DNA of 64,000 nt from Acidobacteriota bacterium (GTDB lineage Bacteria > Acidobacteriota > Vicinamibacteria > Vicinamibacterales > SCN-69-37): the NCBI GenBank assembly GCA_003242705.1, contig QGVF01000003.1, positions 1 through 64,000 of the forward strand. Reading direction: 5' to 3'. Positions 1 through 64,000 of this stretch are shown here, piece after piece. The notes below the pieces were generated by a model. It did no database searches. It saw only the letters and a program-made list of their open reading frames with translations, and had not been told where the DNA came from. The first letter of the stretch is position 1. Every line of letters begins with the position of its first letter. Made by a program: the position numbers and the translations under genes.

Positions 1-1
1 G

Positions 2-1570
2 ACCTATGCCGTGACGCTGGATGCGGCCGGCCGCGAGACATCACGCACGCGGCTGCGTCCGCCGACCGGCGGCCAGGTACGCATCGCACCGCCTCCACCG
101 CCGGCGCCGCCCGCCCGCGGCGCCGCGCCCGCAGGCGGCCGCGGGCGCGGGGCGCCGCCCCCTGATCTGCCCATCGCACAGCCGCGGACCGGCCTGCATC
201 CGGGCGAGTGGAACGATGTCGAAATCCTCGTCGATGCCAACATCGTTCGTGTCTTCGTCAACAATCAGGGCCCGAGCGGCGTGGCCGACGAGGAGGTGGG
301 ACGGTACGGTCCCGTGGCTCTGCACGTGGCCGGCACCGGTTCGGTCCGCTTCCGGAACATCGCGTTCAAGGACCTCGCGATCCGGACGCGGCCGGTCGAA
401 CAGGTGTCGCCGCGCTTCCGCGTGCAGCAGATCAGCCCGTTCTACTACTCGTTCGGCGCCGCCGCAGCCGACTTCAACCGCGACGGCGTCATGGACGTCG
501 TCGCCGGACCGCACATCTACTTCGGCCCGGACTACACGCGGAGCCGCGAGGTGTACCTGGCGACGACCGTCAATCCGTCGACGGAGTTTGCCGGTCACGC
601 CTGGATGCAGTTCGCGGCGGACTTCACCGGCGACGGATGGCCCGACGTCCTCAACGCTGCCTTTTCGGGGCCCAACGCCGGCGCGACGCTGTACGTCAAT
701 CCGCGCGGCGAGTCGCGGCGATGGGACAGCTACCGCGTGACGACTGCACAGCAGACGGAGATTGCCGTTCTCACGGATGTCGACGCCGACGGACGTCTCG
801 ACCTGGTCTACGGCGCCGACGGTGCGATGCACTATGCGACTCCGGATCCGGCGGACCCGACGGGACCGTGGATTGTCCGCACCGTCTCCGAGACGGGTTA
901 TGCGACCGCGCACGGCGTGGGAGCAGGGGACATCAACGGCGACGGCCGCATCGACATCCTCAATGCCTATGGATGGTGGGAGCAGCCGGCGGATCGAACG
1001 GCGACGGGGCCGTGGAAATACCATCCACAGGCGTTCGGGCGGAACATCGGTCGTGCCAGCGCCGGCGGCAGCGTCATGGCCGTCTACGACGTGAACGGCG
1101 ATGGCCTCAACGACGTTGTCACGTCGCTGGCGGCACATGGGTGGGGACTGGCGTGGTACGAGCAGAAACGCCGCGAGGACGGCTCGATTTCGTTCGAGCA
1201 GCACATGATCATGGACGACCACAACTGGCCGGACAATGCGGGTGGCGTGGCGTTCTCGCAGCTGCATGGCACGGCCGTGGCCGACGTCGACGGCGACGGC
1301 ATTCCCGACTTCATCGTCGGCAAGCGGTACTGGTCGCACCAGGATACGCAGATCGATCCGGACCCCTACGGCCCGCCGGTGATCTACTGGTACCGCACCG
1401 TCCGTAACCCTTCCGCGCCGGGCGGAGCCGAGTTCGTCCCTGAGCTGATTCACAACCAGTCCGGCGTCGGGTCTGATGCCTGGGCGGGCGACCTCAATGG
1501 CGACGGGCGGATCGACATCGTCACGTCGACGAAGTTCGGGACGTTCATCTTCTGGGGGCAGCAGCCCTGA
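2..1570 (+). CDS. Secreted-type DUF1080/VCBS-repeat beta-propeller protein (5' end missing)
   Basis: The reading frame is already open at base 2, so the N-terminus lies outside the window; the first in-window start (GTG at 11) falls inside the fold. Residues about 1-120 look like the end of a DUF1080 (3-keto-disaccharide hydrolase/LamG-like jelly-roll) domain, with the typical GEWNDVEI and VRFRNIAFKDL strands, interrupted by a Pro/Ala/Gly-rich linker (bases about 85-175). The rest carries seven FG-GAP/VCBS calcium-loop repeats, each with a D-x-[DN]-x-D-G core (for example DFNRDGVMD, DINGDGRID, DLNGDGRID), predicting a beta-propeller. Such proteins are usually exported and bind carbohydrate or protein. 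The enzymatic role of DUF1080 here is unproven. It ends 86 bp before the convergent CobA-HemD gene. Confidence 0.8.
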   Translation, partial: TYAVTLDAAGRETSRTRLRPPTGGQVRIAPPPPPAPPARGAAPAGGRGRGAPPPDLPIAQPRTGLHPGEWNDVEILVDANIVRVFVNNQGPSGVADEEVGRYGPVALHVAGTGSVRFRNIAFKDLAIRTRPVEQVSPRFRVQQISPFYYSFGAAAADFNRDGVMDVVAGPHIYFGPDYTRSREVYLATTVNPSTEFAGHAWMQFAADFTGDGWPDVLNAAFSGPNAGATLYVNPRGESRRWDSYRVTTAQQTEIAVLTDVDADGRLDLVYGADGAMHYATPDPADPTGPWIVRTVSETGYATAHGVGAGDINGDGRIDILNAYGWWEQPADRTATGPWKYHPQAFGRNIGRASAGGSVMAVYDVNGDGLNDVVTSLAAHGWGLAWYEQKRREDGSISFEQHMIMDDHNWPDNAGGVAFSQLHGTAVADVDGDGIPDFIVGKRYWSHQDTQIDPDPYGPPVIYWYRTVRNPSAPGGAEFVPELIHNQSGVGSDAWAGDLNGDGRIDIVTSTKFGTFIFWGQQP

Positions 1571-1656
1571 CGCTGGAGGTGGAGGCGGGGTTCCACAGCC
1601 GCATCGCGCCGGTGCCGGCGACACTGGCGTGCGTCGAGCGGGTGTGACGATCGACC

Positions 1657-3201
1657 CTAGTCGCGGCCGCTGCGGCTGCGGCCGAGCGTTGCGACCAGCG
1701 CCTGCACGAGCCCGGCAACGGTGTACCGGTCGGGAACGATCGGCGCGTCGATCCCGAGCTCTCGCGCCGCTGCCGCCGTCACCGGCCCGATGGTCACGAC
1801 CGTCGTCGTGTTGAGGAGGTCGGCGGCCTGCTCTTCGCCGATCATTGCGGCGAACCGACGCAGGGCGGACGGGCTCGTGAACGTTACCGCATCGATGCGG
1901 CCGTCGAGCAGCTCGCGGTACAGCTCCTGGACAGTGGGGGCATCGGGCGGGACGGGCTCGGTCTGGTAGGCGATGAGCTCGCTCACGTCGGCACCCACGC
2001 GCGCGAGCGCGCCGGCGAGCATGTCGCGCAGCACATCGGGGCGGACGACCAGCACGCGCTGGCCGTCGAGCCGCCCGAACGGCGCCAGAGCCTCGAGGAC
2101 GTGCTCGACGCCGGTCTCGGCGGCCGTGGCATCGGGACGGATCCCGGCCGACGCCAGGCGATCGGCCGTCGACGGCCCCACGGCGCAGATGCGCACGCGC
2201 CCGAGCGCGCGCAGATCGAGCGGGCCACGCGTCAGCGCGGTCAGAAACCGCGTCGCCGCACCTGCCGAGCCGAAGACCACCCAGTCGTAGTCGGCCACCG
2301 CCGCTGCGGCCCGGTCGATCGCCTCCGGATCCTCGGGTGGCACGATGCGGAGCGTCGGCGCCTGGACGGCCTGCGCGCCGAGCGCCTCGAGCGCGTCGGC
2401 CAGTTCCGGCGCCTGCTCGGGCGATCGCGTCACGACAATCCGGCGGCCGAACAGCGGGCGGTCGTCGAACCAGCGCAGGTGCTCGCGCAGCCCGGCTGCC
2501 TTGCCGACCACGAGCAGCCCCGGCCCGCTGTCGACCGCTGCGACGCTCGCGATCATCGTGGCGATTGATCCGGTCAGAGTGTGCTGGGTCGGCAGGGTGC
2601 CGTCGGTGATGAACGCCGCCGGCGTGTCGGGCGGCGTGCCATGGTCGAGCAGCTGCTGCAGCACGGTCGACGCGGCCGCACCGGTGACGAATGAGGTGAT
2701 CGTGCCTTCGAGGCCGGCCAGGGCCGTCCAGGCAATCGGCGGCACCGGATCGGCCGGGTGTTCCTGGCCGCGCAGCAGGACGAACGCATCACCGGCGCCC
2801 GGGTAGGTGACCGGGACGCCGGCGTACGCCGGGGTCGCCACGGCTGCCGGCACGCCGGGCACGATCTCGAACGGGATGCGCTGCTCATAGAGGAACATCG
2901 CCTCCTTGGCACCGCTGTCGAACACGAACGGATCGCCCCACTTCAGTCGGGCGACGATGCTGCCTTCGCGCGCCTTTTCGGCGAGGAGCATCGAGATGGC
3001 GTCCTGGGCGGTGTCACGCTCGGCCGGCGCGCCGGCGGCAATGCGCTCGGCGTGCGGCGGCGCGAAGCGCAGCAGCCGTTCCACGTTGCGGTCGTAGACG
3101 ACGACGTCGGCTTCGCCGAGCGCGCGGAGGCCCCGCGCCGTGATCAGGCCGGGATCGCCCGGTCCGGCGCCGATGATGACGACCCTGCCGGTTCGCGTCA
3201 C
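1657..3201 (-). CDS. cobA/hemD: Fused uroporphyrinogen-III C-methyltransferase / uroporphyrinogen-III synthase
   Basis: 514 aa, GTG start overlapping the stop of the upstream VWFA gene by 4 bp (GTGA). Residues about 7-245 form a tetrapyrrole methylase domain: glycine loop IIGAGPGDPGLIT (9-21), LKWGDPFVF (86-94) and PGVPAAVATPAYAGVPVT (115-132). Residues about 251-505 are HemD, starting FGRRIVVTRSPEQ. HemD cyclises hydroxymethylbilane to uroporphyrinogen III; CobA methylates C2 and C7 to precorrin-2, feeding siroheme/B12. The fusion is known in several bacterial lineages. The usual GGDPFVFGRG stretch reads W-G-D-P-F-V-F-D-S-G here, so methylase activity is less certain than the synthase. No other heme genes are nearby; the partners upstream are VWFA proteins. 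Confidence 0.88.
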   Translation of the reverse strand: MTRTGRVVIIGAGPGDPGLITARGLRALGEADVVVYDRNVERLLRFAPPHAERIAAGAPAERDTAQDAISMLLAEKAREGSIVARLKWGDPFVFDSGAKEAMFLYEQRIPFEIVPGVPAAVATPAYAGVPVTYPGAGDAFVLLRGQEHPADPVPPIAWTALAGLEGTITSFVTGAAASTVLQQLLDHGTPPDTPAAFITDGTLPTQHTLTGSIATMIASVAAVDSGPGLLVVGKAAGLREHLRWFDDRPLFGRRIVVTRSPEQAPELADALEALGAQAVQAPTLRIVPPEDPEAIDRAAAAVADYDWVVFGSAGAATRFLTALTRGPLDLRALGRVRICAVGPSTADRLASAGIRPDATAAETGVEHVLEALAPFGRLDGQRVLVVRPDVLRDMLAGALARVGADVSELIAYQTEPVPPDAPTVQELYRELLDGRIDAVTFTSPSALRRFAAMIGEEQAADLLNTTTVVTIGPVTAAAARELGIDAPIVPDRYTVAGLVQALVATLGRSRSGRD

Positions 3202-4112
3202 CGTCTGACCCTGGGACTGTAGTAGCCGGCACGCGTGCGGGCCGTGACGCCTGGCGCCGTCACGCGCACGGCAATCTCGCGCCAGCTGCCGTCGTAGCGG
3301 GTGTTGTCCGAAACGTAGCCAATCGTGTACTGCGCTTCGAGCTCGTCGGCGATCTGGTTGTAGATAGCCGGGAGCTGGCCGGGAGTGTCGACGAAGAACG
3401 CGCGCCCGCCCGTCGTCTGGGCGAGCATGCGGAGGCCGACTTCGTGCTGGCGGGCGCCGAGCGCGTCGCGCTCGGTCGGGTCGCGCAGCCCGATCGCGTA
3501 GACGATCACGTCGGATCGCTTCGCGCGGTCGACGACCGCGTCGTAGTCGAGCAGGCTGGTGGTGTCCTGTCCGTCCGACAGCAGGACGATGGCCTGCCGC
3601 CGGATTTCGCCGCGCGTCCGACGCCCGATCTGTTCGAGTTCGCCGAAGGCGACGTACAGCGCGGTGTAGAGCGCCGTCTGGCCGCTCGGCCGCGTGGTGC
3701 GGATCGCCTGCTGCAGCAGCTGGCGGTCGTCGGTGAAGGACTGCCGGATGTCGACGCTGTGGTTGAAGGCCACGACCTGGGCCGTGTCGCCCGGGCGCAT
3801 GCGGTCGACGAAGCCGGTGGCCGCTTCGGCCGCCAGCGACATCTTCGACTCCATGCTCATGCTGGCGTCGACGAGCAGCGAAAGCGCAATGGGCTGCGGC
3901 TCGCGCGAGAAGACTTCGATCTTCTGCGGGCGGCCGTCCTCGAACACGAGGAAATCGCCGGCCTCCAGCCCGCCGGCGATGCGGTCGCCGCGCGCGGCCG
4001 TCACGCTCAGGAAGACCATGTCGGTGGTCGTCCTGAACACCTGCTGCGCGGCAGGCGTACCGGCGGCGAGGACCAGCCCGAGCAGGAGGGCGGCCGCCCC
4101 GGCGAGCTTCAT
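3198..4112 (-). CDS. Secreted VWFA-related domain protein with intact MIDAS
   Basis: 304 aa from the ATG at 4112, which overlaps the previous gene's stop by 4 bp (ATGA); an ATG at 4124 would add four residues. A signal peptide (MKLAGAAALLLGLVLAAG...) precedes a short beta region and a von Willebrand factor A domain. The metal-ion-dependent adhesion site is visible: D82-x-S84-x-S86 in VDASMSM, a Thr in SGQTALYTALY and Asp in LLSDGQDTT. Proteins of this type (often called VWFA-related) are exported and thought to bind protein or matrix through Mg2+. It is translationally coupled to the next VWFA gene upstream and to cobA/hemD downstream. The functional link to tetrapyrrole synthesis is unknown and may be only operon packing. 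Confidence 0.8.
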   Translation of the reverse strand: MKLAGAAALLLGLVLAAGTPAAQQVFRTTTDMVFLSVTAARGDRIAGGLEAGDFLVFEDGRPQKIEVFSREPQPIALSLLVDASMSMESKMSLAAEAATGFVDRMRPGDTAQVVAFNHSVDIRQSFTDDRQLLQQAIRTTRPSGQTALYTALYVAFGELEQIGRRTRGEIRRQAIVLLSDGQDTTSLLDYDAVVDRAKRSDVIVYAIGLRDPTERDALGARQHEVGLRMLAQTTGGRAFFVDTPGQLPAIYNQIADELEAQYTIGYVSDNTRYDGSWREIAVRVTAPGVTARTRAGYYSPRVRR

Positions 4113-5023
4113 GGTGCGGCCCATTCCGGTGCGAGCACGCGCAGGTCCCGGTTGCGGCCCGAGATCTCCAGCCGCTCCGGGGGAATCAGCGTGTCGGGCC
4201 GTCCGTACGTAATCTGCCAGCGCGAGGCGATCCGGGCGGCAAGGTTGCGGAAGGCCTGCGGCAGCTGCTGGCTGGCCAGCACGATCTCCCGCGTGCCGCC
4301 GCTCTGCTGCGTGACATCACCGATCACGAGATCGCGTTCGCGCTGTGTCTCCGACATCCCGTCGTATCCGCCGGGGGCCGTCAACAGCAGCACCCAGAGC
4401 GAGGCGTTGGCCCGTTCGAGCGCCTCGCGCACCTGGCGGTGGCGCAGATCGCTGAACTCGGGCCCCGCCTCGACGACGAAGGCGACGATCAGCGGGCGTT
4501 CGGCCTTGCGGGTCCGCAGCGCGAGGGTGGTTTCCTGGATGGCCTCGAGCAGCCGTGCGCCGGCACCCGGCCGGGGCGCGATCAGGTCGATGCCGCGGCT
4601 GACCGCCGAGAACGACGGATTGAAGTCGACGAGCACGGTAGGGCGATCGCCGAACGTCGTCAGCCGGACGGCCGGCGGCGGATCGAGCGATGTCACCAGG
4701 TCGGTGAACGCGTTCAGTCCGTCACGCAGATCCCGGATGGTCGGCATGGCGGCCTGGCTGTCGTCGACGAGCAGCGCGATGTGGGTCGGTGGCGGCGCGG
4801 GGCTGACGGCGATGATTTCCCGGGCAACGCCGTCTTCGCGCACGATGACGTCGTCCGGCTGGAGCTCGTCGACCGGTGTGCCGTCGCGCAGGACGGTCAC
4901 GGTAATCGCCCGCTGCCGGGACTGCGGCGCGGCCGCCAGGGCGGCGCCAATCATGCTCACGCAGCAGGCGATCGCGAGAAGGAGCGGAACCTGCGGCTTC
5001 CGCCGCGCGTGGTGCGTGTGCAT
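4109..5023 (-). CDS. Secreted VWFA-related protein with degenerate MIDAS
   Basis: 304 aa, ATG at 5023 preceded by an AGGGGG ribosome site six bases away. Residues 10-32 are a hydrophobic export signal after a His/Arg-rich start. A short beta domain with the FEDG-like sequence VREDG (residues 61-65) precedes a VWFA fold. The MIDAS reads D87-D-S89-Q-A91, so the second serine of D-x-S-x-S is replaced by Ala, which may weaken metal binding. The C-terminal region (QLPQAFRNLAARIASRWQITYGRP) resembles the end of other VWFA-related proteins. It is the first gene of a tight three-gene unit with the next VWFA protein and cobA/hemD, suggesting the two VWFA proteins are made together. Role unknown; adhesion or extracellular complex formation is inference. 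Confidence 0.75.
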   Translation of the reverse strand: MHTHHARRKPQVPLLLAIACCVSMIGAALAAAPQSRQRAITVTVLRDGTPVDELQPDDVIVREDGVAREIIAVSPAPPPTHIALLVDDSQAAMPTIRDLRDGLNAFTDLVTSLDPPPAVRLTTFGDRPTVLVDFNPSFSAVSRGIDLIAPRPGAGARLLEAIQETTLALRTRKAERPLIVAFVVEAGPEFSDLRHRQVREALERANASLWVLLLTAPGGYDGMSETQRERDLVIGDVTQQSGGTREIVLASQQLPQAFRNLAARIASRWQITYGRPDTLIPPERLEISGRNRDLRVLAPEWAAP

Positions 5024-5041
5024 GCAGACCCCCTACCGGGC

Positions 5042-5047
5042 AGTATA
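5042..5047 (-). promoter_or_regulatory. Probable -10 element for the VWFA/cobA-hemD unit
   Basis: On the minus strand the hexamer TATACT lies 18 bases before the ATG at 5023, giving a predicted short leader that contains the AGGGGG ribosome site. No convincing -35 is visible, so this is a weak call. Confidence 0.35.
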
Positions 5048-5079
5048 GCGGGAGGCCCGAAGGTGCAGGAGCGTCCGGC

Positions 5080-5124
5080 AGAAGAAACGACGGCCCGACC
5101 CGGCCTGGGGCCGGATCGGGCCGT
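5080..5124 (-). terminator. Intrinsic terminator of the ATP synthase Fo operon
   Basis: ACGGCCCGA (5090-5098) pairs perfectly with TCGGGCCGT (5116-5124), and inside it CCGGCC pairs with GGCCGG around a TGG loop. On the minus strand the hairpin is followed by CGTTTCTTCT, a moderate U-rich tail. It lies 20 bases after the atpF stop, so it closes the operon before any F1 gene. Confidence 0.75.
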
Positions 5125-5144
5125 GAGGAAAACTGCCGCCGGCG

Positions 5145-5663
5145 CTACGACGGGCGCTGGTCCGGCCGCTCCTGATCGAGCGTGGTGATCACCTCGTCGA
5201 GCAGTCGCTCGTGGTCGGCCGGCGTCACGGTACGGCGCAGCACCTTCGACGCAATCGCGAAGGAGAGGTCGACGGCCTCCTGGCGCAGCTGCGCGACGGC
5301 CTGGGCCGTCTGGCGCTCGATCTCGCGCTGCGCCCGCTCGACAATGCCGGCGGCCTGGTCAGTAGCCTGCTGGCGCATCTCCTGACGGAAGCGCTCGGCG
5401 TCGGCGCGTGCGGCCGACACGATGGCGTCGGCCTCGCGCCGCGCCTCGACGAGCAGCTGCGCGCCCTCCTCCTGCACGCGGGCGAGCTCCTCGCGGGCCT
5501 TGCGCGCCTCCTCGAGCGCGTCGGCAATCGACTTCCGGCGCAGCTCGAGTGCGTGCAGCAGCGGCCGCCAGGCGAACTTCGCCAGCAGTGCCGCCAGGAC
5601 GAGGAACGTCAGGATCGTCCAGACGTAGAGTCCGGGATCGACTTGAACGAGGGGATTGTCCAC
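5145..5663 (-). CDS. atpF: ATP synthase Fo subunit b
   Basis: 172 aa, GTG start four bases after the atpE stop. One N-terminal membrane helix (residues about 12-30, GLYVWTILTFLVLAALLAKF) is followed by a long, highly charged Ala/Glu/Arg-rich coiled coil and a short C-terminal segment (SKVLRRTVTPADHERLLDEV) that would contact delta. Subunit b is the peripheral stalk that holds F1 still against the c-ring. Only one b gene is present, so the stalk is predicted to be a homodimer rather than b/b'. It is the last gene of the Fo unit; a terminator follows directly, and delta, alpha, gamma, beta and epsilon genes are absent from this window. Confidence 0.93.
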   Translation of the reverse strand: MDNPLVQVDPGLYVWTILTFLVLAALLAKFAWRPLLHALELRRKSIADALEEARKAREELARVQEEGAQLLVEARREADAIVSAARADAERFRQEMRQQATDQAAGIVERAQREIERQTAQAVAQLRQEAVDLSFAIASKVLRRTVTPADHERLLDEVITTLDQERPDQRPS

Positions 5664-5667
5664 GGCC

Positions 5668-5910
5668 CTACTTCATCAGGACGATCAGCAGGCAGAACAC
5701 CTCGGCGATGATGGCCGCGCCTTCGAGCAGGAAGAGCGGCAGGTTCGTCGCGCCGGTGATCTGAGCGGCGGCGGCCGGCTGCCGGGCGATGGCCTCTGCC
5801 GATGCCGCCGCGAGACGGCCGATGCCGAGGCCGGCGCCGATCACGGCCATTCCGATTCCGAGCGCAGCGCCGACGTAAGCGAACGGCACGAAAGAAGCAG
5901 CTTCACCCAT
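5668..5910 (-). CDS. atpE: ATP synthase Fo subunit c
   Basis: 80 aa, ATG at 5910 with a GGAGGG site eight bases upstream. Two membrane helices form the hairpin: residues about 9-34 (glycine-rich, GIGMAVIGAGLGIG) and about 55-79, joined by the polar loop ARQP (42-45) that contacts gamma/epsilon. The ion-carrying carboxylate is E63 in FLLEGAAII. The positions that make sodium c-rings (a Gln in helix 1, Ser after the Glu) are not Gln/Ser here, so proton coupling is predicted. A second acidic residue, E70, lies two turns further along the same helix, where most c-subunits have a hydrophobic residue. Flanked by atpB and atpF in the usual order. Confidence 0.94.
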   Translation of the reverse strand: MGEAASFVPFAYVGAALGIGMAVIGAGLGIGRLAAASAEAIARQPAAAAQITGATNLPLFLLEGAAIIAEVFCLLIVLMK

Positions 5911-5939
5911 GTTCCAGTCCCTCCGGTCTCTCGTTGACT

Positions 5940-6890
5940 TTAGTGGTGTGCGTGAATGGCCATGCCGATGAACACGGCCGACAGCAGCGTGAACACGTAC
6001 GCCTGAACCAGGACGACGATGATTTCGAGCGCGTAGATGCCGGTCGACACCGGCACCGAGAAGAGCAGCCCGACACCGATGCCCGCCAGGGCGGTCGAAA
6101 AGGTCTCGGTGAAGATGAACACGAACGACAGGAAGGCCAGAATCGCCAGGTGACCACCTGTCATGTTGGCCGCCAGTCGCATCGTGAGCGCGAACGGCCG
6201 CACGAACATGCTCAGCAGCTCGAGCGGGACGAGCAGCAGATACAGCAGCGGCGGCAGCCCCTTCGGGGCGAGGTTCAGCCAGTGCTGCACGAAGCCGTGC
6301 GCGCGCGATCCGGCGATGATGACCGCGAAGAACGTGATCGTCGCGAGCGCGGCCGTGACGTTGAAGTTGGCCGTGATCGTCGACCCGCCGTGCAGCAGCG
6401 TGCCCAGGAACGAGTCGGGCGAGGCGTGCAGCACGTAGTGGTTGAGCAGCCCGAGCACCTCGAAAATCGGCACGAGGCCGATGGCATTGGCCGCCAGGAT
6501 GAAGATGAAGAGCGTGAGCAGCAGCGGCGTCCACGCCATCAGCCACTTCGAGCCGAGGTTCGGCCGGGCAATCGAGTCGCGGACGTACTCGACGATGAAC
6601 TCCAGCGCGTTCATCGCGCCGGTCGGCGCCGTCATTCCCCGCTTGAGGTAGCCGCGGACGAGCAGCGTCACCGTGACGAACACCAGCGCCGCCACCACCC
6701 ACAGCATGAACACGTGCTTGGTGACCGACAGGTCGATTCCGAACACGACGGGCAGCGGGATCAGCGGGTGATGCGGATCGCTGTTGGCGATGTGGCCGAT
6801 CAGCAGCGTCCCGGCATCGAAGCCCTCGCCGGCCGCCTCGGCGGCGGCCCCGGCAGCGTGCGCGTCTGGAATCTGTGCGTGCTCGTTCAT
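5940..6890 (-). CDS. atpB: ATP synthase Fo subunit a
   Basis: 316 aa. After a hydrophilic N-terminus of about 45 residues, a set of membrane helices follows. The invariant arginine that faces the c-ring carboxylate is R238 in LTMRLAANMTGGH, and the half-channel helix with NxxG/P-type residues (NAIGLVPIFE, 135-144) is present. Subunit a supplies the proton half-channels of Fo. The Ala/Gly-rich N-terminal extension (residues 8-25) is longer than in enteric proteins. It lies 29 bases before atpE and 15 bases after the atpI-like gene, all in one transcription unit. Confidence 0.94.
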   Translation of the reverse strand: MNEHAQIPDAHAAGAAAEAAGEGFDAGTLLIGHIANSDPHHPLIPLPVVFGIDLSVTKHVFMLWVVAALVFVTVTLLVRGYLKRGMTAPTGAMNALEFIVEYVRDSIARPNLGSKWLMAWTPLLLTLFIFILAANAIGLVPIFEVLGLLNHYVLHASPDSFLGTLLHGGSTITANFNVTAALATITFFAVIIAGSRAHGFVQHWLNLAPKGLPPLLYLLLVPLELLSMFVRPFALTMRLAANMTGGHLAILAFLSFVFIFTETFSTALAGIGVGLLFSVPVSTGIYALEIIVVLVQAYVFTLLSAVFIGMAIHAHH

Positions 6891-6905
6891 GCAGAAGGCC
6901 GGAAA

Positions 6906-7262
6906 TCAGGATGGCTGGACCGTCGTCAGACGGCGCAGCAGAAACGCCTGGGCCGCGTACAGGGCCACGAAAAAGACGGCAAACGCCACGGCGAACGCCG
7001 CCAGGTCGATGCCGGGCACCCGGCTGATCGCGACGACGTACACGCCGAAGAACAGCATCTTGACGAACAGGGCGCCGATGAGCAGGCGCGTCACCTGCAC
7101 CGGGTCGCGGCGCCAGGTCCGTTCGACTGCGAGCCAGGTGGCGACCGCGGCGGCGAGCGGACCGGCCATGCCGAAGAACGCTTCAACCGATCGATCGGTG
7201 AGCGCCGCGGCTGTCAGCCAGCCGGCGACACATCCCGCCGTCATCCAGAACACCTGTTTCAT
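6906..7262 (-). CDS. AtpI-like Fo accessory membrane protein
   Basis: 118 aa from the ATG at 7262, which overlaps the atpZ stop as ATGA; a GTG at 7271 would add three residues. Four hydrophobic segments are visible (about residues 4-22, 31-46, 62-80 and 88-107), matching the ATP synthase subunit I family in size and layout, though sequence conservation in that family is low. AtpI proteins help assemble or stabilise the c-ring and may aid magnesium supply. Position between atpZ and atpB is the typical place for atpI, which is the main support for the call. Confidence 0.7.
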   Translation of the reverse strand: MKQVFWMTAGCVAGWLTAAALTDRSVEAFFGMAGPLAAAVATWLAVERTWRRDPVQVTRLLIGALFVKMLFFGVYVVAISRVPGIDLAAFAVAFAVFFVALYAAQAFLLRRLTTVQPS

Positions 7263-7504
7263 CGCCGCCACAGAGTTTTCGCGAGCTGATAGAGGCCGAC
7301 GGCCACACCCAGCAGCAGCCCGGCGACTGCCAGCGCGGGTGAGGTGCCGTAGCGGGCGTCGAGCGCGTAGCCGATTGCGCCGAGCACGACAATGGCTCCC
7401 ACCAGGCCGTAGCCGGCCGCGGCCGCCGGTCCCACGCTGCTGACATGGCCCTGGAAGGCCTTCAGCGCGCGGGTCAGCGGTGACTCGTGCTCCGGGTGCT
7501 CCAT
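7259..7504 (-). CDS. atpZ: AtpZ/AtpI-type Fo accessory protein
   Basis: 81 aa from the ATG at 7504; an in-frame GTG at 7510 is also possible. A polar N-terminus is followed by two membrane helices (about residues 25-47 and 54-72) separated by LDARYGTSP, and ends KTLWRR, the layout of the small AtpZ family (two helices, G-x-x-L/I-D between them). AtpZ works with AtpI as an ion-linked helper of the ATP synthase rotor. It is the first gene of the Fo operon; an extended -10 promoter lies about 33 bases upstream. Confidence 0.75.
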   Translation of the reverse strand: MEHPEHESPLTRALKAFQGHVSSVGPAAAAGYGLVGAIVVLGAIGYALDARYGTSPALAVAGLLLGVAVGLYQLAKTLWRR

Positions 7505-7536
7505 GCGCACCTCGCTGCCGACACGCGAACCTCCGA

Positions 7537-7545
7537 TCTATAGCA
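7537..7545 (-). promoter_or_regulatory. Extended -10 promoter element of the Fo operon
   Basis: Minus-strand TGCTATAGA fits the extended -10 form TG-n-TATAAT (five of six hexamer matches). It precedes atpZ by about 33 bases and has no good -35, which is normal for extended -10 promoters. A GGAGG lies just after it. Confidence 0.45.
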
Positions 7546-7645
7546 CATTGTGAATTCTTTCACTAGCCGGAGCCGCCCGGCGGCTGTTCGGGCCACCGGG
7601 GCCGGAATTTCGCCGAAAACCGGCCCGTCCCGGCAGGCACGCCTT

Positions 7646-8806
7646 TCAGGCCAGCCCCTGCCAGCGCAGGTTGGCCGTCGAACCGGCCAGCAGCAGCGCC
7701 GCCAGCGTCACGACCGGCGACAGCGCGGCCAGTCCAGCGGCCGTGAGCACGACGGCCACCGGCATGGTCACGAACCCGGCGCCGGCCACCGCCCGCCACC
7801 GCGGCGAGATTTCGCGCCAGCGGTCGACGAGGCACACGACGGCCGGCGTCGCGAGCAGCAGCGTGTAGTCGCCGGCACGCGCCGACAGCAGCGGGACGAG
7901 CAGCATGACCAGCGCGCACTCGAGATAGTCGGGCTCGAGCACGGTCCGGCGATGCACCCAGACGGTTGCCACCAGCCCCAGGACGATCGTGGTCGACAGC
8001 ACCGTGAGGAACACCGCCGCCCGGTTCAGACCGAGCAGACCGATCCACAGGCTGCCCATCGAGACGTTGCCGGCGAACGCTGCAGCGGTGACGGGCGACT
8101 CGGACTCGATCACGAGGCGGAACCAGGCGACGAGCGTCTCGACGTTGCCTGTCCACCCGAAAACGGCCGCCGGCAGGACGAGACCGACGCCGAGCACCAT
8201 GCCGGCAGCGATCGCGGCGCGAGCGCCGTGCGCGAAGGCCAGCCACGGCAGCAGGAGCAGCGCGTAGGGCTTGATGAATATCGCAATGCCCAGCATGACG
8301 CCCGCCACGCGCGGCAGCTCGATCTGCACGGCGAGCAGCGTACCCATCAGCAGCACACCCAGCAGCACGTCGGTCTGCCCCATCGTGAGCTCGCGCAGAT
8401 AGAACGGAAGCAGGACGGCGACCGTCAGCCACTGCAGGGTGGATTCGGGGCGACGCCGCTCGGGCAGGCTGCGGACGGCCCAGCGCACGAACGCCGTCAG
8501 CAGGCCGGCCGAAATCGTGAACCAGAAGAACTTCGCGACGTCGTGATCGACGATGCCGAGCGGCGCGAGCGCGAGCGCCACGATCGGCATGAACGTGAAG
8601 GGCGCTGCGTCGGCGGGCTGATAGAGCGGTTCGCCCGCAAGCAGCCTCGACGCGGCCGTGTGGTACACCTCGAAGTCGGGCATCGCGTCCCGCGCCAGGA
8701 CGGCGTAGAACGCGGCGCCGAGCAGCATGATGGCGATCGGCCAGCCCAGGCTCCGCAGAAAAGTGGGCACTGGCCAGATTCTGGCCGATCCGGCGCGGTT
8801 CGTCAC
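7646..8806 (-). CDS. GT87 (DUF2029) polyprenol-dependent glycosyltransferase
   Basis: 386 aa, GTG start 10 bases after the typA stop. The protein is almost wholly hydrophobic, with roughly ten membrane spans. The first loop holds the conserved acidic site PDFEVYHTAASRLLAGEPLYQP (Asp near residue 44), and a second loop has LPFYLRELTMGQTDVLLG, both signatures of the GT87/DUF2029 family (GT-C fold). Family members transfer mannose or arabinose-type sugars from polyprenyl phosphate to lipids or glycans on the outer face of the membrane. Acceptor unknown here. It probably shares a transcript with typA and belongs in function with the glycan genes at 25-58 kb. Confidence 0.75.
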   Translation of the reverse strand: MTNRAGSARIWPVPTFLRSLGWPIAIMLLGAAFYAVLARDAMPDFEVYHTAASRLLAGEPLYQPADAAPFTFMPIVALALAPLGIVDHDVAKFFWFTISAGLLTAFVRWAVRSLPERRRPESTLQWLTVAVLLPFYLRELTMGQTDVLLGVLLMGTLLAVQIELPRVAGVMLGIAIFIKPYALLLLPWLAFAHGARAAIAAGMVLGVGLVLPAAVFGWTGNVETLVAWFRLVIESESPVTAAAFAGNVSMGSLWIGLLGLNRAAVFLTVLSTTIVLGLVATVWVHRRTVLEPDYLECALVMLLVPLLSARAGDYTLLLATPAVVCLVDRWREISPRWRAVAGAGFVTMPVAVVLTAAGLAALSPVVTLAALLLAGSTANLRWQGLA

Positions 8807-8816
8807 GCGCCGCGCG

Positions 8817-10652
8817 TCATTCGGCGCGGCGGGGACGCATGTTGGCCGCCAGCACCCGCTTGCGCAGCCGCAGGTGCTTCGGCGTGACCTCGACCAGCTC
8901 GTCGTCGTTGATGAACTCGATCGCCTGTTCGAGGCTGAGCACGCGCGGCGGCACGAGGCGGATGCCTTCTTCGGCGGTCGACGCGCGCATGTTCGTCTGC
9001 TTTTTCTCGCGGCAGATGTTGACGTCGAGGTCGTTCGCGCGCGAGTTCTCGCCGACGATCATGCCCTCGTAGACCGGCGTGCCCGGCTCGACGAACAGCT
9101 CGCCGCGCTCCTGCAGGTTGGCAATGGCGTAGGCGGTGGCCACGCCCGCGCGATCGGCGACGAGCGCGCCGGTCGGCCGTGCCGGGATCGGGCCGGCCCA
9201 CGGTTCCCAGCCGGCAAAGACGTGGTTCATGATGCCGGTGCCGCGCGTCTCGGTGAGGAACTTCGTCCGGAAGCCGATCAGGCCGCGCGCCGGAATCCGG
9301 AACTCGAGCCGCACGCGCCCGCTGCCGTGGTTGACCATCTTCGTCAGCGTGCCGCGGCGCGTGCCGACCTCGGCAATGACCATGCCCTGATAGTCCTCGG
9401 CGACGTCGATGACGAGGTCCTCGACCGGCTCCGACCGGACGCCGTCGATCTCCCTGGTGACGATTTCGGGCCGCGAGACCTGCAGCTCGTAGCCCTCGCG
9501 CCGCATCATCTCGATGAGGATGGCCAGCTGCAGCTCGCCGCGGCCGATCACCTTCATCTGCTCGGGTGAATCAGTCGGCTCGACGCGAAGCGAGACGTTG
9601 CCGATGAGCTCGCGGTCGAGCCGCTCCCGGATCTGGCGCGAGGTGACGAAGCGGCCGTCGCGGCCGGCAAACGGCGACGTGTTGACGCCGAAGACCATCG
9701 AGACGGTCGGCTCGTCGACCGAGATGGCGGGAATGGCCTCGGGATTCTCGGCGGCGGCAATCGTCTCGCCGATCATGATGCCCTCGATGCCCGCCACGCA
9801 GATGACGTCGCCGGCGGCGGCTTCGGTCACCTCGACGCGCTTGAGGCCCTCGAACATGAACAGTTTGGTGATCTGCGTCTTCTGGACGCTGCCGTCGAGC
9901 TTGCACACCGACACGGCATCGCCGACGCGGACCCTTCCGTTGAAGATGCGGCCGATGGCCAGACGCCCGAGGTAGTCGCTCGCATCGAGGTTGGCGACGA
10001 GCGCCTGAAGCGGGGCATCGACGGAGCCGCGCGGCGGGGGAATGTGCTCGATGACCGCGTCGAACAGTGGCCGGAGATCGCGGCCCGGTATGGCCATGTC
10101 GGTCGTCGCCAGGCCGTCGCGCGCGACGGCGTACAGAACCGGGAACTCGAGCTGCTCCTCGGTGGCGTCGAGATCGATGAACAGATCGTAGACTTCATTC
10201 AGCACGTCCTGCACACGTGCGTCGGCCCGATCGATCTTGTTGATGACGACAATGGGCGGCAGGCGGCGCTCGAGCGCCTTGCGCAGGACGAAGCGCGTCT
10301 GCGGCAGGGGCCCTTCCGAGGCATCGACGAGCAGCATCACGCCGTCGACCATCGACAGCGTCCGCTCGACCTCGCCACCGAAGTCGGCGTGGCCGGGCGT
10401 GTCGGCGATGTTGATCAGGTAGTCGCCGTACCGGATCGCCGTGTTCTTCGCCAGGATCGTGATGCCGCGCTCGCGCTCGAGGTCGTTCGAGTCCATGACG
10501 CGCTCGGCGACCCGCTCGTTCGCGCGGAAAATGCCGCTCTGGTGCAGCATGGCATCGACGAGCGTGGTCTTGCCGTGGTCGACGTGGGCAACGATGGCGA
10601 TGTTGCGGCGGAGGGGATTGGCGATCGGTAGCTCTTCCGGCGAGCCGGGCAT
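8817..10652 (-). CDS. typA: Ribosome-associated translational GTPase TypA/BipA
   Basis: 611 aa from ATG 10652 (GTG at 10655 directly before it). Near-full match to the BipA family in order: G1 AHVDHGKTT (22-30), effector RERGITI, G3 [15 protein letters not shown]4 NKIDRADAR, then EF-G-like domains II, III and V and the BipA-specific C-terminal domain ([21 protein letters not shown], then KKQTNMR). BipA binds the 70S ribosome and helps large-subunit assembly, especially under cold or stress. The minus-strand TATACT at 10659-10664 ends only a few bases before the tandem GTG-ATG, so the message may be leaderless or nearly so. GT87 follows after 10 bases. Confidence 0.97.
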
Positions 10653-10658
10653 CACTCC

Positions 10659-10664
10659 AGTATA
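10659..10664 (-). promoter_or_regulatory. Possible -10 element of typA
   Basis: Minus-strand TATACT, six bases before the ATG at 10652. If used, transcription would start at or beside the start codon. The -35 region (GCCGGA) is poor, so confidence is low. Confidence 0.3.
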
Positions 10665-10736
10665 AAACGCAGGCGGGCACCTCCGGCGGACGGATTCAGC
10701 GCATTGCTGCCCGGGACCGGGCGCCGGGACGATCGC

Positions 10737-11276
10737 CTACCGGAGCTCGAGCGTGACCTCGGTCGTGCCGATGTCGCCGGGCGCGCGCGTCGTGGCGTGC
10801 AGACGCAGGCGCGACGCGCCGGCGAGCGCGGTCGGGTGCACCTCGCCCGTGTCGTCGGGCGTCCTGCACTCGAGCGCGGACCACTGGCGCGCGGTTCGCG
10901 ACGGGCCGTTGACCCAGCGGAGAAACTGATAGACGTTTCCCGCGTTCAGCTCGATGTGGCGGTAAGGGCGCGTCCGGTTCACCGGTATCGTGAGCGACAC
11001 CGTACCGCTGCAGACGAGCCGGTCCTGCCGATCGAAATACGCCGCGCTCAGCGTCGTTGTCGCTCCACAGTCGGTGCTGGTCGCCGTGAACAGGACAAGC
11101 GGCTGCGGCGCCGATCGGTCGATCGACGGGATGTCGTCGTTCAGCCAGCGCGTCTCGACGACGCACGGAAGCGCGCCCTGGAGGGAGGCGCCGGCCGACG
11201 CGGACGGGGCCGGCGCCGGGGCTGCGTGAATCGGAACAGATGCGAGCGTAGACAGGACCAGCGCGGCAACGGTCAT
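10737..11276 (-). CDS. Secreted protein of unknown function, four cysteines
   Basis: 179 aa from the ATG at 11276, chosen because GGGGAG lies seven bases upstream; a GTG at 11291 would lengthen the signal by five residues and add an Arg. MTVAALVLSTLASVPIHAAPA is a plausible signal peptide. The mature part is a beta-rich single domain with four cysteines (in LPCVVE, STDCGA, RLVCSG and LECRTP) that could form two disulfides, and it ends in regular beta strands (RLRLHATTRAPGDIGTTEVTLEL). No family recognised. It ends 81 bases before typA on the same strand and is divergent from the NmrA-like gene, so it probably has its own promoter. Confidence 0.6.
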   Translation of the reverse strand: MTVAALVLSTLASVPIHAAPAPAPSASAGASLQGALPCVVETRWLNDDIPSIDRSAPQPLVLFTATSTDCGATTTLSAAYFDRQDRLVCSGTVSLTIPVNRTRPYRHIELNAGNVYQFLRWVNGPSRTARQWSALECRTPDDTGEVHPTALAGASRLRLHATTRAPGDIGTTEVTLELR

Positions 11277-11417
11277 GACCGATCTCCCCACTGGCAGGCG
11301 CGGGATCAGGGTTTCACGATCCTGCCTTCAGCACAACCGGAACCGTCAGCGCCCGCCGGCGACGGCAAGGGCTTGCGGAGCCACCCCCGACCGCCGTATC
11401 GTCGGCGCGGTATCCGT

Positions 11418-12143
11418 ATGTTGAAGACTCTTCGTTTCCCGTTGCTGCTGCTGGCGGCGCTGACGTCCGGCGCCGTGATGTTTCAGGCGGGTGCGTCGGC
11501 CGGCGGTCAGACGCCCGCCGCCGAGCCCCGCCGCGTCGCGCTCATCGGTGCAAGCGGCAATGTCGGCTCGCGGGTGCTCGCCGAGCTCGTCGCGCGTGGC
11601 CACACGGTCACGGGGATCGCCCGCAATCCCGCGAACATCACCGCGCATCCCCGTGTGACGGCCGTGAGCGGCGACGTCAACGAGCCGGAGGCGCTCGCGA
11701 AGATTCTCGCCGGCCACGACGTCGTCGTCAGTGCCGTGCCGTTCCGCAACACCGATCCGGAGACGCTCATCGGCGCCGTCCGGGCCTCGGGTGTCAGGCG
11801 CTGGATCATCGTGGGCGGAGCAGCCTCGCTGCTCAACGCCGAAGGGCAGCGGCTGCTCGACACGCCGGCGCTCGCGAAGTTCCGCGAGAGCCCGGAGCCC
11901 GCCGGCGGGGCGCGCTTCCTCGACGCCATCCGGCAGGTGACCGATCTCGACTGGACCTTCTTCTCGCCCGCCGTGAACTTCGCTCCGGGCGAGCGGACCG
12001 GCAGGTTCCGGCTCGGCGGAGACACCGTCGTGACCGACGCGAACGGCGAGAGCCGGATCTCGATGGAGGACTACGCCATCGCGCTGGTCGACGAGCTCGA
12101 GAACCCGCGGCACATCCGGCAGCGGTTCACGATCGGTTACTGA
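11418..12143 (+). CDS. NmrA-like NAD(P)-binding protein with N-terminal export signal
   Basis: 241 aa from the ATG at 11418. Residues about 38-241 are an atypical short-chain dehydrogenase/NmrA-like Rossmann domain: GASGNVGSRVL (44-54, GxxGxxG), a VVVSAVPF strand, and C-terminal MEDYAIALVDELENP that is characteristic of the family. The usual catalytic Tyr-x3-Lys is not evident, so it may be a sensor or an atypical reductase. Residues 1-28 (MLKTLRFPLLLLAALTSGAV...) form a strong signal peptide or membrane anchor followed by a Gly/Pro linker, which is odd for a nicotinamide-binding protein. Its 3' end overlaps the convergent M3 peptidase by 17 bp. Confidence 0.75.
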   Translation: MLKTLRFPLLLLAALTSGAVMFQAGASAGGQTPAAEPRRVALIGASGNVGSRVLAELVARGHTVTGIARNPANITAHPRVTAVSGDVNEPEALAKILAGHDVVVSAVPFRNTDPETLIGAVRASGVRRWIIVGGAASLLNAEGQRLLDTPALAKFRESPEPAGGARFLDAIRQVTDLDWTFFSPAVNFAPGERTGRFRLGGDTVVTDANGESRISMEDYAIALVDELENPRHIRQRFTIGY

Positions 12144-14226
12144 CGGCCGTCGTCAGTCCCCTGAGCCGCAGCAGCGCCTCGGGCTCCGGGTCGCGGCCGC
12201 GGAACAGACGGTAGGCCTCGGCGCGGTCGGTCGAGTTGCCCGGCGCCAGCAGGTAGCGTCGGAGGCGCCCGGCCGTGGGGGCATCGAACGGATCGCCGGC
12301 TTCCTCGAAGGCCTGTCGGGCATCGGCAACCATGACCTCGGCCCAGATGTACGAGTAGTAGCCCGCCGAGTACGCATCCGACCCGAACAGGTGCGAGAAG
12401 TGCGGCAGCCGGTGACGGGGAGTGACTTCGCGCGGCATGCCGATGCGTTCGAGCGCCTCCCGCTCGAACGCGTCCGCGTCGTCGATGCCGTCGGGCCGCA
12501 GGTGGAGGTCCATGTCGATCAGGGCGCAGGCGAGGTACTCGACCGTGGCGTAGCCCTGGTTGAACGTCTCGGCGGCCCCGATGCGATCGAGCAGTTCCTG
12601 TGGCATCGGATCACCGGTCCGGCAGTGCCGGGCGAATCGATCGAGCACGGGACGGACGCCGGCCCAGTACTCGAACAGCTGACTCGGCACCTCGACGAAG
12701 TCGCGCGGCGTCGGTGCGAGTGACGGATACGTCACGTCCGACAGCAGGGTGTGCAGCGCGTGGCCGAACTCATGGAAGAGCGTCCGCACGTCGTCGAGCG
12801 AGAGCAGGGTCGGCTCGCCGGGCGCACCCTTGATGAAGTTGCAGCTGTTCGCCGCGATCGGCGTGCGCACGCCGTCGAAGCCTTCGCGGCGGCGGTAGGC
12901 GGTGGCCCAGGCGCCGGAACGCTTGCCCGGCCGTGCGAAGGGGTCGAAGTAGAACAGCCCGACGTGCGCGCCCGTCGCCCCATCGGTGACTTCCCACGTG
13001 CGGACGTCGGGATGGAAGACGGGGACGGCGCCCGTGTTCTCCGTGAACCGCAGGCCGAAGAGCTGCTCTGCTACCCAGAAGGCCGCCTCGAGCATCCGCT
13101 CGAGCGTGAAATAGGGGCGCACGGCGTTGTGATCGACGTCGAACCGGGCGCGCCGGACCTTCTCCGCGTAGTAGAGGTAATCCCACGGCTCGATGACGAT
13201 GCCGGCGCCTTCGGCGTCGGCCAGCGCCTGCATGTCGCGCACTTCCTCGCGCACCCTGGCGACAGCGGCCGTCCAGACGCGCTGCATGAGCGCGATGGCG
13301 CGATCCGGCGTACCGGCCATCGTTTCGGCCATGCGCCAGTGCGCGTGGCTCGGGTAGCCGAGGAGCCGGGCGCGCTCGGCGCGCAGCTTCACGATGCGGG
13401 TGATCAGCCTCCTCGTGTCGTGAGCGTTCCCGTTGGCGCCGCGGCTCTTGAACGCGCGCCAGACCCGTTCGCGCAGGTCACGGCGGTGCGACCAGGTCAG
13501 GAACGGCTCGACGCTCGACCTCGTGTTGACGATGGCCCAGCCGTGGGCGATCCCGCGCTCGGCCGCGGCGGCCCGGGCCGAGGTGACGAACGAGGCGGGC
13601 AGTCCCGCCAGGTCGCGCTCGTCGGTGAGCAGCACCCACGTGTTTTCGTCGGCCAGGACCCGGGCCGAAAACCCGGCGAAGAGACCGGCCAGTTCCTGGT
13701 TGATGGCGCCGAGTCGCGCCTGATCGGCCGGTTCGAGGCGGGCACCGGCGCGGACGAACCGGTCGTGCACCAGCTCGACGAGCCGGGTCTGCTCCGGGTC
13801 GAGGCCGGCGTCGTGCCGGCCCTCGTAGACCTGCGCAATGCGTGCAAACAGCGGCCTGTTGAACACCACCTCGTCGCCGGCAGCGGCGAGGCGGGGCGAC
13901 CACTCGAGGTCGAGAGCCTGATACTCTGATGTGTTGGAGTTCTCGACCATCACGCCGAACAGCACCTGCGTGCGGTCGAGGGTCCGGCCGGTGCGCTCGA
14001 GCGCGAGAATCGTGTTTTCGAAGTCCGCCGGATCGCCGTTGCGGGTGATGGCCGCGATCCCGGCCCGCAGTTCCGCAATGCCCCGTTCGAACGCGGGCGG
14101 AAACAGCGCCGGGCGGACGTCGTCCCACGGCGGCACGCCGCCCCACGGACCCGGCCAGGGGCGGCTCAGTCGTGGGTCGGCGGCCTCCGAGGCGGCCGGC
14201 AGGGCAGGGTCTGGAGGACAGCTCAT
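12127..14226 (-). CDS. M3-family zinc oligopeptidase/dipeptidyl carboxypeptidase
   Basis: 699 aa, the normal length for Dcp/OpdA proteins. The zinc site H485-E-F-G-H489 lies in TLFHEFGHALHTL, with the third ligand expected about 25-30 residues later in DFVEVPSQLFEYW. The C-terminal substrate-binding signature HLFGSDAYSAGYYSYIWAEV is present. M3 enzymes cleave short peptides in the cytoplasm; no signal peptide is seen (the N-terminus is Pro/Ala-rich, not hydrophobic). OpdA and Dcp cannot be separated by eye. It is divergent from nhaD across 96 bases. Confidence 0.92.
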   Translation of the reverse strand: MSCPPDPALPAASEAADPRLSRPWPGPWGGVPPWDDVRPALFPPAFERGIAELRAGIAAITRNGDPADFENTILALERTGRTLDRTQVLFGVMVENSNTSEYQALDLEWSPRLAAAGDEVVFNRPLFARIAQVYEGRHDAGLDPEQTRLVELVHDRFVRAGARLEPADQARLGAINQELAGLFAGFSARVLADENTWVLLTDERDLAGLPASFVTSARAAAAERGIAHGWAIVNTRSSVEPFLTWSHRRDLRERVWRAFKSRGANGNAHDTRRLITRIVKLRAERARLLGYPSHAHWRMAETMAGTPDRAIALMQRVWTAAVARVREEVRDMQALADAEGAGIVIEPWDYLYYAEKVRRARFDVDHNAVRPYFTLERMLEAAFWVAEQLFGLRFTENTGAVPVFHPDVRTWEVTDGATGAHVGLFYFDPFARPGKRSGAWATAYRRREGFDGVRTPIAANSCNFIKGAPGEPTLLSLDDVRTLFHEFGHALHTLLSDVTYPSLAPTPRDFVEVPSQLFEYWAGVRPVLDRFARHCRTGDPMPQELLDRIGAAETFNQGYATVEYLACALIDMDLHLRPDGIDDADAFEREALERIGMPREVTPRHRLPHFSHLFGSDAYSAGYYSYIWAEVMVADARQAFEEAGDPFDAPTAGRLRRYLLAPGNSTDRAEAYRLFRGRDPEPEALLRLRGLTTAVSNRS

Positions 14227-14322
14227 AGCCTGTACGCCTCAGAACCGGAGGGCGTCGTTGGAAGCCGGTGTGCGTTCCTTGTACAGTTCCGCCGCCATTC
14301 TTCGTCCGTCCGTGCTCACCAT

Positions 14323-16916
<2,594 letters not shown>

Positions 16917-17024
16917 CCGTGACGGCAGGCCTCGCGAACGCCGTGTGACGACAGCGCCGCCACCTGCGCGCACGACTTCTGCCGATCGCCTCCGGCCGGC
17001 CGGGAATCCGGGCACCGCCGCAAG

Positions 17025-17057
17025 GAAAAAGCCGGATCCGCGCGTGCGGATCCGGCT
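17025..17057 (-). terminator. Intrinsic terminator of katA
   Basis: A 12-bp perfect stem (A30-C41 with G46-T57, core GCCGGATCCGC) with a four-base loop, followed on the minus strand by TTTTTCC. It lies 24 bases after the katA stop. The U-tract is only on the minus-strand side, so it serves katA rather than the convergent aminotransferase. Confidence 0.88.
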
Positions 17058-17080
17058 GCATGGTTCGGGCGACGCGAGCG

Positions 17081-18565
17081 TCAGGGCGCCGCGTCGGCGG
17101 TGACCGCCAGGCCGAGCTTCTCGGCCACGCGGCGGCCGTAGTCGGGGTCGGCCCGTCGGAAATGCTCGACCTGCCGCTCCTGCACTTCCTTCCGCGCCTC
17201 GCCCAGCGCCTTCGCGATCCGCGACGTCAGCCGATCCCTGTGCGCATCGTCCAGCAGGCGATAGAGGTTGCCGGCCTGCGTGTAGTCGTCGTGATCCTGC
17301 GTCGAGTCGAAGCGATCGACGATCGTCTCGCCGAGCTTCCAGGCCGGATCGCGGTAGACCGGATCGGGCTGCGGCGTGCCGTGGAGGCTGTTCGGCCAGT
17401 AGTTCGGAGCGCCGCCGTAGTGGCGCGCGTCGGCCAGGTGCCCGTCGCGGTGGTAGTTATGCACCGGGCAGCGGGGCGCGTTGACCGGCAGCTGGTGGTG
17501 GTTGACGCCGAGCCGGTACAGATGCGTGTCGGCGTACGACATGAGCCGCGCCTGGAGCATCTTGTCGGGGCTCGGGCCAATACCGGGGACGAGCGCGCTC
17601 GGCTTGAAGGCGGCCTGCTCGACCTCGGCGAAGTAGTTGTCGGGGTTGCGGTTGAGCTCGAGTTCCCCGACCTCGATCAGCGGATACTCGGCGTGCGGCC
17701 AGACCTTCGTCAGGTCGAACGGGTTCCAGCGGAACGTCTCGGCCTGCTCCTGGGTCATCACCTGGATGTAGACCTTCCAGCGCGGGAAGTCGCCGCGCTC
17801 GATCGCCTCGAACAGGTCGCGCTGGTGCGTTTCACGATCCTGTCCGATGAGCGCCGCCGCCTCGTCGTCCATCAGGTTCTGGATGCCCTGCTGCGTCTTG
17901 AAGTGGAACTTGCACCAGACCCGCTCGCCGCTGGCGTTGATCAGCGAGTAGGTGTGGCTGCCGAAACCGTGCATGTGCCGGTACGACTTCGGGATGCCGC
18001 GATCGGAGAAGAGGATCGTGACCTGGTGCAGCGACTCGGGACAGAGCGACCAGAAGTCCCACTGCATGTCGTTGCTGCGCAGGTTGGTCCGTGGATCGCG
18101 CTTCTGCGTGTGGATGAAGTTGGCGAACTTGAACGGGTCGCGGACGAAAAAGACCGGCGTGTTGTTGCCGACCAGGTCCCAGTTGCCCTCCTCGGTGTAG
18201 AACTTGACCGCGAAGCCGCGCACGTCGCGCTCGGCATCGGCCGCGCCGCGCTCGCCGGCGACCGTCGAGAACCGAAGGAAGACATCGGTCGTCTTGCCGA
18301 CGCTCGAGAAGAGCGAGGCCTTCGTGTACTGCGTGATGTCGCTGGTCACCGTGAAGCGCCCGTAGGCGCCCGAGCCCTTCGCGTGCACCACGCGCTCGGG
18401 AATGCGCTCGCGGTTGAAGTGCTGCATCTGCTCGAGCAGCAGCACGTCCTGCATGAGCAGCGGACCGCGCGGGCCGGCCGTCAGCGCCTGCTGATCGCCG
18501 ATCGGCGCACCGTTGGCCGTGGTCAGCACGGGGGCGTCGGACGAAGGATGCTTCTTCTCGCTCAT
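17081..18565 (-). CDS. katA: Monofunctional heme catalase
   Basis: 494 aa, the size of small-subunit catalases. Distal-site His61 is in [12 protein letters not shown], the substrate-side Asn in [13 protein letters not shown], and the proximal heme-ligand Tyr in [27 protein letters not shown] is also characteristic. It converts hydrogen peroxide to water and oxygen in the cytoplasm. It is transcribed away from oxyR, sharing a 124-bp control region with three inverted repeats, so peroxide-induced, OxyR-dependent expression is expected. A strong terminator follows, so it is a single-gene unit. Confidence 0.97.
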
Positions 18566-18623
18566 CGATCTCCTCGAAGGAAAAGGGCCGCCGCGGTGCG
18601 GCGGCCGGATACTGGTGAACCCC

Positions 18624-18689
18624 TATTTAACTATCCATGCTGTGGATGAGTCAATCCAGACTCATCAATTCCTATGATAAATAGGAGTG
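18624..18689. promoter_or_regulatory. katA-oxyR divergent control region with stacked inverted repeats
   Basis: Three inverted repeats lie here: ATCCA-n5-TGGAT (18633-18647), GATGAGTC-n6-GACTCATC (18645-18666, perfect) and CCTAT-n5-ATAGG (18671-18685, perfect). The third contains CTAT/ATAG half-sites like those bound by OxyR and overlaps a plus-strand TATGAT (18673-18678), a good -10 for oxyR, suggesting autorepression. For katA the minus strand has TTGACT (18649-18654) and TTAAAT 18 bases on. The two CTAT copies at 18623-18634 sit near the katA start of transcription. Confidence 0.65.
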
Positions 18690-19685
18690 ATGCTCGAACG
18701 TCTCCGTTCGCTCGCCCTGCGCGATCTCGAAGCCATTGTCGTCCTGTCGGAGACCCGCCATTTCGGGCGCGCCGCTGCGCGTCTCGACATCACGCAGCCG
18801 GCGCTCTCGGCGCTCGTCCGCCGTGTCGAGACGGCGCTCGGGCGGCGGCTGTTCGATCGCAGTTCCCGCCACTGCACGCTCACGCCCGAAGGCGTCACGG
18901 CCGTCGAAACGATCGATCACGTGCTGCGCGGCCTGCATGCGCTCGAAGCGGGACCGCCGGCGCCGGGCGTGCTCGCGGGGGCCGTCCGTATCGGGATGAT
19001 TCCGACGCTCGGTCCCTACTACGTGCCGTTCTTCCTCCCCGCGCTCGTGCGCGCGTTTCCGGACGCGCGCTTCCAGTTCTCGGAGGCGCTCACCGACGAG
19101 CTCATCGCGCAGCTGCGCGCGCGCCGCGTCGACGCGGCGCTGCTGGCGCTGCCGACGCACGCGGCCGACCTGGCCGAGTTCCCGCTGTTCGAAGAGGAGC
19201 TGGCGCTCGCGCTGCCGCGCACCCATCCGGTGGCGGCGCAGGCCGGCCGGCTCGCCTATGCCGACGTCCCGCGTGACGATCTGATCCTGCTCGGCCCGGG
19301 ACACTGCCTCCGCACGCAGACGATGGAGCTGTGCGGACGGGCGGGGACCGGCGCGGCGCCGGTTCACGCGACCGGGCTCGAGGTGCTGCGCTACATGGTG
19401 AGCGCCGGCGTCGGCTGCGCCGTCATGCCGGCGCTGGCGATCAACGGCGATCGCAGCTTTCGCGATCTCGTCCGCTATCGGCGCTTCCGGACGCCGGTGC
19501 CGACGCGGACGATCGCACTCGCCGCGCCGCGGACCGCAGCCGGCCTGCACGTCGCGCAGCTGCTGGCCGGTCTGCTGCAGTCGCTCGAGGTCCCGTCGAC
19601 GGTCGTCGACGGGACGATGGGGGAGCCGACGGCGGAGAGACGGCGCGCCGGGGCGAAGCGGCCCGGCGGCGCCGCGAAGCGCTGA
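18690..19685 (+). CDS. oxyR: Peroxide-sensing LysR-family regulator OxyR
   Basis: 331 aa from the ATG at 18690 (GTG at 18687 directly before it). N-terminal winged helix (residues 1-60: RDLEAIVVLSETRHFGRAAARLDITQPALSALVRRVE), then the periplasmic-binding-like sensor domain. The redox pair is present: C206 in GPGHCLRTQ and C215 in MELCGRAG, matching the disulfide-forming cysteines of E. coli OxyR in spacing and context. Oxidised OxyR activates peroxide defence genes; the divergent partner is katA. The C-terminus has an Arg/Lys/Ala-rich tail. Expression is probably autoregulated, since the CCTAT palindrome covers its -10. Confidence 0.93.
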   Translation: MLERLRSLALRDLEAIVVLSETRHFGRAAARLDITQPALSALVRRVETALGRRLFDRSSRHCTLTPEGVTAVETIDHVLRGLHALEAGPPAPGVLAGAVRIGMIPTLGPYYVPFFLPALVRAFPDARFQFSEALTDELIAQLRARRVDAALLALPTHAADLAEFPLFEEELALALPRTHPVAAQAGRLAYADVPRDDLILLGPGHCLRTQTMELCGRAGTGAAPVHATGLEVLRYMVSAGVGCAVMPALAINGDRSFRDLVRYRRFRTPVPTRTIALAAPRTAAGLHVAQLLAGLLQSLEVPSTVVDGTMGEPTAERRRAGAKRPGGAAKR

Positions 19686-19686
19686 G

Positions 19687-21846
19687 TCAGTAGCGCGCCG
19701 TTTCGAGCACGGCTGCGAGCACGTCGGCCGATCCCGGCAGGATCGCTTCCTCCAGGTCCGGGTGATAGGCGACCGGCGTGTCCATGGCCGCCACGCGTCG
19801 CACCGGCGCGTCGAGGTGCTCGAACAGATCGCCGGCAATCCGCGCGGCAATCTCGGCGCCGAAGCCGCACGTCAGCTGGTCTTCGTGCGCGACGACCACG
19901 CGGTTCGTGCGCCGGACCGCGGCCGCGATGCCGGCCCAGTCGAAGGGCTGAATCGTGCGCAGGTCGAGGACCATGACGCTCACGCCCTCCTTCTCGGCCT
20001 GCTGCGCGGCCAGCAGCGACCGCTGGACGAGCGCGCCCCAGGTGATGACGACGACGTCGCTGCCGTCGCGGCGCACGGCGGCCCTGCCGAACGGGATGGT
20101 GTAGTCCCGGCCGGGATAGGGCGCCTTGTTGTAGGTCTGGCGGTAGAGGTGCTTGTGCTCGAGGAAGAGGACGGGGTCGTCGCTGCGGATGGCCGTCCGT
20201 AGCAGACCCGCCGCGTCCTCGGCGTTCGACGGATACGCGATGCGCAGCCCCGGGCAATGCGCGAAGATGCTCTCGCCCGACTGGCTGTGGTAAATCGATC
20301 CGCCCTTCAGATAGCCGCCGATGGCGGCGCGGACCACCATCGGGCACGAGAAGGCGTTGTTCGAGCGATAACGCAGCATCGACACTTCGTCGCGCAGCTG
20401 CATCATCGCGGGCCAGATGTAGTCGAAGAACTGGATCTCGACGACGGGCTTGAGGCCACGCGTCGCCATGCCGCAGGCGCGACCGACGATGGCCGCCTCG
20501 GCGAGCGTCGAGTTGAACACCCGATCCGATCCGAACTGACGCTGCAGGCCGAGCGTCACCTTGAAGACGCCGCCCTTGCCGGTGCACTCGTCGAGGTTCT
20601 CCTCGCGCGTCGCGTCGGCCACGTCCTCGCCAAAGACGACGATGCGCGGGTTGGCGGCCATCTCGTCCTTCAGCGTGCGGTTGATGAGCGCGACCATCGT
20701 TTCGGCCGGCCCGTCGGGCGCCGGCTCGGCGTCGAACGCCGACGAGGTCGGGTCGACCGTCGGCGAATACACGTACAGGCCCGCCGTCGACGGCGCCGGC
20801 GTCGGCGCCTTCAGCGCCGAGTCGGCCGCCTCGGCCACTTCGCGATCGACGCTGCGGGCGATCTCGGAGAGGTCGTCGTCGGTGGCGTAGCCGCGCTCAC
20901 GGAGCAGCGCGGCGAGCCGCGCGATCGGATCGCGCTTCGCTTCCTCCTCGCGCTCCTGTTCCGTCTTGTAGTGCCGTTCGTCGTCGGAGTGCGAGTGCGA
21001 GTACGGCCGGATGACCGACGCATGCACCAGCGCGGGGCCGTGCCGCTCGCGGCACCAGGCCACGGCCTCGGACATGGCGTGGTAGCTCGCCTCGATGTCG
21101 GTGCCGTCGCAGCGGACGACCTTCAGGTGCGGGAACGCGCTGACGAGCTGCGAAATGCTGCCGCCGGCCGTCTGCGCCTCGATCGGGACGGAGATGGCGT
21201 AGCCGTTGTCCTCGACGAGGAAGACCACGGGCAGCTGCCGCAGGCACGCGACGTTGAGCGATTCCCAGAACTCGCCCTCGCTCGTCGCGCCGTCGCCCAC
21301 CGAGACGTACACGACCTCGTCGGCCTGGAAGCGCTGCTGCCGGTCCGGAATGGCCGTGACGCGTTCGTAGATCAGGCCGGCTTCGGCGCAGCCGACGGCA
21401 TGCAGGCACTGCGTGCCCGTGGCGCTCGACTGCGACACGATGTGCTTCGCCGGGTCGCCCCAGTGCGACGGCATCTGCCGGCCGCCGCTCGTGGGATCCT
21501 CCGACGACCCGACGCCGGCGAGGAACATTTCGCGCGGCGTCATCCCGAGCGTCAGGCAGAGTGCGCGATCGCGGTAGTACGGGTAGAACCAGTCGTAGCC
21601 GGGGCGCAGCACGCTGCCGGCCGCCACGAGGATCGCCTCGTGTCCGGCGCCGCTGATCTGGAAGTAGATGCGGCTCTGGTTCTTGAGCTGGATCTCCTTG
21701 TCGTCGATGCGCCTCGAGAGCAGCATCAGCCGGTACATGCGCAGGAGATCGTCGCGCGTGAGGACGTCAGGCCCGGTGGGCGCCGGGTGTGCGACGTTCG
21801 GCGTTGGCTGTAGCGCGGCGCGCCGCGACAACGTGCTGGTCTTCAT
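19687..21846 (-). CDS. Fused alpha-beta E1 component of a 2-oxoacid dehydrogenase complex
   Basis: 719 aa, roughly the sum of separate E1-alpha and E1-beta chains. Residues about 28-365 are alpha: thiamine-diphosphate motif G184-D-G ... E212-D-N, plus the phosphorylation-loop sequence [13 protein letters not shown] that positions the lipoyl-lysine. A Pro/Ala/Ser linker (about 345-385) joins the beta half ([45 protein letters not shown]), ending with the C-terminal transketolase domain. The enzyme decarboxylates a 2-oxoacid, probably branched-chain, and passes the acyl group to E2. No E2 or E3 gene is next to it. GGAGGGGG lies about ten bases before the ATG. Confidence 0.9.
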
Positions 21847-21872
21847 CCGGAAACAACCCCCTCCGGCCGTGT

Positions 21873-21902
21873 CTGACGCCCGTCAAACCGCTCGATTATA
21901 CT
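21873..21902 (+). promoter_or_regulatory. Probable sigma-70-type promoter of the cupin gene
   Basis: CTGACG (21873-21878) and TATACT (21897-21902) are separated by 18 bases, about 16 bases before the ATG at 21919. The hexamers match the consensus at four and five positions. Confidence 0.45.
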
Positions 21903-21918
21903 CCCCGATATCCGGCCG

Positions 21919-22269
21919 ATGAGTTCACGCATTGTCCGATACCGCTGGGACGAAATCCAGCTTGACAAGGTCACCGAAATGGTGGCCTGCAAGACGCTCG
22001 GCGGGGCCGAGCTCGAGCTCACGCAGGCCTATTTCAAGAAGGGCACGCGCGTGCCGCTGCATGCACACCCGGACGAGCGCCTGCTCTACGTGCTGCAGGG
22101 CGTCGTCCGCGTCGTGACCGGGGCCGACGATGCGACGCTGCGCGAGGGTGAGCTGCTCGTGCTGCCGGCCGGCGTCGAGCACCAGGCCGAGGTTTTCGAC
22201 GATACGTTCGTGCTGACGGTCGGCCGCCGCCGGCCTGTGCCTGACGGCGGTTCCGACGCCGGTCAGTGA
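21919..22269 (+). CDS. Small single-domain cupin protein
   Basis: 116 aa, ATG at 21919. A single conserved beta-barrel cupin: motif 1 around GTRVPLHAHPDERLLYVLQG (His-x-His and a Glu as likely metal ligands) and motif 2 around LREGELLVLPAGVEHQAEVFDD (His ligand). Such proteins bind a divalent metal and may act as dioxygenases, isomerases or sugar-binding sensors; the substrate cannot be told. It is divergent from the E1 fusion and its 3' end overlaps the rhomboid gene by 7 bp, so it is a lone short transcript. Confidence 0.82.
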   Translation: MSSRIVRYRWDEIQLDKVTEMVACKTLGGAELELTQAYFKKGTRVPLHAHPDERLLYVLQGVVRVVTGADDATLREGELLVLPAGVEHQAEVFDDTFVLTVGRRRPVPDGGSDAGQ

Positions 22270-23006
22270 ATCCTGTCGTTCCAGTAGTCGCGGCCGCCGC
22301 GGTGCACGTTGAAGCGGCGGCGCAGGCGATCCATCTTCCGGCGCGCCATCTGCCGTCGCAGCTCGAGCAGCAGGTTGCCCGGCCCCTTCAGGTACAGCCA
22401 GCCGACGACGAGCCCGCCCAGATGCGCAACGCTGGCGACCGGTCCTCCTGCGGCGCTGACGGCCGACAGGAAGGCGATGGCGCCGATGATCAGCACGAAG
22501 ACCCGCGCCTTGAGCGGGAAGATGAACATGAACAGGATTTCGCGGTACGGGAAGATCAGCGCCCACGCCATCAGCAGGCCGTAGACCGCGCCCGACGCGC
22601 CGATCGTCGTCGTGTAGTAGAGCCGGCTCGCCGCCTCGAACGGCAGCAGCGCCGCGACGAGCGTGCATGCGGCCGCGCCCACGCCGCAGACGAAGTAGTA
22701 CTTCACGAAGAACGGCGTGCCCCAGCGCCGCTCGAGCTCCACGCCGAACATCCACACCGCCAGCATGTTGAACAGGATGTGGCCGATCGATCGCGGCGCA
22801 TGGACGAACAGGTACGTGAACGGCTGCCAGAGGTAGCCGCGGCCGAAGACGTCGGCCGGCGACAGTCCCAGCCATCCCACCGTCAGCGCCGGCGCCACGA
22901 GCGTCACGAGGAACATCGCGACGTTGACGATGATGATCAGCCTGACCGCCGGCGTGATCGGGCCGGGGCCGAACGAGATCGCCGTCGACGAAGGATAGGG
23001 GCGCAC
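22263..23006 (-). CDS. Rhomboid-family intramembrane serine protease
   Basis: 247 aa, GTG start. Six membrane segments with the family catalytic pair: Ser138 in IGASGAVYGLL (GxSG) and His195 in SVAHLGGLVVGW; HxxxN (H77-I-L-F-N80) in the second helix stabilises the oxyanion. The C-terminal tail (about 35 residues) is basic and cytoplasmic. Rhomboids cut membrane proteins within or near the bilayer. No substrate is suggested by its neighbours (cupin downstream, murJ upstream-side 80 bases away and starting far upstream on the same strand), and it probably follows murJ on one transcript. Confidence 0.92.
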   Translation of the reverse strand: MRPYPSSTAISFGPGPITPAVRLIIIVNVAMFLVTLVAPALTVGWLGLSPADVFGRGYLWQPFTYLFVHAPRSIGHILFNMLAVWMFGVELERRWGTPFFVKYYFVCGVGAAACTLVAALLPFEAASRLYYTTTIGASGAVYGLLMAWALIFPYREILFMFIFPLKARVFVLIIGAIAFLSAVSAAGGPVASVAHLGGLVVGWLYLKGPGNLLLELRRQMARRKMDRLRRRFNVHRGGRDYWNDRIH

Positions 23007-23085
23007 CGGGCCATCGTAGCGGAGTACGCGGCCGGCGTCGAAGGTCGTCGGTCGCCCGGATCGATTGAGCGCGGAATCGCGGCGT

Positions 23086-24651
23086 CTAACGGATGAATCG
23101 CGCGCTCAGGCGGGCGGCCGCGATCCGCAGTTCATCGATGCGCAGCAGCCACGCGGAGGCGCCGAACACGACGATGGCCGCACCTATCGTCAGGCCCACG
23201 CGCACGGCGCGCAGCACGAGCGTGTCGCCCGACAGCGTCGCGCGGAGCACCGAATCGATCCACCAGGCCGCCGCCGCCATCACGAGCGAGGCAAGCGTGA
23301 TGCGGAGGAGCGACCAGACGAGCCGCGGCCCGTCGACGCCGCCGATGCGCCGCGCGAGCATCACCAGGAGCAGCAGCGCATTGACGTTGGCCGCGATGGC
23401 CGTGCCGAGCGCAAGGCCCGTGAAGCCCATGATCGCGTTCAGCGTGAGGTTCAGGACGAGGTTCGTGCCGATCGTGACGAGGCTGATTGTGATGGGCGTG
23501 CGCGCGTCCTTCATCGCGTAGAAGCAGGGCGACGCGATCTTCACCACCGAGTAGCCGACAATGCCCGGCGCGTAGAAGAACAGCGCCGCCGCGGTGATTG
23601 CCGTCGACGTAGCGTCGAAGGCACCGCGCTCGAACAGCAGCTCGATGATCGGCGCGGCCAGCACCATCAGGCCGACCGTGGCAGGCACGCTCAGCACCAG
23701 CATGAGCCGGATACCCGACGAAACCGTCGCGCGCATGTCGTCGTGGCGGCCCGCAGCCGCGTGGCGGGAGATTTCGGGCACGGCTGCCGTCGCGATCGCC
23801 ACGCCGATGATGCCGATTGGCATGTAGATCATCCGGAAGGCGTACTGCAGGGCGGCCACGGCGCCCGGCTCGGCCGTGGCCAGCACCGTGTTCACGAACA
23901 GGTTCACCTGGGCGGCCGCGACCCCGATCGTGCCCGGGCCCATCAGCAGCAGCACCTCACGCAGGCCGGGATCCTTCGGATCGAGCACCCACCGGTGCCG
24001 GTAGCCGAGCCCGCGCAGCGTCGGCACCTGCGCCACCACCTGCGCCAGGCCGCCCGTCAGCATGCCGGCCGACAGCGCCATTGCCGGCTCGACGCCGATG
24101 TGCATGAACCACGGCGTCAGAATCGCCGTGCAGGCGATGAAGCACACGTTGAACAGCGCGGGCGAAATGGCCGGCACGAAGAAGTGCCGGAAACCGTTCA
24201 GCATGCCCATCAGCGCGGCGGCGACCGCGATGAGCGTGAGAAACGGCATGTTCACCTGCGTCAGGCGGACCGTCAGGCTCAGTGCCTCGGGATCCTCGAA
24301 CTGCGTGTAGGCCCTGACCAGCGGATCCGCAAACACGACGGCCAGGACGACGAGCACGCCCGTCAGGATGAGCAGGCCATTGAGAACCTGGGCTCCGAGC
24401 CGGAACGCCGCCTCGCGGCCGTCCTGTTCGAGCCGACGCGTGAAGGTCGGCACGAAGGCCGCACTCATGGCGCCTTCGGCGAACAGATCGCGAAGCAGCG
24501 TGGGAATGCGGGTGGCGACGCCGAAGGCGTCGGCGGCCATCCCGGTCCCGAAAAACGCGCCCTGCACGACATCCCGGACCAGACCGAGGACCCGGCTGGT
24601 CAGTGTGGCAATCCCGACCGTGCCGGCCGAACGAGCCAGACGGGAACTCAT
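23086..24651 (-). CDS. murJ: Lipid II flippase MurJ
   Basis: 521 aa, about 14 membrane helices, the MVF/MOP layout. Family landmarks: SRVLGLVRDVVQGAFFGTG near the N-terminus, RIPTLLRDLFAEGAMSAAFVPTF, and GIVGYSVVKIASPCFYAMKDARTP in the second half. It moves lipid II to the outer face of the inner membrane for peptidoglycan synthesis, serving the FtsI/MurE pathway encoded at 58-64 kb. The gene starts 67 bases after a perfect 20-bp palindrome and about 100 bases after the yqeY terminator, so it has its own control region. Confidence 0.94.
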   Translation of the reverse strand: MSSRLARSAGTVGIATLTSRVLGLVRDVVQGAFFGTGMAADAFGVATRIPTLLRDLFAEGAMSAAFVPTFTRRLEQDGREAAFRLGAQVLNGLLILTGVLVVLAVVFADPLVRAYTQFEDPEALSLTVRLTQVNMPFLTLIAVAAALMGMLNGFRHFFVPAISPALFNVCFIACTAILTPWFMHIGVEPAMALSAGMLTGGLAQVVAQVPTLRGLGYRHRWVLDPKDPGLREVLLLMGPGTIGVAAAQVNLFVNTVLATAEPGAVAALQYAFRMIYMPIGIIGVAIATAAVPEISRHAAAGRHDDMRATVSSGIRLMLVLSVPATVGLMVLAAPIIELLFERGAFDATSTAITAAALFFYAPGIVGYSVVKIASPCFYAMKDARTPITISLVTIGTNLVLNLTLNAIMGFTGLALGTAIAANVNALLLLVMLARRIGGVDGPRLVWSLLRITLASLVMAAAAWWIDSVLRATLSGDTLVLRAVRVGLTIGAAIVVFGASAWLLRIDELRIAAARLSARFIR

Positions 24652-24717
24652 CGGGAAGCCGCGGACGTCGGGCCGCGATCGTGCATGGGTGGAAGCGTGC
24701 GCGGTGCCAAGGCGAGA

Positions 24718-24737
24718 CCGCCCGGGATCCCGGGCGG
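24718..24737. repeat. Perfect 20-bp palindrome upstream of murJ
   Basis: CCGCCCGGGATCCCGGGCGG reads identically on both strands. It lies between the yqeY terminator and the murJ start. With no loop it is a poor RNA hairpin, so a protein-binding site is possible; its GC content could also make it a chance feature. Confidence 0.6.
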
Positions 24738-24751
24738 CCGAAGCGTACCGG

Positions 24752-24790
24752 AAAAAAGTAGGGGCCTCAACCCCTGCGATTGAGGCCCCT
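24752..24790 (-). terminator. Intrinsic terminator after yqeY
   Basis: AGGGGCCTCAA (24760-24770) pairs perfectly with TTGAGGCCCCT (24780-24790), an 11-bp stem with a nine-base loop, followed on the minus strand by ACTTTTTTCC. It lies 74 bases after the yqeY stop and separates it from murJ. Confidence 0.9.
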
Positions 24791-24864
24791 GCCCGGAGGA
24801 TGGATGAGAGGCTCTAACGTGCCTTCACCCCCTTAGACGTCGTTCCCCTCCGGTTGGTTGGGCG

Positions 24865-25317
24865 TCAGCGCGCCAGACGGGCCTTGACGGCCTCGCTGAG
24901 GCTCCGGCCGTCGACCGAGTAGCCCGCGAGCTTCGGCTGGACCGCCTTCATCACCTTGCCCATGTCCTTCGGTCCGGCCGCACCGGTCTCGGCAATGGCC
25001 GCGTCGATGGCCCGGGCAATGGTCGCCTCGTCGGCGGCCGGCGGCAGGTAGCGCTGAAGCAGCTCGATTTCGGCCTCCTCCTTCGCGGCAAGCTCGGGAC
25101 GACCGCCCGCCCGGAACTGCTCGGCGCTCTCGCGTCGCTGCTTGACGAGCGACTGGACCACCTGCACGGCCTCGGCGTCGTCGAGCGGGCGTTTCCGCTC
25201 GACTTCGCGGTTCGTCAGCGCCGTCTTGAGCATGCGCAGCGGGCCGAGCGACGCCTGGTCGCGGCTCTTCATGGCCTCGGCGATGTCTTTGCTCACGCGT
25301 TCGATGAGGCTGGACAT
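24865..25317 (-). CDS. yqeY: GatB/YqeY-domain protein
   Basis: 150 aa. Full-length YqeY-type protein: N-terminal MSSLIERVSKDIAEAMKSRD, central VVQSLVKQRRESAEQF, then AAKEEAEIELLQRYLPP and the C-terminal GKVMKAVQPKLAGYSVDGRSLSEAVKARL. It is the tRNA-tail-binding helical domain shared with GatB; in bacteria it is often encoded beside rpsU or in translation operons and may influence tRNA-dependent amidation. Here its upstream neighbour is a glycosyltransferase, 66 bases away, and rpsU is not present. A strong terminator follows. Confidence 0.93.
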   Translation of the reverse strand: MSSLIERVSKDIAEAMKSRDQASLGPLRMLKTALTNREVERKRPLDDAEAVQVVQSLVKQRRESAEQFRAGGRPELAAKEEAEIELLQRYLPPAADEATIARAIDAAIAETGAAGPKDMGKVMKAVQPKLAGYSVDGRSLSEAVKARLAR

Positions 25318-25383
25318 GCCTTGAGGATACAGGAGGCCGGGTGGCCCGGCGCGACAACCGGCGTCAGGCGCGGCCGGAACGTG

Positions 25384-26544
25384 TCAGGCCTGACCGGCAA
25401 TCCTGGTGTAGAGCGCGAGGTAGGCGTCGCGCACGGCGGCCGGTCCGAATCGGGCCGCGACGAGCGCGCGCGTGTCTTCGGTGGTTCGCCGCGGACGCTC
25501 GAGCGCGGCCGTCAGCTCCGCCGTCAGGCCGTCGACGTCGCCCCGAGGGACCACCCGGACATCCTGGCCGAACAGGGCGTGGAGTTCGACGCCGCCTGGA
25601 TGATCGGTTGAGACGACCGGCGTGCCCGCCGCGAGCGCCTCGACCGCCACGGTCGGCAGCGCCTCGAGATCGGACGGCAGCGCGAAGACGTCGGCGACGG
25701 CGGCGTAGCGCGCCACCTGGTCGTTCGGTACGAGGCCCGCGAAGGTGACGGCGTGGGCGATGCCTGCCGCCTCGGCGCGTGCCTCGAGCGTCACACGGAG
25801 CGGTCCGGTTCCGCAGAAGACAAGCCGGACGTCGCGGCGCACGGCGGCGATGCGCGCGAAGGCGTCGATCAGGTGATGCTGGCCGGCCAGCGGGTGCAGG
25901 CGCTTCACGTTGAGGACGACGTGCGGCTCGGCGATACCGAGCTCTCGCCGCCAGTGCTCGCGCGTGGCGTCGTCGACGACCCGGAAGGCGTCCGACACCG
26001 GAGGGTAGATCACGTGCAGCCCGTCGCGTTCGAGGCCGAGCTCCCGGGCGCGGTCGAGCAGGCGCTGACTGTAGAAGGTGACGGCGCGCGCATCGTGATA
26101 GGCGCGCGTGAAGGGGTCGAAGAGCGGCCGGCGTCGATAGTGCCAGATCTCGGTGCCGTAGAGCGTGAGCACCGTCGGGATGCCGCGCCGCTTCGCCCAC
26201 GCCGAGGCCACTTCGACGATGAGGCCGTTGCTGTGCAGGTGCACGATGTCGGCATTCCGCGCAACCTCGTCGAGCGCCGTCGTGATCGATCGCGTGCGGC
26301 GGAGCGTGTCGATGCGGAGCGCACGCAGCAGCGGCGACGACGAGCGGGCGCGCGTGCGGCGCACCGTGCCGGGCAGATCGGCCGCGTGGTCGCGACCCGC
26401 CGCGGTTCCCGTCTGTCCGCCTGCCTGAGTCACGAAAGCTACGTTGTGGCCGAGCTCGTGACTCCAGCGGCCGACGTGCGCGGGCAGCAGCGCGTTGGCG
26501 GCCTGATCCGGGGGCAGATGCGGCGAGACGTGACAGATGCGCAT
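25384..26544 (-). CDS. GT4-family glycosyltransferase
   Basis: 386 aa from the ATG at 26542-26544, sharing one base with the deacetylase stop (TGATG). GT-B fold: N-terminal half starts MRICHVSPHLPPDQAANALL; the C-terminal donor half has LNVKRLHPLAGQHHLIDAF, VPNDQVARYAAVADVFALPSDLEALPTVAVEALAAGTPVVSTDHPGG with the E-x7-E-like nucleotide-sugar motif (E...E in SDLEALPTVAVEAL). Predicted to use a nucleotide sugar in the cytoplasm to extend a lipid-linked or surface glycan. It is the last gene of a five-gene unit: GT-C, methyltransferase, GNAT, deacetylase, GT4. Confidence 0.88.
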   Translation of the reverse strand: MRICHVSPHLPPDQAANALLPAHVGRWSHELGHNVAFVTQAGGQTGTAAGRDHAADLPGTVRRTRARSSSPLLRALRIDTLRRTRSITTALDEVARNADIVHLHSNGLIVEVASAWAKRRGIPTVLTLYGTEIWHYRRRPLFDPFTRAYHDARAVTFYSQRLLDRARELGLERDGLHVIYPPVSDAFRVVDDATREHWRRELGIAEPHVVLNVKRLHPLAGQHHLIDAFARIAAVRRDVRLVFCGTGPLRVTLEARAEAAGIAHAVTFAGLVPNDQVARYAAVADVFALPSDLEALPTVAVEALAAGTPVVSTDHPGGVELHALFGQDVRVVPRGDVDGLTAELTAALERPRRTTEDTRALVAARFGPAAVRDAYLALYTRIAGQA

Positions 26545-27542
26545 CAGCAGGCGGGCTCTGCGGCCGCCGTCGCCCGACGCTCGAACCGGTCGGCGTACTC
26601 CACGAACGTCAGCGGCTCGGCGTTGAGCTCGGACATGGCGCGGGTGAGATAGCCGCCCAGCCGATCGAAGAAGGCCGCCACTTCGTCGTCGGTGCGGTTG
26701 TACGGGCTGCCGCCCGGGATCACTTCGCTCGAATGAAACAGCAGGTTCAGGATGGGCACGCCGCGCCGGACGAGCTGCCGCGACAGGCCCATCATGGCGT
26801 CGGCGGTCATGAAAGTCGGCCGGAGCGAGCGGACCGTGGCGATGCGCGCCAGCCGCAGCAGGCGCCGCGTGTGATACGGCCAGGGCGCGCGTCCATAGAG
26901 CCGCTCGATGGCGCGCGGCACGGTCCGGTCGAGCGCCGCCGAGACCGGCAGCTCGAGCACGCGGCTCGATCCGGGCGTCGTGGCCGAGTCGTACGCGAGA
27001 TAGTACGGATGCGCGGGCGCGTCGACGAAGTCGGGCCCGCCCTTGTGCGCCTCGTAGAAGAGCGGCGTGACGCTCGAATCGATGCGGTAGCCGTGCCGCT
27101 CGAGCGGCGCGACGTGCCGGGCGCAGAAGCCGAAGCGTCCCGAGCGATACGAGACGGGTGCGGTCCCGACGGCATCGGCGATGGCGGCGGTGAGCGAGTC
27201 GAGCTGCGCGTCGAACCGGTCGTCGGACAGCCACGACGCGTAGGGATGGCGGTCGACGTCTTCGGGCTCGAACGGCGGCGTTTCCCAGGCATGGTGATGC
27301 GCGCCGATCTCGCAGTCGCCGCGTGCCAGCAGCCGGCGCAGGACCGCCGCCGACTCGGGGTCGCGGACGACCGGATAGGTCACCACGTACGTCGGGCGCA
27401 CGCCGTGGCGCGCGAAGAAGTCGTGGAGCCGCTCGAGCTCGCGGGTGTTGCGGAACGTCTGGTGGCGGCGCGCTTCGGCGCTCCACTGGTTGTCGCCTTC
27501 GGTATCGATGGCGACGAGCAGCGCCGGACGGGCGATGGTCAT
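26544..27542 (-). CDS. WalW-like polysaccharide deacetylase family protein
   Basis: 332 aa from the ATG at 27542, overlapping the GNAT stop as ATGA. The fold is the NodB-type (beta/alpha) barrel: motif 1 as LLVAIDTEGDNQW (D13, E15), motif 2 as EIGAHHHAWETPPF (His 82-84, the H-x-H-x-W-x-T-P-P variant seen in WalW-like proteins), and motif 3 as YRSGRFGF. A later HSSEVIPGGSPYNR supplies a further conserved His. These enzymes remove N- or O-acetyl groups from sugars; the substrate is likely the glycan made by this cluster. Pairing with a GNAT acyltransferase suggests exchange of the acyl group on an amino sugar. Confidence 0.82.
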   Translation of the reverse strand: MTIARPALLVAIDTEGDNQWSAEARRHQTFRNTRELERLHDFFARHGVRPTYVVTYPVVRDPESAAVLRRLLARGDCEIGAHHHAWETPPFEPEDVDRHPYASWLSDDRFDAQLDSLTAAIADAVGTAPVSYRSGRFGFCARHVAPLERHGYRIDSSVTPLFYEAHKGGPDFVDAPAHPYYLAYDSATTPGSSRVLELPVSAALDRTVPRAIERLYGRAPWPYHTRRLLRLARIATVRSLRPTFMTADAMMGLSRQLVRRGVPILNLLFHSSEVIPGGSPYNRTDDEVAAFFDRLGGYLTRAMSELNAEPLTFVEYADRFERRATAAAEPAC

Positions 27543-28582
27543 CGGTCCTGATCGCTGTCGCCGAGCGTCACGTGCCAGGCCGCCGTCGAGTGGTAGAAGT
27601 CGGGCGGCACTTCGATCGCGTTGATCCGCGCGACGAAGTCCATCGTGGAACGCACCGGGAAGTAGCCCGAACGGCGCAGGAGGCGACGGAAGCCCTCGTG
27701 CGTGGCGAACGTGCGGATCTTGTCGGAATCGGCCGCGCGCGCCTCGCGGTCTACCCAGCGCAGCAGCGTCACGAAGCCAGACGTGTCGTCGGGATCGGCG
27801 AGGAAGTCGACGAGCAGCGTGACGCGCCCGCGCGGCTCCTGGACGTGGCGGTAGACGGCGTAGCCGGCCGGCTCGTTGTCGCGAACGAGCGCAGCGACGC
27901 TGTACCGGACGTGCGGCGGCTGGATGTACTTCCAGTTCAGGTACGGCGCATCGCGGCGCACGGCAAACCGGAACTTCGTCGCGATGCGCTCCCACAGCCG
28001 CGTGAAGCCCTCGTCGAAGTGGCGGATCATCCGGATCTCGCCTTCGAGCGGGCGCGTGCGGGCGACGAGCCGGATCCACGGCAGCGTGATGTAGGAGACG
28101 AACCGGTTGAGCTGCACCGGCCAGTTCGGGCGGCGCAGGGCGCGTCGGCTGAGCGGCTTGACGAGGCAGGGGACGGGGCCGACGTCGGGCCAGTTCAGCT
28201 TCTGGAACAGCCGGTACGACGACTCGGACAGACCGAGGCCGAGCGACGCCCCCGTGTGGCGGTCCCAGGTGCGGAAGAGCATGTCGCCGAGCCCCTGGCG
28301 CTGCCGCTCGGGTGCCACCATCACGTCCATGCCCCACGAGCCGTCGATGTCGCGACCGTCGATCGAGACGCGGACCGGCATCGTGGCGTACTGGCCGATG
28401 ACCGTCGTGCCTTCGCGCGCCAGCCAGATGAGCGGGCCGTCGGGCGGCATGTTCGGGTTGCGCCGGTACTGCCAGTCCCACCGCAGGCGGTTCGCGTCGG
28501 CCGCGTCGGATCCGAAGACCCGGCGGTAGAGCGACTCGACCTGGCGGCGGTCTTCGGAACGGAAGCGATCGATCTCGGCCAT
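27539..28582 (-). CDS. GNAT-family N-acyltransferase
   Basis: 347 aa. The N-terminal half holds a GNAT fold with the acyl-CoA loop VAPERQRQGLGDMLF (Q94-R-Q-G-L-G99) and the following helix. The C-terminal half (about 180-347) looks like a second, degenerate GNAT-like domain (VAALVRDNEPAGYAVYRH), so this is a double-GNAT layout like that of Fem/peptidoglycan-type or glycolipid acyltransferases. It sits between a methyltransferase (33 bases upstream) and the deacetylase (4-bp overlap), arguing for sugar or lipid N-acylation. Substrate unknown. Confidence 0.78.
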   Translation of the reverse strand: MAEIDRFRSEDRRQVESLYRRVFGSDAADANRLRWDWQYRRNPNMPPDGPLIWLAREGTTVIGQYATMPVRVSIDGRDIDGSWGMDVMVAPERQRQGLGDMLFRTWDRHTGASLGLGLSESSYRLFQKLNWPDVGPVPCLVKPLSRRALRRPNWPVQLNRFVSYITLPWIRLVARTRPLEGEIRMIRHFDEGFTRLWERIATKFRFAVRRDAPYLNWKYIQPPHVRYSVAALVRDNEPAGYAVYRHVQEPRGRVTLLVDFLADPDDTSGFVTLLRWVDREARAADSDKIRTFATHEGFRRLLRRSGYFPVRSTMDFVARINAIEVPPDFYHSTAAWHVTLGDSDQDR

Positions 28583-28615
28583 GCGTCGGGCGGGACTCCT
28601 CGAAGCCTGGGCGCG

Positions 28616-29452
28616 TCAGCCGGCGGCCAGCACGTATTCGATATTACTGATCAGGATGTCCTGCGTCAGGGCGCTGTCGCGGATCCAGCGGGCAATCGGC
28701 CCGGGCAGCCGGCGCACCGTCGAAGTCACGTGCAGTTCTTCGCGCACGACAGTCAGTCCGGCCTGCGCGATCTGCCGCCGCAGGCGCGAGACGCGCACCT
28801 TTTCGAGCAGGTCGTCGACCTTGTCGATTCCCCGCTGCGCGTCACGGATGAACGAGTTCTCGTGCGCCGGCTCACGGAGCGTCCAGGGGGCATGACGGGC
28901 CAGCAGCTGGAAGGTGCGGAATGCCACGCGCCGGCCGGCAATCAGGTGCAGCGGCAGGGGAATCCGCAGCCGCGGCAGGTGCGCGCCGGCAAACGACAGA
29001 TACGGCGCGGTCGACAGGTACATCCGTCCGCCGGGACGCATGACCCGCCGGCACTCGCGCAGGTAGAGCGGGGCATCGGCCACGTGCTCGATGACAGCGT
29101 GCGAGAGCACGAGATCGAACGCCCCGTCGGCAAACGGCAGTGCCATGCCATCGGCCTGCGCGAAGTGCAGGTTGTGCAGGCCACGCTCCCGCCCGAGCAC
29201 GACGCCCGCCTCGCTGAAGCGGTCGATCGGGTCGATGCCGACGACCATCGCGGCATGCTCGGCGAGCGACAGCGGCATGCCTCCGCCGCCGCACCCGGCA
29301 TCGAGCACCCGGCCTTCGATCGACACGCCCGCACGATCCAGGAACGCGATGACCTTGGCGCTCCGGTAGTACTCGAACAGCGCGTAGTCGTATTCGGAAC
29401 GGAACCGGGTGTCGGCGTGCGCCTTGATGAGGTCGGGTCTAATCTCGCGCAT
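28616..29452 (-). CDS. Class I SAM-dependent methyltransferase
   Basis: 278 aa. Motif I GRVLDAGCGGGGMPLSL (SAM-binding glycine loop), acidic residue after strand 2 (GIDPIDRF), motif with DGAFDLVLSHAVIEHV (motif III), and MRPGGRMYLSTAP (post-III), the type-11 layout. The C-terminal 100 residues form a cap that probably fixes the acceptor. Likely O-methylates a sugar or lipid of the glycan cluster. It overlaps the upstream GT-C gene by 14 bp and so is probably co-translated with it. Confidence 0.85.
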   Translation of the reverse strand: MREIRPDLIKAHADTRFRSEYDYALFEYYRSAKVIAFLDRAGVSIEGRVLDAGCGGGGMPLSLAEHAAMVVGIDPIDRFSEAGVVLGRERGLHNLHFAQADGMALPFADGAFDLVLSHAVIEHVADAPLYLRECRRVMRPGGRMYLSTAPYLSFAGAHLPRLRIPLPLHLIAGRRVAFRTFQLLARHAPWTLREPAHENSFIRDAQRGIDKVDDLLEKVRVSRLRRQIAQAGLTVVREELHVTSTVRRLPGPIARWIRDSALTQDILISNIEYVLAAG

Positions 29453-31166
29453 GCGCCGGGAACGACTCGGGAAACTTGTCGATGAGCACCGCGCGCTCCT
29501 CGCCGCGCGCTTCTTCGACGGGGAAGGTGGCCACGACCCGCCACCCGGGATAGTGGTCGAGGATGCCCTGGATCAGGCCCGAGCCATCCGAGCTCTCGTA
29601 GCCGATCCGCGGCAGGTCGTAGGTCAGTATATAGCGCACGTCGTCGCGGTCGAGTCGGTCGTCGTAGTTGCCGAACCCGTTGCCGATGAAAAGCGGGCGG
29701 ATCCCGTTCTCGAGCGACATGCCGTTGGCGAGCTTGCCCTGCACGAGCGTCCCTGGCTCGAGCAGCCGACCGAGGGCGATTGAGGCCTGATGGTTGTAGA
29801 ACGTGCGTGTGGCCGCCCACGTCCCGAACTGCCACACGTGCCAGAGGGCAGCCACCGTGACGAGCAGCTTCATGGCGGCCGGCGCCACCGTGCGGCCGGC
29901 GAGCCAGCGCAGCGCCGCCCGGCCGCGCCAGACGAGCAGCAGGATGACCGTCGCCGCCAGAGCTGCGCTGAGCCGAACCGCCGTCGACAGCTGGCCGGCC
30001 TCGATCGACGTCGTCAGCCAGGGACGGACGAAACTGCCGGCCAGCACATAGGCCAGCAGCGGCAGGGCGAGCGCGGCGGGCAGCAGCTGCAGGCCCTTTC
30101 GCGCTCCGACGACGCCAAACGGTGGCGTGCGCGCCGCGAGCAGCAGTGAGGCAAGCGCGATCAGCGCCGGAATGAACATCACGTACCGTCGCTCGTTCCC
30201 GGAGTCGTGCACGACGAGCTCGACGAGGCCGACGAGAATCCAGAGGACGAGAAGCCGCTCGGCCGACGGTGCCGTCCGCCAGCGGACGAGAATCGCCACG
30301 CAGGCGACGATGCCGGCGGTCAGCTCGACGAGCATGCTGCTGAACAGACCCTGGACGATCGGCAGCCACGTGGCGCGATCGACGAGGGCCCCGAGCGTGT
30401 ACGAAGGCTTGCGCGTCACGCTCATCTGCCAGTTGTAGAAGCGATATTCGTCCCACCAGGGCAGGACGAAAGCGGCCGCCACGAGCAGCGCGCCGCCGAT
30501 CAGGCCGGCCGCCCCGGCGCCCACCCGCAGCATCGCGTGGCGCCGCCCGAGCGTCGCGCTCTGCCAGCCGATCCACGCGGCGACGGCCAGCTCGAGGCCG
30601 AACGCCGCGATGAAGAACGCCGCAGCCGCCTTGGTGAAGAACGCCGCGACCGCCGCCAGTCCGGCCAGCACGCCCCAGGCCGGTCGCCGCTCCGCCAGCG
30701 TCCAGGCCATCCACGCGAGCACGAGGCAGGCGGTCATGGTCGATTCCATGAGCGCCGCCCGGTTCCACATGACGAACGGGTAGTTGACGCCGAGCAGTAC
30801 GGCGCCGACGACGGCCGCGCGTCGGCCGGCCAGCGCCTGCAGGGCGATGGCGATGGCGATGATGGCTGCCAGGCCCGACAGGGCGGGGACGATGCGTGCC
30901 TGCCAGGTGCCGACGCCGAGCAGCTCGAACGCGGCGTATTCCAGCGCCGTGAAGACCGGCGCGACGAAGACGGGGTTCCACTCGTCGGTGCGCCAGACGT
31001 CCCACAGCGCCGCGTTGCGCGCGTTGTGCACCCACGCGCCTTCGTCGTGCCAGACGATGCCGACCGCGCGCCGGACGGGCGGGTCGGCCGTCAGCCAGAC
31101 GCCTCGCAGCACGGCCGAGGCGGCCAGGATGACGAGCAGCACCACGAGGAAGGAGCGGAGGTTCAC
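29439..31166 (-). CDS. GT39/ArnT-like membrane glycosyltransferase
   Basis: 575 aa from the GTG at 31166 (a TTG at 31178 would add four residues); neither start has a clear ribosome site. About 11-12 membrane spans. The first external loop carries the GT-C acidic pair D41-E42 in VWHDEGAWVHNAR, followed by the typical LxxG helix. The C-terminal soluble part (about 490-575, DRDDVRYILTYDLPRIGYESS) is a small periplasmic domain. Enzymes of this type transfer sugar from polyprenyl phosphate to protein or lipid at the outer face of the inner membrane. First gene of the 31-25 kb unit and divergent from a polyprenol-phosphate sugar synthase (31293), a likely donor maker. Confidence 0.78.
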   Translation of the reverse strand: MNLRSFLVVLLVILAASAVLRGVWLTADPPVRRAVGIVWHDEGAWVHNARNAALWDVWRTDEWNPVFVAPVFTALEYAAFELLGVGTWQARIVPALSGLAAIIAIAIALQALAGRRAAVVGAVLLGVNYPFVMWNRAALMESTMTACLVLAWMAWTLAERRPAWGVLAGLAAVAAFFTKAAAAFFIAAFGLELAVAAWIGWQSATLGRRHAMLRVGAGAAGLIGGALLVAAAFVLPWWDEYRFYNWQMSVTRKPSYTLGALVDRATWLPIVQGLFSSMLVELTAGIVACVAILVRWRTAPSAERLLVLWILVGLVELVVHDSGNERRYVMFIPALIALASLLLAARTPPFGVVGARKGLQLLPAALALPLLAYVLAGSFVRPWLTTSIEAGQLSTAVRLSAALAATVILLLVWRGRAALRWLAGRTVAPAAMKLLVTVAALWHVWQFGTWAATRTFYNHQASIALGRLLEPGTLVQGKLANGMSLENGIRPLFIGNGFGNYDDRLDRDDVRYILTYDLPRIGYESSDGSGLIQGILDHYPGWRVVATFPVEEARGEERAVLIDKFPESFPAHARD

Positions 31167-31292
31167 GTCGGTTCGCAAAGCGTGCCGGCCCGTGCGGAAG
31201 GCCCCGACACTCTAGCAGACGTGCGGTGCGCGGCGACGCGCGGCGGCCGCAGAGGCGTCGAGCCGTTGATTTATAGTGCTGCGGTGACTTCG

Positions 31293-32069
31293 ATGCGTCG
31301 CCCGGATCTCAGCATGGTCGTGCCGACGTACAACGAGCGCGACCGGCTCGCCGAGCTCACCGATGCCCTGTTTACGGCGGCCGACGCCGCCGGCCTCGAT
31401 CTCGAACTGATCGTCGTTGACGACAACTCGCCGGACGGGACCGGCCAGCTGGCCGACGAGCTCGCGAAGACGCGGCGGATGCAGGTCGTGCACCGGTCGG
31501 GCAAGCTGGGGCTCGGCACGGCCGTCGTCGCCGGCTTCGGCGTGGCGCTGGCCGACGTGGTCGGGGTGATGGATGCCGACTTCAGCCATCCGCCGGCGCT
31601 CGTGCCGAAGATGATGGCGGTCTTCCGGGCCACCGATGCCGACGTGCTCGTCGCGAGCCGGTACATTCCCGGCGGCAGCACGCCGAACTGGCCGCTCAAG
31701 CGGCGCCTGCTGTCGCGCGTCGGCTGCCTGCTGGCGAGCGGGCTGTCGCCCATCCGCGACGCGGCCTCCGGCTTCTTCCTCATCCGGCGCGACATTGCCG
31801 AAGGGGTCGTGATCAAGGCCGGCGGCTTCAAGATCTGCATCGAGCTGATCGTTCGCGGCCGGCCGGGGCGCCTCGTCGAGATTCCCTACCAGTTCGACGA
31901 CCGTGAGCTGGGCGAGAGCAAGATGAGCCTGCGAGAAGCCGCCGGCTACCTCGTGCAGCTCAAGGATCTCTACGTGCTGCGCTTCCGCAACCGCGACCGG
32001 CCGCGCCCGGTTTACTACCAGCAGCTCACGCACCGCGACGTCGAGCGGATTGTGCAGTACGGGGCCTAG
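31293..32069 (+). CDS. GT2 polyprenol-phosphate glycosyltransferase (DPM1-like)
   Basis: 258 aa from the ATG at 31293; a GTG at 31284 is possible and would coincide with the predicted start of transcription from TATAGT (31272-31277). GT-A fold: MVVPTYNERDRL, VVDDNSPDGTG, D-x-D-like MDADFSHPPALVPKM, SRYIPGGSTPNWPLKRRLLSRVG, and DAASGFFLIRRD, all close to dolichol/polyprenol-phosphate mannose synthases. No C-terminal membrane helices are seen. It would load a hexose from a nucleotide sugar onto undecaprenyl phosphate. The only plus-strand gene in the glycan region, divergent from the GT-C enzyme at 29439. Confidence 0.85.
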   Translation: MRRPDLSMVVPTYNERDRLAELTDALFTAADAAGLDLELIVVDDNSPDGTGQLADELAKTRRMQVVHRSGKLGLGTAVVAGFGVALADVVGVMDADFSHPPALVPKMMAVFRATDADVLVASRYIPGGSTPNWPLKRRLLSRVGCLLASGLSPIRDAASGFFLIRRDIAEGVVIKAGGFKICIELIVRGRPGRLVEIPYQFDDRELGESKMSLREAAGYLVQLKDLYVLRFRNRDRPRPVYYQQLTHRDVERIVQYGA

Positions 32070-32109
32070 TCGACGCGTCGGGACTCGTCGTCCGACGCGC
32101 GCAGGCGCG

Positions 32110-32499
32110 TCACCTGGCCGGGATGTCGTAATCGACGACGAACACGTCGTCGAGGATGCCCGACGACTGAAGAATCTTGCCGAACTCGCGATGCTGCGGG
32201 TGCGGCAGGTACGCGTCGCGGGCGGCTGCGTCGGTGAAGGTCACCACGTAGACGTGCGTGAAGCCCTTGTTCAGGCCTTCCGGGCTGTTGTTGACGCCGT
32301 GCTCGAACGAGACGATGCCCGGAATCTGATCCCTGAGGGCGGCGAACGCCGTCGTGATCCGCTCGATCTGCTCGGGCGTCGCCTCCGGCTTGTACTTGAA
32401 CACCACGATGTGGCGGACCTGCGGGCCGGACTGCAGAGCGAATGCGGCGGCGCCGGCCGACGCGAGGATGGCTGCGGACAGCAGAAGTCGGGTCAGCAT
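32110..32499 (-). CDS. Exported Dabb (stress-responsive alpha-beta barrel) protein
   Basis: 129 aa. Residues 1-22 (MLTRLLLSAAILASAGAAAFA) form a clear signal peptide; the rest is one ferredoxin-like Dabb domain with VRHIVVFKYKPEATPEQIERI, PGIVSFEHGVNNSPEGLNKGFTH and AYLPHPQHREFG. Dabb domains form dimeric barrels; cytoplasmic members may act as stress proteins, cyclases or decarboxylases. An exported version is less usual. Convergent with the GT2 gene at 31293 and separated from the radical SAM gene by a 92-base stretch with strong hairpins, so it may be transcribed alone. Confidence 0.85.
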   Translation of the reverse strand: MLTRLLLSAAILASAGAAAFALQSGPQVRHIVVFKYKPEATPEQIERITTAFAALRDQIPGIVSFEHGVNNSPEGLNKGFTHVYVVTFTDAAARDAYLPHPQHREFGKILQSSGILDDVFVVDYDIPAR

Positions 32500-32518
32500 G
32501 CGCCGATTCTACGCCGGT

Positions 32519-32604
32519 TCCCCGGGCAGCCGGGGGCGGCGCCGTTTCAGGCGCCGCGGCCCGGGGCAAGGGGATGTGTCGCGCGCGCCGCTCAGGCGGC
32601 GCGC
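32519..32604 (-). terminator. Two GC-rich hairpins after the radical SAM gene (possible terminator)
   Basis: CCCCGGG (32519-32525) pairs with CCCGGGG (32560-32566), enclosing GCGGCGCC-GTTTCA-GGCGCCGC (32536-32557). A second inverted repeat, GCGCGCCG-n6-CGGCGCGC (32583-32604), spans the stop codon of the radical SAM gene. There is no U-tract on either strand, so termination is only possible, not shown. Confidence 0.45.
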
Positions 32605-34076
32605 TCGGACTCCGCGGCCGGCAGTCGAGGGCCGTCGGTCACCGGCGCACCGAACAGCATGCGCGAGGCGACGTGCCAGGCCACGTCCCACTTGGTCGTG
32701 GCGAGCCGGAGGATATCGCCGGCGTGGCGGACGAGGTACGACGGCCGCAGGTAGAAGCGCCGCTTCGCCCGGTTGATCGCCGACATGACCACCCGCTCGT
32801 CGAGGCCGTTGCCCGAAAGCAGATAGTACGAGTACTCCATCCGCGACCAGTCCTCGCTCGCGAGCAGCCCCTCGCGGCGGGCCTTCTCATAGAGTTCGGT
32901 GCCGGGGTACGGCACGGCGGGGTAGAAGTTCGCGAAGTCGGGATCGAGCTCGATTGCGTAGTCGATCGTCCGCTCGAGCGACTCGGGCGTGTCGCCCGGA
33001 TAGCCGAGGATGAAGAAGCCGAACGAGCGGATGCCCGCCGTGCGCATGTTGCGCAGGGCCGTGCGGATCTTCTCGCCCTCGAGCCGCTTGAGCATGTCAC
33101 GGCGGGTTTCTTCCGACTCGGTCTCGATGCCGAGTGCGAGCATCCAGCACCCGGCCTGCCGGAGGCGCTTGACGAAGTCGAGGTTCGTCAGGTTGTCGGC
33201 GCGGGCGTTGCCGAACCACTGGACGGGCAGTCGGCGGGCGATGAGCTCCTCACAGAAGGCGCTGAAGCTCTTGACGTTCAGCGTGACCGTATCACCCCAG
33301 AGATAGAAGAAGGTCAGGCCGAACTGCCGGTAGCCGCGCTCGATCTCGTCGACCAGATCCTTCGCGCTGCGCTCGCGGAACCTGCGTCCCTGATGAATGG
33401 GGGCGACGCAGAAGTCGCACGTGTACGGGCAGCCGCGCGACGTTTCGACGAGCACGTACGGCTGGTCGACGATCGGCAGGCGATAGACCGACAGGTCGAA
33501 CAGGTCCCAGGCCGGATAGGGCGCCTCGAGGAAGCCGGTGAACTGGCCGTGGCTGCGGTGCGGGATCACCTGGCCGTCGCGCCGGAACGTCAGGCTCGGC
33601 ACCTGGCCGAATTCCTCGACCGAGGACAGGGCCGCAATCTGCAGCAGGGCGTCTTCGGGCTCGCCGACGAGCATGCCGTCGACGACCGGGGCCCGGGCCA
33701 TCGACTCGGCGGGCGCCGTCGAGGCGTGCGGGCCGAAGCAGATGAGTGGTGCGGCGTAGCGCCGCCGCAGCTCCGCCATGGCCAGCACGTCGGCTTCGAG
33801 CGTCGGCGTGGTGCTCGGGAAAACGATCAGTGTCGGCTCGAAGCCCTCGCGGTCGAGCTGCTCGCAGAGACTGGCGACGGTCCGCCGCGTGCCGGTCAGG
33901 TCGACCGCACGCACCTCGTAGCCACGATCGCGGAACAGCGCGGCGGCCAGCGCGAGCGTGTACGGCGGCTTCGTCGTGCCAAGGACTTCCTCGCGCTCCT
34001 GGCAGCGCCCCTGGCGCGTGAAGGCCAGGTCGCCGACGAGCGGCGGGTTGACGAAAAGGGTCCGGGCGCCAAGCAT
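32592..34076 (-). CDS. B12-binding-domain radical SAM protein
   Basis: 494 aa from ATG 34076 (GTG 34079 adjacent). N-terminal cobalamin-binding Rossmann domain (residues about 5-150, with PPYTLALAAALFRDRGYEV and VFPSTTPTL), then the radical SAM core with the 4Fe-4S cysteines C216-x3-C220-x2-C223 in SRGCPYTCDFC. The C-terminal part (FFILGYPGDTPESLERTIDYAIELDP) is typical of the class. Such proteins do methylations or C-C bond rearrangements on unactivated carbons, for example of lipids or sugars. The gene lies 10 bases after a SPASM radical SAM gene, so the two probably act on one product. Confidence 0.85.
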   Translation of the reverse strand: MLGARTLFVNPPLVGDLAFTRQGRCQEREEVLGTTKPPYTLALAAALFRDRGYEVRAVDLTGTRRTVASLCEQLDREGFEPTLIVFPSTTPTLEADVLAMAELRRRYAAPLICFGPHASTAPAESMARAPVVDGMLVGEPEDALLQIAALSSVEEFGQVPSLTFRRDGQVIPHRSHGQFTGFLEAPYPAWDLFDLSVYRLPIVDQPYVLVETSRGCPYTCDFCVAPIHQGRRFRERSAKDLVDEIERGYRQFGLTFFYLWGDTVTLNVKSFSAFCEELIARRLPVQWFGNARADNLTNLDFVKRLRQAGCWMLALGIETESEETRRDMLKRLEGEKIRTALRNMRTAGIRSFGFFILGYPGDTPESLERTIDYAIELDPDFANFYPAVPYPGTELYEKARREGLLASEDWSRMEYSYYLLSGNGLDERVVMSAINRAKRRFYLRPSYLVRHAGDILRLATTKWDVAWHVASRMLFGAPVTDGPRLPAAESERAA

Positions 34077-34086
34077 CACAGCGACA

Positions 34087-35313
34087 TCAGGCGGTCTCGA
34101 CGACGGCGGCCAGCGGCTCCTCGATCCGTTCGGGAGCCGGCCCCGAGGCCGGCGGCGTCAGCTCGACCTTGCAGCAGCGCCGGCAGACCGGAAAGATACC
34201 ATTCTCGACCAGCCGGCGCCGGAGCGCGACGTACAGGTCGCTCGTCCACACCTCTTCGAGCGACTGCTGCGTCAGGTCGCCCACTTCGATCCGGATGAAG
34301 GGGCAGAAATACACCTTGCCGCTGAACGACACGCGGGCGTGGAGGAACGGGTAGAGGCAGCGGCCTTCGAGCCGCGTCCCGGGCGTGTAGTACGGCTCGA
34401 CGAGCGCGCCCTTCACCTTTGGCCGCATGTCGAACCGGATGCCGCGCTCGCGGCAGCGCGCGACGAGGGCATCGACCTGCGCGCGGACGCGCGCCGGCAG
34501 CACGCCCGGATCGGGCGTGACGTAGGTCGAGATCATCGACGCGTCGCCGGCGCCGAGCAGGCGCACCGTCTCGGCAACCTCTTCGGGCGTGCTGTACATC
34601 AGGTGATTGAGCCCGATGGCGTCGACGCCCAGCTCGTCGGCTACTTCAACCATCTCCGTGAGGGCATCGAGCGTCTCGTGCGCGACGGTCGTGTTCACGC
34701 TGACGCGCAGCGGGGCGTGTCGCTCGCGCGCCGCCTGCTGCAGGCGGCGCAGGCCCGCCGCCGTCCGCTCGAACGTGCCTTTCACGCCGCGAGCGCGGTC
34801 GTGCATCTCGCCCGGCCCGTCGATCGAGACGCTGATGTGCTTCAGAAAGCCGCGGCTGGCCAGCTCGGCGAGCGCCGCCGCACGCTCCTCCGTGATGATC
34901 GTCCCGTTCGTGGTGAGATAGCCGCAGACGTAGCCCTTCTCGCGGAAGACGTCCATCACCGCGAGGATGTCCTTCCGCATGAAGATTTCGCCGCCGGTCA
35001 GGCTCACCTGGAGGCCGTCGCGGTCGGGAAAGGCCCGGCGCAGCACGTCGATCGGCAGTTCCTGACGCCATTCGCCGTCGATGTTCAGCAGCGTCCCCAC
35101 GTAGCAGAACTCGCAGTGCAGGTTGCACCGCATCGTCGCCTCGTAGACGACGCCGATGGGGAGCCGGCCGGCGCGGCCGTCGCGCGCCTGCAGGAAGCCC
35201 TCGATCTGCCGTTCGTACTGCTGGCGACGGAACCGGGCCAGCAGACTCGTGAAGAAGGGCACCGTGCGCATGCGCTGCGCGAGGGCTTCCCGGATGCGTG
35301 GAGACAGTGGCAT
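34087..35313 (-). CDS. SPASM-domain radical SAM protein
   Basis: 408 aa. Radical SAM cluster cysteines C63-x3-C67-x2-C70 in TMRCNLHCEFC, then GGEIFMRKD, and a C-terminal SPASM-like region with GRCLYPFLHAR, YFCPF and VCRRCC that can bind one or two extra Fe-S clusters. SPASM enzymes often modify peptides or dehydrogenate/epimerise sugars. No precursor peptide is seen nearby, and glycan genes surround it, so a sugar or lipid substrate is more likely. One-base overlap (TGATG) with the upstream GT-C gene. Confidence 0.85.
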   Translation of the reverse strand: MPLSPRIREALAQRMRTVPFFTSLLARFRRQQYERQIEGFLQARDGRAGRLPIGVVYEATMRCNLHCEFCYVGTLLNIDGEWRQELPIDVLRRAFPDRDGLQVSLTGGEIFMRKDILAVMDVFREKGYVCGYLTTNGTIITEERAAALAELASRGFLKHISVSIDGPGEMHDRARGVKGTFERTAAGLRRLQQAARERHAPLRVSVNTTVAHETLDALTEMVEVADELGVDAIGLNHLMYSTPEEVAETVRLLGAGDASMISTYVTPDPGVLPARVRAQVDALVARCRERGIRFDMRPKVKGALVEPYYTPGTRLEGRCLYPFLHARVSFSGKVYFCPFIRIEVGDLTQQSLEEVWTSDLYVALRRRLVENGIFPVCRRCCKVELTPPASGPAPERIEEPLAAVVETA

Positions 35314-37097
35314 CAGTCGATGATCCAGACGTCGATGATGGGGCCGGGCCGCTCGAGCGCGGGGTCGATCCGCGCGTCGGTGTTGTGCAGGAAGGGCGCG
35401 ACCTCACGCTGCCCCGCCTCGCTCACGTCCGTCCGGTAGGGCGAGAACGTTGCTTCCAGGCTTCCCTCCCGCGCCAGCGCCGCTTCGAGCGCTGTCATGA
35501 CGGGATCCGGCACATTGTACCGCTTCATCACCACGTGCGTGACGCCGAGCTGCCTGAGCGGCTCGAGGTTGCCCGTGCGGCCGAATTCGGCCGGGTCCAC
35601 GTAAATCCTGTCGACATCCAGTCCGCCGCTCCCCAGGAATATCGTGCGATAGGCAGGTTCGGGGTAGGGATCGAGCGCGAGCTGGCGCTGGAACCGGATC
35701 GAGGCCCGCCCGGCCGATCCCAGATGTTCGACCAGCGCCTCGCGCAGCGACTCGCGCGACTGGCGGAGCGGCACGCTGTAGGGCTGTATCAGTACGCTCG
35801 TTTCCGGCGCGACGTGCTCCTCGAACCAGCGCAGGGCGAGCGTGCGCGTGTCGTCCCGCCCGAAGAACCGGACCGTGTGCACGCTGGCCGTGCCCGCCTC
35901 GAGGCACGCGGCCACGAGCGCCGCTGCCGCTGCAAGGCGCCGGCCTCGACCTCCCGCGGCCAGCCACGCCACCGCACCGCCGCCGAGGACCGCGACGAAC
36001 GGCAGTACGGGGTTGAGGTACCGGCTGGCCGGCACCGTGTTCGCCATGAAAAGGATGAACGCGACGGGGAAGCCGAGCGCCAGCAGCACCCGGCGCACGT
36101 CTGTCGTGCGGGCGACATAAAGGAGGCCCGCAATGGCCAGCAGAGCTGCGAGCGTGCCCGAGGCATCGCGAACGAGCCACGACAGGTAGAACCCCATCGA
36201 CGCGAACAGCCCGCCGCTCGTCGTCGCGCGATCGACGACGATCTGGCGGTTGGCGACGATGTCGCGCCAGGCGGTCTCGAGCTCGAGCGGCAGGAAGGGC
36301 GACGCGGCCACGAACGCTGCGGCGGCAACGAGGAGCGTCGTTGCGGTGCGCATGGCACGCGCGCGCAGCCGCTCGCCGGGCGTCTGCGGGAGCATGGCTG
36401 CGGCGACGAGCGGGACGAAGACGAACAGCGCGTAGTAGTGCGTCGAGAACGACAGCCCGGCCAGCAGCCCGGCCAGCCACCACCCGCGGCGGCCGTCGGC
36501 TGCGAGCCACCTCCACCACTGCGACGTCATCGTCCCTGCGTCGACGCCGTGCCCCGGGGCGAGCAGCAGGCGGGCCAGTACGACGTGCGTGAGGACGACG
36601 AGCAGCGTGACCGGGACGTCGTGCTTCACGTAGTGCGCGTCGCGGACGGCCAGTGGCGCGACGGCCATCAGTGCGGCGGCTGACAGGCCGCCGATCGGAC
36701 CGAACAGACGACGACCGAAGCGCCAGGTCACGACGACGGTGAGTGTGCCGGCCACGGCGCTCAGCAGACGGCCGGCGTAATAGTGCACGGACGGGTCGGC
36801 GAAGAATTCACGCTCGAAGGCAGCCAGCGACTCGAACCGGCCCGCCAGCCAGCCCGCGACGAACAGCAGGCCTTCCCAGGCGAAGAGCGCGTAGAAATAG
36901 AACGATGGATAGAGGAAGTTGCCCGGGTTCAGCCGGTTCGGCGCCAGCGCCATCGTCCGGTTCATGATGGCGACTTCGTCCGGGTTGTAGATGGCCGGCA
37001 GGCCGAAGTCGGCACCGGCCACGCGCAGCACGGCGGCGACTGCCGTGACGACGGCGATCGCGGGCAGAGCGAGTGACTTACGCACGACCCGCCTCAC
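35313..37097 (-). CDS. GT39-like membrane glycosyltransferase
   Basis: 594 aa, GTG start, about 12 membrane spans. Acidic catalytic pair in the first outer loop: D40-E41 in IYNPDEVAIM, followed by a FLYPSFYFYALF helix, as in GT39/PMT-type enzymes. The C-terminal 170 residues are a soluble domain (LRWFEEHVAPETSVLIQPYSVPL). Predicted to use a polyprenyl-phosphate sugar to glycosylate a lipid or protein outside the membrane. It overlaps the wzx-like gene by 20 bp and the radical SAM gene by one base, so the three are probably translated together. Confidence 0.78.
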   Translation of the reverse strand: MRRVVRKSLALPAIAVVTAVAAVLRVAGADFGLPAIYNPDEVAIMNRTMALAPNRLNPGNFLYPSFYFYALFAWEGLLFVAGWLAGRFESLAAFEREFFADPSVHYYAGRLLSAVAGTLTVVVTWRFGRRLFGPIGGLSAAALMAVAPLAVRDAHYVKHDVPVTLLVVLTHVVLARLLLAPGHGVDAGTMTSQWWRWLAADGRRGWWLAGLLAGLSFSTHYYALFVFVPLVAAAMLPQTPGERLRARAMRTATTLLVAAAAFVAASPFLPLELETAWRDIVANRQIVVDRATTSGGLFASMGFYLSWLVRDASGTLAALLAIAGLLYVARTTDVRRVLLALGFPVAFILFMANTVPASRYLNPVLPFVAVLGGGAVAWLAAGGRGRRLAAAAALVAACLEAGTASVHTVRFFGRDDTRTLALRWFEEHVAPETSVLIQPYSVPLRQSRESLREALVEHLGSAGRASIRFQRQLALDPYPEPAYRTIFLGSGGLDVDRIYVDPAEFGRTGNLEPLRQLGVTHVVMKRYNVPDPVMTALEAALAREGSLEATFSPYRTDVSEAGQREVAPFLHNTDARIDPALERPGPIIDVWIID

Positions 37098-38595
37098 GTC
37101 GGACGCGCCTCACGCGCGCGATCCGTTCGTGCAGAAACGCGCGTTCGGTCGCGCGCAGGAATCCTGAAATCCAGATCAGTCCGGTGAACACCACTACGAC
37201 CGTCGTCCCGCGGACGAGCAGGCCGGCCAGCGGCGGCATCTCGGGCAGCCAGCGCGCGGCGGCGGCCGCCACGACGCCGGCGGCGACGATCCGGAAAATG
37301 CGGCCCCACTCGTAGTCGATCGGGTAGAAGCGCCGCGCGAAGATATAGGCCACCGAAGCCTGCACGACGTAGGCGGTCAGCAGTGCCAGCGCCGCACCGG
37401 TCACGCCGAGCGTCGGCATCAGCAGAAACCCGGCGGACAGTCCCGTCGTCGCGGCGGCAATGGTCGCGACCGGGTAGAACTCCGTCCGGCTGGTGAGGTT
37501 CAGCCCGATCGACGTGAGCAGGTAGAGGCCCTGGAAGGCGAGCGCCAGCGCCACGATCGGCAGGACGTTCACGGCCGGCAGGTAATCGGGGGTCAGCATG
37601 ACGAGCACGACATCACGCGCGACGGCGCTCGTCCCGGCCACGAGCAGCACGAGCACCGCTGCGGCATAGGTCGTCATCCGGCTCAGCGTGTGGCGGCCAT
37701 CAGGCCGCCGCGCCGCGTCGTAGTAGAAGGGCGCCCAGGCTGTTTCGAAGGCACTCATGAAGAACTTCACCGCCGTGCCGAGCGTGAAGGCGTTCTGGTA
37801 GACGCCGAGCTGCGCCTGCGGGATGTAGGCCGACAGCAGCAGCTTGTTGCCGCCCTCGAGGGCCTGCTGCGCCAGTCCGTGGGGCACGCGCGGCAGGCCG
37901 AATCGCAGCACGACGCGCAGTTCATCCGGCGAGAACGCTTTCCGCAGGTACGGCCGGAACCAGGGCAGCAGCAGCGGCACGAGCACGAGCGTGACGATCA
38001 GGTCGGCCGCGTACATGCCGGTGACGCCCAGGCCCATCCCGATGACGAGCACGATCCGGAGGATGAGCGTGCCGACACTCCGGGCGAACGCAAAGGCACT
38101 GTAGGTGGCCGCCTGGTTGCGCAGTCGCATCACGTGGAACGGGATGAACGTGAGCGACATGCCGTAGGTGTTCACGAGCATCAGCCGGAGCGGAACAACG
38201 TACTGCGGATCGTCGAACAGCAGCCCGCTCAGCCACGGCGCGAGCAGCCAGAGCAGGCCGAAGAAGACGAAGCCCGTCGCGGCGAGAAACCAGGCGATCG
38301 TGCTGGCGAGCACCGGGACCTGCTCGCCGCGGTCGTGGTAGTAGCGCATGAACGCGCCGTCGAGGCCGAGGCGCGAAATGACGCGGCAGAAGGCCTCGAG
38401 CGCGATCAGGATCGCGAGCGCACCGTAGTCGACACTCGTGAGGAAGCCGCCCTTGACATAGACGGCCAGCAGCCCGAAGTTGACGAGCTGGATGGCCGCG
38501 TCGCCCGCGCCGTAGATCGCGACGCCGGTGCCGAGGTGCTTCAGCCGTTCGCGCAAGGTCAGGGCCTGCCCAGCCGCAGCACGCCGAGGAAGCAC
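37078..38595 (-). CDS. Wzx-like polysaccharide flippase
   Basis: 505 aa from GTG 38595. That start overlaps the methyltransferase by 37 bases; a TTG at 38556, two bases past the methyltransferase stop and preceded by GGGCAGG, is a credible alternative that removes 13 residues. About 12-14 membrane helices of the MOP/MATE-like oligosaccharide flippase family, starting LGTGVAIYGAGDAAIQLVNFGL and with SVDYGALAILIAL. Wzx proteins move lipid-linked repeat units from the cytoplasmic to the outer face. No Wzy polymerase or initiating transferase is recognisable in the window. Confidence 0.85.
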   Translation of the reverse strand: MLPRRAAAGQALTLRERLKHLGTGVAIYGAGDAAIQLVNFGLLAVYVKGGFLTSVDYGALAILIALEAFCRVISRLGLDGAFMRYYHDRGEQVPVLASTIAWFLAATGFVFFGLLWLLAPWLSGLLFDDPQYVVPLRLMLVNTYGMSLTFIPFHVMRLRNQAATYSAFAFARSVGTLILRIVLVIGMGLGVTGMYAADLIVTLVLVPLLLPWFRPYLRKAFSPDELRVVLRFGLPRVPHGLAQQALEGGNKLLLSAYIPQAQLGVYQNAFTLGTAVKFFMSAFETAWAPFYYDAARRPDGRHTLSRMTTYAAAVLVLLVAGTSAVARDVVLVMLTPDYLPAVNVLPIVALALAFQGLYLLTSIGLNLTSRTEFYPVATIAAATTGLSAGFLLMPTLGVTGAALALLTAYVVQASVAYIFARRFYPIDYEWGRIFRIVAAGVVAAAAARWLPEMPPLAGLLVRGTTVVVVFTGLIWISGFLRATERAFLHERIARVRRVRREAGRA

Positions 38596-39269
38596 CAGCC
38601 CGGCACCGGCAGCAGCCGCGTCAGCAGCCGGTGAAGCGGCAGCAGCCTGGCCGGGTGCCGGCGGATCAGCCGGGTGAGCAGCGGCACCGTCGGGAAGATG
38701 CCCGAGACGTCAATCACTCGGAATCCGGCCTGCCGGGCGAGCGTGACGTAGTCGGCGAGCGGGCGGTCGCCGGGATGCTTGAGCGGGCTGGCCGTGCGGA
38801 TGAGACGTCCGGTCAGCGCGAAGTGCACCCGCGACTGCAGGTGCGCGAGATTGGGAACGGTCACGAACAGTTCCCCGCCGGGAGCCAGCACCCGGAAGAG
38901 CTCGGCCAGCGCCTGTGGCTGCTCCTCGAACGACAGATGCTCGAGCACGTCGAGGCACAGCGCGTGGCTGAACGTCCCGTCGGCGTATGGCAGCGCGGTC
39001 AGCGACGCACGCCGGACGTACGCCGAGCTGTAGTTCGGATCGATGCCTTCGATCTGCAGCCGCGACCGGAACTCGTCGACGAGCACGCCTTCGCCGCAGC
39101 CCGCGTCGAGCACCCGCGCGTCGGCCGGCAGCGCGCCCAGGAAGGCGCGCACGCGCTCGAGCTTGGCCAGGTACGTCGGATAGAACTCCCAGTCGGGCGA
39201 GAGCTCGCGGTGATAGTCGCCGCGCGCGGCGTACTCTCCCGTCCTCGAGACGGCGGCAGGCCGGGACAT
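38559..39269 (-). CDS. Class I SAM-dependent methyltransferase
   Basis: 236 aa from the ATG at 39269; a longer frame adds an Arg/Cys-rich stretch that does not look real. SAM motif I ARVLDAGCGEGVLVDEF, motif with FSHALCLDVLEHLSFEE, and LAPGGELFVTVPN, the type-11/12 layout. The C-terminus has two amphipathic or hydrophobic stretches (about 190-235). Probably methylates a sugar of the exported glycan. Upstream of the flippase and 31 bases after the STN-domain gene. Confidence 0.84.
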   Translation of the reverse strand: MSRPAAVSRTGEYAARGDYHRELSPDWEFYPTYLAKLERVRAFLGALPADARVLDAGCGEGVLVDEFRSRLQIEGIDPNYSSAYVRRASLTALPYADGTFSHALCLDVLEHLSFEEQPQALAELFRVLAPGGELFVTVPNLAHLQSRVHFALTGRLIRTASPLKHPGDRPLADYVTLARQAGFRVIDVSGIFPTVPLLTRLIRRHPARLLPLHRLLTRLLPVPGWCFLGVLRLGRP

Positions 39270-39300
39270 GCGGCGAATTGTACTTCGTCGGGCCGGGCGT

Positions 39301-40080
39301 TCACTCCCCGGGCTGCACGGGGACGATCGGCACGATGGTCCCGCCCGACGGCAGCGGAGGCGGCGGCACACCGTAGGTCTGCGGCGTGACGACAGGTGCC
39401 TGACCGGGCGTGGGCATCGAGGGGGGCGGCGGCGTCACCGCGCCGGGGGCAGCCGTCGGCGCGCCCGTTGCCGGCGCCGGTACGGCGGCCGGTGTGCGGG
39501 CGAAGGGGTTGTCGGTTCGCGATCCGAAAGGTGACCGGCCGGGCGTCTGATCCGTCTGAGCGGGCGTCGACGCGACCGGCGGCTCGAACGAGTCGCGCGC
39601 GGCCGGCACGATCGGCAGCACCGGCGGAATCTCGTCGTCGGGCGACCCGGCCGTGGGCAGCGGCGACATCGACGTCTGTGGCGACGGGACGTACGCGCCT
39701 TCGACGGCGTGGCTCGTCGCAAGGATGTAGATGGCGCCGTAGTCGGAGATCGTCCGGCGATCGGCCGGCTTCGGCGTGAGCACGTAGCCGGCGGCCTGGC
39801 GGAGCAGCGACTGGAGCACCGTTCGCTGCGCCGCCCGCTCGAACTGCAGCGGGACCATGATGGCCCCGCCGGGCAGCTGGGCCGCGTTGATCACTTCGCA
39901 GCCGCACTGCTGCTGCCAGGCCTGCAGGATGTCGCGGGCGCTGACGTTCTGCGCGGCGAGGCTCACGGTGCCGTCCTCATGAAACGTCAGCTCGAGCCGA
40001 CGTTCCGGCAGCGCCTGCGCCGCGGCGGTCGCGGCGGTCAGGCCGACGACGAACAGGCTGGCCGCAACGAGCGTTCTCAT
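39301..40080 (-). CDS. Exported STN-like domain protein with Pro-rich tail
   Basis: 259 aa, ATG at 40080 with GGGAG six bases upstream. Signal peptide MRTLVAASLFVVGLTAATAAAQA. Residues about 27-100 (LELTFHEDGTVSLAAQNVSARDILQAWQQQCGCEV) resemble the STN/secretin short N-domain found at the front of secretins and TonB receptors, with a Cys-x-Cys. The remaining 150 residues are low-complexity, rich in Pro, Thr and Ala (for example PPPPSMPTPGQ), with no fold visible. It is a periplasmic protein of unknown role, in the middle of the glycan operon; a link to an export pore is inference. Confidence 0.65.
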   Translation of the reverse strand: MRTLVAASLFVVGLTAATAAAQALPERRLELTFHEDGTVSLAAQNVSARDILQAWQQQCGCEVINAAQLPGGAIMVPLQFERAAQRTVLQSLLRQAAGYVLTPKPADRRTISDYGAIYILATSHAVEGAYVPSPQTSMSPLPTAGSPDDEIPPVLPIVPAARDSFEPPVASTPAQTDQTPGRSPFGSRTDNPFARTPAAVPAPATGAPTAAPGAVTPPPPSMPTPGQAPVVTPQTYGVPPPPLPSGGTIVPIVPVQPGE

Positions 40081-40111
40081 GGTGAGCTCCCTCGTGCCGT
40101 GTCGAGCCGCC

Positions 40112-41059
40112 CTACAGAAGCCTCCTGACCCAGAGCGGCGAGTCCTTCTTCGGCAGATCGCACGAGCGGCAGATTTCGGGGCCGCCGCTCTCGAGGTGCT
40201 GTCGCCGGGCCGCGCGGTAGAGCGGGGAGTTCCAGACCTCGACGATTGTCGACGTGCGGAGGTCGCCCAGCACGTTGCGGCCGTCGAAGTCGGCGCAGCA
40301 GAGCGACACGCGACCATCCCAGAGCACCGTGAACGTCTGCCAGAGCCGGTAGCACGGGTACCGCACGTCGGACTGCGTGTGGAGCGTGCCGGCCCAGTTG
40401 TGCAGGTCGGTGATGTGGATCTTGTCGGCGATGCGGCTCCACTCTTCGATGAACCGCCGCTCCTCGTCCGAATTGTTCTGACGGACGAACGAGAGGATCA
40501 GCCGTGGCCGCCGCCGGCCGGCCTCCCCGCGGAGCCGGTGCAGCGTGCGGATGTTGCCGATGACCGTGTCGTAGTCCAGATGGACGCGCGTGCGCTCGAA
40601 GACTTCCTTGCCCGAGGCGTCGACGCTGATGTTGATGGCGTCGAGCCCGGCATCGATCAGCTCCCGGGCCAGGTCGGCCGTCAGCAGCGAGCCGTTGCTG
40701 ATCATGCCGACTTCCTGGATGCCGCGCTCCTTCGCGTAGCGGACTTTCGCGGCGATCTGCCGGTCGAGCAGGGCCTCGCCGTAGTTGTGCAGCCGGACAT
40801 GCGTGATGCCGAGCTCGGCGCACTGGTCGACGATCCGCCGGAACAGATCGAATGCCATCACGCCCTGCCGCCGGTGCATCTCGTCGCGCGGGCAGAAGAC
40901 GCACTTGGCGTTGCAGAGGTTCGTGCTCTCAATCTGGACGATGTCAGGCAGGCGGGGAGCCCGGTCGCGCCCGGTCGCCAGCATGAGCCGGCGGACCGTC
41001 TTCGCGTTGCTGGCGAGCAGCTGCTCGGCTGCGCGTCGTGCGTGCCGGGTGATGGCCAC
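40112..41059 (-). CDS. SPASM-domain radical SAM protein
   Basis: 315 aa. Radical SAM cysteines C49-x3-C53-x2-C56 in TNLCNAKCVFCPRDE; LHNYGEALL and MISNGSLL are standard core pieces. The C-terminal SPASM region holds YPCYRLW, VSLCCADFDGR and CRSCDLP. This is the short, one-domain type often encoded with surface polysaccharide genes. Seven bases separate it from the epimerase upstream, so the two are co-transcribed and may both tailor a nucleotide sugar or lipid-linked sugar. Reaction unknown. Confidence 0.85.
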   Translation of the reverse strand: MAITRHARRAAEQLLASNAKTVRRLMLATGRDRAPRLPDIVQIESTNLCNAKCVFCPRDEMHRRQGVMAFDLFRRIVDQCAELGITHVRLHNYGEALLDRQIAAKVRYAKERGIQEVGMISNGSLLTADLARELIDAGLDAINISVDASGKEVFERTRVHLDYDTVIGNIRTLHRLRGEAGRRRPRLILSFVRQNNSDEERRFIEEWSRIADKIHITDLHNWAGTLHTQSDVRYPCYRLWQTFTVLWDGRVSLCCADFDGRNVLGDLRTSTIVEVWNSPLYRAARRQHLESGGPEICRSCDLPKKDSPLWVRRLL

Positions 41060-41066
41060 CGGCTGA

Positions 41067-42050
41067 TTATCGCCGATCCGCGACGGCGATGTCGGCCCGG
41101 ACCGACGCGATGACCCGCTCGAGGATTTCGTCGAGTCCCACCGTCGGCCGGTAGCCGATGAGCGCGTGAATCTTCTCGATCGAGGGCACGCGCCGCGGCA
41201 TGTCCTCGAAACCGGCCTCGTAGGCCTCGTCGTAGGGGATGCGGACGATGGGCGACCGGCTGCCGGTCTTGGCCCTGACGCGCTCGGCCAGCTCGCCGAT
41301 CGAGACTTCCTCGGTGTTCCCGATGTTCAGCACCTGGCCCACGGCTGCGGGCGTCGTCATCAGCCGGCTCAGCGCATCGACGACGTCGCCCACGTAGGTG
41401 AACGATCGGGTCTGGGTGCCATCGCCGTACACGGTGATCGGCTCGCCGGCGAGCGCCTGGCGGACGAACGTGGGGATCACCATCCCGTACCGGCCGGTCT
41501 GCCGCGGACCGACCGTGTTGAACAGCCGGACGATGATCACCGGCAGCCTGCGTTCGCGGTAGTAGGCCAGGGCGAGGAACTCGTCGATGGCCTTGCTGCA
41601 GGCGTAGGCCCAGCGGTGCTTGAACGTCGGTCCGAGGACGAGGTCGGCATCCTCGCGGAACGGCACGGTGGCGCTTTTGCCGTACACCTCCGACGTCGAG
41701 AACACCACGACCAGCTTGCCCTTCTTGGCCGCCTGCGTCAGCACCACCTCCGTGCCATGCACGTTGGTGTGAATCGTCCGCGTCGGGGCCTCGACGATGA
41801 GCTTGACGCCCACCGCGGCCGCCAGGTGAAAGACCACGTCGGCCTGATCGATCAGTTCGGCCATCAGCCGCTCGTTCATCACCGTGTCGATGACGTAGCT
41901 GAACGCCGGGTTGCTGCGCAGGTGGCTGATGTTGTCGAACGAGCCGGTCGACAGATCGTCGACGATCGACACCGCGTGCCCCTGGGCGAGCAGGAGTTCG
42001 GCGAGATGGGAGCCGATGAAGCCGGCGCCGCCGGTGAGCAGTACCCTCAT
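41067..42050 (-). CDS. NAD-dependent nucleotide-sugar epimerase/dehydratase
   Basis: 327 aa from the ATG at 42050 with GAGG nine bases upstream. Extended SDR: NAD loop LLTGGAGFIGSH (6-15), D31-D32 at the end of strand 2, STSEVYG, and Y149-x3-K153 in WAYACSKAIDEF; NTVGPRQTGRYGMVIP binds the nucleotide sugar. Closest in look to UDP-glucose 4-epimerase/UDP-glucuronate decarboxylase-type enzymes; the exact sugar cannot be read. It makes a sugar donor in the cytoplasm for the neighbouring glycosyltransferases. Confidence 0.88.
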   Translation of the reverse strand: MRVLLTGGAGFIGSHLAELLLAQGHAVSIVDDLSTGSFDNISHLRSNPAFSYVIDTVMNERLMAELIDQADVVFHLAAAVGVKLIVEAPTRTIHTNVHGTEVVLTQAAKKGKLVVVFSTSEVYGKSATVPFREDADLVLGPTFKHRWAYACSKAIDEFLALAYYRERRLPVIIVRLFNTVGPRQTGRYGMVIPTFVRQALAGEPITVYGDGTQTRSFTYVGDVVDALSRLMTTPAAVGQVLNIGNTEEVSIGELAERVRAKTGSRSPIVRIPYDEAYEAGFEDMPRRVPSIEKIHALIGYRPTVGLDEILERVIASVRADIAVADRR

Positions 42051-42082
42051 GCGGAAAGACCTCGGTCCGGACTGCGCGATCG

Positions 42083-43891
42083 TCACGATCGACCGGCGCG
42101 GCCGGCGGCCGTGGCGAGGATGGCCGAGACGGCCCGCTGCGCGGCATCGCCCGCGGCTTCCATCCCGTTGGCCGCCGCAAAGGCCCGGCCGCGCGCCGCA
42201 AGCCCGTCACGAGCCGTCCGATCATACAGGAGGCGCTGCAGCGCCGCGCCAGTCTCCTCGTCGGCGGTCGCGCCCGCCATGACACCGGCGTCGACGAAGG
42301 GGCTCAGGTTGTTCGGCAGTCCGACGACCAGCGCCGGTATCCCGAGCACGAGCGCATCGACGGCGACCGTCGAATTCATGGTGACGAGCAGATCGGCGGC
42401 GGCGAGCAGCCGGCCGAGATCCGCGTCGGCGGGCAACACCGTAATCGGGCCTGTCGCGCCCGCCCGCTCGTACGGGTCGGCCGTTTCGGCCGGATGCGGC
42501 TTGATGATCAGCCGGACGCCCGGGCGCGATCGGACCGCGTCGAACAGCGCCGGCAGGTGCGGACCGATTTCGCTGGCCTTGGCCGCCAGCACCACGAGCG
42601 CGTCGTCGGTGCCGACACCGAGCTCGCGGCGGATGGCGGGCCGCTCGTTCGCGAGCGTGGTTACGCGCGCCGCGAGCGCGTCGCGCCTGGCACTGCCGGT
42701 CACCACGAGGGCGTCGGGCGGGAAGTGTCCCATGCGCATCAGCGTGTCGGCCGCATGTCCATCGAACAACAGCGTCCGCGTGGGGTGGGGAAATCCCGGC
42801 GTCTCGCCGAGCGGCGTCATTTCGTCGGGCTCGTGCTGGTAGTTGAGCCAGTGCCGGTAGATGAACCCGTGCTGCAGGCCGACCGAGGGAATGCCAAGTC
42901 GCCGGGCCTCGAGCACGAGCGCACGTCCCCATCCGCCGGCCTCGGCATAGGTCACGATGACGTCGGGCCGCAGCGAGCGGAGCGCGGCACGTGCTTCGTC
43001 CATCGCACGCGCCGACCAGGTCCACTGCACGCGCGCCGCGTCCACCAGCTCGGGTTCGAGCACCGGCCACAGGTCGTACTCGCCGATCCGCGCCGCTTCG
43101 CGAATCGCCTCGCCCGTGGTCAGTTCGGCGGCCAGTCGATCACGGTCGGTCCAGAGGGCGAGCGATTCGGCGAGTGTCGCTCGCGGAGCGAAGGCTTCGA
43201 TCGGGGCGATGGGCGGCCGCCGGCCGACGAGCGGATCCCACCAGCGCCGGGCGCGGAAGCTCCGGTGCGGGCCGAGGCCGACGAGCTGCAACCCTCCCGC
43301 CGGCAGCTCGTCCCGCAGCGCGTCGAGCACGTCGCCGATGTAGCTTTCGCGCGGGTCGTCGGGCCGTTCGCCGCGCCAGAACGCGGTGTGCACGAACGCC
43401 GCGACGCGCGCCGCCCCGGCAACGGCCCGGCGCGCCGGACGCAGCCGCGACAGCAGCGCCGACACGCCGACGAGCAGGCCCTTGTCGACCCCTCGGCGCG
43501 GTGAGCCTTCCAGCCGGACCTCGACAGGCAGCCGGCGCGCGGCAGCGAAAGCGCGCGCCGCGGCGGCTGACGCCGGATTCGTCACGGCTACTTCGAGACG
43601 CGCCGGCGCATGTGCGGCGACGGCCTGCTCCAGCAGGACGATGGTCTCGAGCGCCTGCTCGAGGCGGCGCATCTTGTGAAGGTAGATTTCTGTGAACCAC
43701 CACAGCGAGTCGCCGCGGTAGGTAAAGCGTTCGCGCATCGTACGGCCGTCGTACGGGACGAGACGCAGACGCTTGATCCAGCGGTTGGCGTCGGTGCGGA
43801 TGCGATCCCTGAGGGCGGGTGTCAGCAGACGGTCGACCGCAGCCGTGCCGCGGGCGCCGCCGGCACCGACGGGGACGATCGACCTGATCAT
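42083..43891 (-). CDS. Large GT-B-like protein of the surface-glycan cluster (function unassigned)
   Basis: 602 aa from the ATG at 43891 (ATGA overlap with the GT9 stop). Upstream extensions in the same frame are shadows. The C-terminal 300 residues look like a GT-B donor domain (VTYAEAGGWGRALVLEARRLGIPSVGLQHGF, VTGSARRDAL, KPHPAETADPYERAG, AADLLVTMNSTVAVDALVLGIPALVVG), a pattern shared with CDP-glycerol/KpsC-type and UDP-GlcNAc 2-epimerase-like enzymes. The N-terminal 250 residues are unlike anything I recognise (MRERFTYRGDSLWWFTEIYLHKMRRLEQA). Probably transfers a sugar or sugar acid; no specific reaction is claimed. Confidence 0.6.
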   Translation of the reverse strand: MIRSIVPVGAGGARGTAAVDRLLTPALRDRIRTDANRWIKRLRLVPYDGRTMRERFTYRGDSLWWFTEIYLHKMRRLEQALETIVLLEQAVAAHAPARLEVAVTNPASAAAARAFAAARRLPVEVRLEGSPRRGVDKGLLVGVSALLSRLRPARRAVAGAARVAAFVHTAFWRGERPDDPRESYIGDVLDALRDELPAGGLQLVGLGPHRSFRARRWWDPLVGRRPPIAPIEAFAPRATLAESLALWTDRDRLAAELTTGEAIREAARIGEYDLWPVLEPELVDAARVQWTWSARAMDEARAALRSLRPDVIVTYAEAGGWGRALVLEARRLGIPSVGLQHGFIYRHWLNYQHEPDEMTPLGETPGFPHPTRTLLFDGHAADTLMRMGHFPPDALVVTGSARRDALAARVTTLANERPAIRRELGVGTDDALVVLAAKASEIGPHLPALFDAVRSRPGVRLIIKPHPAETADPYERAGATGPITVLPADADLGRLLAAADLLVTMNSTVAVDALVLGIPALVVGLPNNLSPFVDAGVMAGATADEETGAALQRLLYDRTARDGLAARGRAFAAANGMEAAGDAAQRAVSAILATAAGRAGRS

Positions 43892-45081
43892 GAAGCTGTC
43901 ACGGTCCGCATGACCGGCCGGCGATCGGCGAGCAGCGTCAGGGCGGCATCCACCACACGGTCGGACGTAATCGCGTCCATGCAGTCGGGGACGTGGCCGC
44001 GGCAGCGGACCGGAGGCAGGCGGACCAGGCCGCACGGGCTGCAGGGAAGGTCGGCGCGAAGGATCCGCTCCTGCGTGGCGCGCGGACCGTAGCGGGCGGG
44101 ATCGGACGGGCCGAACAGCGCGACGACCGGCACATCGACGGCCGCTGCCAGATGCATGGGGCCGGTATCGCCGGTGACGAGCACGTCGAGACGGCTGAGC
44201 GCTGCGGCCGTGTCGGGCAGGTCGAGCTCGCCCGCCAGCACGACGACCGGCACGCCGGTGAGCGCAGCCGCGACTTCGTCGGTCATCGTCCGGTCGCTGG
44301 CGCTGCCCGTCAGGACAATCGAGCCGCCGGTGGCCGCAGCGAGGCGGCGGGCAACTTCGGCAAACCGGTCCAGGTGCCACTGTTTCGACGGCCGGCCGCC
44401 GCTGACGTGAACGCCCACCAGTGGCCGCGCGAGTCCGGCCAGGCGCGAGTCGACGCGCGGCGATGCCGGCGGCGCCAGGCGGCGCAGCACCGTCGCGATG
44501 TCGCCCACGAGCCGGCCGTCGTCGTCGGCCGCCACGCGCACGAGACGTTGCGCGTTGTCGGCCACGTGGCGCGACGGATCGAAGGCGATGGCGCGCGTGA
44601 GCAGCGGCGCGCCGCCGCCGGTCGAGAAGCCGACACGCATGGGCGCGCCACTGAGCCAGGCGAGGAAGTTGCTGCGGATGTCGGGCTCGAAGTTGATGAC
44701 CAGATCGTAGTTCCGGTCGGGCCACCGGCGCGCGGCCCGCACGATGGCGGACCACGAGGTCGGGCGTTCGCCGCGCGACAGCCACGGCACGTCCACCTCG
44801 TGGATCGTCGTGATGCCGGGCACGAGCCGCGCGAGTGACGCGTTCCAGCTGCCGACGGCGAGGTCGAGTTCGGCATGGGGCCACGCACCGCGCACCTGCG
44901 CGAGGGCGTCGAGCGTCATCAGCAGGTCGCCGATTCGCTCCAGCCGCAGCACGAGAATGCGCCGGATCGGCTGTCGCCGCTGCGGCAGCCAGCCGATGGG
45001 CGCGAGGCACAGGTCGGCGGCGCGGACGAGCAGGCGCTGGCGCCACGTGCCGAGCTGCGGAGTGGCTTTCATCTGCGGCAT
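43888..45081 (-). CDS. GT9 (heptosyltransferase-like) glycosyltransferase
   Basis: 397 aa, ATG at 45081. GT-B fold of family 9: RILVLRLERIGDLLMTLDALAQV at the start, YDLVINFEPDIRSNFLAWLSGAPMRVGF, then VGVHVSGGRPSKQWHLDRFAEVARRL and the donor-site VTGDTGPMHLAAAVDVPVVALFGPSDP. The Cys-rich segment near the end (PCSPCGLVRLPPVRCRGHVPDCMDAI) fits members with structural cysteines. Family members add heptose to lipopolysaccharide core, but GT9 also occurs in other glycans; no heptose synthesis gene is in the window. Confidence 0.88.
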   Translation of the reverse strand: MPQMKATPQLGTWRQRLLVRAADLCLAPIGWLPQRRQPIRRILVLRLERIGDLLMTLDALAQVRGAWPHAELDLAVGSWNASLARLVPGITTIHEVDVPWLSRGERPTSWSAIVRAARRWPDRNYDLVINFEPDIRSNFLAWLSGAPMRVGFSTGGGAPLLTRAIAFDPSRHVADNAQRLVRVAADDDGRLVGDIATVLRRLAPPASPRVDSRLAGLARPLVGVHVSGGRPSKQWHLDRFAEVARRLAAATGGSIVLTGSASDRTMTDEVAAALTGVPVVVLAGELDLPDTAAALSRLDVLVTGDTGPMHLAAAVDVPVVALFGPSDPARYGPRATQERILRADLPCSPCGLVRLPPVRCRGHVPDCMDAITSDRVVDAALTLLADRRPVMRTVTAS

Positions 45082-45088
45082 TGCCGGG

Positions 45089-46600
45089 TCAATCGGGTGG
45101 CGCCGCCGCGGTCAGGCGGACAAGGCGACGTGCGTTCAGGACGATTGCGGCGGCGAACGCCAGGCCGATCCCGAGACTCATCGCCCGCGGCGCGACATCC
45201 AGATAGAAAAGGTAGAGCCACCACAGGTCAAGGCTGAAGTCGAACCGCTCCCAGAATCCGCCCTCGTCGACGCCGACCGTGCGGGCAACATGCGGCCGGG
45301 GCCGGATACCGGCGACATACGCCATGTTAGCCGGGAGGGCTTCGGCGACGGCGTGCGTATTGAGGACGAGCGGCGATTTCGACCACGACCACTGGCGCTC
45401 GTACGTCGTGCGGGCGCCCGCCCGCTGGCTCACCTGCGAGTAGTCGATGAGCACGCCGGGCAGCTGCACGAGCACGCCGATGACCAGCACGGCCAGAAAG
45501 GCGCGGCGGCGCCGGACCCCGGGCCAGGTGTCGAGCATTGCAGCCCACCCGGCGCCGAGCAGCGGAATCACGATCAGCAGGTACCGCGATCCGTAGGAGC
45601 GCCCCCCGATCCAGTTGCCCAGCGTGGCGTAGAAGAGCGTCATCGTCAGGGTCACGGCGGTCAGCAGGAAGGCAGCGCGGCGATCGCGCCGGAACAGCAC
45701 AGTCAGGCCTGCGGCGCCAGCGAGGGCAAATGGCGAGTAGAGAAAAATCGATGCGCCCGGGCTGAACAGCAGGCCCGCCAGGCCGGCCGTCATCGAGCTG
45801 CCGAAGCCGGGGACCGGGTCGCGCAGGAAGCCGGAGTCGATCGGGTTGCCGAACCGGACGTAGTTGTAGGTGAGCCAGACGACCAGGCCCGCACCGAGGC
45901 CCGCCGACATTCGCAGGACGCGACGGACACGGTCGCCGATCGTTCCGTCGGACGCCATCAGGATCCACGCACCGATCGGCGCGCCGGCGAGTGCCAGCTC
46001 GTGGCGCGTCAGGAGTCCCAGGCCGAGCCAGCCGCCGGCGGCGTACAGCCCCCGGTTCGACGATTCCCTGACGCCGCGCAGCGCGGCGATCAGTGCGCCG
46101 GTGAGCATGACGGCAGCCAGCGGCTGGTTGAACCCGAACAGCGCATAGGGCCAGAGCACACTGCCGAACGCGCAGGTCACGGCCGCCATGACCGCGGCGC
46201 GTGTCGAGGCCACCATCAGGGCGAGCCGGAAGATCTGTGTCGTGAGGAATGCGACGACGAGCGTCTGCGACAGGGCGACGGCCGCCTTGGGCAGCGTGTC
46301 GGGCCGACCCAGCTGCAGGCCCCAGTCCACGATCGTGCGTCCGATCAGGAAGAAGGGGATGTTGAAGAGCGACGGAATCAGACCGAACGGCGAGTAGTAG
46401 CGATCGTCGATGCCCCGGTGCGCATCCATGCCGAGCAGGTTTCCCGGCAGGGCGAACGTGCCTTCCTCGACGATGCTCCGCGTGAGCTCGAACGTGACGA
46501 CGGCGTCGGTTGTCGTGAGGGTGCCGTCGGCGGTGGCGAGGTACACCAGCAGCGCCAGGTGGAAGAGGCCATGCGCGATCCGGCGCTGTGCAGGCGTCAT
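45089..46600 (-). CDS. GT-C-type polytopic membrane protein
   Basis: 503 aa from the ATG at 46600, which overlaps the next gene's stop (ATGA); an ATG at 46612 would add four residues. About 12 membrane spans. In the first loop TTTDAVVTFELTRSIVEEGTF carries an acidic residue where GT39-like enzymes keep their D/E pair, and MDAHRGIDDRYYSPFGLIPSL follows. Between helices, TRHELALAGAPIG and LGNWIGGRSYGSRYLLIVIP are polar. Family assignment is by topology and position, so a glycosyltransferase or ligase role is inference. It and the next two genes form a run of three GT-C proteins. Confidence 0.62.
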   Translation of the reverse strand: MTPAQRRIAHGLFHLALLVYLATADGTLTTTDAVVTFELTRSIVEEGTFALPGNLLGMDAHRGIDDRYYSPFGLIPSLFNIPFFLIGRTIVDWGLQLGRPDTLPKAAVALSQTLVVAFLTTQIFRLALMVASTRAAVMAAVTCAFGSVLWPYALFGFNQPLAAVMLTGALIAALRGVRESSNRGLYAAGGWLGLGLLTRHELALAGAPIGAWILMASDGTIGDRVRRVLRMSAGLGAGLVVWLTYNYVRFGNPIDSGFLRDPVPGFGSSMTAGLAGLLFSPGASIFLYSPFALAGAAGLTVLFRRDRRAAFLLTAVTLTMTLFYATLGNWIGGRSYGSRYLLIVIPLLGAGWAAMLDTWPGVRRRRAFLAVLVIGVLVQLPGVLIDYSQVSQRAGARTTYERQWSWSKSPLVLNTHAVAEALPANMAYVAGIRPRPHVARTVGVDEGGFWERFDFSLDLWWLYLFYLDVAPRAMSLGIGLAFAAAIVLNARRLVRLTAAAPPD

Positions 46601-47931
46601 TCGAAGAGCCATCGGAGCAGGCGGAACGGCACGACGAACCGGTCGAGCCAGAGCGCGAGACCCGCCGGGTACGGCGCGATGTCGCGGAGCCCCTTCATGA
46701 ACAGCTGATACTGGAGCAGGAGCAGGCCGTTCAGCACGATGAACGTGCCGACGGTCCCGCCACGCACGAGCCAGAGGCGCGTCCACGCTGCCGCCCGGGC
46801 GACCCACACCGACAGTCCCAGGGCGAAGAGCGGAAAGAGCGAGAGGAACCTCCGCGCCCCGTACGCCTCGCCGGCCCACCAGTCCGCGACGGCGGCATTG
46901 ACGTACCAGCTCACGAGCAGGACGACGGCAAGCGGCAGGCGCCAGGCCGGCTCACGGCGGGCGGCCGCGAACAGGCCCGCGCAGGAAAGCAGCAGCACCG
47001 GCGCCCAGGAGAACAGCCCGTGGTTGTCCGAGAAGAGCACCGCGATCGGGTGCGGGCTCGTCCACTGCATGAACGACGGGCCCTGCGGGATGGCGAGCGG
47101 CTGTCCGTAGATGACGTGCCAGACGGCCATCTGCGGGGAGAACACGACGAGGAACGCTGCGCCGGCCGCTGCGAGGGCGGCCACACGCGTCCGGATCGGC
47201 GCCCTCCAGCCGAGGACTTCGATGGCCGGTACGAGCGCGAAGATCGCGTCCTGCCAGCGCATGAGCGCGCACAGTCCGGCCAGTCCGCCCAGCAGGATCG
47301 CCGTGCGCACTGACTGTGTGTGGCGCGTCGACAGCCAGGTGCTGAAGAACACGGCGCCGGTGAGCATCGAGGGCGCGTGCGAATACGAGGGTGAGACCAG
47401 TGAGTAGTAGATCGCGTGCGATCCGAGCCAGGCCCCGAGCACGCCGACGAGCGCCGACCAGTCGTCGACCAGGCGCCGGGTCATGCGCCAGGTGATCAGC
47501 GCGGCGGCCGTTGCGGCGAGCACGCCCGTGATGCCGGGGACGAGCTGCAGGGGCCAGTCGAAGCCGTCGGGGCGCGACGCGAGTCCGAGCCGGCTCGCCG
47601 CCAGCTGCACGCCGGAAAACAGCAGGAAGAGCGGCGCCCACAGCAGCGCCGGTCCCACCGGCATGTAGTTGCGGACGTATCCGGTCGGCGTCAGATCCGT
47701 GAAGATCCACTCGAGCTCCGGAAGTGGCCCGTCGACGCCGTAGAGGCGCGCATACTCGTTCGTGAAGTGCACGTCGCGGTCGTAGACGAGCGATCGCAGC
47801 TGAACGAAATAGTGCGTGGCGTCGCCGAAAACGACGCGCCCGTCGGGCTTCGGGAAGAGGACCATCGCGCCGAGGTAGGTGACGAGCAGCAGGAGGCCGA
47901 CGCCGGCAATGATCCGCGGCGGCGTGGTCAC
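46597..47931 (-). CDS. GT-C-type polytopic membrane protein
   Basis: 444 aa from the GTG at 47931, a GTGA overlap with the upstream gene; longer starts give a Arg/Gly-rich non-membrane tail. About 11 spans. The first outer loop FGDATHYFVQLRSLVYDRDVHFTNEY is like the D-x-x-Y acceptor/donor loop of related proteins at 45089. Loop LVSPSYSHAPSML and WWAGEAYGARRFLSLFPLF are also conserved between the two neighbours, so the two genes look like relatives, perhaps a duplication. Role as a polyprenyl-phosphate-using transferase is inference. Confidence 0.62.
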   Translation of the reverse strand: MTTPPRIIAGVGLLLLVTYLGAMVLFPKPDGRVVFGDATHYFVQLRSLVYDRDVHFTNEYARLYGVDGPLPELEWIFTDLTPTGYVRNYMPVGPALLWAPLFLLFSGVQLAASRLGLASRPDGFDWPLQLVPGITGVLAATAAALITWRMTRRLVDDWSALVGVLGAWLGSHAIYYSLVSPSYSHAPSMLTGAVFFSTWLSTRHTQSVRTAILLGGLAGLCALMRWQDAIFALVPAIEVLGWRAPIRTRVAALAAAGAAFLVVFSPQMAVWHVIYGQPLAIPQGPSFMQWTSPHPIAVLFSDNHGLFSWAPVLLLSCAGLFAAARREPAWRLPLAVVLLVSWYVNAAVADWWAGEAYGARRFLSLFPLFALGLSVWVARAAAWTRLWLVRGGTVGTFIVLNGLLLLQYQLFMKGLRDIAPYPAGLALWLDRFVVPFRLLRWLFE

Positions 47932-50453
47932 TGCAGCGTTACCCTCGTCACCATGACGCCGAGGTCGCGCGTGTCGGGCGCCCCGAAAGCCTCGGCCGGG
48001 TTCCATGTGCTCACGCGCAGCCGTACGCGGACCGGCTCACCGGAGTCCGCCAGCGATTCGACGAGCGCTGCAGGCAGCTCGAGCTCGTGCGGTGCCGTGG
48101 CATCGTCGACACGCACCGTGCCGAGCACGTGATCATCGAGCGCCACTTCGACGTCGGCCGGCGGCGCCGATGCGGGACGTCCGCCCCTGTTCATCCAGAT
48201 CGTCAGCGTCCGGGCGTCCTCGGGCACGTAGGGCAGGACAAGGAAGGACTGGGCCGTCGACCAGCGGTAGCGTGTGCCGTCGGCGTGCGTCTCGCGGGCA
48301 TGGAACCGCACCACGTGCAGGTCGTCGGCGTCGCCGCCGATCTGCAGATCGAACGGTCCCGTCCGGGACTCGATTCCTGCCTCGAGCGCATAGAGGCCGA
48401 ATTCGAACTCCTTCATGTGCACGCCGTCCGGATAGGCGTTCAACGGCGAGTCGTACTCGGGCACCTGGAACCGGTGGCCGCCGAGCGGGACGGCACGCGT
48501 CGTTTTCGTGAGCAGGTCGGTGCCCCCGCCGCCGAGGAACAGCACCCGATCGTATCGCTCGCGGGCCCACCGGACGAAGGCACCGAAGCGCTGCCGGTCG
48601 GGCGCGGCCGACTCGAGCACCAGCAGCTGTCGCGCGTAGATGTAGGCGAGCGGCGTGGCGAAGACATGCAGGTCGGTGCCTGCGTTGCGTCCTTCCACCA
48701 GCAGCAGGTCGTTGTCGCCGATGCGCGCCGCCAGCCGCTCGAGCTCCGGAATGACACCGGCGTACTCGACGTGCCGCGCGACGGGCGCCGTCGCCTGCCA
48801 GTAGGCATAACCGACGGGCGCGAGCGCGGCAGCCATCAGGACCACGCTGGCGACCTGCAGCACCGGCGAGGATGCGTTCGACCAGGAGGCTCCACGAAGC
48901 CGGGCGAGACGCTCGGGCGCGAGCAGCGTGCGGACGGCGCCCGCCATCAGCAGGAGCGCCGCCGGCAGCGCGACGCCGAGGAACCGTCGGGCGGTCCAGA
49001 AGTGCTCGGGGACGATGCGCGTCTTGTAGAAGAAGAAGGTCGTGAAGGCCGGGAACGTCAGATAGAACGTCGGATCGCGCCAGAGATCGCGCCAGACGAA
49101 GTACACCGCGCCGGCGGTCGCGAGCAGCAGTCCGACCGGCGTGACGTACCAGCCGAAGGTCCGGAAGGCCATCGCGTCACCCAGCGCCGTGCGGCCGCCG
49201 ACCTCCCGGAAGAAGTAGGCGTAGACCGCGAGGAGCGCCAGCGAGCCGGCAGTCGCGATTGGCAGCCACCGCCTGACGGGTCCGGCCATGGCCTCGATGC
49301 GCACCAGGCGATGCGCGAGAACGGCGGCAACGGCCAGTCCCCCCACGAGCCACCAGCCGCCCATGTTCCGGATGAACCCGAGCGGCAGCGCCGTGTAAGC
49401 CTGCATCGTTCCGGCGAGGTAGGCGAGCGCGAGCCCCGCGGTGGCGGCGAGCACGATACCGAAGGCGCGGCCGAGCCGCTGGCCCGACACCGGCGCGAGC
49501 ACTCCCGCACCGATGAAGGCGGCAATGGCGATCAGCGTCTCGTAGCGGACGAAGAGCGAGAGGCCGAGCAGCAGCGCGGCGACGACGGCAAAGTACGACG
49601 TGCGGACCTCGCGCGCGCGGTTTGCGGCAAGCAGCGCGCCGAACAGCAGCGTCTGCATCGGCAGTTCGCTGTTCGGGTAGCGCGCGAACCAGACGAACGC
49701 GACGTTGATCGCCAGCAGCAGCGCTGCCGCCGCGGCAGCGGCCACGCCGAAAAGCCGGGCCCCCGCAAAGAACACGGCGAGCACGCCGAGCATCGCCCAG
49801 ACGCCGATCGCCTGCCGTGCGCCGGAGAGCCCGTTGAGTCCGTAGCCGATGGCAATTGAGGCCGGATAGAAGTGCGGGAACTGTCCGACGACCGTGCCGG
49901 CGTCCGGATCCTGCACAAAGAAGCCCATGAAGCGCAGGCTGTAGTACGTGTCCTGCCCGTGATCGGGCATGAACAGGTCGCGAAAGGCCTCCGGCACTTC
50001 GGCGACGATCGGGTCGCGGATGACCGTCTGGCCGCGTTGAGCGATCTGAATCCCTTCGTTGATGTACGCGCCGGGATCCTTGCCGCCGATGATGTACTCG
50101 GACGGCGGGAAGTAGAGCCACACGCCGAGCGCGACGATGGCCGCCGGCACGAGGGCGCGCCACTCGGGCCCGCGGACGGGGCGCGGCAGGCGCAGACGCT
50201 GACGGCCTGCGACCACGGCGATGATCCCGAGCAGGGCGTTGATCGTCAGCAGCCGATCGAACGAGTAGCGATCGAAGCTCGCGAGCAGCAGGACGAGCGA
50301 CGTCGACCAGACGAGGCTCAGCAGCACCGACCAGAACAGGCGCTCGTCGAACGGCAGCGACGCGCGGTACGCGCGGCTGCGTCCGGGCAGCCGCAGCAGC
50401 AGCGCGCCCGGCAGCCAGGCGACGAGCAGGATCTGGATCGCGAGCAACAGCAT
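47928..50453 (-). CDS. Large GT-C-type membrane glycosyltransferase with extracytoplasmic domain
   Basis: 841 aa, ATG at 50453. Roughly the first 560 residues form about 13 membrane helices; SEYIIGGKDPGAYINEGIQIA (K125-D126) is the likely catalytic loop. Residues about 570-840 are a soluble domain on the outside: an alpha/beta part (VIPELERLAARIGDNDLLLVEGRN) followed by a beta-sandwich (VEVALDDHVLGTVRVDD, VRVRLRVSTWNPAEAFG). This two-part build is like that of large GT39-type and oligosaccharide-transferase-like proteins. Predicted to transfer sugars from a lipid donor. One-base overlap (TGATG) with the DegT gene. Confidence 0.68.
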   Translation of the reverse strand: MLLLAIQILLVAWLPGALLLRLPGRSRAYRASLPFDERLFWSVLLSLVWSTSLVLLLASFDRYSFDRLLTINALLGIIAVVAGRQRLRLPRPVRGPEWRALVPAAIVALGVWLYFPPSEYIIGGKDPGAYINEGIQIAQRGQTVIRDPIVAEVPEAFRDLFMPDHGQDTYYSLRFMGFFVQDPDAGTVVGQFPHFYPASIAIGYGLNGLSGARQAIGVWAMLGVLAVFFAGARLFGVAAAAAAALLLAINVAFVWFARYPNSELPMQTLLFGALLAANRAREVRTSYFAVVAALLLGLSLFVRYETLIAIAAFIGAGVLAPVSGQRLGRAFGIVLAATAGLALAYLAGTMQAYTALPLGFIRNMGGWWLVGGLAVAAVLAHRLVRIEAMAGPVRRWLPIATAGSLALLAVYAYFFREVGGRTALGDAMAFRTFGWYVTPVGLLLATAGAVYFVWRDLWRDPTFYLTFPAFTTFFFYKTRIVPEHFWTARRFLGVALPAALLLMAGAVRTLLAPERLARLRGASWSNASSPVLQVASVVLMAAALAPVGYAYWQATAPVARHVEYAGVIPELERLAARIGDNDLLLVEGRNAGTDLHVFATPLAYIYARQLLVLESAAPDRQRFGAFVRWARERYDRVLFLGGGGTDLLTKTTRAVPLGGHRFQVPEYDSPLNAYPDGVHMKEFEFGLYALEAGIESRTGPFDLQIGGDADDLHVVRFHARETHADGTRYRWSTAQSFLVLPYVPEDARTLTIWMNRGGRPASAPPADVEVALDDHVLGTVRVDDATAPHELELPAALVESLADSGEPVRVRLRVSTWNPAEAFGAPDTRDLGVMVTRVTLQ

Positions 50454-51568
50454 CAGGATGCGGGGGCCTGCGCCGGGGCGGTGAAGCTGCGAACCGCCGA
50501 GGCGACCAGGTCCGCATCAGTATCGGTCAGGTCGGGGTGAAGCGGCAGCGACAGCACCTCGCTGCACACGCGATCGGCCACCGGGCAGCTCTCCGGCCGC
50601 GCGATGCCGGCGAGTGCCGGCTGGCGCGGAATCGGCACCGGATAATGCACCAGCGTGCCGATGCCCGCCTGCTGCAGGTGAGCCGTGAGCGCCTCGCGCT
50701 GACGGCTCAGGATCGGAAACAGGTGGTAGACGTGCCCCGCGTCGCACTCGGAAGGCACGATGACCGGCGCCCCAGCGAGCGCCCGGCGGTATCGGGCCGC
50801 CAGTGCGCGGCGCCGCGCGTTCCGCCCGGCCAGAAACGGCAGGCGTGCACGGAGCACCGCCGCCTGGATCTCGTCGAGCCGGCTGTTCCAGCCGGGCTCG
50901 ACGTGATGGTAGCGATCGCTCTGTCCGCCGTTCCGCAGCCGTCGCAGCTTCGCGGCCAGCGACGCGTCGTCGGTCGTGACGGCGCCTGCATCGCCAAGCG
51001 CGCCGAGGTTCTTCGTCGGATAGAAGCTGTAGGCCGCCGCGATGCCGAAGCTGCCGACGGGACGTCCCCCGCAGGTGGCCAGGTGCGCCTGGCAGCAGTC
51101 TTCGACCATGGCCAGGCCGTGCCGATCGGCGAGGGCCTGCAGGCGCGGCATGTCGGCGGGCTGGCCGTACAGGTGCACCGGCACGATTGCGGCGGTGCGT
51201 GGCGTGACGGCGGCCTCGACGGCCGCGGGATCGATCGTGAGCCGGATCGGGTCGACATCGGCGAAGACCGGCGTCGCCCCGGTATGGAGAATCGCGAGGG
51301 CAGTGTAGGCGGCCGAGAGCGGCGTCGTGATGACTTCGTCGCCCGGGCCGATGCCGAGCGCGCGCAGCGCGAGGGCGATCGCGTCGGTCCCGGAGCCGAC
51401 GCCGACGGCGAAGGCCGAGCCGGTGGCCGTGGCGAACTCGACTTCGAACGCTTCGAGCTCGGGGCCGAGGATGAACCAGCCGCTGCGGATGACGCGATCG
51501 ATCTCAGCGCGGATCGCCGGTTCGTCGCCGCGCGGCTCGAGCGTCATGAACGGCACGCGCACGGTCAT
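50453..51568 (-). CDS. DegT/DnrJ/EryC1/StrS sugar aminotransferase
   Basis: 371 aa, ATG at 51568. The PLP lysine is K186 in SFYPTKNLGALGDAGAV; AVGVGSGTDAIALALRALG binds the phosphate, VEDCCQAH carries the PLP-stacking Asp, and NSRLDEIQAAVLRARLP is typical. It moves an amino group (usually from glutamate) to a keto-sugar nucleotide, giving an amino sugar. It is the obvious source of an amino sugar for the deacetylase/GNAT pair at 26-28 kb. One base separates it from the GT2 gene downstream. Confidence 0.93.
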   Translation of the reverse strand: MTVRVPFMTLEPRGDEPAIRAEIDRVIRSGWFILGPELEAFEVEFATATGSAFAVGVGSGTDAIALALRALGIGPGDEVITTPLSAAYTALAILHTGATPVFADVDPIRLTIDPAAVEAAVTPRTAAIVPVHLYGQPADMPRLQALADRHGLAMVEDCCQAHLATCGGRPVGSFGIAAAYSFYPTKNLGALGDAGAVTTDDASLAAKLRRLRNGGQSDRYHHVEPGWNSRLDEIQAAVLRARLPFLAGRNARRRALAARYRRALAGAPVIVPSECDAGHVYHLFPILSRQREALTAHLQQAGIGTLVHYPVPIPRQPALAGIARPESCPVADRVCSEVLSLPLHPDLTDTDADLVASAVRSFTAPAQAPAS

Positions 51569-51569
51569 G

Positions 51570-52367
51570 TCAGCAGCGCGGGTCGTGCAGAGCCGGGGCG
51601 GCCGCCATCGACCGGTGCCGACGGAGCACGACGAGCTCGACCCAGAGCCTGGCCACGTCGACGGCCGTTCTCACGAGGCGCGGCACGTTGAAGAACTGCG
51701 ATCGGCCGAACGCCCGGTGATAGTGGTGGACGGGAACCTCGGCGATCCGGAATCCGGCGTCCTGCACCTTCTTCATCAGCTCCAGGCAGATGACGCCGCT
51801 GTCGTGCTCGAGCCGGATGCGATCGAAGATCGACCGCCGCATCAGCCGGAAGTCGCAGTCGACGTCGCGGACGCGCAGGCCGAACAGGACCTTCACCGTG
51901 TGGTGGTAGATGCGCCCGATCACGATGCGGTGCCACGGGTCGGATCGGCTGATCTTGTACCCGTTCACCAGATCGACGTCGTCGCCGAGCCGCGCCCAGA
52001 GCCGTGCGACCTCGCTCGGGTCGTATTGCCCGTCGCCGTCGGTGTAGAAGACGAGCTCCCTGGATGCATGCGCGAAGCCGCTGCGCAGCGCGCCGCCGTA
52101 GCCGCGGTTCTTCGCGTGGTGAATCGCCCGCACCTCCGGGTACGTGCGCGCCAGCTCGTCGACGATCTCGGCCGTGTTGTCGGCGCTGCCGTCGTTGACC
52201 ACGAGGATCTCGAAGTCCGGCGTCAGCTGCAGGGCCGCCTGCCGCGCGGCAATCACCAGGCTGGCGATCGTTCCGCTGTCGTTGTAGGCAGGGAAGAAGA
52301 TGGTGAGGCCGGGTGGCGGCTTCGGGGTGGCTGCAGCTGTCATGGCGCGGACCGAAGAACCTACCAT
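51570..52367 (-). CDS. GT2 glycosyltransferase (polyprenol-phosphate sugar type)
   Basis: 265 aa from the ATG at 52367 (GGCAGG directly before it); an ATG at 52343 gives 257 aa. GT-A fold: LTIFFPAYNDSGTI, ILVVNDGSADNTAEI, FYTDGDGQYDPSEV (D-x-D-like metal site), DVDCDFRLMRRSIFDRI. No C-terminal membrane helices. Resembles dolichol-phosphate mannose synthase-like bacterial enzymes. Likely makes a polyprenyl-phosphate sugar used by the GT-C proteins just downstream. Ten bases separate it from the GT4 gene. Confidence 0.83.
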   Translation of the reverse strand: MVGSSVRAMTAAATPKPPPGLTIFFPAYNDSGTIASLVIAARQAALQLTPDFEILVVNDGSADNTAEIVDELARTYPEVRAIHHAKNRGYGGALRSGFAHASRELVFYTDGDGQYDPSEVARLWARLGDDVDLVNGYKISRSDPWHRIVIGRIYHHTVKVLFGLRVRDVDCDFRLMRRSIFDRIRLEHDSGVICLELMKKVQDAGFRIAEVPVHHYHRAFGRSQFFNVPRLVRTAVDVARLWVELVVLRRHRSMAAAPALHDPRC

Positions 52368-52377
52368 CCTGCCCGGG

Positions 52378-53607
52378 CTACGACAAGGGCAGATCGGCCG
52401 TCGCTACGTCGTATGCGGCTTCGATCCGTTCGGCGACGCGGGCCCAGCCGAAATTGCGCTCCACGTGCGCGCGCGCGGCCGTCCCGAGGCGGCGCGCCAT
52501 GTCCGGATCACCCGCCAGGCGCTCGATGGCGTCGGCGAGTGCACGCGCGTCCTTTTCCGGGACGAGCAGGCCCGTCGTGCCGTCATCGATGGCCTGCGGC
52601 AGGCCGCCGACGCGTGAGGCCACGACCGGCGTGCCCGAAGCGAGCGCCTCGAGGGCGAAGTTCGGCAGTCCGTCGACGTTGCCGAACTCGTCATGCACCG
52701 AGGGCACGGCGACCACGTCGGCCGCCGCGCAGAGCTCGGCCACGGCGTCCTGTGACCGGTTGCCGAGGAGCATCACGCCCGGCAGGTCGCCGGCAAGGCG
52801 CGTCAGCTCGTTGCGCAGGTCGCCGTCACCGGCGATCGCCACGACGAGATCGGGTCGGCGCGTCTGCAGGAGGCGCGCGGCCTCGATCAGGACGTCGAAA
52901 CCCTTCTTGCGCACGAGGCGCCCGGCCGAGACCACGAGCGGACGGGTGCCGATTCCGAGCTCGGCCCGGACACGCTCGCGCGCGTCGGCCGACGGTGCGA
53001 ACCGTTCGGTGTCGACGCCGTACGGCACCGTCTCGGTTCGCGCCGCGCTGGCGCCGAGCGCGATGGCGCGCGTGCGGAGATCGTCGCTGCAGGCGGTCAC
53101 ATAGCGCGCGCGCCTGAAGACGCGCCGGGCGACCCTGCCGACGAGCCCGTGGCGCTCGGCGACGTACACGTCGGAACCATGCAGGCTGAGAACGAGCGGC
53201 CGACGACCTGCCGCCAGCGCGGCAATCACGCCGCCCGGTACGACCCAGTGTCCGTGCATGACGGTGGCGCGCTTCTTCTGCGCCACACGCAGTGCCTTGA
53301 ACCAGCCCGCCGCGAGCGCCGCCGGCGTGGCGCACCAGGCGGCAAGCTTCAGGTCGGTGTCGGCCCGCAGGCCCTGTGCGTAGCCGAAGACGTTGAGCGA
53401 CGCGACGGGCGCGTACTTGAAGAAGTGGAAGTGGACGCCCCGCTCGACGCGTCCCCGGCGGATGGCCGGGTGCCACGGGGCCACGAGGTGCACTTCGTGG
53501 CCGCGGGCGGCGACCGACGTGGCAATCGGCTCCATGAAGCTCCCGACGCCGTCGCCCGGAAACCGGGGATACGACGTCGCGACCATCACGACGACGTGCC
53601 GGCTCAC
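52378..53607 (-). CDS. GT4-family glycosyltransferase
   Basis: 409 aa, GTG start overlapping the GT2 stop (GTGA). GT-B fold: MVATSYPRFPGDGVGSFMEPIATSVAARGHEVHLVAPW, VLSLHGSDVYV, VPYGVDTERFAP, VVSAGRLVRKKGFDVLIEAARLL, and the donor motif VPSVHDEFGNVDGLPNFALEALASGTPVVASRVGGLPQ with E-x7-E. Cytoplasmic nucleotide-sugar transferase for a glycan or lipid acceptor. Together with the GT4 at 57437 and GT4 at 25384 it is one of three such enzymes here. Confidence 0.92.
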   Translation of the reverse strand: MSRHVVVMVATSYPRFPGDGVGSFMEPIATSVAARGHEVHLVAPWHPAIRRGRVERGVHFHFFKYAPVASLNVFGYAQGLRADTDLKLAAWCATPAALAAGWFKALRVAQKKRATVMHGHWVVPGGVIAALAAGRRPLVLSLHGSDVYVAERHGLVGRVARRVFRRARYVTACSDDLRTRAIALGASAARTETVPYGVDTERFAPSADARERVRAELGIGTRPLVVSAGRLVRKKGFDVLIEAARLLQTRRPDLVVAIAGDGDLRNELTRLAGDLPGVMLLGNRSQDAVAELCAAADVVAVPSVHDEFGNVDGLPNFALEALASGTPVVASRVGGLPQAIDDGTTGLLVPEKDARALADAIERLAGDPDMARRLGTAARAHVERNFGWARVAERIEAAYDVATADLPLS

Positions 53608-54326
53608 GAGGGACTCCGCCGTAGGCGCCCGCCGCGCAGGACGAGGCGCCAGGGCGTCCAGAGCGATTCGGCGAGGACCTTCTGCGAGACCTTCGAGTAG
53701 CCCTCCTGCCGCTCGACGAACACGATGGGGACCTCGCCGATGCGGCAGCCGTGACGCGCCGCCTCGTACAGCATTTCGGTCAGGAAGGCGTAGCCGTTGG
53801 CGCGGGCGCGCTGCAGCGGCAGCTTCGCCAGCGCGTCGCGCCGCCAGACGCGGAAGCCACTGGTACAGTCGCGCGGCGCCAGTCCCGTCACGAACCGGAT
53901 ATAGCGGTTCGCGAAGGCGCTCAGCATGATGCGGTGCAGCGGCCAGTTGATGACGCTGACGCCCTGCAGGTACCGCGATCCAATCACCAGGTCGTAGTGC
54001 TCGAGTGCTTCGACGAGCGACGGAATGTAGGAGGGATCGTGCGACAGGTCCGCGTCCATCTGTCCGATGGCGTCGGCATCGGATGCGAGTGCCCGACGCA
54101 GGCCGTCAACGTAGGCAAGGCCGAGACCCCGCGGCCCCCGGCGGTGGAAGACCTCGATCCGCCCGGGCCACCTCGCGGCCAGTTCCTCGGCCAGCTCTCC
54201 TGTCCCGTCCGGCGACTCGTCGTCGACCACGAGGAGCCGCGTGTACGGGTGCTGCATGACACCTTCGGCGACGCGGGTGAGGTTGAGCCGTTCGTTGTAG
54301 GTCGGAAGAACGATGAGCAGGGTCAT
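53604..54326 (-). CDS. Polyprenol-monophosphate mannose synthase-like GT2
   Basis: 240 aa from the ATG at 54326, an ATGA overlap with the GT-C gene. Strong resemblance to bacterial Ppm1/DPM1 catalytic domains: LIVLPTYNERLNLTRV, VVDDESPDGTGELAEEL, GQMDADLSHDPSYIPSL, SRYLQGVSVINWPLHRIMLSAFANRYIR and DCTSGFRVWRRDAL. It lacks membrane helices, as does the single-domain form in other bacteria. It transfers mannose (or another hexose) to polyprenyl phosphate, the direct donor for GT39/GT-C enzymes such as the partner encoded just upstream. Confidence 0.9.
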   Translation of the reverse strand: MTLLIVLPTYNERLNLTRVAEGVMQHPYTRLLVVDDESPDGTGELAEELAARWPGRIEVFHRRGPRGLGLAYVDGLRRALASDADAIGQMDADLSHDPSYIPSLVEALEHYDLVIGSRYLQGVSVINWPLHRIMLSAFANRYIRFVTGLAPRDCTSGFRVWRRDALAKLPLQRARANGYAFLTEMLYEAARHGCRIGEVPIVFVERQEGYSKVSQKVLAESLWTPWRLVLRGGRLRRSPS

Positions 54327-55570
54327 GCACGCGGCGGCTGGCGGAAGGTGGCCAGGCCGGCCCCCGCAAGGATAACAAGGGCCGGATCGATGATGGGAAT
54401 CCGGAACCGCTCCTGTGGGAAGAACACGAGGGCGACGAGCACCGACGACCCGACGAGGAGCCAGAGTCCCTGCAGCCGTCCCAGATCGCGCCGGCACCGG
54501 ACGATGCCGAGACCACCCAGGGCGAGCACCGTGAGGTACGAGAGCACCGACGCGGCCAGGTAGCGCGGCGAGTGGAGCGTGTACGACGGGCCGGCCGGCA
54601 CGATCAGGTAGAAGGCCTTGCGGAGCTCGAGCACGATCCAGTCGACGGGATGCTCGACAATCCAGCGGAGCGCCTCGCGGTAGTACACCGGTTCGAGCTC
54701 CTCTTCGCCAAGGTCCGGATAGGCGGCGCGGAGCCGCTGGTTATCCAGCTTGATGGCCGGATTGGCCGCCATGTCGCCGTCGCCCGTCGCCAGCGGGTGG
54801 TTGCCCGTCCAGAACGTGACGCCGCCCTCGGTCGCCACGAACACGAGCCGGTCGTAGTGGAAATAGTTGCGAATGGTCCACGGACCGACGACGGCGGCGC
54901 ATGCCGCGAGCAGGACGACGAGCACCGGCCAGCGGCGGCGCCACAGCAGGAACAGCGCCGCCAGCGGCACGAACAGCACAAGGGCCGGCCGGACGAGAAT
55001 GCCGGCGCCGAGCAGGGCACCGCAGAGAGCCGCGCGGCCGGCCGCGTGTGGGGCATCGAGCGCGCGATCGAACAGCAGGGCGACGGCCAGCCCCATCGGC
55101 CAGAAGAGCGCTTCGCTGAAGGCGTACCCGGCAATCCAGACGAGCGGCGGATAGACGGCTGTGCCGAAGGCCGCGAACACGGCCGCGCGGCGACCGCCGA
55201 GCCGACCTGCCAGCAGTCCGGCCAGCACGACCCCCAGCGCGCCGGTCAGCGCCTGCGCCGCCCGCACGGCGGCCGGCACCGACGAGACAGGCGCCGCCCC
55301 GCCGCCGACGCGCGCGAGAAACGCCGGAAAGCCCGGCGCGCGGCCGAACGGCTCGGCCCCGGTCGCTGTCAGCGTTTCGTCGTAGACGAAGCCGTCGCCG
55401 CGCGCAAGGCTGCGCGCAAGCGACAGGTACTCGTGCTCGTCGCGCGTCAGCGGCTGATCGACCCAGTAGCCGAAGGCGAAGAGCAGCCGGGTGGCGCAGC
55501 CGACGACCGCCGCGATCGCGAGCAGCCGCCACGGAGCGACGGCGCGCGTCCGATCGCTAGCGGCGTCCAT
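54323..55570 (-). CDS. GT39-like membrane glycosyltransferase
   Basis: 415 aa from the ATG at 55570 (14-bp overlap with the GT2 stop). About 10-11 membrane spans. The acidic pair D44-E45 is in LTRDEHEYLSLARSLARGDGF, matching GT39-type transferases well, and GREAFGRAPGFPAFLA-like residues follow. IEVTFWTGNHPLATGDGDMAANP-like polar loop (about 265-290) lies outside. Next to a Ppm1-like synthase that would supply its polyprenyl-phosphate sugar. Acceptor (protein, lipid or glycan) unknown. Confidence 0.78.
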   Translation of the reverse strand: MDAASDRTRAVAPWRLLAIAAVVGCATRLLFAFGYWVDQPLTRDEHEYLSLARSLARGDGFVYDETLTATGAEPFGRAPGFPAFLARVGGGAAPVSSVPAAVRAAQALTGALGVVLAGLLAGRLGGRRAAVFAAFGTAVYPPLVWIAGYAFSEALFWPMGLAVALLFDRALDAPHAAGRAALCGALLGAGILVRPALVLFVPLAALFLLWRRRWPVLVVLLAACAAVVGPWTIRNYFHYDRLVFVATEGGVTFWTGNHPLATGDGDMAANPAIKLDNQRLRAAYPDLGEEELEPVYYREALRWIVEHPVDWIVLELRKAFYLIVPAGPSYTLHSPRYLAASVLSYLTVLALGGLGIVRCRRDLGRLQGLWLLVGSSVLVALVFFPQERFRIPIIDPALVILAGAGLATFRQPPRA

Positions 55571-56420
55571 CGATGCGCTGCGCCGACACCTGCTCCGACA
55601 CCAGGCCGACGAGCACGATGACAACGGCGAGAAGGATCAGCAGCACGGACGAGTCGGTCACGTCGTGCCGGGTCGCGATCGTCCACGCGGCATAGAGCGC
55701 ACCGGCCGCGAAGAACACGCCGGCAACGGGCAGGAAGACGCGCAGCGGGCTGAAGATCGTCATCACGCGGAGCATGATGAGCAGGAACTTCGGCCCGTCG
55801 GTCGACAGTCTGATCTTCGACGGCGTGCCGACGCGCTGCTTCGCCTTGATCGGTTCGAAGGCGACGTTGTAACCGGCGCGCAGGAAGCAGAGCGTCGTGG
55901 TCGTCGGCGTCGAGAAGCCGTTGGGCAGCAGCGGCAGGAACTCGCGCAGGCAGTCGAGCCGCGCGGCGCGGAAGCCCGACGTCAGGTCGGGAATCGGATG
56001 CTCGGTCAGGTACGACGCCAGCCGGTTGAGCACCTCGTTGCCGAGCCGGCGGATCGTGTTCGCCTGCGTCTCGCTCGAACGCGCACCGACCACCAGGTCG
56101 TACTCGCCCAGCTTTTCCACGAGCCTGACGGCGTCGGCCGGCTGGTGCTGGCCGTCGGCGTCGATGATGAGCAGATGTTCGCCCGTCGCCGCGCGGATGC
56201 CGGTCTTGACGGCCGCGCCGTTGCCCTTGTTGTAGGGATGGCGGATCACCCGCGCGCCGGCCTCGCCGGCCACGGCAGCCGTCCCGTCGGTCGATCCGTC
56301 GTCGACGACGATGATCTCGTGCCAGTCGGCGACGCTGCGCAGACCGCGGACGACGTCGCCGATGGCGGCGGCTTCGTTCATCGCGGGAATGACGACCGAG
56401 ACGGTCGCGGGCGTGGCCAT
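55557..56420 (-). CDS. Membrane-anchored GT2 (polyprenol-phosphate sugar synthase type)
   Basis: 287 aa. GT-A domain: VSVVIPAMNEAAAIGDVV, EIIVVDDGSTDGTAAV, LIIDADGQHQPADAVRL (D-x-D) and DLTSGFRAARLDCL. The C-terminal 80 residues form two membrane helices (FSPLRVFLPVAGVFFAAGALYAAW and SSVLLILLAVVIVLVGLVSEQ) as in GtrB/DPM1-type enzymes. It charges polyprenyl phosphate with a sugar at the inner face of the membrane. Fifteen bases after the related GT2 at 56436. Confidence 0.87.
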   Translation of the reverse strand: MATPATVSVVIPAMNEAAAIGDVVRGLRSVADWHEIIVVDDGSTDGTAAVAGEAGARVIRHPYNKGNGAAVKTGIRAATGEHLLIIDADGQHQPADAVRLVEKLGEYDLVVGARSSETQANTIRRLGNEVLNRLASYLTEHPIPDLTSGFRAARLDCLREFLPLLPNGFSTPTTTTLCFLRAGYNVAFEPIKAKQRVGTPSKIRLSTDGPKFLLIMLRVMTIFSPLRVFLPVAGVFFAAGALYAAWTIATRHDVTDSSVLLILLAVVIVLVGLVSEQVSAQRIDGRR

Positions 56421-56435
56421 AGTTTCAAGGGGCGC

Positions 56436-57416
56436 TCAGGAAGCGCCGTCGCCCGATCGACTGTCGCGGCGCGGCCCCTCGAGCTCCATGCGCCGGACAC
56501 GGTACACCAGATCCTCGAGCAGCTTCCGGTTTCCCGAGATGACGTCGGCAAGCAGGCCGATGAGGACCACCTGGAAGCCCACGATCATCAGGACCGCCGA
56601 CAGGATCAGCGACTGGATCATGCCGGGGACGTAGGCCGTCGTCAGGTAGTAGTAGAGGAAGCGGAGCGAGATGGCGACGCCGCACAGGAAGACGAACCCG
56701 CCGATGTAGGTGAAGACCTTCAGCGGCTCGTACATCGCGTAGATACGGACGATGGTCGCGCCCGACTGCTTCAGGTACGACCAGATGCTGTCGAACAGGC
56801 GCGACGGCCGCGTGCGCGGGTTGGTCGCCACTTCGACGTGCGCGATCGCCATGCGCCGCTTGCCGGCCTGGATGATCGATTCGAGGGTATACGAGAACTC
56901 CGAGACGATTGTCATCTTGAGCGCCGCTTCGCGCGTGTAGGCGCGGAAGCCGCTCGTCGTGTCGGGCACCTTCGTGTTCGACACCTGCCTGACGACCCAG
57001 CTGCCGATCCGCTGCAGGATCTTCTTGGGGAACGACATGTGCTGGATGGTCCGGATATTCCGGTCGCCGATGACGATCTCGGCCTCGCCGTCGAGCAGCG
57101 GCCTCACCAGCGCGGCAATGTCGCGGCCGGCGTACTGGTTGTCGGCATCCGTGTTGACGATGATGTCGGCGCCGGCGCGCAGGCTCGCGTCGATGCCCGC
57201 CATGAAGGCGGCGGCGAGACCCTTGTGGCGCCGCAGCCGCACGACGTGGTGCACGCCGTGCGCGCGCGCCACGTCGGCCGTGCCATCGGTCGAGCCGTCG
57301 TCGATGACGAGGATTTCGATCGTGTCGATGCCGGGGATCTCGCGCGGCAGGTCGGCCAGCGTGCGCGGCAGCGTGTCCGCCTCGTTGAGGCACGGAATCT
57401 GGATGATGAGCTTCAT
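56436..57416 (-). CDS. Membrane-anchored GtrB-like GT2
   Basis: 326 aa. GT-A domain: LIIQIPCLNEADTLPRTLADLP, ILVIDDGSTDGTADV, IIVNTDADNQYAGRDIAAL (D-x-D), VPDTTSGFRAYTREAAL. Two C-terminal helices (FTYIGGFVFLCGVAISLRFLYYYL and MIQSLILSAVLMIVGFQVVLIGLLADV) anchor it, the GtrB layout. Predicted polyprenyl-phosphate glucose or mannose synthase. It is 20 bases after the GT4 gene and paired with a second membrane GT2, so two lipid-sugar donors are probably made side by side. Confidence 0.88.
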   Translation of the reverse strand: MKLIIQIPCLNEADTLPRTLADLPREIPGIDTIEILVIDDGSTDGTADVARAHGVHHVVRLRRHKGLAAAFMAGIDASLRAGADIIVNTDADNQYAGRDIAALVRPLLDGEAEIVIGDRNIRTIQHMSFPKKILQRIGSWVVRQVSNTKVPDTTSGFRAYTREAALKMTIVSEFSYTLESIIQAGKRRMAIAHVEVATNPRTRPSRLFDSIWSYLKQSGATIVRIYAMYEPLKVFTYIGGFVFLCGVAISLRFLYYYLTTAYVPGMIQSLILSAVLMIVGFQVVLIGLLADVISGNRKLLEDLVYRVRRMELEGPRRDSRSGDGAS

Positions 57417-57436
57417 GTACGTCGAGCGCGCCGCGC

Positions 57437-58480
57437 CTACAGGCCCTCCACGAGCCGTTCGATGGCCGCCGACCAGGTGATGCGGCGCGCCAGTTCATAG
57501 CCGGCCTCGCCCAGCCGCGCCGCCCGCGTCCGGTCGCCGTGCAGATCGGCAAGCGCCGCGCCGAGCGCCTCGGGCTGCGGTTCGGTAACCCGCCCGTTCA
57601 CGCCGTCGATGACGAAGCGCGTCGGCTCACCGGCGTCAGTCGTGGTGACGACCGGCTTGCGCGCGAGGAACGCCTCGAGCGTGACATAGCCCAGATCTTC
57701 GTCGAACGGCGGGAAGATCACCGCCAGCGCCTCCGCATACAGTTCGAGCAGCGTCTCGTCGTCGACTTCGCCGAGGAACTGCACGCGCCGGCTGAGCCCG
57801 AGATCGGCGGCCAGCCGCTCGAACGCCTCACGCTGCGTGCCGGTGCCCGCGATGATCAGCCGCAGATCCGGCGGTCCGGCAGCCAGCGCTCGAATCGAAA
57901 GGTCGACGCGCTTGACCGACTCGAGCCGCCCGACCGACAGCACATAGTCGCCGGCCGGCCCCGACCGCAGCCGCGACGCCAGCCGCGGAGGATGATACAG
58001 CGCCTCGGACGACAGACCGTTGTAGCGCGCCAGCCGCGCGCTGACCGTGTGCGCAATCGTGAACAGTGCGCGCGACTCGGCCAGCATCTCCGTGTCGAGC
58101 GCGATGATCCGGTCGCGGACCGCCACGTCGAGGCTGCGATGCTCGAATTCGCTGAAGGCCGTGTCGACCAGCTCGTACGCCGCCCGGTACTGGTGGACGA
58201 GCCAGGTGACCTTGTCGGGGTGGCGTACGAAGTAAGTCGGAAACTTCGTGGCGATGACCCGGTCGATCCGGCGTCCTGAGCTCTCACTCAGGTCGAGCAG
58301 CCGCCACGCGGCAGCGTGCGCGAACAGCTCCTCGAGCGGGTACCACTTGAACGGGACGCTCACCAGGTCGGCGTCGTAGCCGTGAAGCCGCAGCTGGGCC
58401 ACCAGCTCCCGCACGAGCGACTCGGCCCCGCCCCGGATGAACGGGACCTGGGCCTCACAAACAAGGATGCGTCTGCTCAT
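57437..58480 (-). CDS. GT4-family glycosyltransferase
   Basis: 347 aa from the ATG at 58480; longer starts give a basic Pro-rich tail. GT-B fold: ILVCEAQVPFIRGGAESLVRELVAQLRLHGYDADLVSVPF, VLSVGRLESVKRVDLSIRAL, LIIAGTGTQREAFERLA, and the donor motif VIFPPFDEDLGYVTLEAFLARKPVVTTTDAGEPTRFV with E-x7-E (E in FDEDLGYVTLEAF). First gene of the minus-strand run that continues to 32592; its promoter must lie in the 155 bases before mraZ's own promoter. Confidence 0.9.
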   Translation of the reverse strand: MSRRILVCEAQVPFIRGGAESLVRELVAQLRLHGYDADLVSVPFKWYPLEELFAHAAAWRLLDLSESSGRRIDRVIATKFPTYFVRHPDKVTWLVHQYRAAYELVDTAFSEFEHRSLDVAVRDRIIALDTEMLAESRALFTIAHTVSARLARYNGLSSEALYHPPRLASRLRSGPAGDYVLSVGRLESVKRVDLSIRALAAGPPDLRLIIAGTGTQREAFERLAADLGLSRRVQFLGEVDDETLLELYAEALAVIFPPFDEDLGYVTLEAFLARKPVVTTTDAGEPTRFVIDGVNGRVTEPQPEALGAALADLHGDRTRAARLGEAGYELARRITWSAAIERLVEGL

Positions 58481-58635
58481 CGGGCGGACCGCCCGGCGCG
58501 GCGATGGTCCGGGGACGGGCTGGGGTTGGGACCGTAACGGACTGCGGGCATCTGGTGGGCCAATCCTACCATGCGTCAAAATCCCGACGCTCGAGCGAAT
58601 ATACGGCGAAGTCCTCTGGATTCAGAAACTTGTAG

Positions 58636-58664
58636 TTGACTCCGTGCGGCCGTACTTCTACCAT
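58636..58664 (+). promoter_or_regulatory. Promoter of the division/cell-wall cluster
   Basis: TTGACT (58636-58641) and TACCAT (58659-58664) are separated by exactly 17 bases; matches to consensus are five and four of six. Transcription should begin near 58671, about 43 bases before the mraZ start. Confidence 0.65.
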
Positions 58665-58670
58665 GCGCCG

Positions 58671-58705
58671 TGGGCTGCAGTGGAGCGTAGCGGTCCAAAG
58701 TGGAG
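58671..58705 (+). promoter_or_regulatory. MraZ operator: 10-bp-phased TGGGN-type boxes
   Basis: Four boxes start exactly 10 bases apart: TGGGC at 58671, TGGAG at 58681, CGGTC at 58691 (degenerate) and TGGAG at 58701. Known MraZ sites are TGGGN repeats with five-base spacers, so this is a good match in phase and position, just downstream of the promoter. It predicts autorepression of the cluster by MraZ. Confidence 0.7.
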
Positions 58706-58713
58706 CAGGATGC

Positions 58714-59160
58714 GTGCTGCGAGGCAGCTACACCGCCCGAATCGATGACAAGGGCCGACTCAAGCTCCCGGCGCAATTCAAGGCGCTGATCGAGCAGGAA
58801 TACGGTTCGGCCCTTTTCGTCACGAGTGTAGATGGCCTCTACGTCCTGATCTACCCGAGATCGGTCTGGGAAGCGCACGAACGGGCGATTGTCGGCGACG
58901 ACGCGCTGCTCGCGCTTGATCCGTCGCGGCAGAACTATCTGACCCGGGTGAACTTCTTCGGCCAGGAAAGCGAGTTCGACGCCCAGGGACGGGTGGTCAT
59001 CCAGCCGCGGCTGCGTGAATCGGCGGCCATGGCGGGCGAGGTGAGCGTCCTCGGGCGCTACAACTTCCTTGAAGTGTGGAACCTGGAACGGCTGAAGGCG
59101 AAGCTCGAGGCGGAGCCCTTCACCAATGAGCACGCCCGGCTCATCACCTCTCGTGCCTGA
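58714..59160 (+). CDS. mraZ: Transcriptional regulator MraZ
   Basis: 148 aa from the GTG at 58714, which starts VLRGSYTARIDDKGRLKLP exactly where MraZ proteins begin (MFRGSYxHxLDxKGR) and has GGAG and AGGA sites upstream; longer frames add unrelated residues. Two SpoVT/AbrB-like half-domains each carry D-x-x-GR (IDDKGRLKLP and DAQGRVVIQP). MraZ forms a ring that binds repeats in front of its own operon and represses division and cell-wall genes. rsmH starts within its last 35 bases. Confidence 0.95.
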   Translation: MLRGSYTARIDDKGRLKLPAQFKALIEQEYGSALFVTSVDGLYVLIYPRSVWEAHERAIVGDDALLALDPSRQNYLTRVNFFGQESEFDAQGRVVIQPRLRESAAMAGEVSVLGRYNFLEVWNLERLKAKLEAEPFTNEHARLITSRA

Positions 59161-60046
59161 GGGGGGACACGAGCCGGTCCTGGTCGAAGAGGTCGTGGCT
59201 GCCCTGGCCGTACGCCCCGGGGGTGTCTACGTCGACTGCACCCTGGGCGCCGGCGGGCACGCGAGGCGTCTGGTCGAGGCCGGCGCGGCCCGGGTGATCG
59301 GGATCGATCGCGATCCCGTCGCGCTCGAGACAGCGCGCGAGGGACTGGGGGCGCTGGCCGACCGGGTCGAGGTGGTGCACGGCGATTACCGGCAGCTGCC
59401 GGCGCTGCTCGATGCGATGGGAGTCGAGCGGGTCGACGGCATCCTGGCAGACCTGGGGGTGTCCTCGATGCAGCTCGACGATCCGGGTCGCGGGTTCAGC
59501 TTCCGGCAGTCCGGGCCGCTCGACATGCGGATGGATCGCTCGTCGGGGCTGCCGCTCGACGCGCTGCTGGCGGCGGTCGACGAAGCGACGCTGGCCGACG
59601 TCATCTGGCGCTACGGCGAGGAGCGGCATGCTCGGCGCGTGGCGCGGGCGATTCTCGCGGCCCGCGATCGCGGTGAGCTGAGCGACACGGCTGCGCTGGC
59701 CGCCGTCGTCCGACGCGCGGCGGGCGGGCGAGGCTGGCAGCGGATCGATCCGGCGACGCGGACGTTCCAGGCGCTGCGGATCTGGGTCAACGACGAGCTC
59801 GAGGGGCTCGACGGGTTTCTGGAAGCGGCTGCGCGGCGACTGGCGCCGGGCGGCCGACTGGCGATCATCGCGTTCCATTCGCTCGAGGATCGGGTGGTCA
59901 AGCACACGTTCCGTCGGCTGGCCGCCGACGGGCCCGGGACGTGGCAGCTGGTCACCCGCCGGCCGATCAGGCCGGGCGAAGAGGAGACGTCGCGGAATCC
60001 GCGTGCGCGCAGCGCGCGGCTCCGGGTGCTGGAGAGGACGGCATGA
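59126..60046 (+). CDS. rsmH: 16S rRNA (cytosine1402-N4)-methyltransferase
   Basis: 306 aa from the ATG at 59126 with GGAG ten bases upstream; a GTG at 59153 would start at VPEGGHEPVLVEEV, also close to the family start. SAM-binding LGAGGHARRLVEAGAARVIGIDRD, GILADLGVSSMQLDDPGRGFSFRQSGPLDMRMD (strongly conserved), FQALRIWVNDELEGLDGFLE and AFHSLEDRVVKHTFR. It methylates C1402 in the ribosomal decoding centre. Usual second gene of the dcw cluster; the last base pair of its stop overlaps ftsL (ATGA). Confidence 0.96.
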   Translation: MSTPGSSPLVPEGGHEPVLVEEVVAALAVRPGGVYVDCTLGAGGHARRLVEAGAARVIGIDRDPVALETAREGLGALADRVEVVHGDYRQLPALLDAMGVERVDGILADLGVSSMQLDDPGRGFSFRQSGPLDMRMDRSSGLPLDALLAAVDEATLADVIWRYGEERHARRVARAILAARDRGELSDTAALAAVVRRAAGGRGWQRIDPATRTFQALRIWVNDELEGLDGFLEAAARRLAPGGRLAIIAFHSLEDRVVKHTFRRLAADGPGTWQLVTRRPIRPGEEETSRNPRARSARLRVLERTA

Positions 60047-60429
60047 GCATCGAACTCGAATACGCGGTCAAGAAGGACATCCCGAACCGGGCCGTCGTAC
60101 GCGAAGCCGATGCGCGCCAGCGCGCCGAGCTGCGGTCGATGCTGCTGCTGGCTGCGGTGGTTGTCGGCATGCTGCTCTTCTCGGCCTGGCAGCACCACGC
60201 GATGTTCGACGCGCGGGTGCGGGTCGAGCGGCTCCGCGCCGCCTATCAGGAAGAGCTGGCCGCAAACCGGCAGCTGCGGCTGAATCTGGCGACGTTCCGC
60301 GCGCCCGGCGAGCTGGCGCGTCGCGCCGACTCGATCGGGCTGCGACCGGCGCGGCTCGACGAAACGCTGGTCATCGAACGACTGCATCAACCGCGAACCG
60401 CAGAGTCGGTGGTTGCGCTGGCGCGCTGA
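60043..60429 (+). CDS. ftsL: Cell division protein FtsL
   Basis: 128 aa from the ATG at 60043, overlapping the rsmH stop as ATGA. A short cytoplasmic N-terminus is followed by one membrane helix (residues about 36-53, MLLLAAVVVGMLLFSAW) and a periplasmic coiled-coil-like segment (VRVERLRAAYQEELAANRQLRLNLATFRAPGELARRADSIGLRP). Sequence identity in FtsL is low, but size, topology and position between rsmH and ftsI make the call. It links FtsQ/FtsB to FtsI-FtsW at the septum. Confidence 0.85.
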   Translation: MSIELEYAVKKDIPNRAVVREADARQRAELRSMLLLAAVVVGMLLFSAWQHHAMFDARVRVERLRAAYQEELAANRQLRLNLATFRAPGELARRADSIGLRPARLDETLVIERLHQPRTAESVVALAR

Positions 60430-60438
60430 GGAGGGGCC

Positions 60439-62550
60439 GTGGCGAAGGATCGCAAGGCAACGACCGGCGGGCGCACGCCGTGGCTGCCGGGCCTTCGGTG
60501 GGGGCGGTCGAACGGCACCTCCGATCATGACGGTCCCGAGCTGCGGCGTGACGCCTGGCGGCGGCTCGTGCGGCGCCGGGCCGTCTTCGTGCTTGTCCTC
60601 GCGACCGCGTGGGTGTGCGCCGTCGAGGCGCGTCTCGTGTACCTGCAGGTCGTCCGGCACGACCATTACCTGACGCTGGCGGCCCAGCAGCAGGAATCGG
60701 TGGCCAAAGTCAGCGCACCGCGCGGCGACATCGTCGACCGCAACGGCCGGCTGCTCGCGTACACGGTCGACGCGAAGGCGATCTTCGTCGATCCCGGACG
60801 CGTCACCGACGTTTCGGCGACCATCGACTCGCTGTGCCGCGCCCTCGGCGACTGCTCGGCGACCGAGCGGACCGAGCTGCGGAACCGCATCGAGGCCGGC
60901 GGGCGTTTCGCCTACGTCAGGCGGTCGTGGCAGGTCTCGCCCGAGCAGGTCCAGCGGGTGGCGGCGCTCCGCCTGCCCGGCGTCGGTCTGCAGGAAGACA
61001 CCGGCCGCTACTATCCGCTCGGGTCGCTGGCCGCTCACGTCGTCGGCTACGTCAACCAGGACAACCTCGGCCAGGCGGGCCTCGAGTACGCCTACGACGA
61101 GAAGATTCGCGGGCAGGCCGGGCTCGTCCACGTCCAGTACGACGCGCGCCGCCGCAGCTACCAGACGACGGTCAACCGCGAGCCGGTGCCGGGAGGGACG
61201 CTCGAGCTCACGCTCGACGCGCGCATCCAGCACATCGCCGAGCAGGAACTGGCGAAGGGAGTCACCGAGACGAAGGCACGGGCGGGCACGGCCATCGTCA
61301 TGGATCCGCACACGGGCGAGATCCTGGCCCTGGCAAGTTACCCGACGTTCAACCCGAACCGCATCGGCGCCTCGGGGGTCGACGAGCGCCGCAACCGAGC
61401 CATCCAGGACGTCTACGAGCCCGGCTCGACCTTCAAGATCATCACGGCCGCCGCTGCGCTCGAGGAAGGCATCGTCAAGCCGTACGAGCTGATCGATACC
61501 AATCCGGGCTGGATCAAGTTTCCCGGACGGAAGGCCATCACGGAGAACAACGGCCACAACTACGGCGTGCTCACCTTTGCCGAGTCGCTGGTCAAGTCGA
61601 GCAACGTTGCCGCCATCAAGGTCGGCCTGCGCATGGGCGTGCCGCTCATGTCGCGCTACGTGCACCGCTTCGGCTTCGCTCAGCGGATTGCGCCGGACTT
61701 CCCCGGGCAGAGCCGCGGTATCTGGAATTCGAACCTGAACGACAGCGGCCTTGCCTCGGTGTCGATGGGCTACCAGATCGCGGTCACGCCCATGCAGATG
61801 GTGACGGCGGTGAGCGCGGTCGCCAACGGCGGCCTGCTCATGGAGCCGCGCGTGGTGCGCGCGCTCGAGCGCGACGGCGTCCGCGAGGTCGTGGCGCCGA
61901 AGGTGATCCGTCGGGTCATCGAGCCCGACACGGCGGCAACGCTCAGGACGATTCTCCGGGAGGTTGTCGAAAAGGGCACGGCCCGGTCGGCACGGATCGA
62001 CGGCTATCCGGCCGCGGGCAAGACGGGCACGGCGCGCAAGGTCGCGCCGACCGGCGGCTATTCGTACACGGACTACTTCGCCTCGTTCGTCGGTTTCGTT
62101 CCGGCCGACGAGCCCGAGCTGACGATTCTCGTGGTGGTCGACTCACCGCGCACGAGTATCTACGGCGGCACCGTGGCGGCGCCGATTTTCCGGCGCATTG
62201 CCGAGGCATCGCTGCAGTACCTGGGCGTGCCGCCGCGCGAAGGCGACGCGACGCGCCTGACGGTGCGGGCCGGTGACGGTACGCCCTCGAGCGCGCGCCG
62301 CGTCAGCGCCGACGACCGGATGCCCGTCACGGTGCCCGTTGGCGGCATTGCGACGATGCCCGACCTGCGCGGCCTCAGCGCACGCGAGGCGCTGCGGGTG
62401 CTGGCTGCTGCCGGCATGTCGGCACAGGTCTCGGGCACGGGCTTCGTGTCGGCCCACTATCCCGAGGCCGGCGAGCCGATCGAGCCGGGGGCCACCGGGC
62501 TGCTCGTCCTGCGGCGCGATCCGGCGCTGCGTGAGGAGGCTCTGCCGTGA
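60439..62550 (+). CDS. ftsI: Septal penicillin-binding protein (class B) with PASTA domain
   Basis: 703 aa, GTG start with a strong GAGGAGGGG site. A basic N-terminus and one membrane helix (about residues 48-66) precede the dimerisation domain (RGDIVDRNGRLLAYTVDA) and the transpeptidase domain: S330-x-x-K333 in YEPGSTFK, S387-S-N389 in VKSSNV, K528-T-G-T in AAGKTGTA. The last about 70 residues (TMPDLRGLSAREALRVLAAAGMSAQV, then PEAGEPIEPG) are one PASTA domain. It crosslinks septal peptidoglycan. Nine bases after ftsL; its stop overlaps the murE start as GTGA. Confidence 0.95.
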   Translation: MAKDRKATTGGRTPWLPGLRWGRSNGTSDHDGPELRRDAWRRLVRRRAVFVLVLATAWVCAVEARLVYLQVVRHDHYLTLAAQQQESVAKVSAPRGDIVDRNGRLLAYTVDAKAIFVDPGRVTDVSATIDSLCRALGDCSATERTELRNRIEAGGRFAYVRRSWQVSPEQVQRVAALRLPGVGLQEDTGRYYPLGSLAAHVVGYVNQDNLGQAGLEYAYDEKIRGQAGLVHVQYDARRRSYQTTVNREPVPGGTLELTLDARIQHIAEQELAKGVTETKARAGTAIVMDPHTGEILALASYPTFNPNRIGASGVDERRNRAIQDVYEPGSTFKIITAAAALEEGIVKPYELIDTNPGWIKFPGRKAITENNGHNYGVLTFAESLVKSSNVAAIKVGLRMGVPLMSRYVHRFGFAQRIAPDFPGQSRGIWNSNLNDSGLASVSMGYQIAVTPMQMVTAVSAVANGGLLMEPRVVRALERDGVREVVAPKVIRRVIEPDTAATLRTILREVVEKGTARSARIDGYPAAGKTGTARKVAPTGGYSYTDYFASFVGFVPADEPELTILVVVDSPRTSIYGGTVAAPIFRRIAEASLQYLGVPPREGDATRLTVRAGDGTPSSARRVSADDRMPVTVPVGGIATMPDLRGLSAREALRVLAAAGMSAQVSGTGFVSAHYPEAGEPIEPGATGLLVLRRDPALREEALP

Positions 62551-64000
62551 CGCTGGGCGAGCTGGTGGCGGCGGTCGGTTCGCTCGCACCCGACGCGCTC
62601 GCGCGCGTCGAGGCCGCCGGCCGCGCCAGCGAGCCGGTGACCGGCATCGTCCACGATTCGCGCGCCGTCGCGAAGGGCGCGGTGTTCGTGGCCATTCCCG
62701 GCCAGCAGGTCGACGGCGCGACGTTCGCCGCCGAGGCCGTTCGCCGGGGCGCCGCGGCAGTCGTGGCCGAGTCGGCGGCGCCCGACGACATCGGCGTGCC
62801 GTGGCTCGTCGCGCCGAGCGCGCGCCGGGCGCTCGCCGACCTGGCGGCTGCCTTCCACGGACACCCGAGCCGCTCGCTGTCGGTCGTCGGCGTGACCGGC
62901 ACCAACGGCAAGACGACGACGACCTACCTGCTGACGTCGGTGTTCGACGCGGCGGGTGTGGCGGCCGGCAGGCTGGGCACGGTCAGCTTCCGCGTCGGGC
63001 CGTCGGCCGGCGAAGAGCGGATCGCCTCGCACACCACGCCCGAGGCCGACGAGATCCAGCAGATGCTCGCCGAGATGCTCGAGCGCGGCTGCCGGGCCTG
63101 CGTCATGGAAGTCTCGTCGCACGCGCTCGCGCTCGATCGCGTGGCCGGCATGACGTTCGCCGCCGCGATCTTCACGAACCTGACGCGCGATCACCTCGAC
63201 TTCCACGGCGACATGCAGCACTACTTCGCGGCGAAGCGGCGGCTGTTCGACATGCTCGCCGACGGCGCGCCGGCCATCGTCAATCTCGACGATCCGCGCG
63301 GCCTCGAGCTCGCCGGTCAGCTGCCTCGCGTGATCGGGTTCGCGATCGATCGCCCGGCCGACGTCCGTCCCGTGCAGGTCGATTACTCGCTCGAGGGTGT
63401 GGCGTTCGAGGCGCTGACGCCGCGCGGCCGGCTGACGATCCGGTCGCCGCTCATCGGCCGGCCCAACGTGTCGAACATCCTCGGGGTGATTGCCGCCGCC
63501 GAGGCGCTCGAACTGCCGGCTGCCGCGATCGAGCAGGGGATCGCGGCGCTCGAGCGGGTGCCCGGCCGGTTCGAGCTCGTCTCGACGAGCGCCGACGACA
63601 TTCGCGTGATCGTCGACTACGCGCACACCGACGACGCGCTGAAGAACCTGCTCGAGACCGTTCGGCCGCTCGCGCCGGGTCGCCTCGTGACGATCTTCGG
63701 CTGCGGCGGTGATCGCGACCGGTCCAAGCGCCCGCTGATGGGCGCCGTGGCCAGGCGCCTCAGCGACTTCGTGTTCCTCACGTCGGACAATCCCCGGTCC
63801 GAGGATCCCGAGCGGATCCTCGACGAGATCGTGCGCGGACTCGATCCGACGCCCGAGCCGGGTGCGCCGCGCCGCCCGGGCACGCCGTACCTGCGCATCC
63901 CGGATCGCCGCGAAGCGATCGAGCGCGCCATCCGGACGGCACAGCCAGGCGACGTGCTGCTGATTGCCGGCAAGGGCCACGAGAAGTACCAGGTCATCGG
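62547..64000 (+). CDS. murE: UDP-MurNAc-tripeptide synthetase MurE, 3' end cut by window
   Basis: The frame starts with GTG at 62547 (GTGA overlap with ftsI) and is open to the last base, giving 484 codons of an expected roughly 490-500. ATP loop VTGTNGKTTTTYLL (K122), EVSSHALALDRV, TNLTRDHLDFHGDM, IVDYAHTDDAL and GKGHEKYQ are all present. The acceptor motif TSDNPRSEDP has the DNPR form that goes with meso-diaminopimelate rather than lysine. It adds the third residue of the peptidoglycan stem peptide. Confidence 0.95.
   Translation, partial: MTLGELVAAVGSLAPDALARVEAAGRASEPVTGIVHDSRAVAKGAVFVAIPGQQVDGATFAAEAVRRGAAAVVAESAAPDDIGVPWLVAPSARRALADLAAAFHGHPSRSLSVVGVTGTNGKTTTTYLLTSVFDAAGVAAGRLGTVSFRVGPSAGEERIASHTTPEADEIQQMLAEMLERGCRACVMEVSSHALALDRVAGMTFAAAIFTNLTRDHLDFHGDMQHYFAAKRRLFDMLADGAPAIVNLDDPRGLELAGQLPRVIGFAIDRPADVRPVQVDYSLEGVAFEALTPRGRLTIRSPLIGRPNVSNILGVIAAAEALELPAAAIEQGIAALERVPGRFELVSTSADDIRVIVDYAHTDDALKNLLETVRPLAPGRLVTIFGCGGDRDRSKRPLMGAVARRLSDFVFLTSDNPRSEDPERILDEIVRGLDPTPEPGAPRRPGTPYLRIPDRREAIERAIRTAQPGDVLLIAGKGHEKYQVI

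Follow-up and report, generated by a model that had tools for sequence, protein, structure and literature searches.

The assembly of lipid-linked oligosaccharides in archaea and eukaryotes relies on cytoplasmic glycosyltransferases, a flippase, DPM1/AglJ-like synthases and GT-C transferases that act outside the membrane. Vicinamibacterales are common soil bacteria, and no paper on their surface glycans was among the literature matches listed. The Citrobacter GT136 pathway is reported to bring together a polyprenyl-phosphate sugar synthase, a MATE flippase, a GT-C transferase and an epimerase, and its synthase does not resemble GtrB-type enzymes (PMC11127046). Wzy protein sequences are reported to vary strongly (PMC12502699). 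Here we describe a gene cluster beside cell-division genes in a mostly uncultured group of Acidobacteriota that probably builds a surface sugar chain.

Locus layout and gene content

The whole stretch of DNA analysed (the window, 64,000 nt) belongs to a contig of 65,414 bases (65.4 kb), or 1.9% of the genome. The locus lies between mraZ-rsmH and yqeY-murJ (Table 1); on a 415,853-base contig of a relative (G001) mraZ and yqeY-murJ likewise flank it, and rsmH is usable as an anchor in 40 of 40 genomes. A predicted operon of 21 minus-strand genes (58480-32592) holds nine of the 11 GT2 and GT-C genes, with junctions of -37 to +37 bases when revised starts are used.

Table 1. Predicted genes of the locus and its boundaries, ordered by position in the window, with profile matches
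Feature	Position	Strand	Evidence and remarks
yqeY + murJ	23086..25317	-	left boundary; named from sequence; matches adjoin locus in relatives
GT4a, GT4 glycosyltransferase	25384..26544	-	PF00534 7.4e-31
Weak polysaccharide-deacetylase-like protein	26544..27542	-	PF01522 20.0 bits, below cut-off 23.1
GNAT acetyltransferase	27539..28582	-	PF13527 3.3e-8
Class I methyltransferase	28616..29452	-	PF08241 1.1e-22
GTC1	29439..31178	-	PMT_2 5.7e-9
GT2a	31293..32069	+	PF00535 1.6e-30; divergent; PgfS 1.9e-17, below cut-off
B12-binding-type radical SAM enzyme	32592..34079	-	PF04055 8.3e-20; last operon gene
Radical SAM/SPASM enzyme	34087..35313	-	PF04055 1.5e-17, PF13186 1.9e-10
GTC2	35313..37097	-	PMT_2 3.6e-10; STT3 0.0019, below cut-off
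Wzx/MATE-type flippase	37078..38595	-	PF13440 1.8e-18, PF01943 8.7e-11
Class I methyltransferase	38559..39269	-	PF13489 4.8e-16
sec, putative secreted protein	39301..40080	-	signal-like N-terminus by eye
Radical SAM/SPASM enzyme	40112..41059	-	PF04055 1.2e-19, PF13186 9.2e-16
SDR nucleotide-sugar epimerase/dehydratase	41067..42086	-	PF01370 1.5e-55
X, GT-B-like surface carbohydrate biosynthesis protein	42083..43891	-	TIGR04326 4.4e-21, below cut-off
GT9, heptosyltransferase family	43888..45081	-	PF01075 1.6e-35; TIGR02195 7e-32, below cut-off
GTC3, GT-C-like	45089..46600	-	PMT_2 9.2e-5, under cut-off
GTC4, polytopic GT-C-like	46597..47931	-	NF047440 1.8e-8, below cut-off
GTC5, 841-aa GT-C-like, long C-terminal part	47928..50453	-	PMT_2 7.5e-5, under cut-off; NF047440 2.9e-9
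DegT family sugar aminotransferase	50453..51568	-	PF01041 3.5e-114
GT2b, ArnC-like	51570..52367	-	PF00535 5.9e-28; PRK10714 3.4e-26, below cut-off
GT4b, GT4 glycosyltransferase	52378..53607	-	PF00534 5.5e-36
GT2c, DPM1-like	53604..54326	-	PF00535 4e-26
GTC6	54323..55570	-	PMT_2 1.2e-7
GT2d, AglJ/ArnC-like	55557..56420	-	PF00535 2e-29; TIGR04182 9.5e-41, below cut-off
GT2e, GtrB-like	56436..57416	-	PF00535 3.5e-24
GT4c, GT4 glycosyltransferase	57437..58480	-	PF00534 6.1e-30; operon gene 1, ATG at 58480, divergent from mraZ
mraZ + rsmH	58636..60046	+	right boundary; MraZ 1.1e-14; rsmH named from sequence

A preliminary description of this DNA listed five GT2 enzymes of the polyprenol-phosphate type alongside six polytopic GT-C proteins, and genes of these kinds are present at all 11 positions given. 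All five GT2s exceed the Pfam cut-off, and homology makes them candidate polyprenol-phosphate sugar synthases of the kind used in three-component glycosylation. Their nearest curated families and structures include ArnC, AglJ, PgfS, GtrB sll0501 and dolichol-phosphate mannose synthase, with every NCBIfam score under cut-off and the structure comparison covering GT2c, GT2d and GT2e. GT2c matches dolichol monophosphate mannose synthase 5mlz at 1.5e-30, the N-terminal part of GT2d matches ArnC structures, and residues 2-293 of GT2e match GtrB sll0501 at 1.8e-14. Hydropathy gives hydrophobic C-terminal segments in GT2d and GT2e and no hydrophobic segments in GT2b. Corrections to the earlier gene list are the plus strand of GT2a and revised starts for GT2c (54326), GTC3 (46600) and GTC4 (47931).

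Five of the six polytopic proteins match PMT_2 (cut-off 26.1 bits): GTC1, GTC2 and GTC6 exceed the cut-off as single proteins, and GTC3 (23.1 bits) and GTC5 (23.4 bits) fall just under it, with GTC5 reaching 28.1 bits in the genome search. The GT-C component of three-component glycosylation is therefore represented. The sixth protein, GTC4, is without a Pfam match in a scan of the protein, and its assignment as a GT-C draws on the weak NF047440 match and 25-29% similarity to GTC3. Among 11 GTC6 orthologues, nine match PMT_2 and all keep D44 and E45. PDB searches with GTC6 and GTC2 profiles recovered no chain, even at E values as high as 1. AlphaFold predictions were of too low quality for use: pLDDT was 45.7 for GTC6, modelled from a single sequence, and 40.1 for GTC2, modelled from two. 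The locus contig holds 5 of the 15 PMT_2 genes in the genome (16 rows, two of which are halves of one gene) and 5 of its 21 GT2 rows, with nominal binomial P values of 6e-6 and 4e-5 that treat genes as independent, though such genes cluster in operons. The GT87 gene at 7646, once counted as an additional member, is excluded because it lies 14 kb past murJ and is separated from it by unrelated genes.

The flippase, three GT4s, GT9, GT-B-like X, three radical SAM enzymes and DegT aminotransferase are additions to the preliminary description. The flippase is of the Wzx type expected in a Wzx/Wzy polysaccharide locus; Wzx homology alone would fit either a lipid-PP-oligosaccharide or a lipid-P-sugar as cargo. 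Flippase matches at E <= 0.001 occur in 20 of 40 genomes, including the window's own, and the other 20 are without a wzx match; a flippase scan of named genomes returned one locus. The profile of X reaches UDP-GlcNAc 2-epimerase (7e-6) and WaaG (4e-4), and the B12-binding match of the last radical SAM enzyme scores 29.3 bits, below the cut-off of 32.1. The putative secreted protein has no match in NCBIfam or Pfam and has matches at the equivalent place in relatives.

Priming, polymerization and export

PF02397 (Bac_transf), PF00953 (Glycos_transf_4) and PF04932 (Wzy_C, a search that detects only Wzy proteins carrying this domain) have no match on the locus contig and four, two and six matches, respectively, elsewhere in the genome. 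As far as the contig goes, a recognised priming transferase or Wzy_C polymerase therefore does not lie just outside the window, in line with the earlier report of no initiating transferase and no Wzy. That report is incomplete in one respect, because the operon does contain a Wzx/MATE-type flippase. Scans of the locus proteins gave no Wza/Wzz-type export and length-control proteins and no GtrA. Another contig of the same genome (C111) carries WecA-like, Wzy_C and CapD-like genes together.

Distribution among relatives

In 23 of 39 relatives that were read, all from the order Vicinamibacterales and hand-chosen rather than random, the site between mraZ-rsmH and yqeY-murJ contains a large locus (10), a small locus (8) or an odd one (1), or is nearly bare (4). 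GT2e, GTC6, GT4b, GT9 and X all occur at the site in 10/10 large loci, and none of the five does in the other 13. Each of the eight small loci retains two or three genes out of GT2b, GT2c and GT2d but has no GTC1-6 match at the site, so the proposal that each lipid-linked sugar is used by a dedicated GT-C beside its GT2 is not supported. Wider counts also speak against one GT-C per GT2: GT2c occurs on the rsmH contig in 70 genomes, 52 of them without a GTC6 match, and GTC6 is accompanied by GT2e in 30 of 32 genomes, with GT2e lacking GTC6 in 20, although 6 of 50 GT2e rows have identities of just 51-55%, which may mark paralogues. GT-Cs elsewhere in small-locus genomes could serve their GT2s.

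Seven families (f1, f5, f7, f10, f11, f13 and f15) have large loci with the same gene order at the same site. The mraZ+rsmH tree and the tree of the five module genes each resolve the family of the window and also family f5, with support 1.0. Eight extra large loci were picked for GTC6 on the rsmH contig and are thus no test of whether the genes occur together; the G022 and G060 loci in this set do not continue beyond GT4b. Gene content varies among relatives: G004 has none of GT2b, GT2c and GT2d at the site, GT2c is broken in G011 with its pieces apart, and G003, whose locus lacks GT2b, is the only one of the 10 large relatives with a GTC4 match. GTC2 matches were missing next to wzx in three large loci (G012, G036 and G062). 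The G036 locus carries an MBOAT and SGNH O-acylation pair, with BLAST relatives in the G001 and G012 loci, which would be fitting for an exported glycan.

In three genomes (G026, G035, G032), GT2e, GT4b, GTC5, GT9 and wzx sit in a relocated cluster that lacks GTC6, GT2c, X and the SPASM enzymes, so the five genes that mark the large loci are separable. This separability, the gaps in G004, G011 and G003, the poor models and empty PDB searches for GTC6 and GTC2, and the patchiness of the large form (GTC6 in 32/149 genomes, wzx matches in 20/40) were counted against the mechanism proposed below. In a phylum sample, X occurs at E <= 1e-60 in at least 7 of 297 genomes, of which five belong to the order and two do not, and misses are likely because only the best four candidates per genome were scored. 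Outside the order, X is surrounded by deacetylase-like, methyltransferase, GT9-like and GNAT-like matches in G342 (40 kb read) and by an SDR match in G160 (17 kb read), with only some of the other locus genes present.

Proposed mechanism and alternatives

The most likely reading, and an even call, is that this is an envelope-glycan locus whose oligosaccharide would be primed elsewhere, flipped, and then extended or decorated outside by the GT-Cs. Priming on polyprenol phosphate would depend on a gene outside the locus, with a WecA-like gene and four Bac_transf genes present in the genome; the GT4s, GT9 and X would assemble the chain in the cytoplasm, and the SDR, aminotransferase, methyltransferases and radical SAM enzymes would tailor its sugars. 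The Wzx/MATE-type protein would then flip the oligosaccharide. Outside the membrane, the GT-Cs may add sugars to the flipped chain from several polyprenol-phosphate donors that the GT2s would supply, and a ligase encoded elsewhere would attach the chain, most likely to the LPS core. Gene families, tight spacing, the fixed site and the joint presence of GT2e, GTC6, GT4b, GT9 and X in the relatives read point to this mechanism, in which the primer and ligase encoded elsewhere are candidate partners.

A bolder and doubtful extension is that the product is an old envelope glycan, unlike Wzy polymers, with a flipped core extended outside by GT-Cs from polyprenol-phosphate sugars as a counterpart of lipid-linked oligosaccharide assembly, and that its genes stay beside the division and murJ genes through a supply tied to the shared polyprenol pool and cell division. 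Because the locus is found at one site across many families of the order, it provides a defined gene set with which to ask what is displayed on these cells. It also bears on whether GT-Cs that use lipid-phosphate sugars can construct a glycan and not just decorate one.

A three-component periplasmic modification system is unlikely. Here, the MATE-type protein would flip polyprenol-phosphate sugars, the GT-Cs would decorate a glycan made and exported by another locus, and the cytoplasmic glycosyltransferases would serve a separate purpose. All four kinds of protein in the Citrobacter precedent are present, but GT2e is GtrB-like whereas the Citrobacter synthase is reported to be without such similarity (PMC11127046). 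Joint occurrence of GT4b, GT9 and X with GT2e and GTC6 in every large locus of the first set suggests that the chain itself is built at the locus.

That the cluster is an ordinary Wzx/Wzy O-antigen or capsule locus, with its primer elsewhere and an unrecognised polytopic protein such as GTC4 as polymerase, appears distinctly unlikely despite the Wzx-type flippase, GT4 and GT9 enzymes and nucleotide-sugar genes. GTC4, GTC5 and X match, below cut-off, NCBI families with Leptospira locus names. The reported strong variation of Wzy sequences (PMC12502699) would also accommodate an unrecognised polymerase. Against it stand the lack of a Wzy_C match on the contig, the likeness of GTC4 to the PMT_2-like GTC3 and its near absence from large relatives. 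Constant gene order and site across seven families also differ from serotype loci, in which these are not known to be constant in this way. Protein glycosylation, with a GT-C acting as oligosaccharyltransferase to move the flipped lipid-linked oligosaccharide to proteins, is very unlikely: the layout resembles N-glycan donor assembly and GTC2 weakly matches STT3 (0.0019) and archaeal STT3 (3.7e-4), but both matches are far below curated cut-offs (as the best STT3/PglB-type candidate, GTC2 scores 18.2 bits for STT3 against 24.5), and GTC2 is not seen beside wzx in three large loci.

Comparison with known systems

The locus resembles the Arn pathway for 4-amino-arabinose on lipid A in its DegT protein, ArnC-like GT2, weak deacetylase-like protein, PMT-like GT-C and SDR. 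Among solved structures, QdtB and WbpE are closer to the DegT protein than ArnB is, a hint of a 3-amino sugar, although NCBIfam models run against this hint by ranking PseC and ArnB first, below cut-off. ArnA, ArnB and ArnC models score far under cut-off (the DegT protein reaches 213.9 bits against 631 for ArnB), Pfam scans of the locus proteins contain no ArnA formyltransferase domain, and the Arn pathway is ruled out on these grounds together with the structure ranking.

Like Wzx/Wzy O-antigen and capsule loci, the cluster has a Wzx-type flippase, GT4 and GT9 enzymes, nucleotide-sugar genes and methyltransferases; unlike them, it has many GT-Cs and lipid-phosphate sugar synthases, its contig lacks a recognised priming transferase and Wzy_C, and its site and gene order are kept across seven families. 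With the GtrABC type and the Citrobacter GT136 pathway (PMC11127046), it shares a lipid-phosphate sugar synthase, flippase, GT-C and epimerase. It differs from such three-component systems in its numbers of synthases (five) and GT-C-like proteins (six), which share one locus with a single MATE/Wzx-type flippase and a set of cytoplasmic glycosyltransferases. Although it has no convincing oligosaccharyltransferase, the locus contains the same four kinds of component as archaeal and eukaryotic lipid-linked oligosaccharide assembly.

Locus organization

The putative envelope-glycan genes between mraZ-rsmH and yqeY-murJ lie on a contig (C48) of 65,414 bases, little of which falls outside the window, in an assembly of 3.49 Mb and 207 contigs. 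Twenty-one of these genes follow one another on the minus strand with junctions of -37 to +37 bases, five of which are 4-base overlaps (with adjusted starts), and a Dabb protein gene is found 92 bases past this group. From the spacing we infer that this group and a second one toward yqeY and murJ are operons. The gene starts used include 40080, 39269, 27542, 26544 and 58480. The putative secreted protein has no family match, and weak matches to it occur at the same site in three relatives (G021, G026, G035), all without the window's glycosyltransferases there. The GT87-family protein, 14 kb past murJ, is apparently unrelated to the locus.

Features of the glycan locus and of corresponding loci in relatives (GT2a-e, polyprenol-phosphate-type GT2 enzymes; GTC1-6, polytopic GT-C or GT-C-like proteins; X, GT-B-like protein; other short names are gene labels)
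Feature	Position	Strand	Content
21-gene group, first part	from 58480	minus	GT4c, GT2e, GT2d, GTC6, GT2c, GT4b, GT2b, DegT, GTC5, GTC4, GTC3
21-gene group, continued		minus	GT9, X, SDR, radical SAM/SPASM, putative secreted protein, methyltransferase, Wzx/MATE-type flippase (wzx)
21-gene group, end	to 32592	minus	GTC2, radical SAM/SPASM, B12-type radical SAM
Second group, toward yqeY and murJ			GTC1, methyltransferase, GNAT, deacetylase-like, GT4a
GT2a	31293	plus	divergent
Putative secreted protein	39301-40080
GT87-family protein	7646-8806
G036, O-acyltransferase pair	L062:10715-13226		SGNH/AlgX-like and MBOAT, between DegT and GTC5
G036, YchF-type GTPase	L062:1511-2617		between mraZ and glycan genes (Pfam)
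G011, GT2c pieces	L126, 8095-8495 of reversed stretch

Variation of the site among relatives

With rsmH as the anchor, which was found in 40 of 40 genomes, the mraZ side was read in a non-random choice of 23 of the 39 relatives. Ten sites are large (G001, G003, G008, G012, G017, G019, G025, G029, G036, G039; that of G003 is split over two contigs), and all carry GT4c, GT2e, GT2d, GTC6, GT2c, GT4b, DegT, GT9 and X. GTC5 is present in nine of them, with a GTC4 match at that place in G003, from which GT2b is also absent. Eight sites are small (G002, G014, G016, G027, G028, G030, G033, G037), each with two or three of GT2b, c and d plus an extra SDR, with DegT in seven and GNAT in five, and with no GTC1-6 match at any of the eight (E <= 1e-5); G033 has a putative 7-TM protein between yqeY and murJ. 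The G004 site holds this extra SDR, DegT, the secreted protein, B12 radical SAM, GT2a and GNAT. Among the genes that the window has between mraZ-rsmH and yqeY-murJ, G021, G026 and G035 retain only SDR and weak secreted-protein matches, and G032 has none. The YchF-type GTPases form one BLAST cluster from 13 relatives, and none was seen in the window.

Eight further loci, picked for GTC6 near rsmH, share the order GT4c-GT2e-GT2d-GTC6-GT2c-GT4b. Those of G022 and G060 stop after GT4b; the other six continue with GT2b, DegT, GTC5, GT9 and X, the last cut by the end of the fetched stretch. In G011, GT2c occurs in broken pieces only, in an otherwise large locus.

A cluster with GT2e, GT4b, GTC5, GT9, GT2b and wzx and without GTC6, GT2c and X is located elsewhere in G026, G035 and G032 (L110-L115). 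GT4c, GT2d and DegT are also present in the first two; G032 has only a GT2d-like match of 35% and no DegT match. Ten more proteins from these clusters, chosen mainly as polytopic, yielded neither a Wzy_C nor a Bac_transf match. By eye, the cluster is near a gene resembling nqrA, and the mraZ sites of the three genomes are nearly bare.

Distribution and inheritance

Across the order, GTC6 was detected in 32 of 149 genomes (E <= 1e-20; two matches, in G044 and G053, are weak at 34-35% identity), 19 of which, including the window's own, have it on the rsmH contig. GT2e occurs in 50/149 (E <= 1e-60; six at 51-55% identity) and GT2c in 103/149; they accompany GTC6 in 30/32 and 28/32 genomes, respectively, with Fisher values that ignore kinship. 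GT2c shares a contig with rsmH in 70 genomes, at a distance of 1.5 to 9.1 kb between the two starts, and 52 of these 70 have no GTC6 match; the remaining 33 have GT2c on a different contig or no rsmH found. Next to the division genes, a DPM1-like GT2 is therefore widespread in the order; the locus's GT-Cs come and go.

Two FastTree trees of 11 genomes, one from mraZ and rsmH and the other from GT2e, GTC6, GT4b, GT9 and X, each place the window with the other members of its family, G001 (same genus), G003, G008 and G012, and group G017, G029 and G039 of a second family, f5, with support of 1.0 for both groups. This agreement supports descent of the locus within families. The trees disagree on the position of G003 within the window's family and on deeper branches; between families, the large form may have been either lost or gained.

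Enzymes of the locus

All five GT2s contain PF00535. Among solved structures, dolichol monophosphate mannose synthase 5mlz is a match for GT2c (1.5e-30), residues 2-293 of GT2e match the GtrB sll0501 (1.8e-14), and the N-terminal part of GT2d matches ArnC. The closest NCBIfam models are AglJ for GT2d (9.5e-41), ArnC for GT2b and PgfS for GT2a; all score under curated cut-offs, so they indicate family resemblances and are silent on the sugar. GTC3 and GTC4 are the sole similar pair among the six GT-Cs (BLAST, E <= 0.001).

Among solved structures, the DegT protein matches QdtB (3.4e-90) and WbpE (5.7e-79) more strongly than ArnB (5.6e-57). QdtB and WbpE have 3-keto specificity, and their rank hints at a possible 3-amino sugar; NCBIfam, in contrast, places PseC and ArnB first.

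A genome-wide search returned four Bac_transf, two Glycos_transf_4 and six Wzy_C matches, none on C48. One Glycos_transf_4 protein (contig C33) is probably MraY because its neighbours read by eye as ftsW, murG and murC. The other, WecA-like, has one gene of the Wzy_C family and one CapD-like gene as neighbours on an 11.7 kb contig (C111); these C111 genes include candidates for priming and ligation of a surface glycan and may serve the locus.

Proposed pathway and known systems

The gene set fits a glycan that is built inside, flipped and modified outside. A core would be assembled inside by the GT4s, GT9 and X and flipped across the membrane, after which the GT-Cs, fed by the GT2s, would act on it outside. 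The MBOAT and SGNH proteins of the G036 locus, which have BLAST relatives in G001 and G012 and no counterpart seen in the window, are consistent with an exported glycan. Among the matches listed from open-licence literature (Vicinamibacter, Luteitalea, Acidobacteria glycans, dcw cluster), no title or abstract opening names the locus. The nearest described mechanism is the three-component pathway (PMC11127046).
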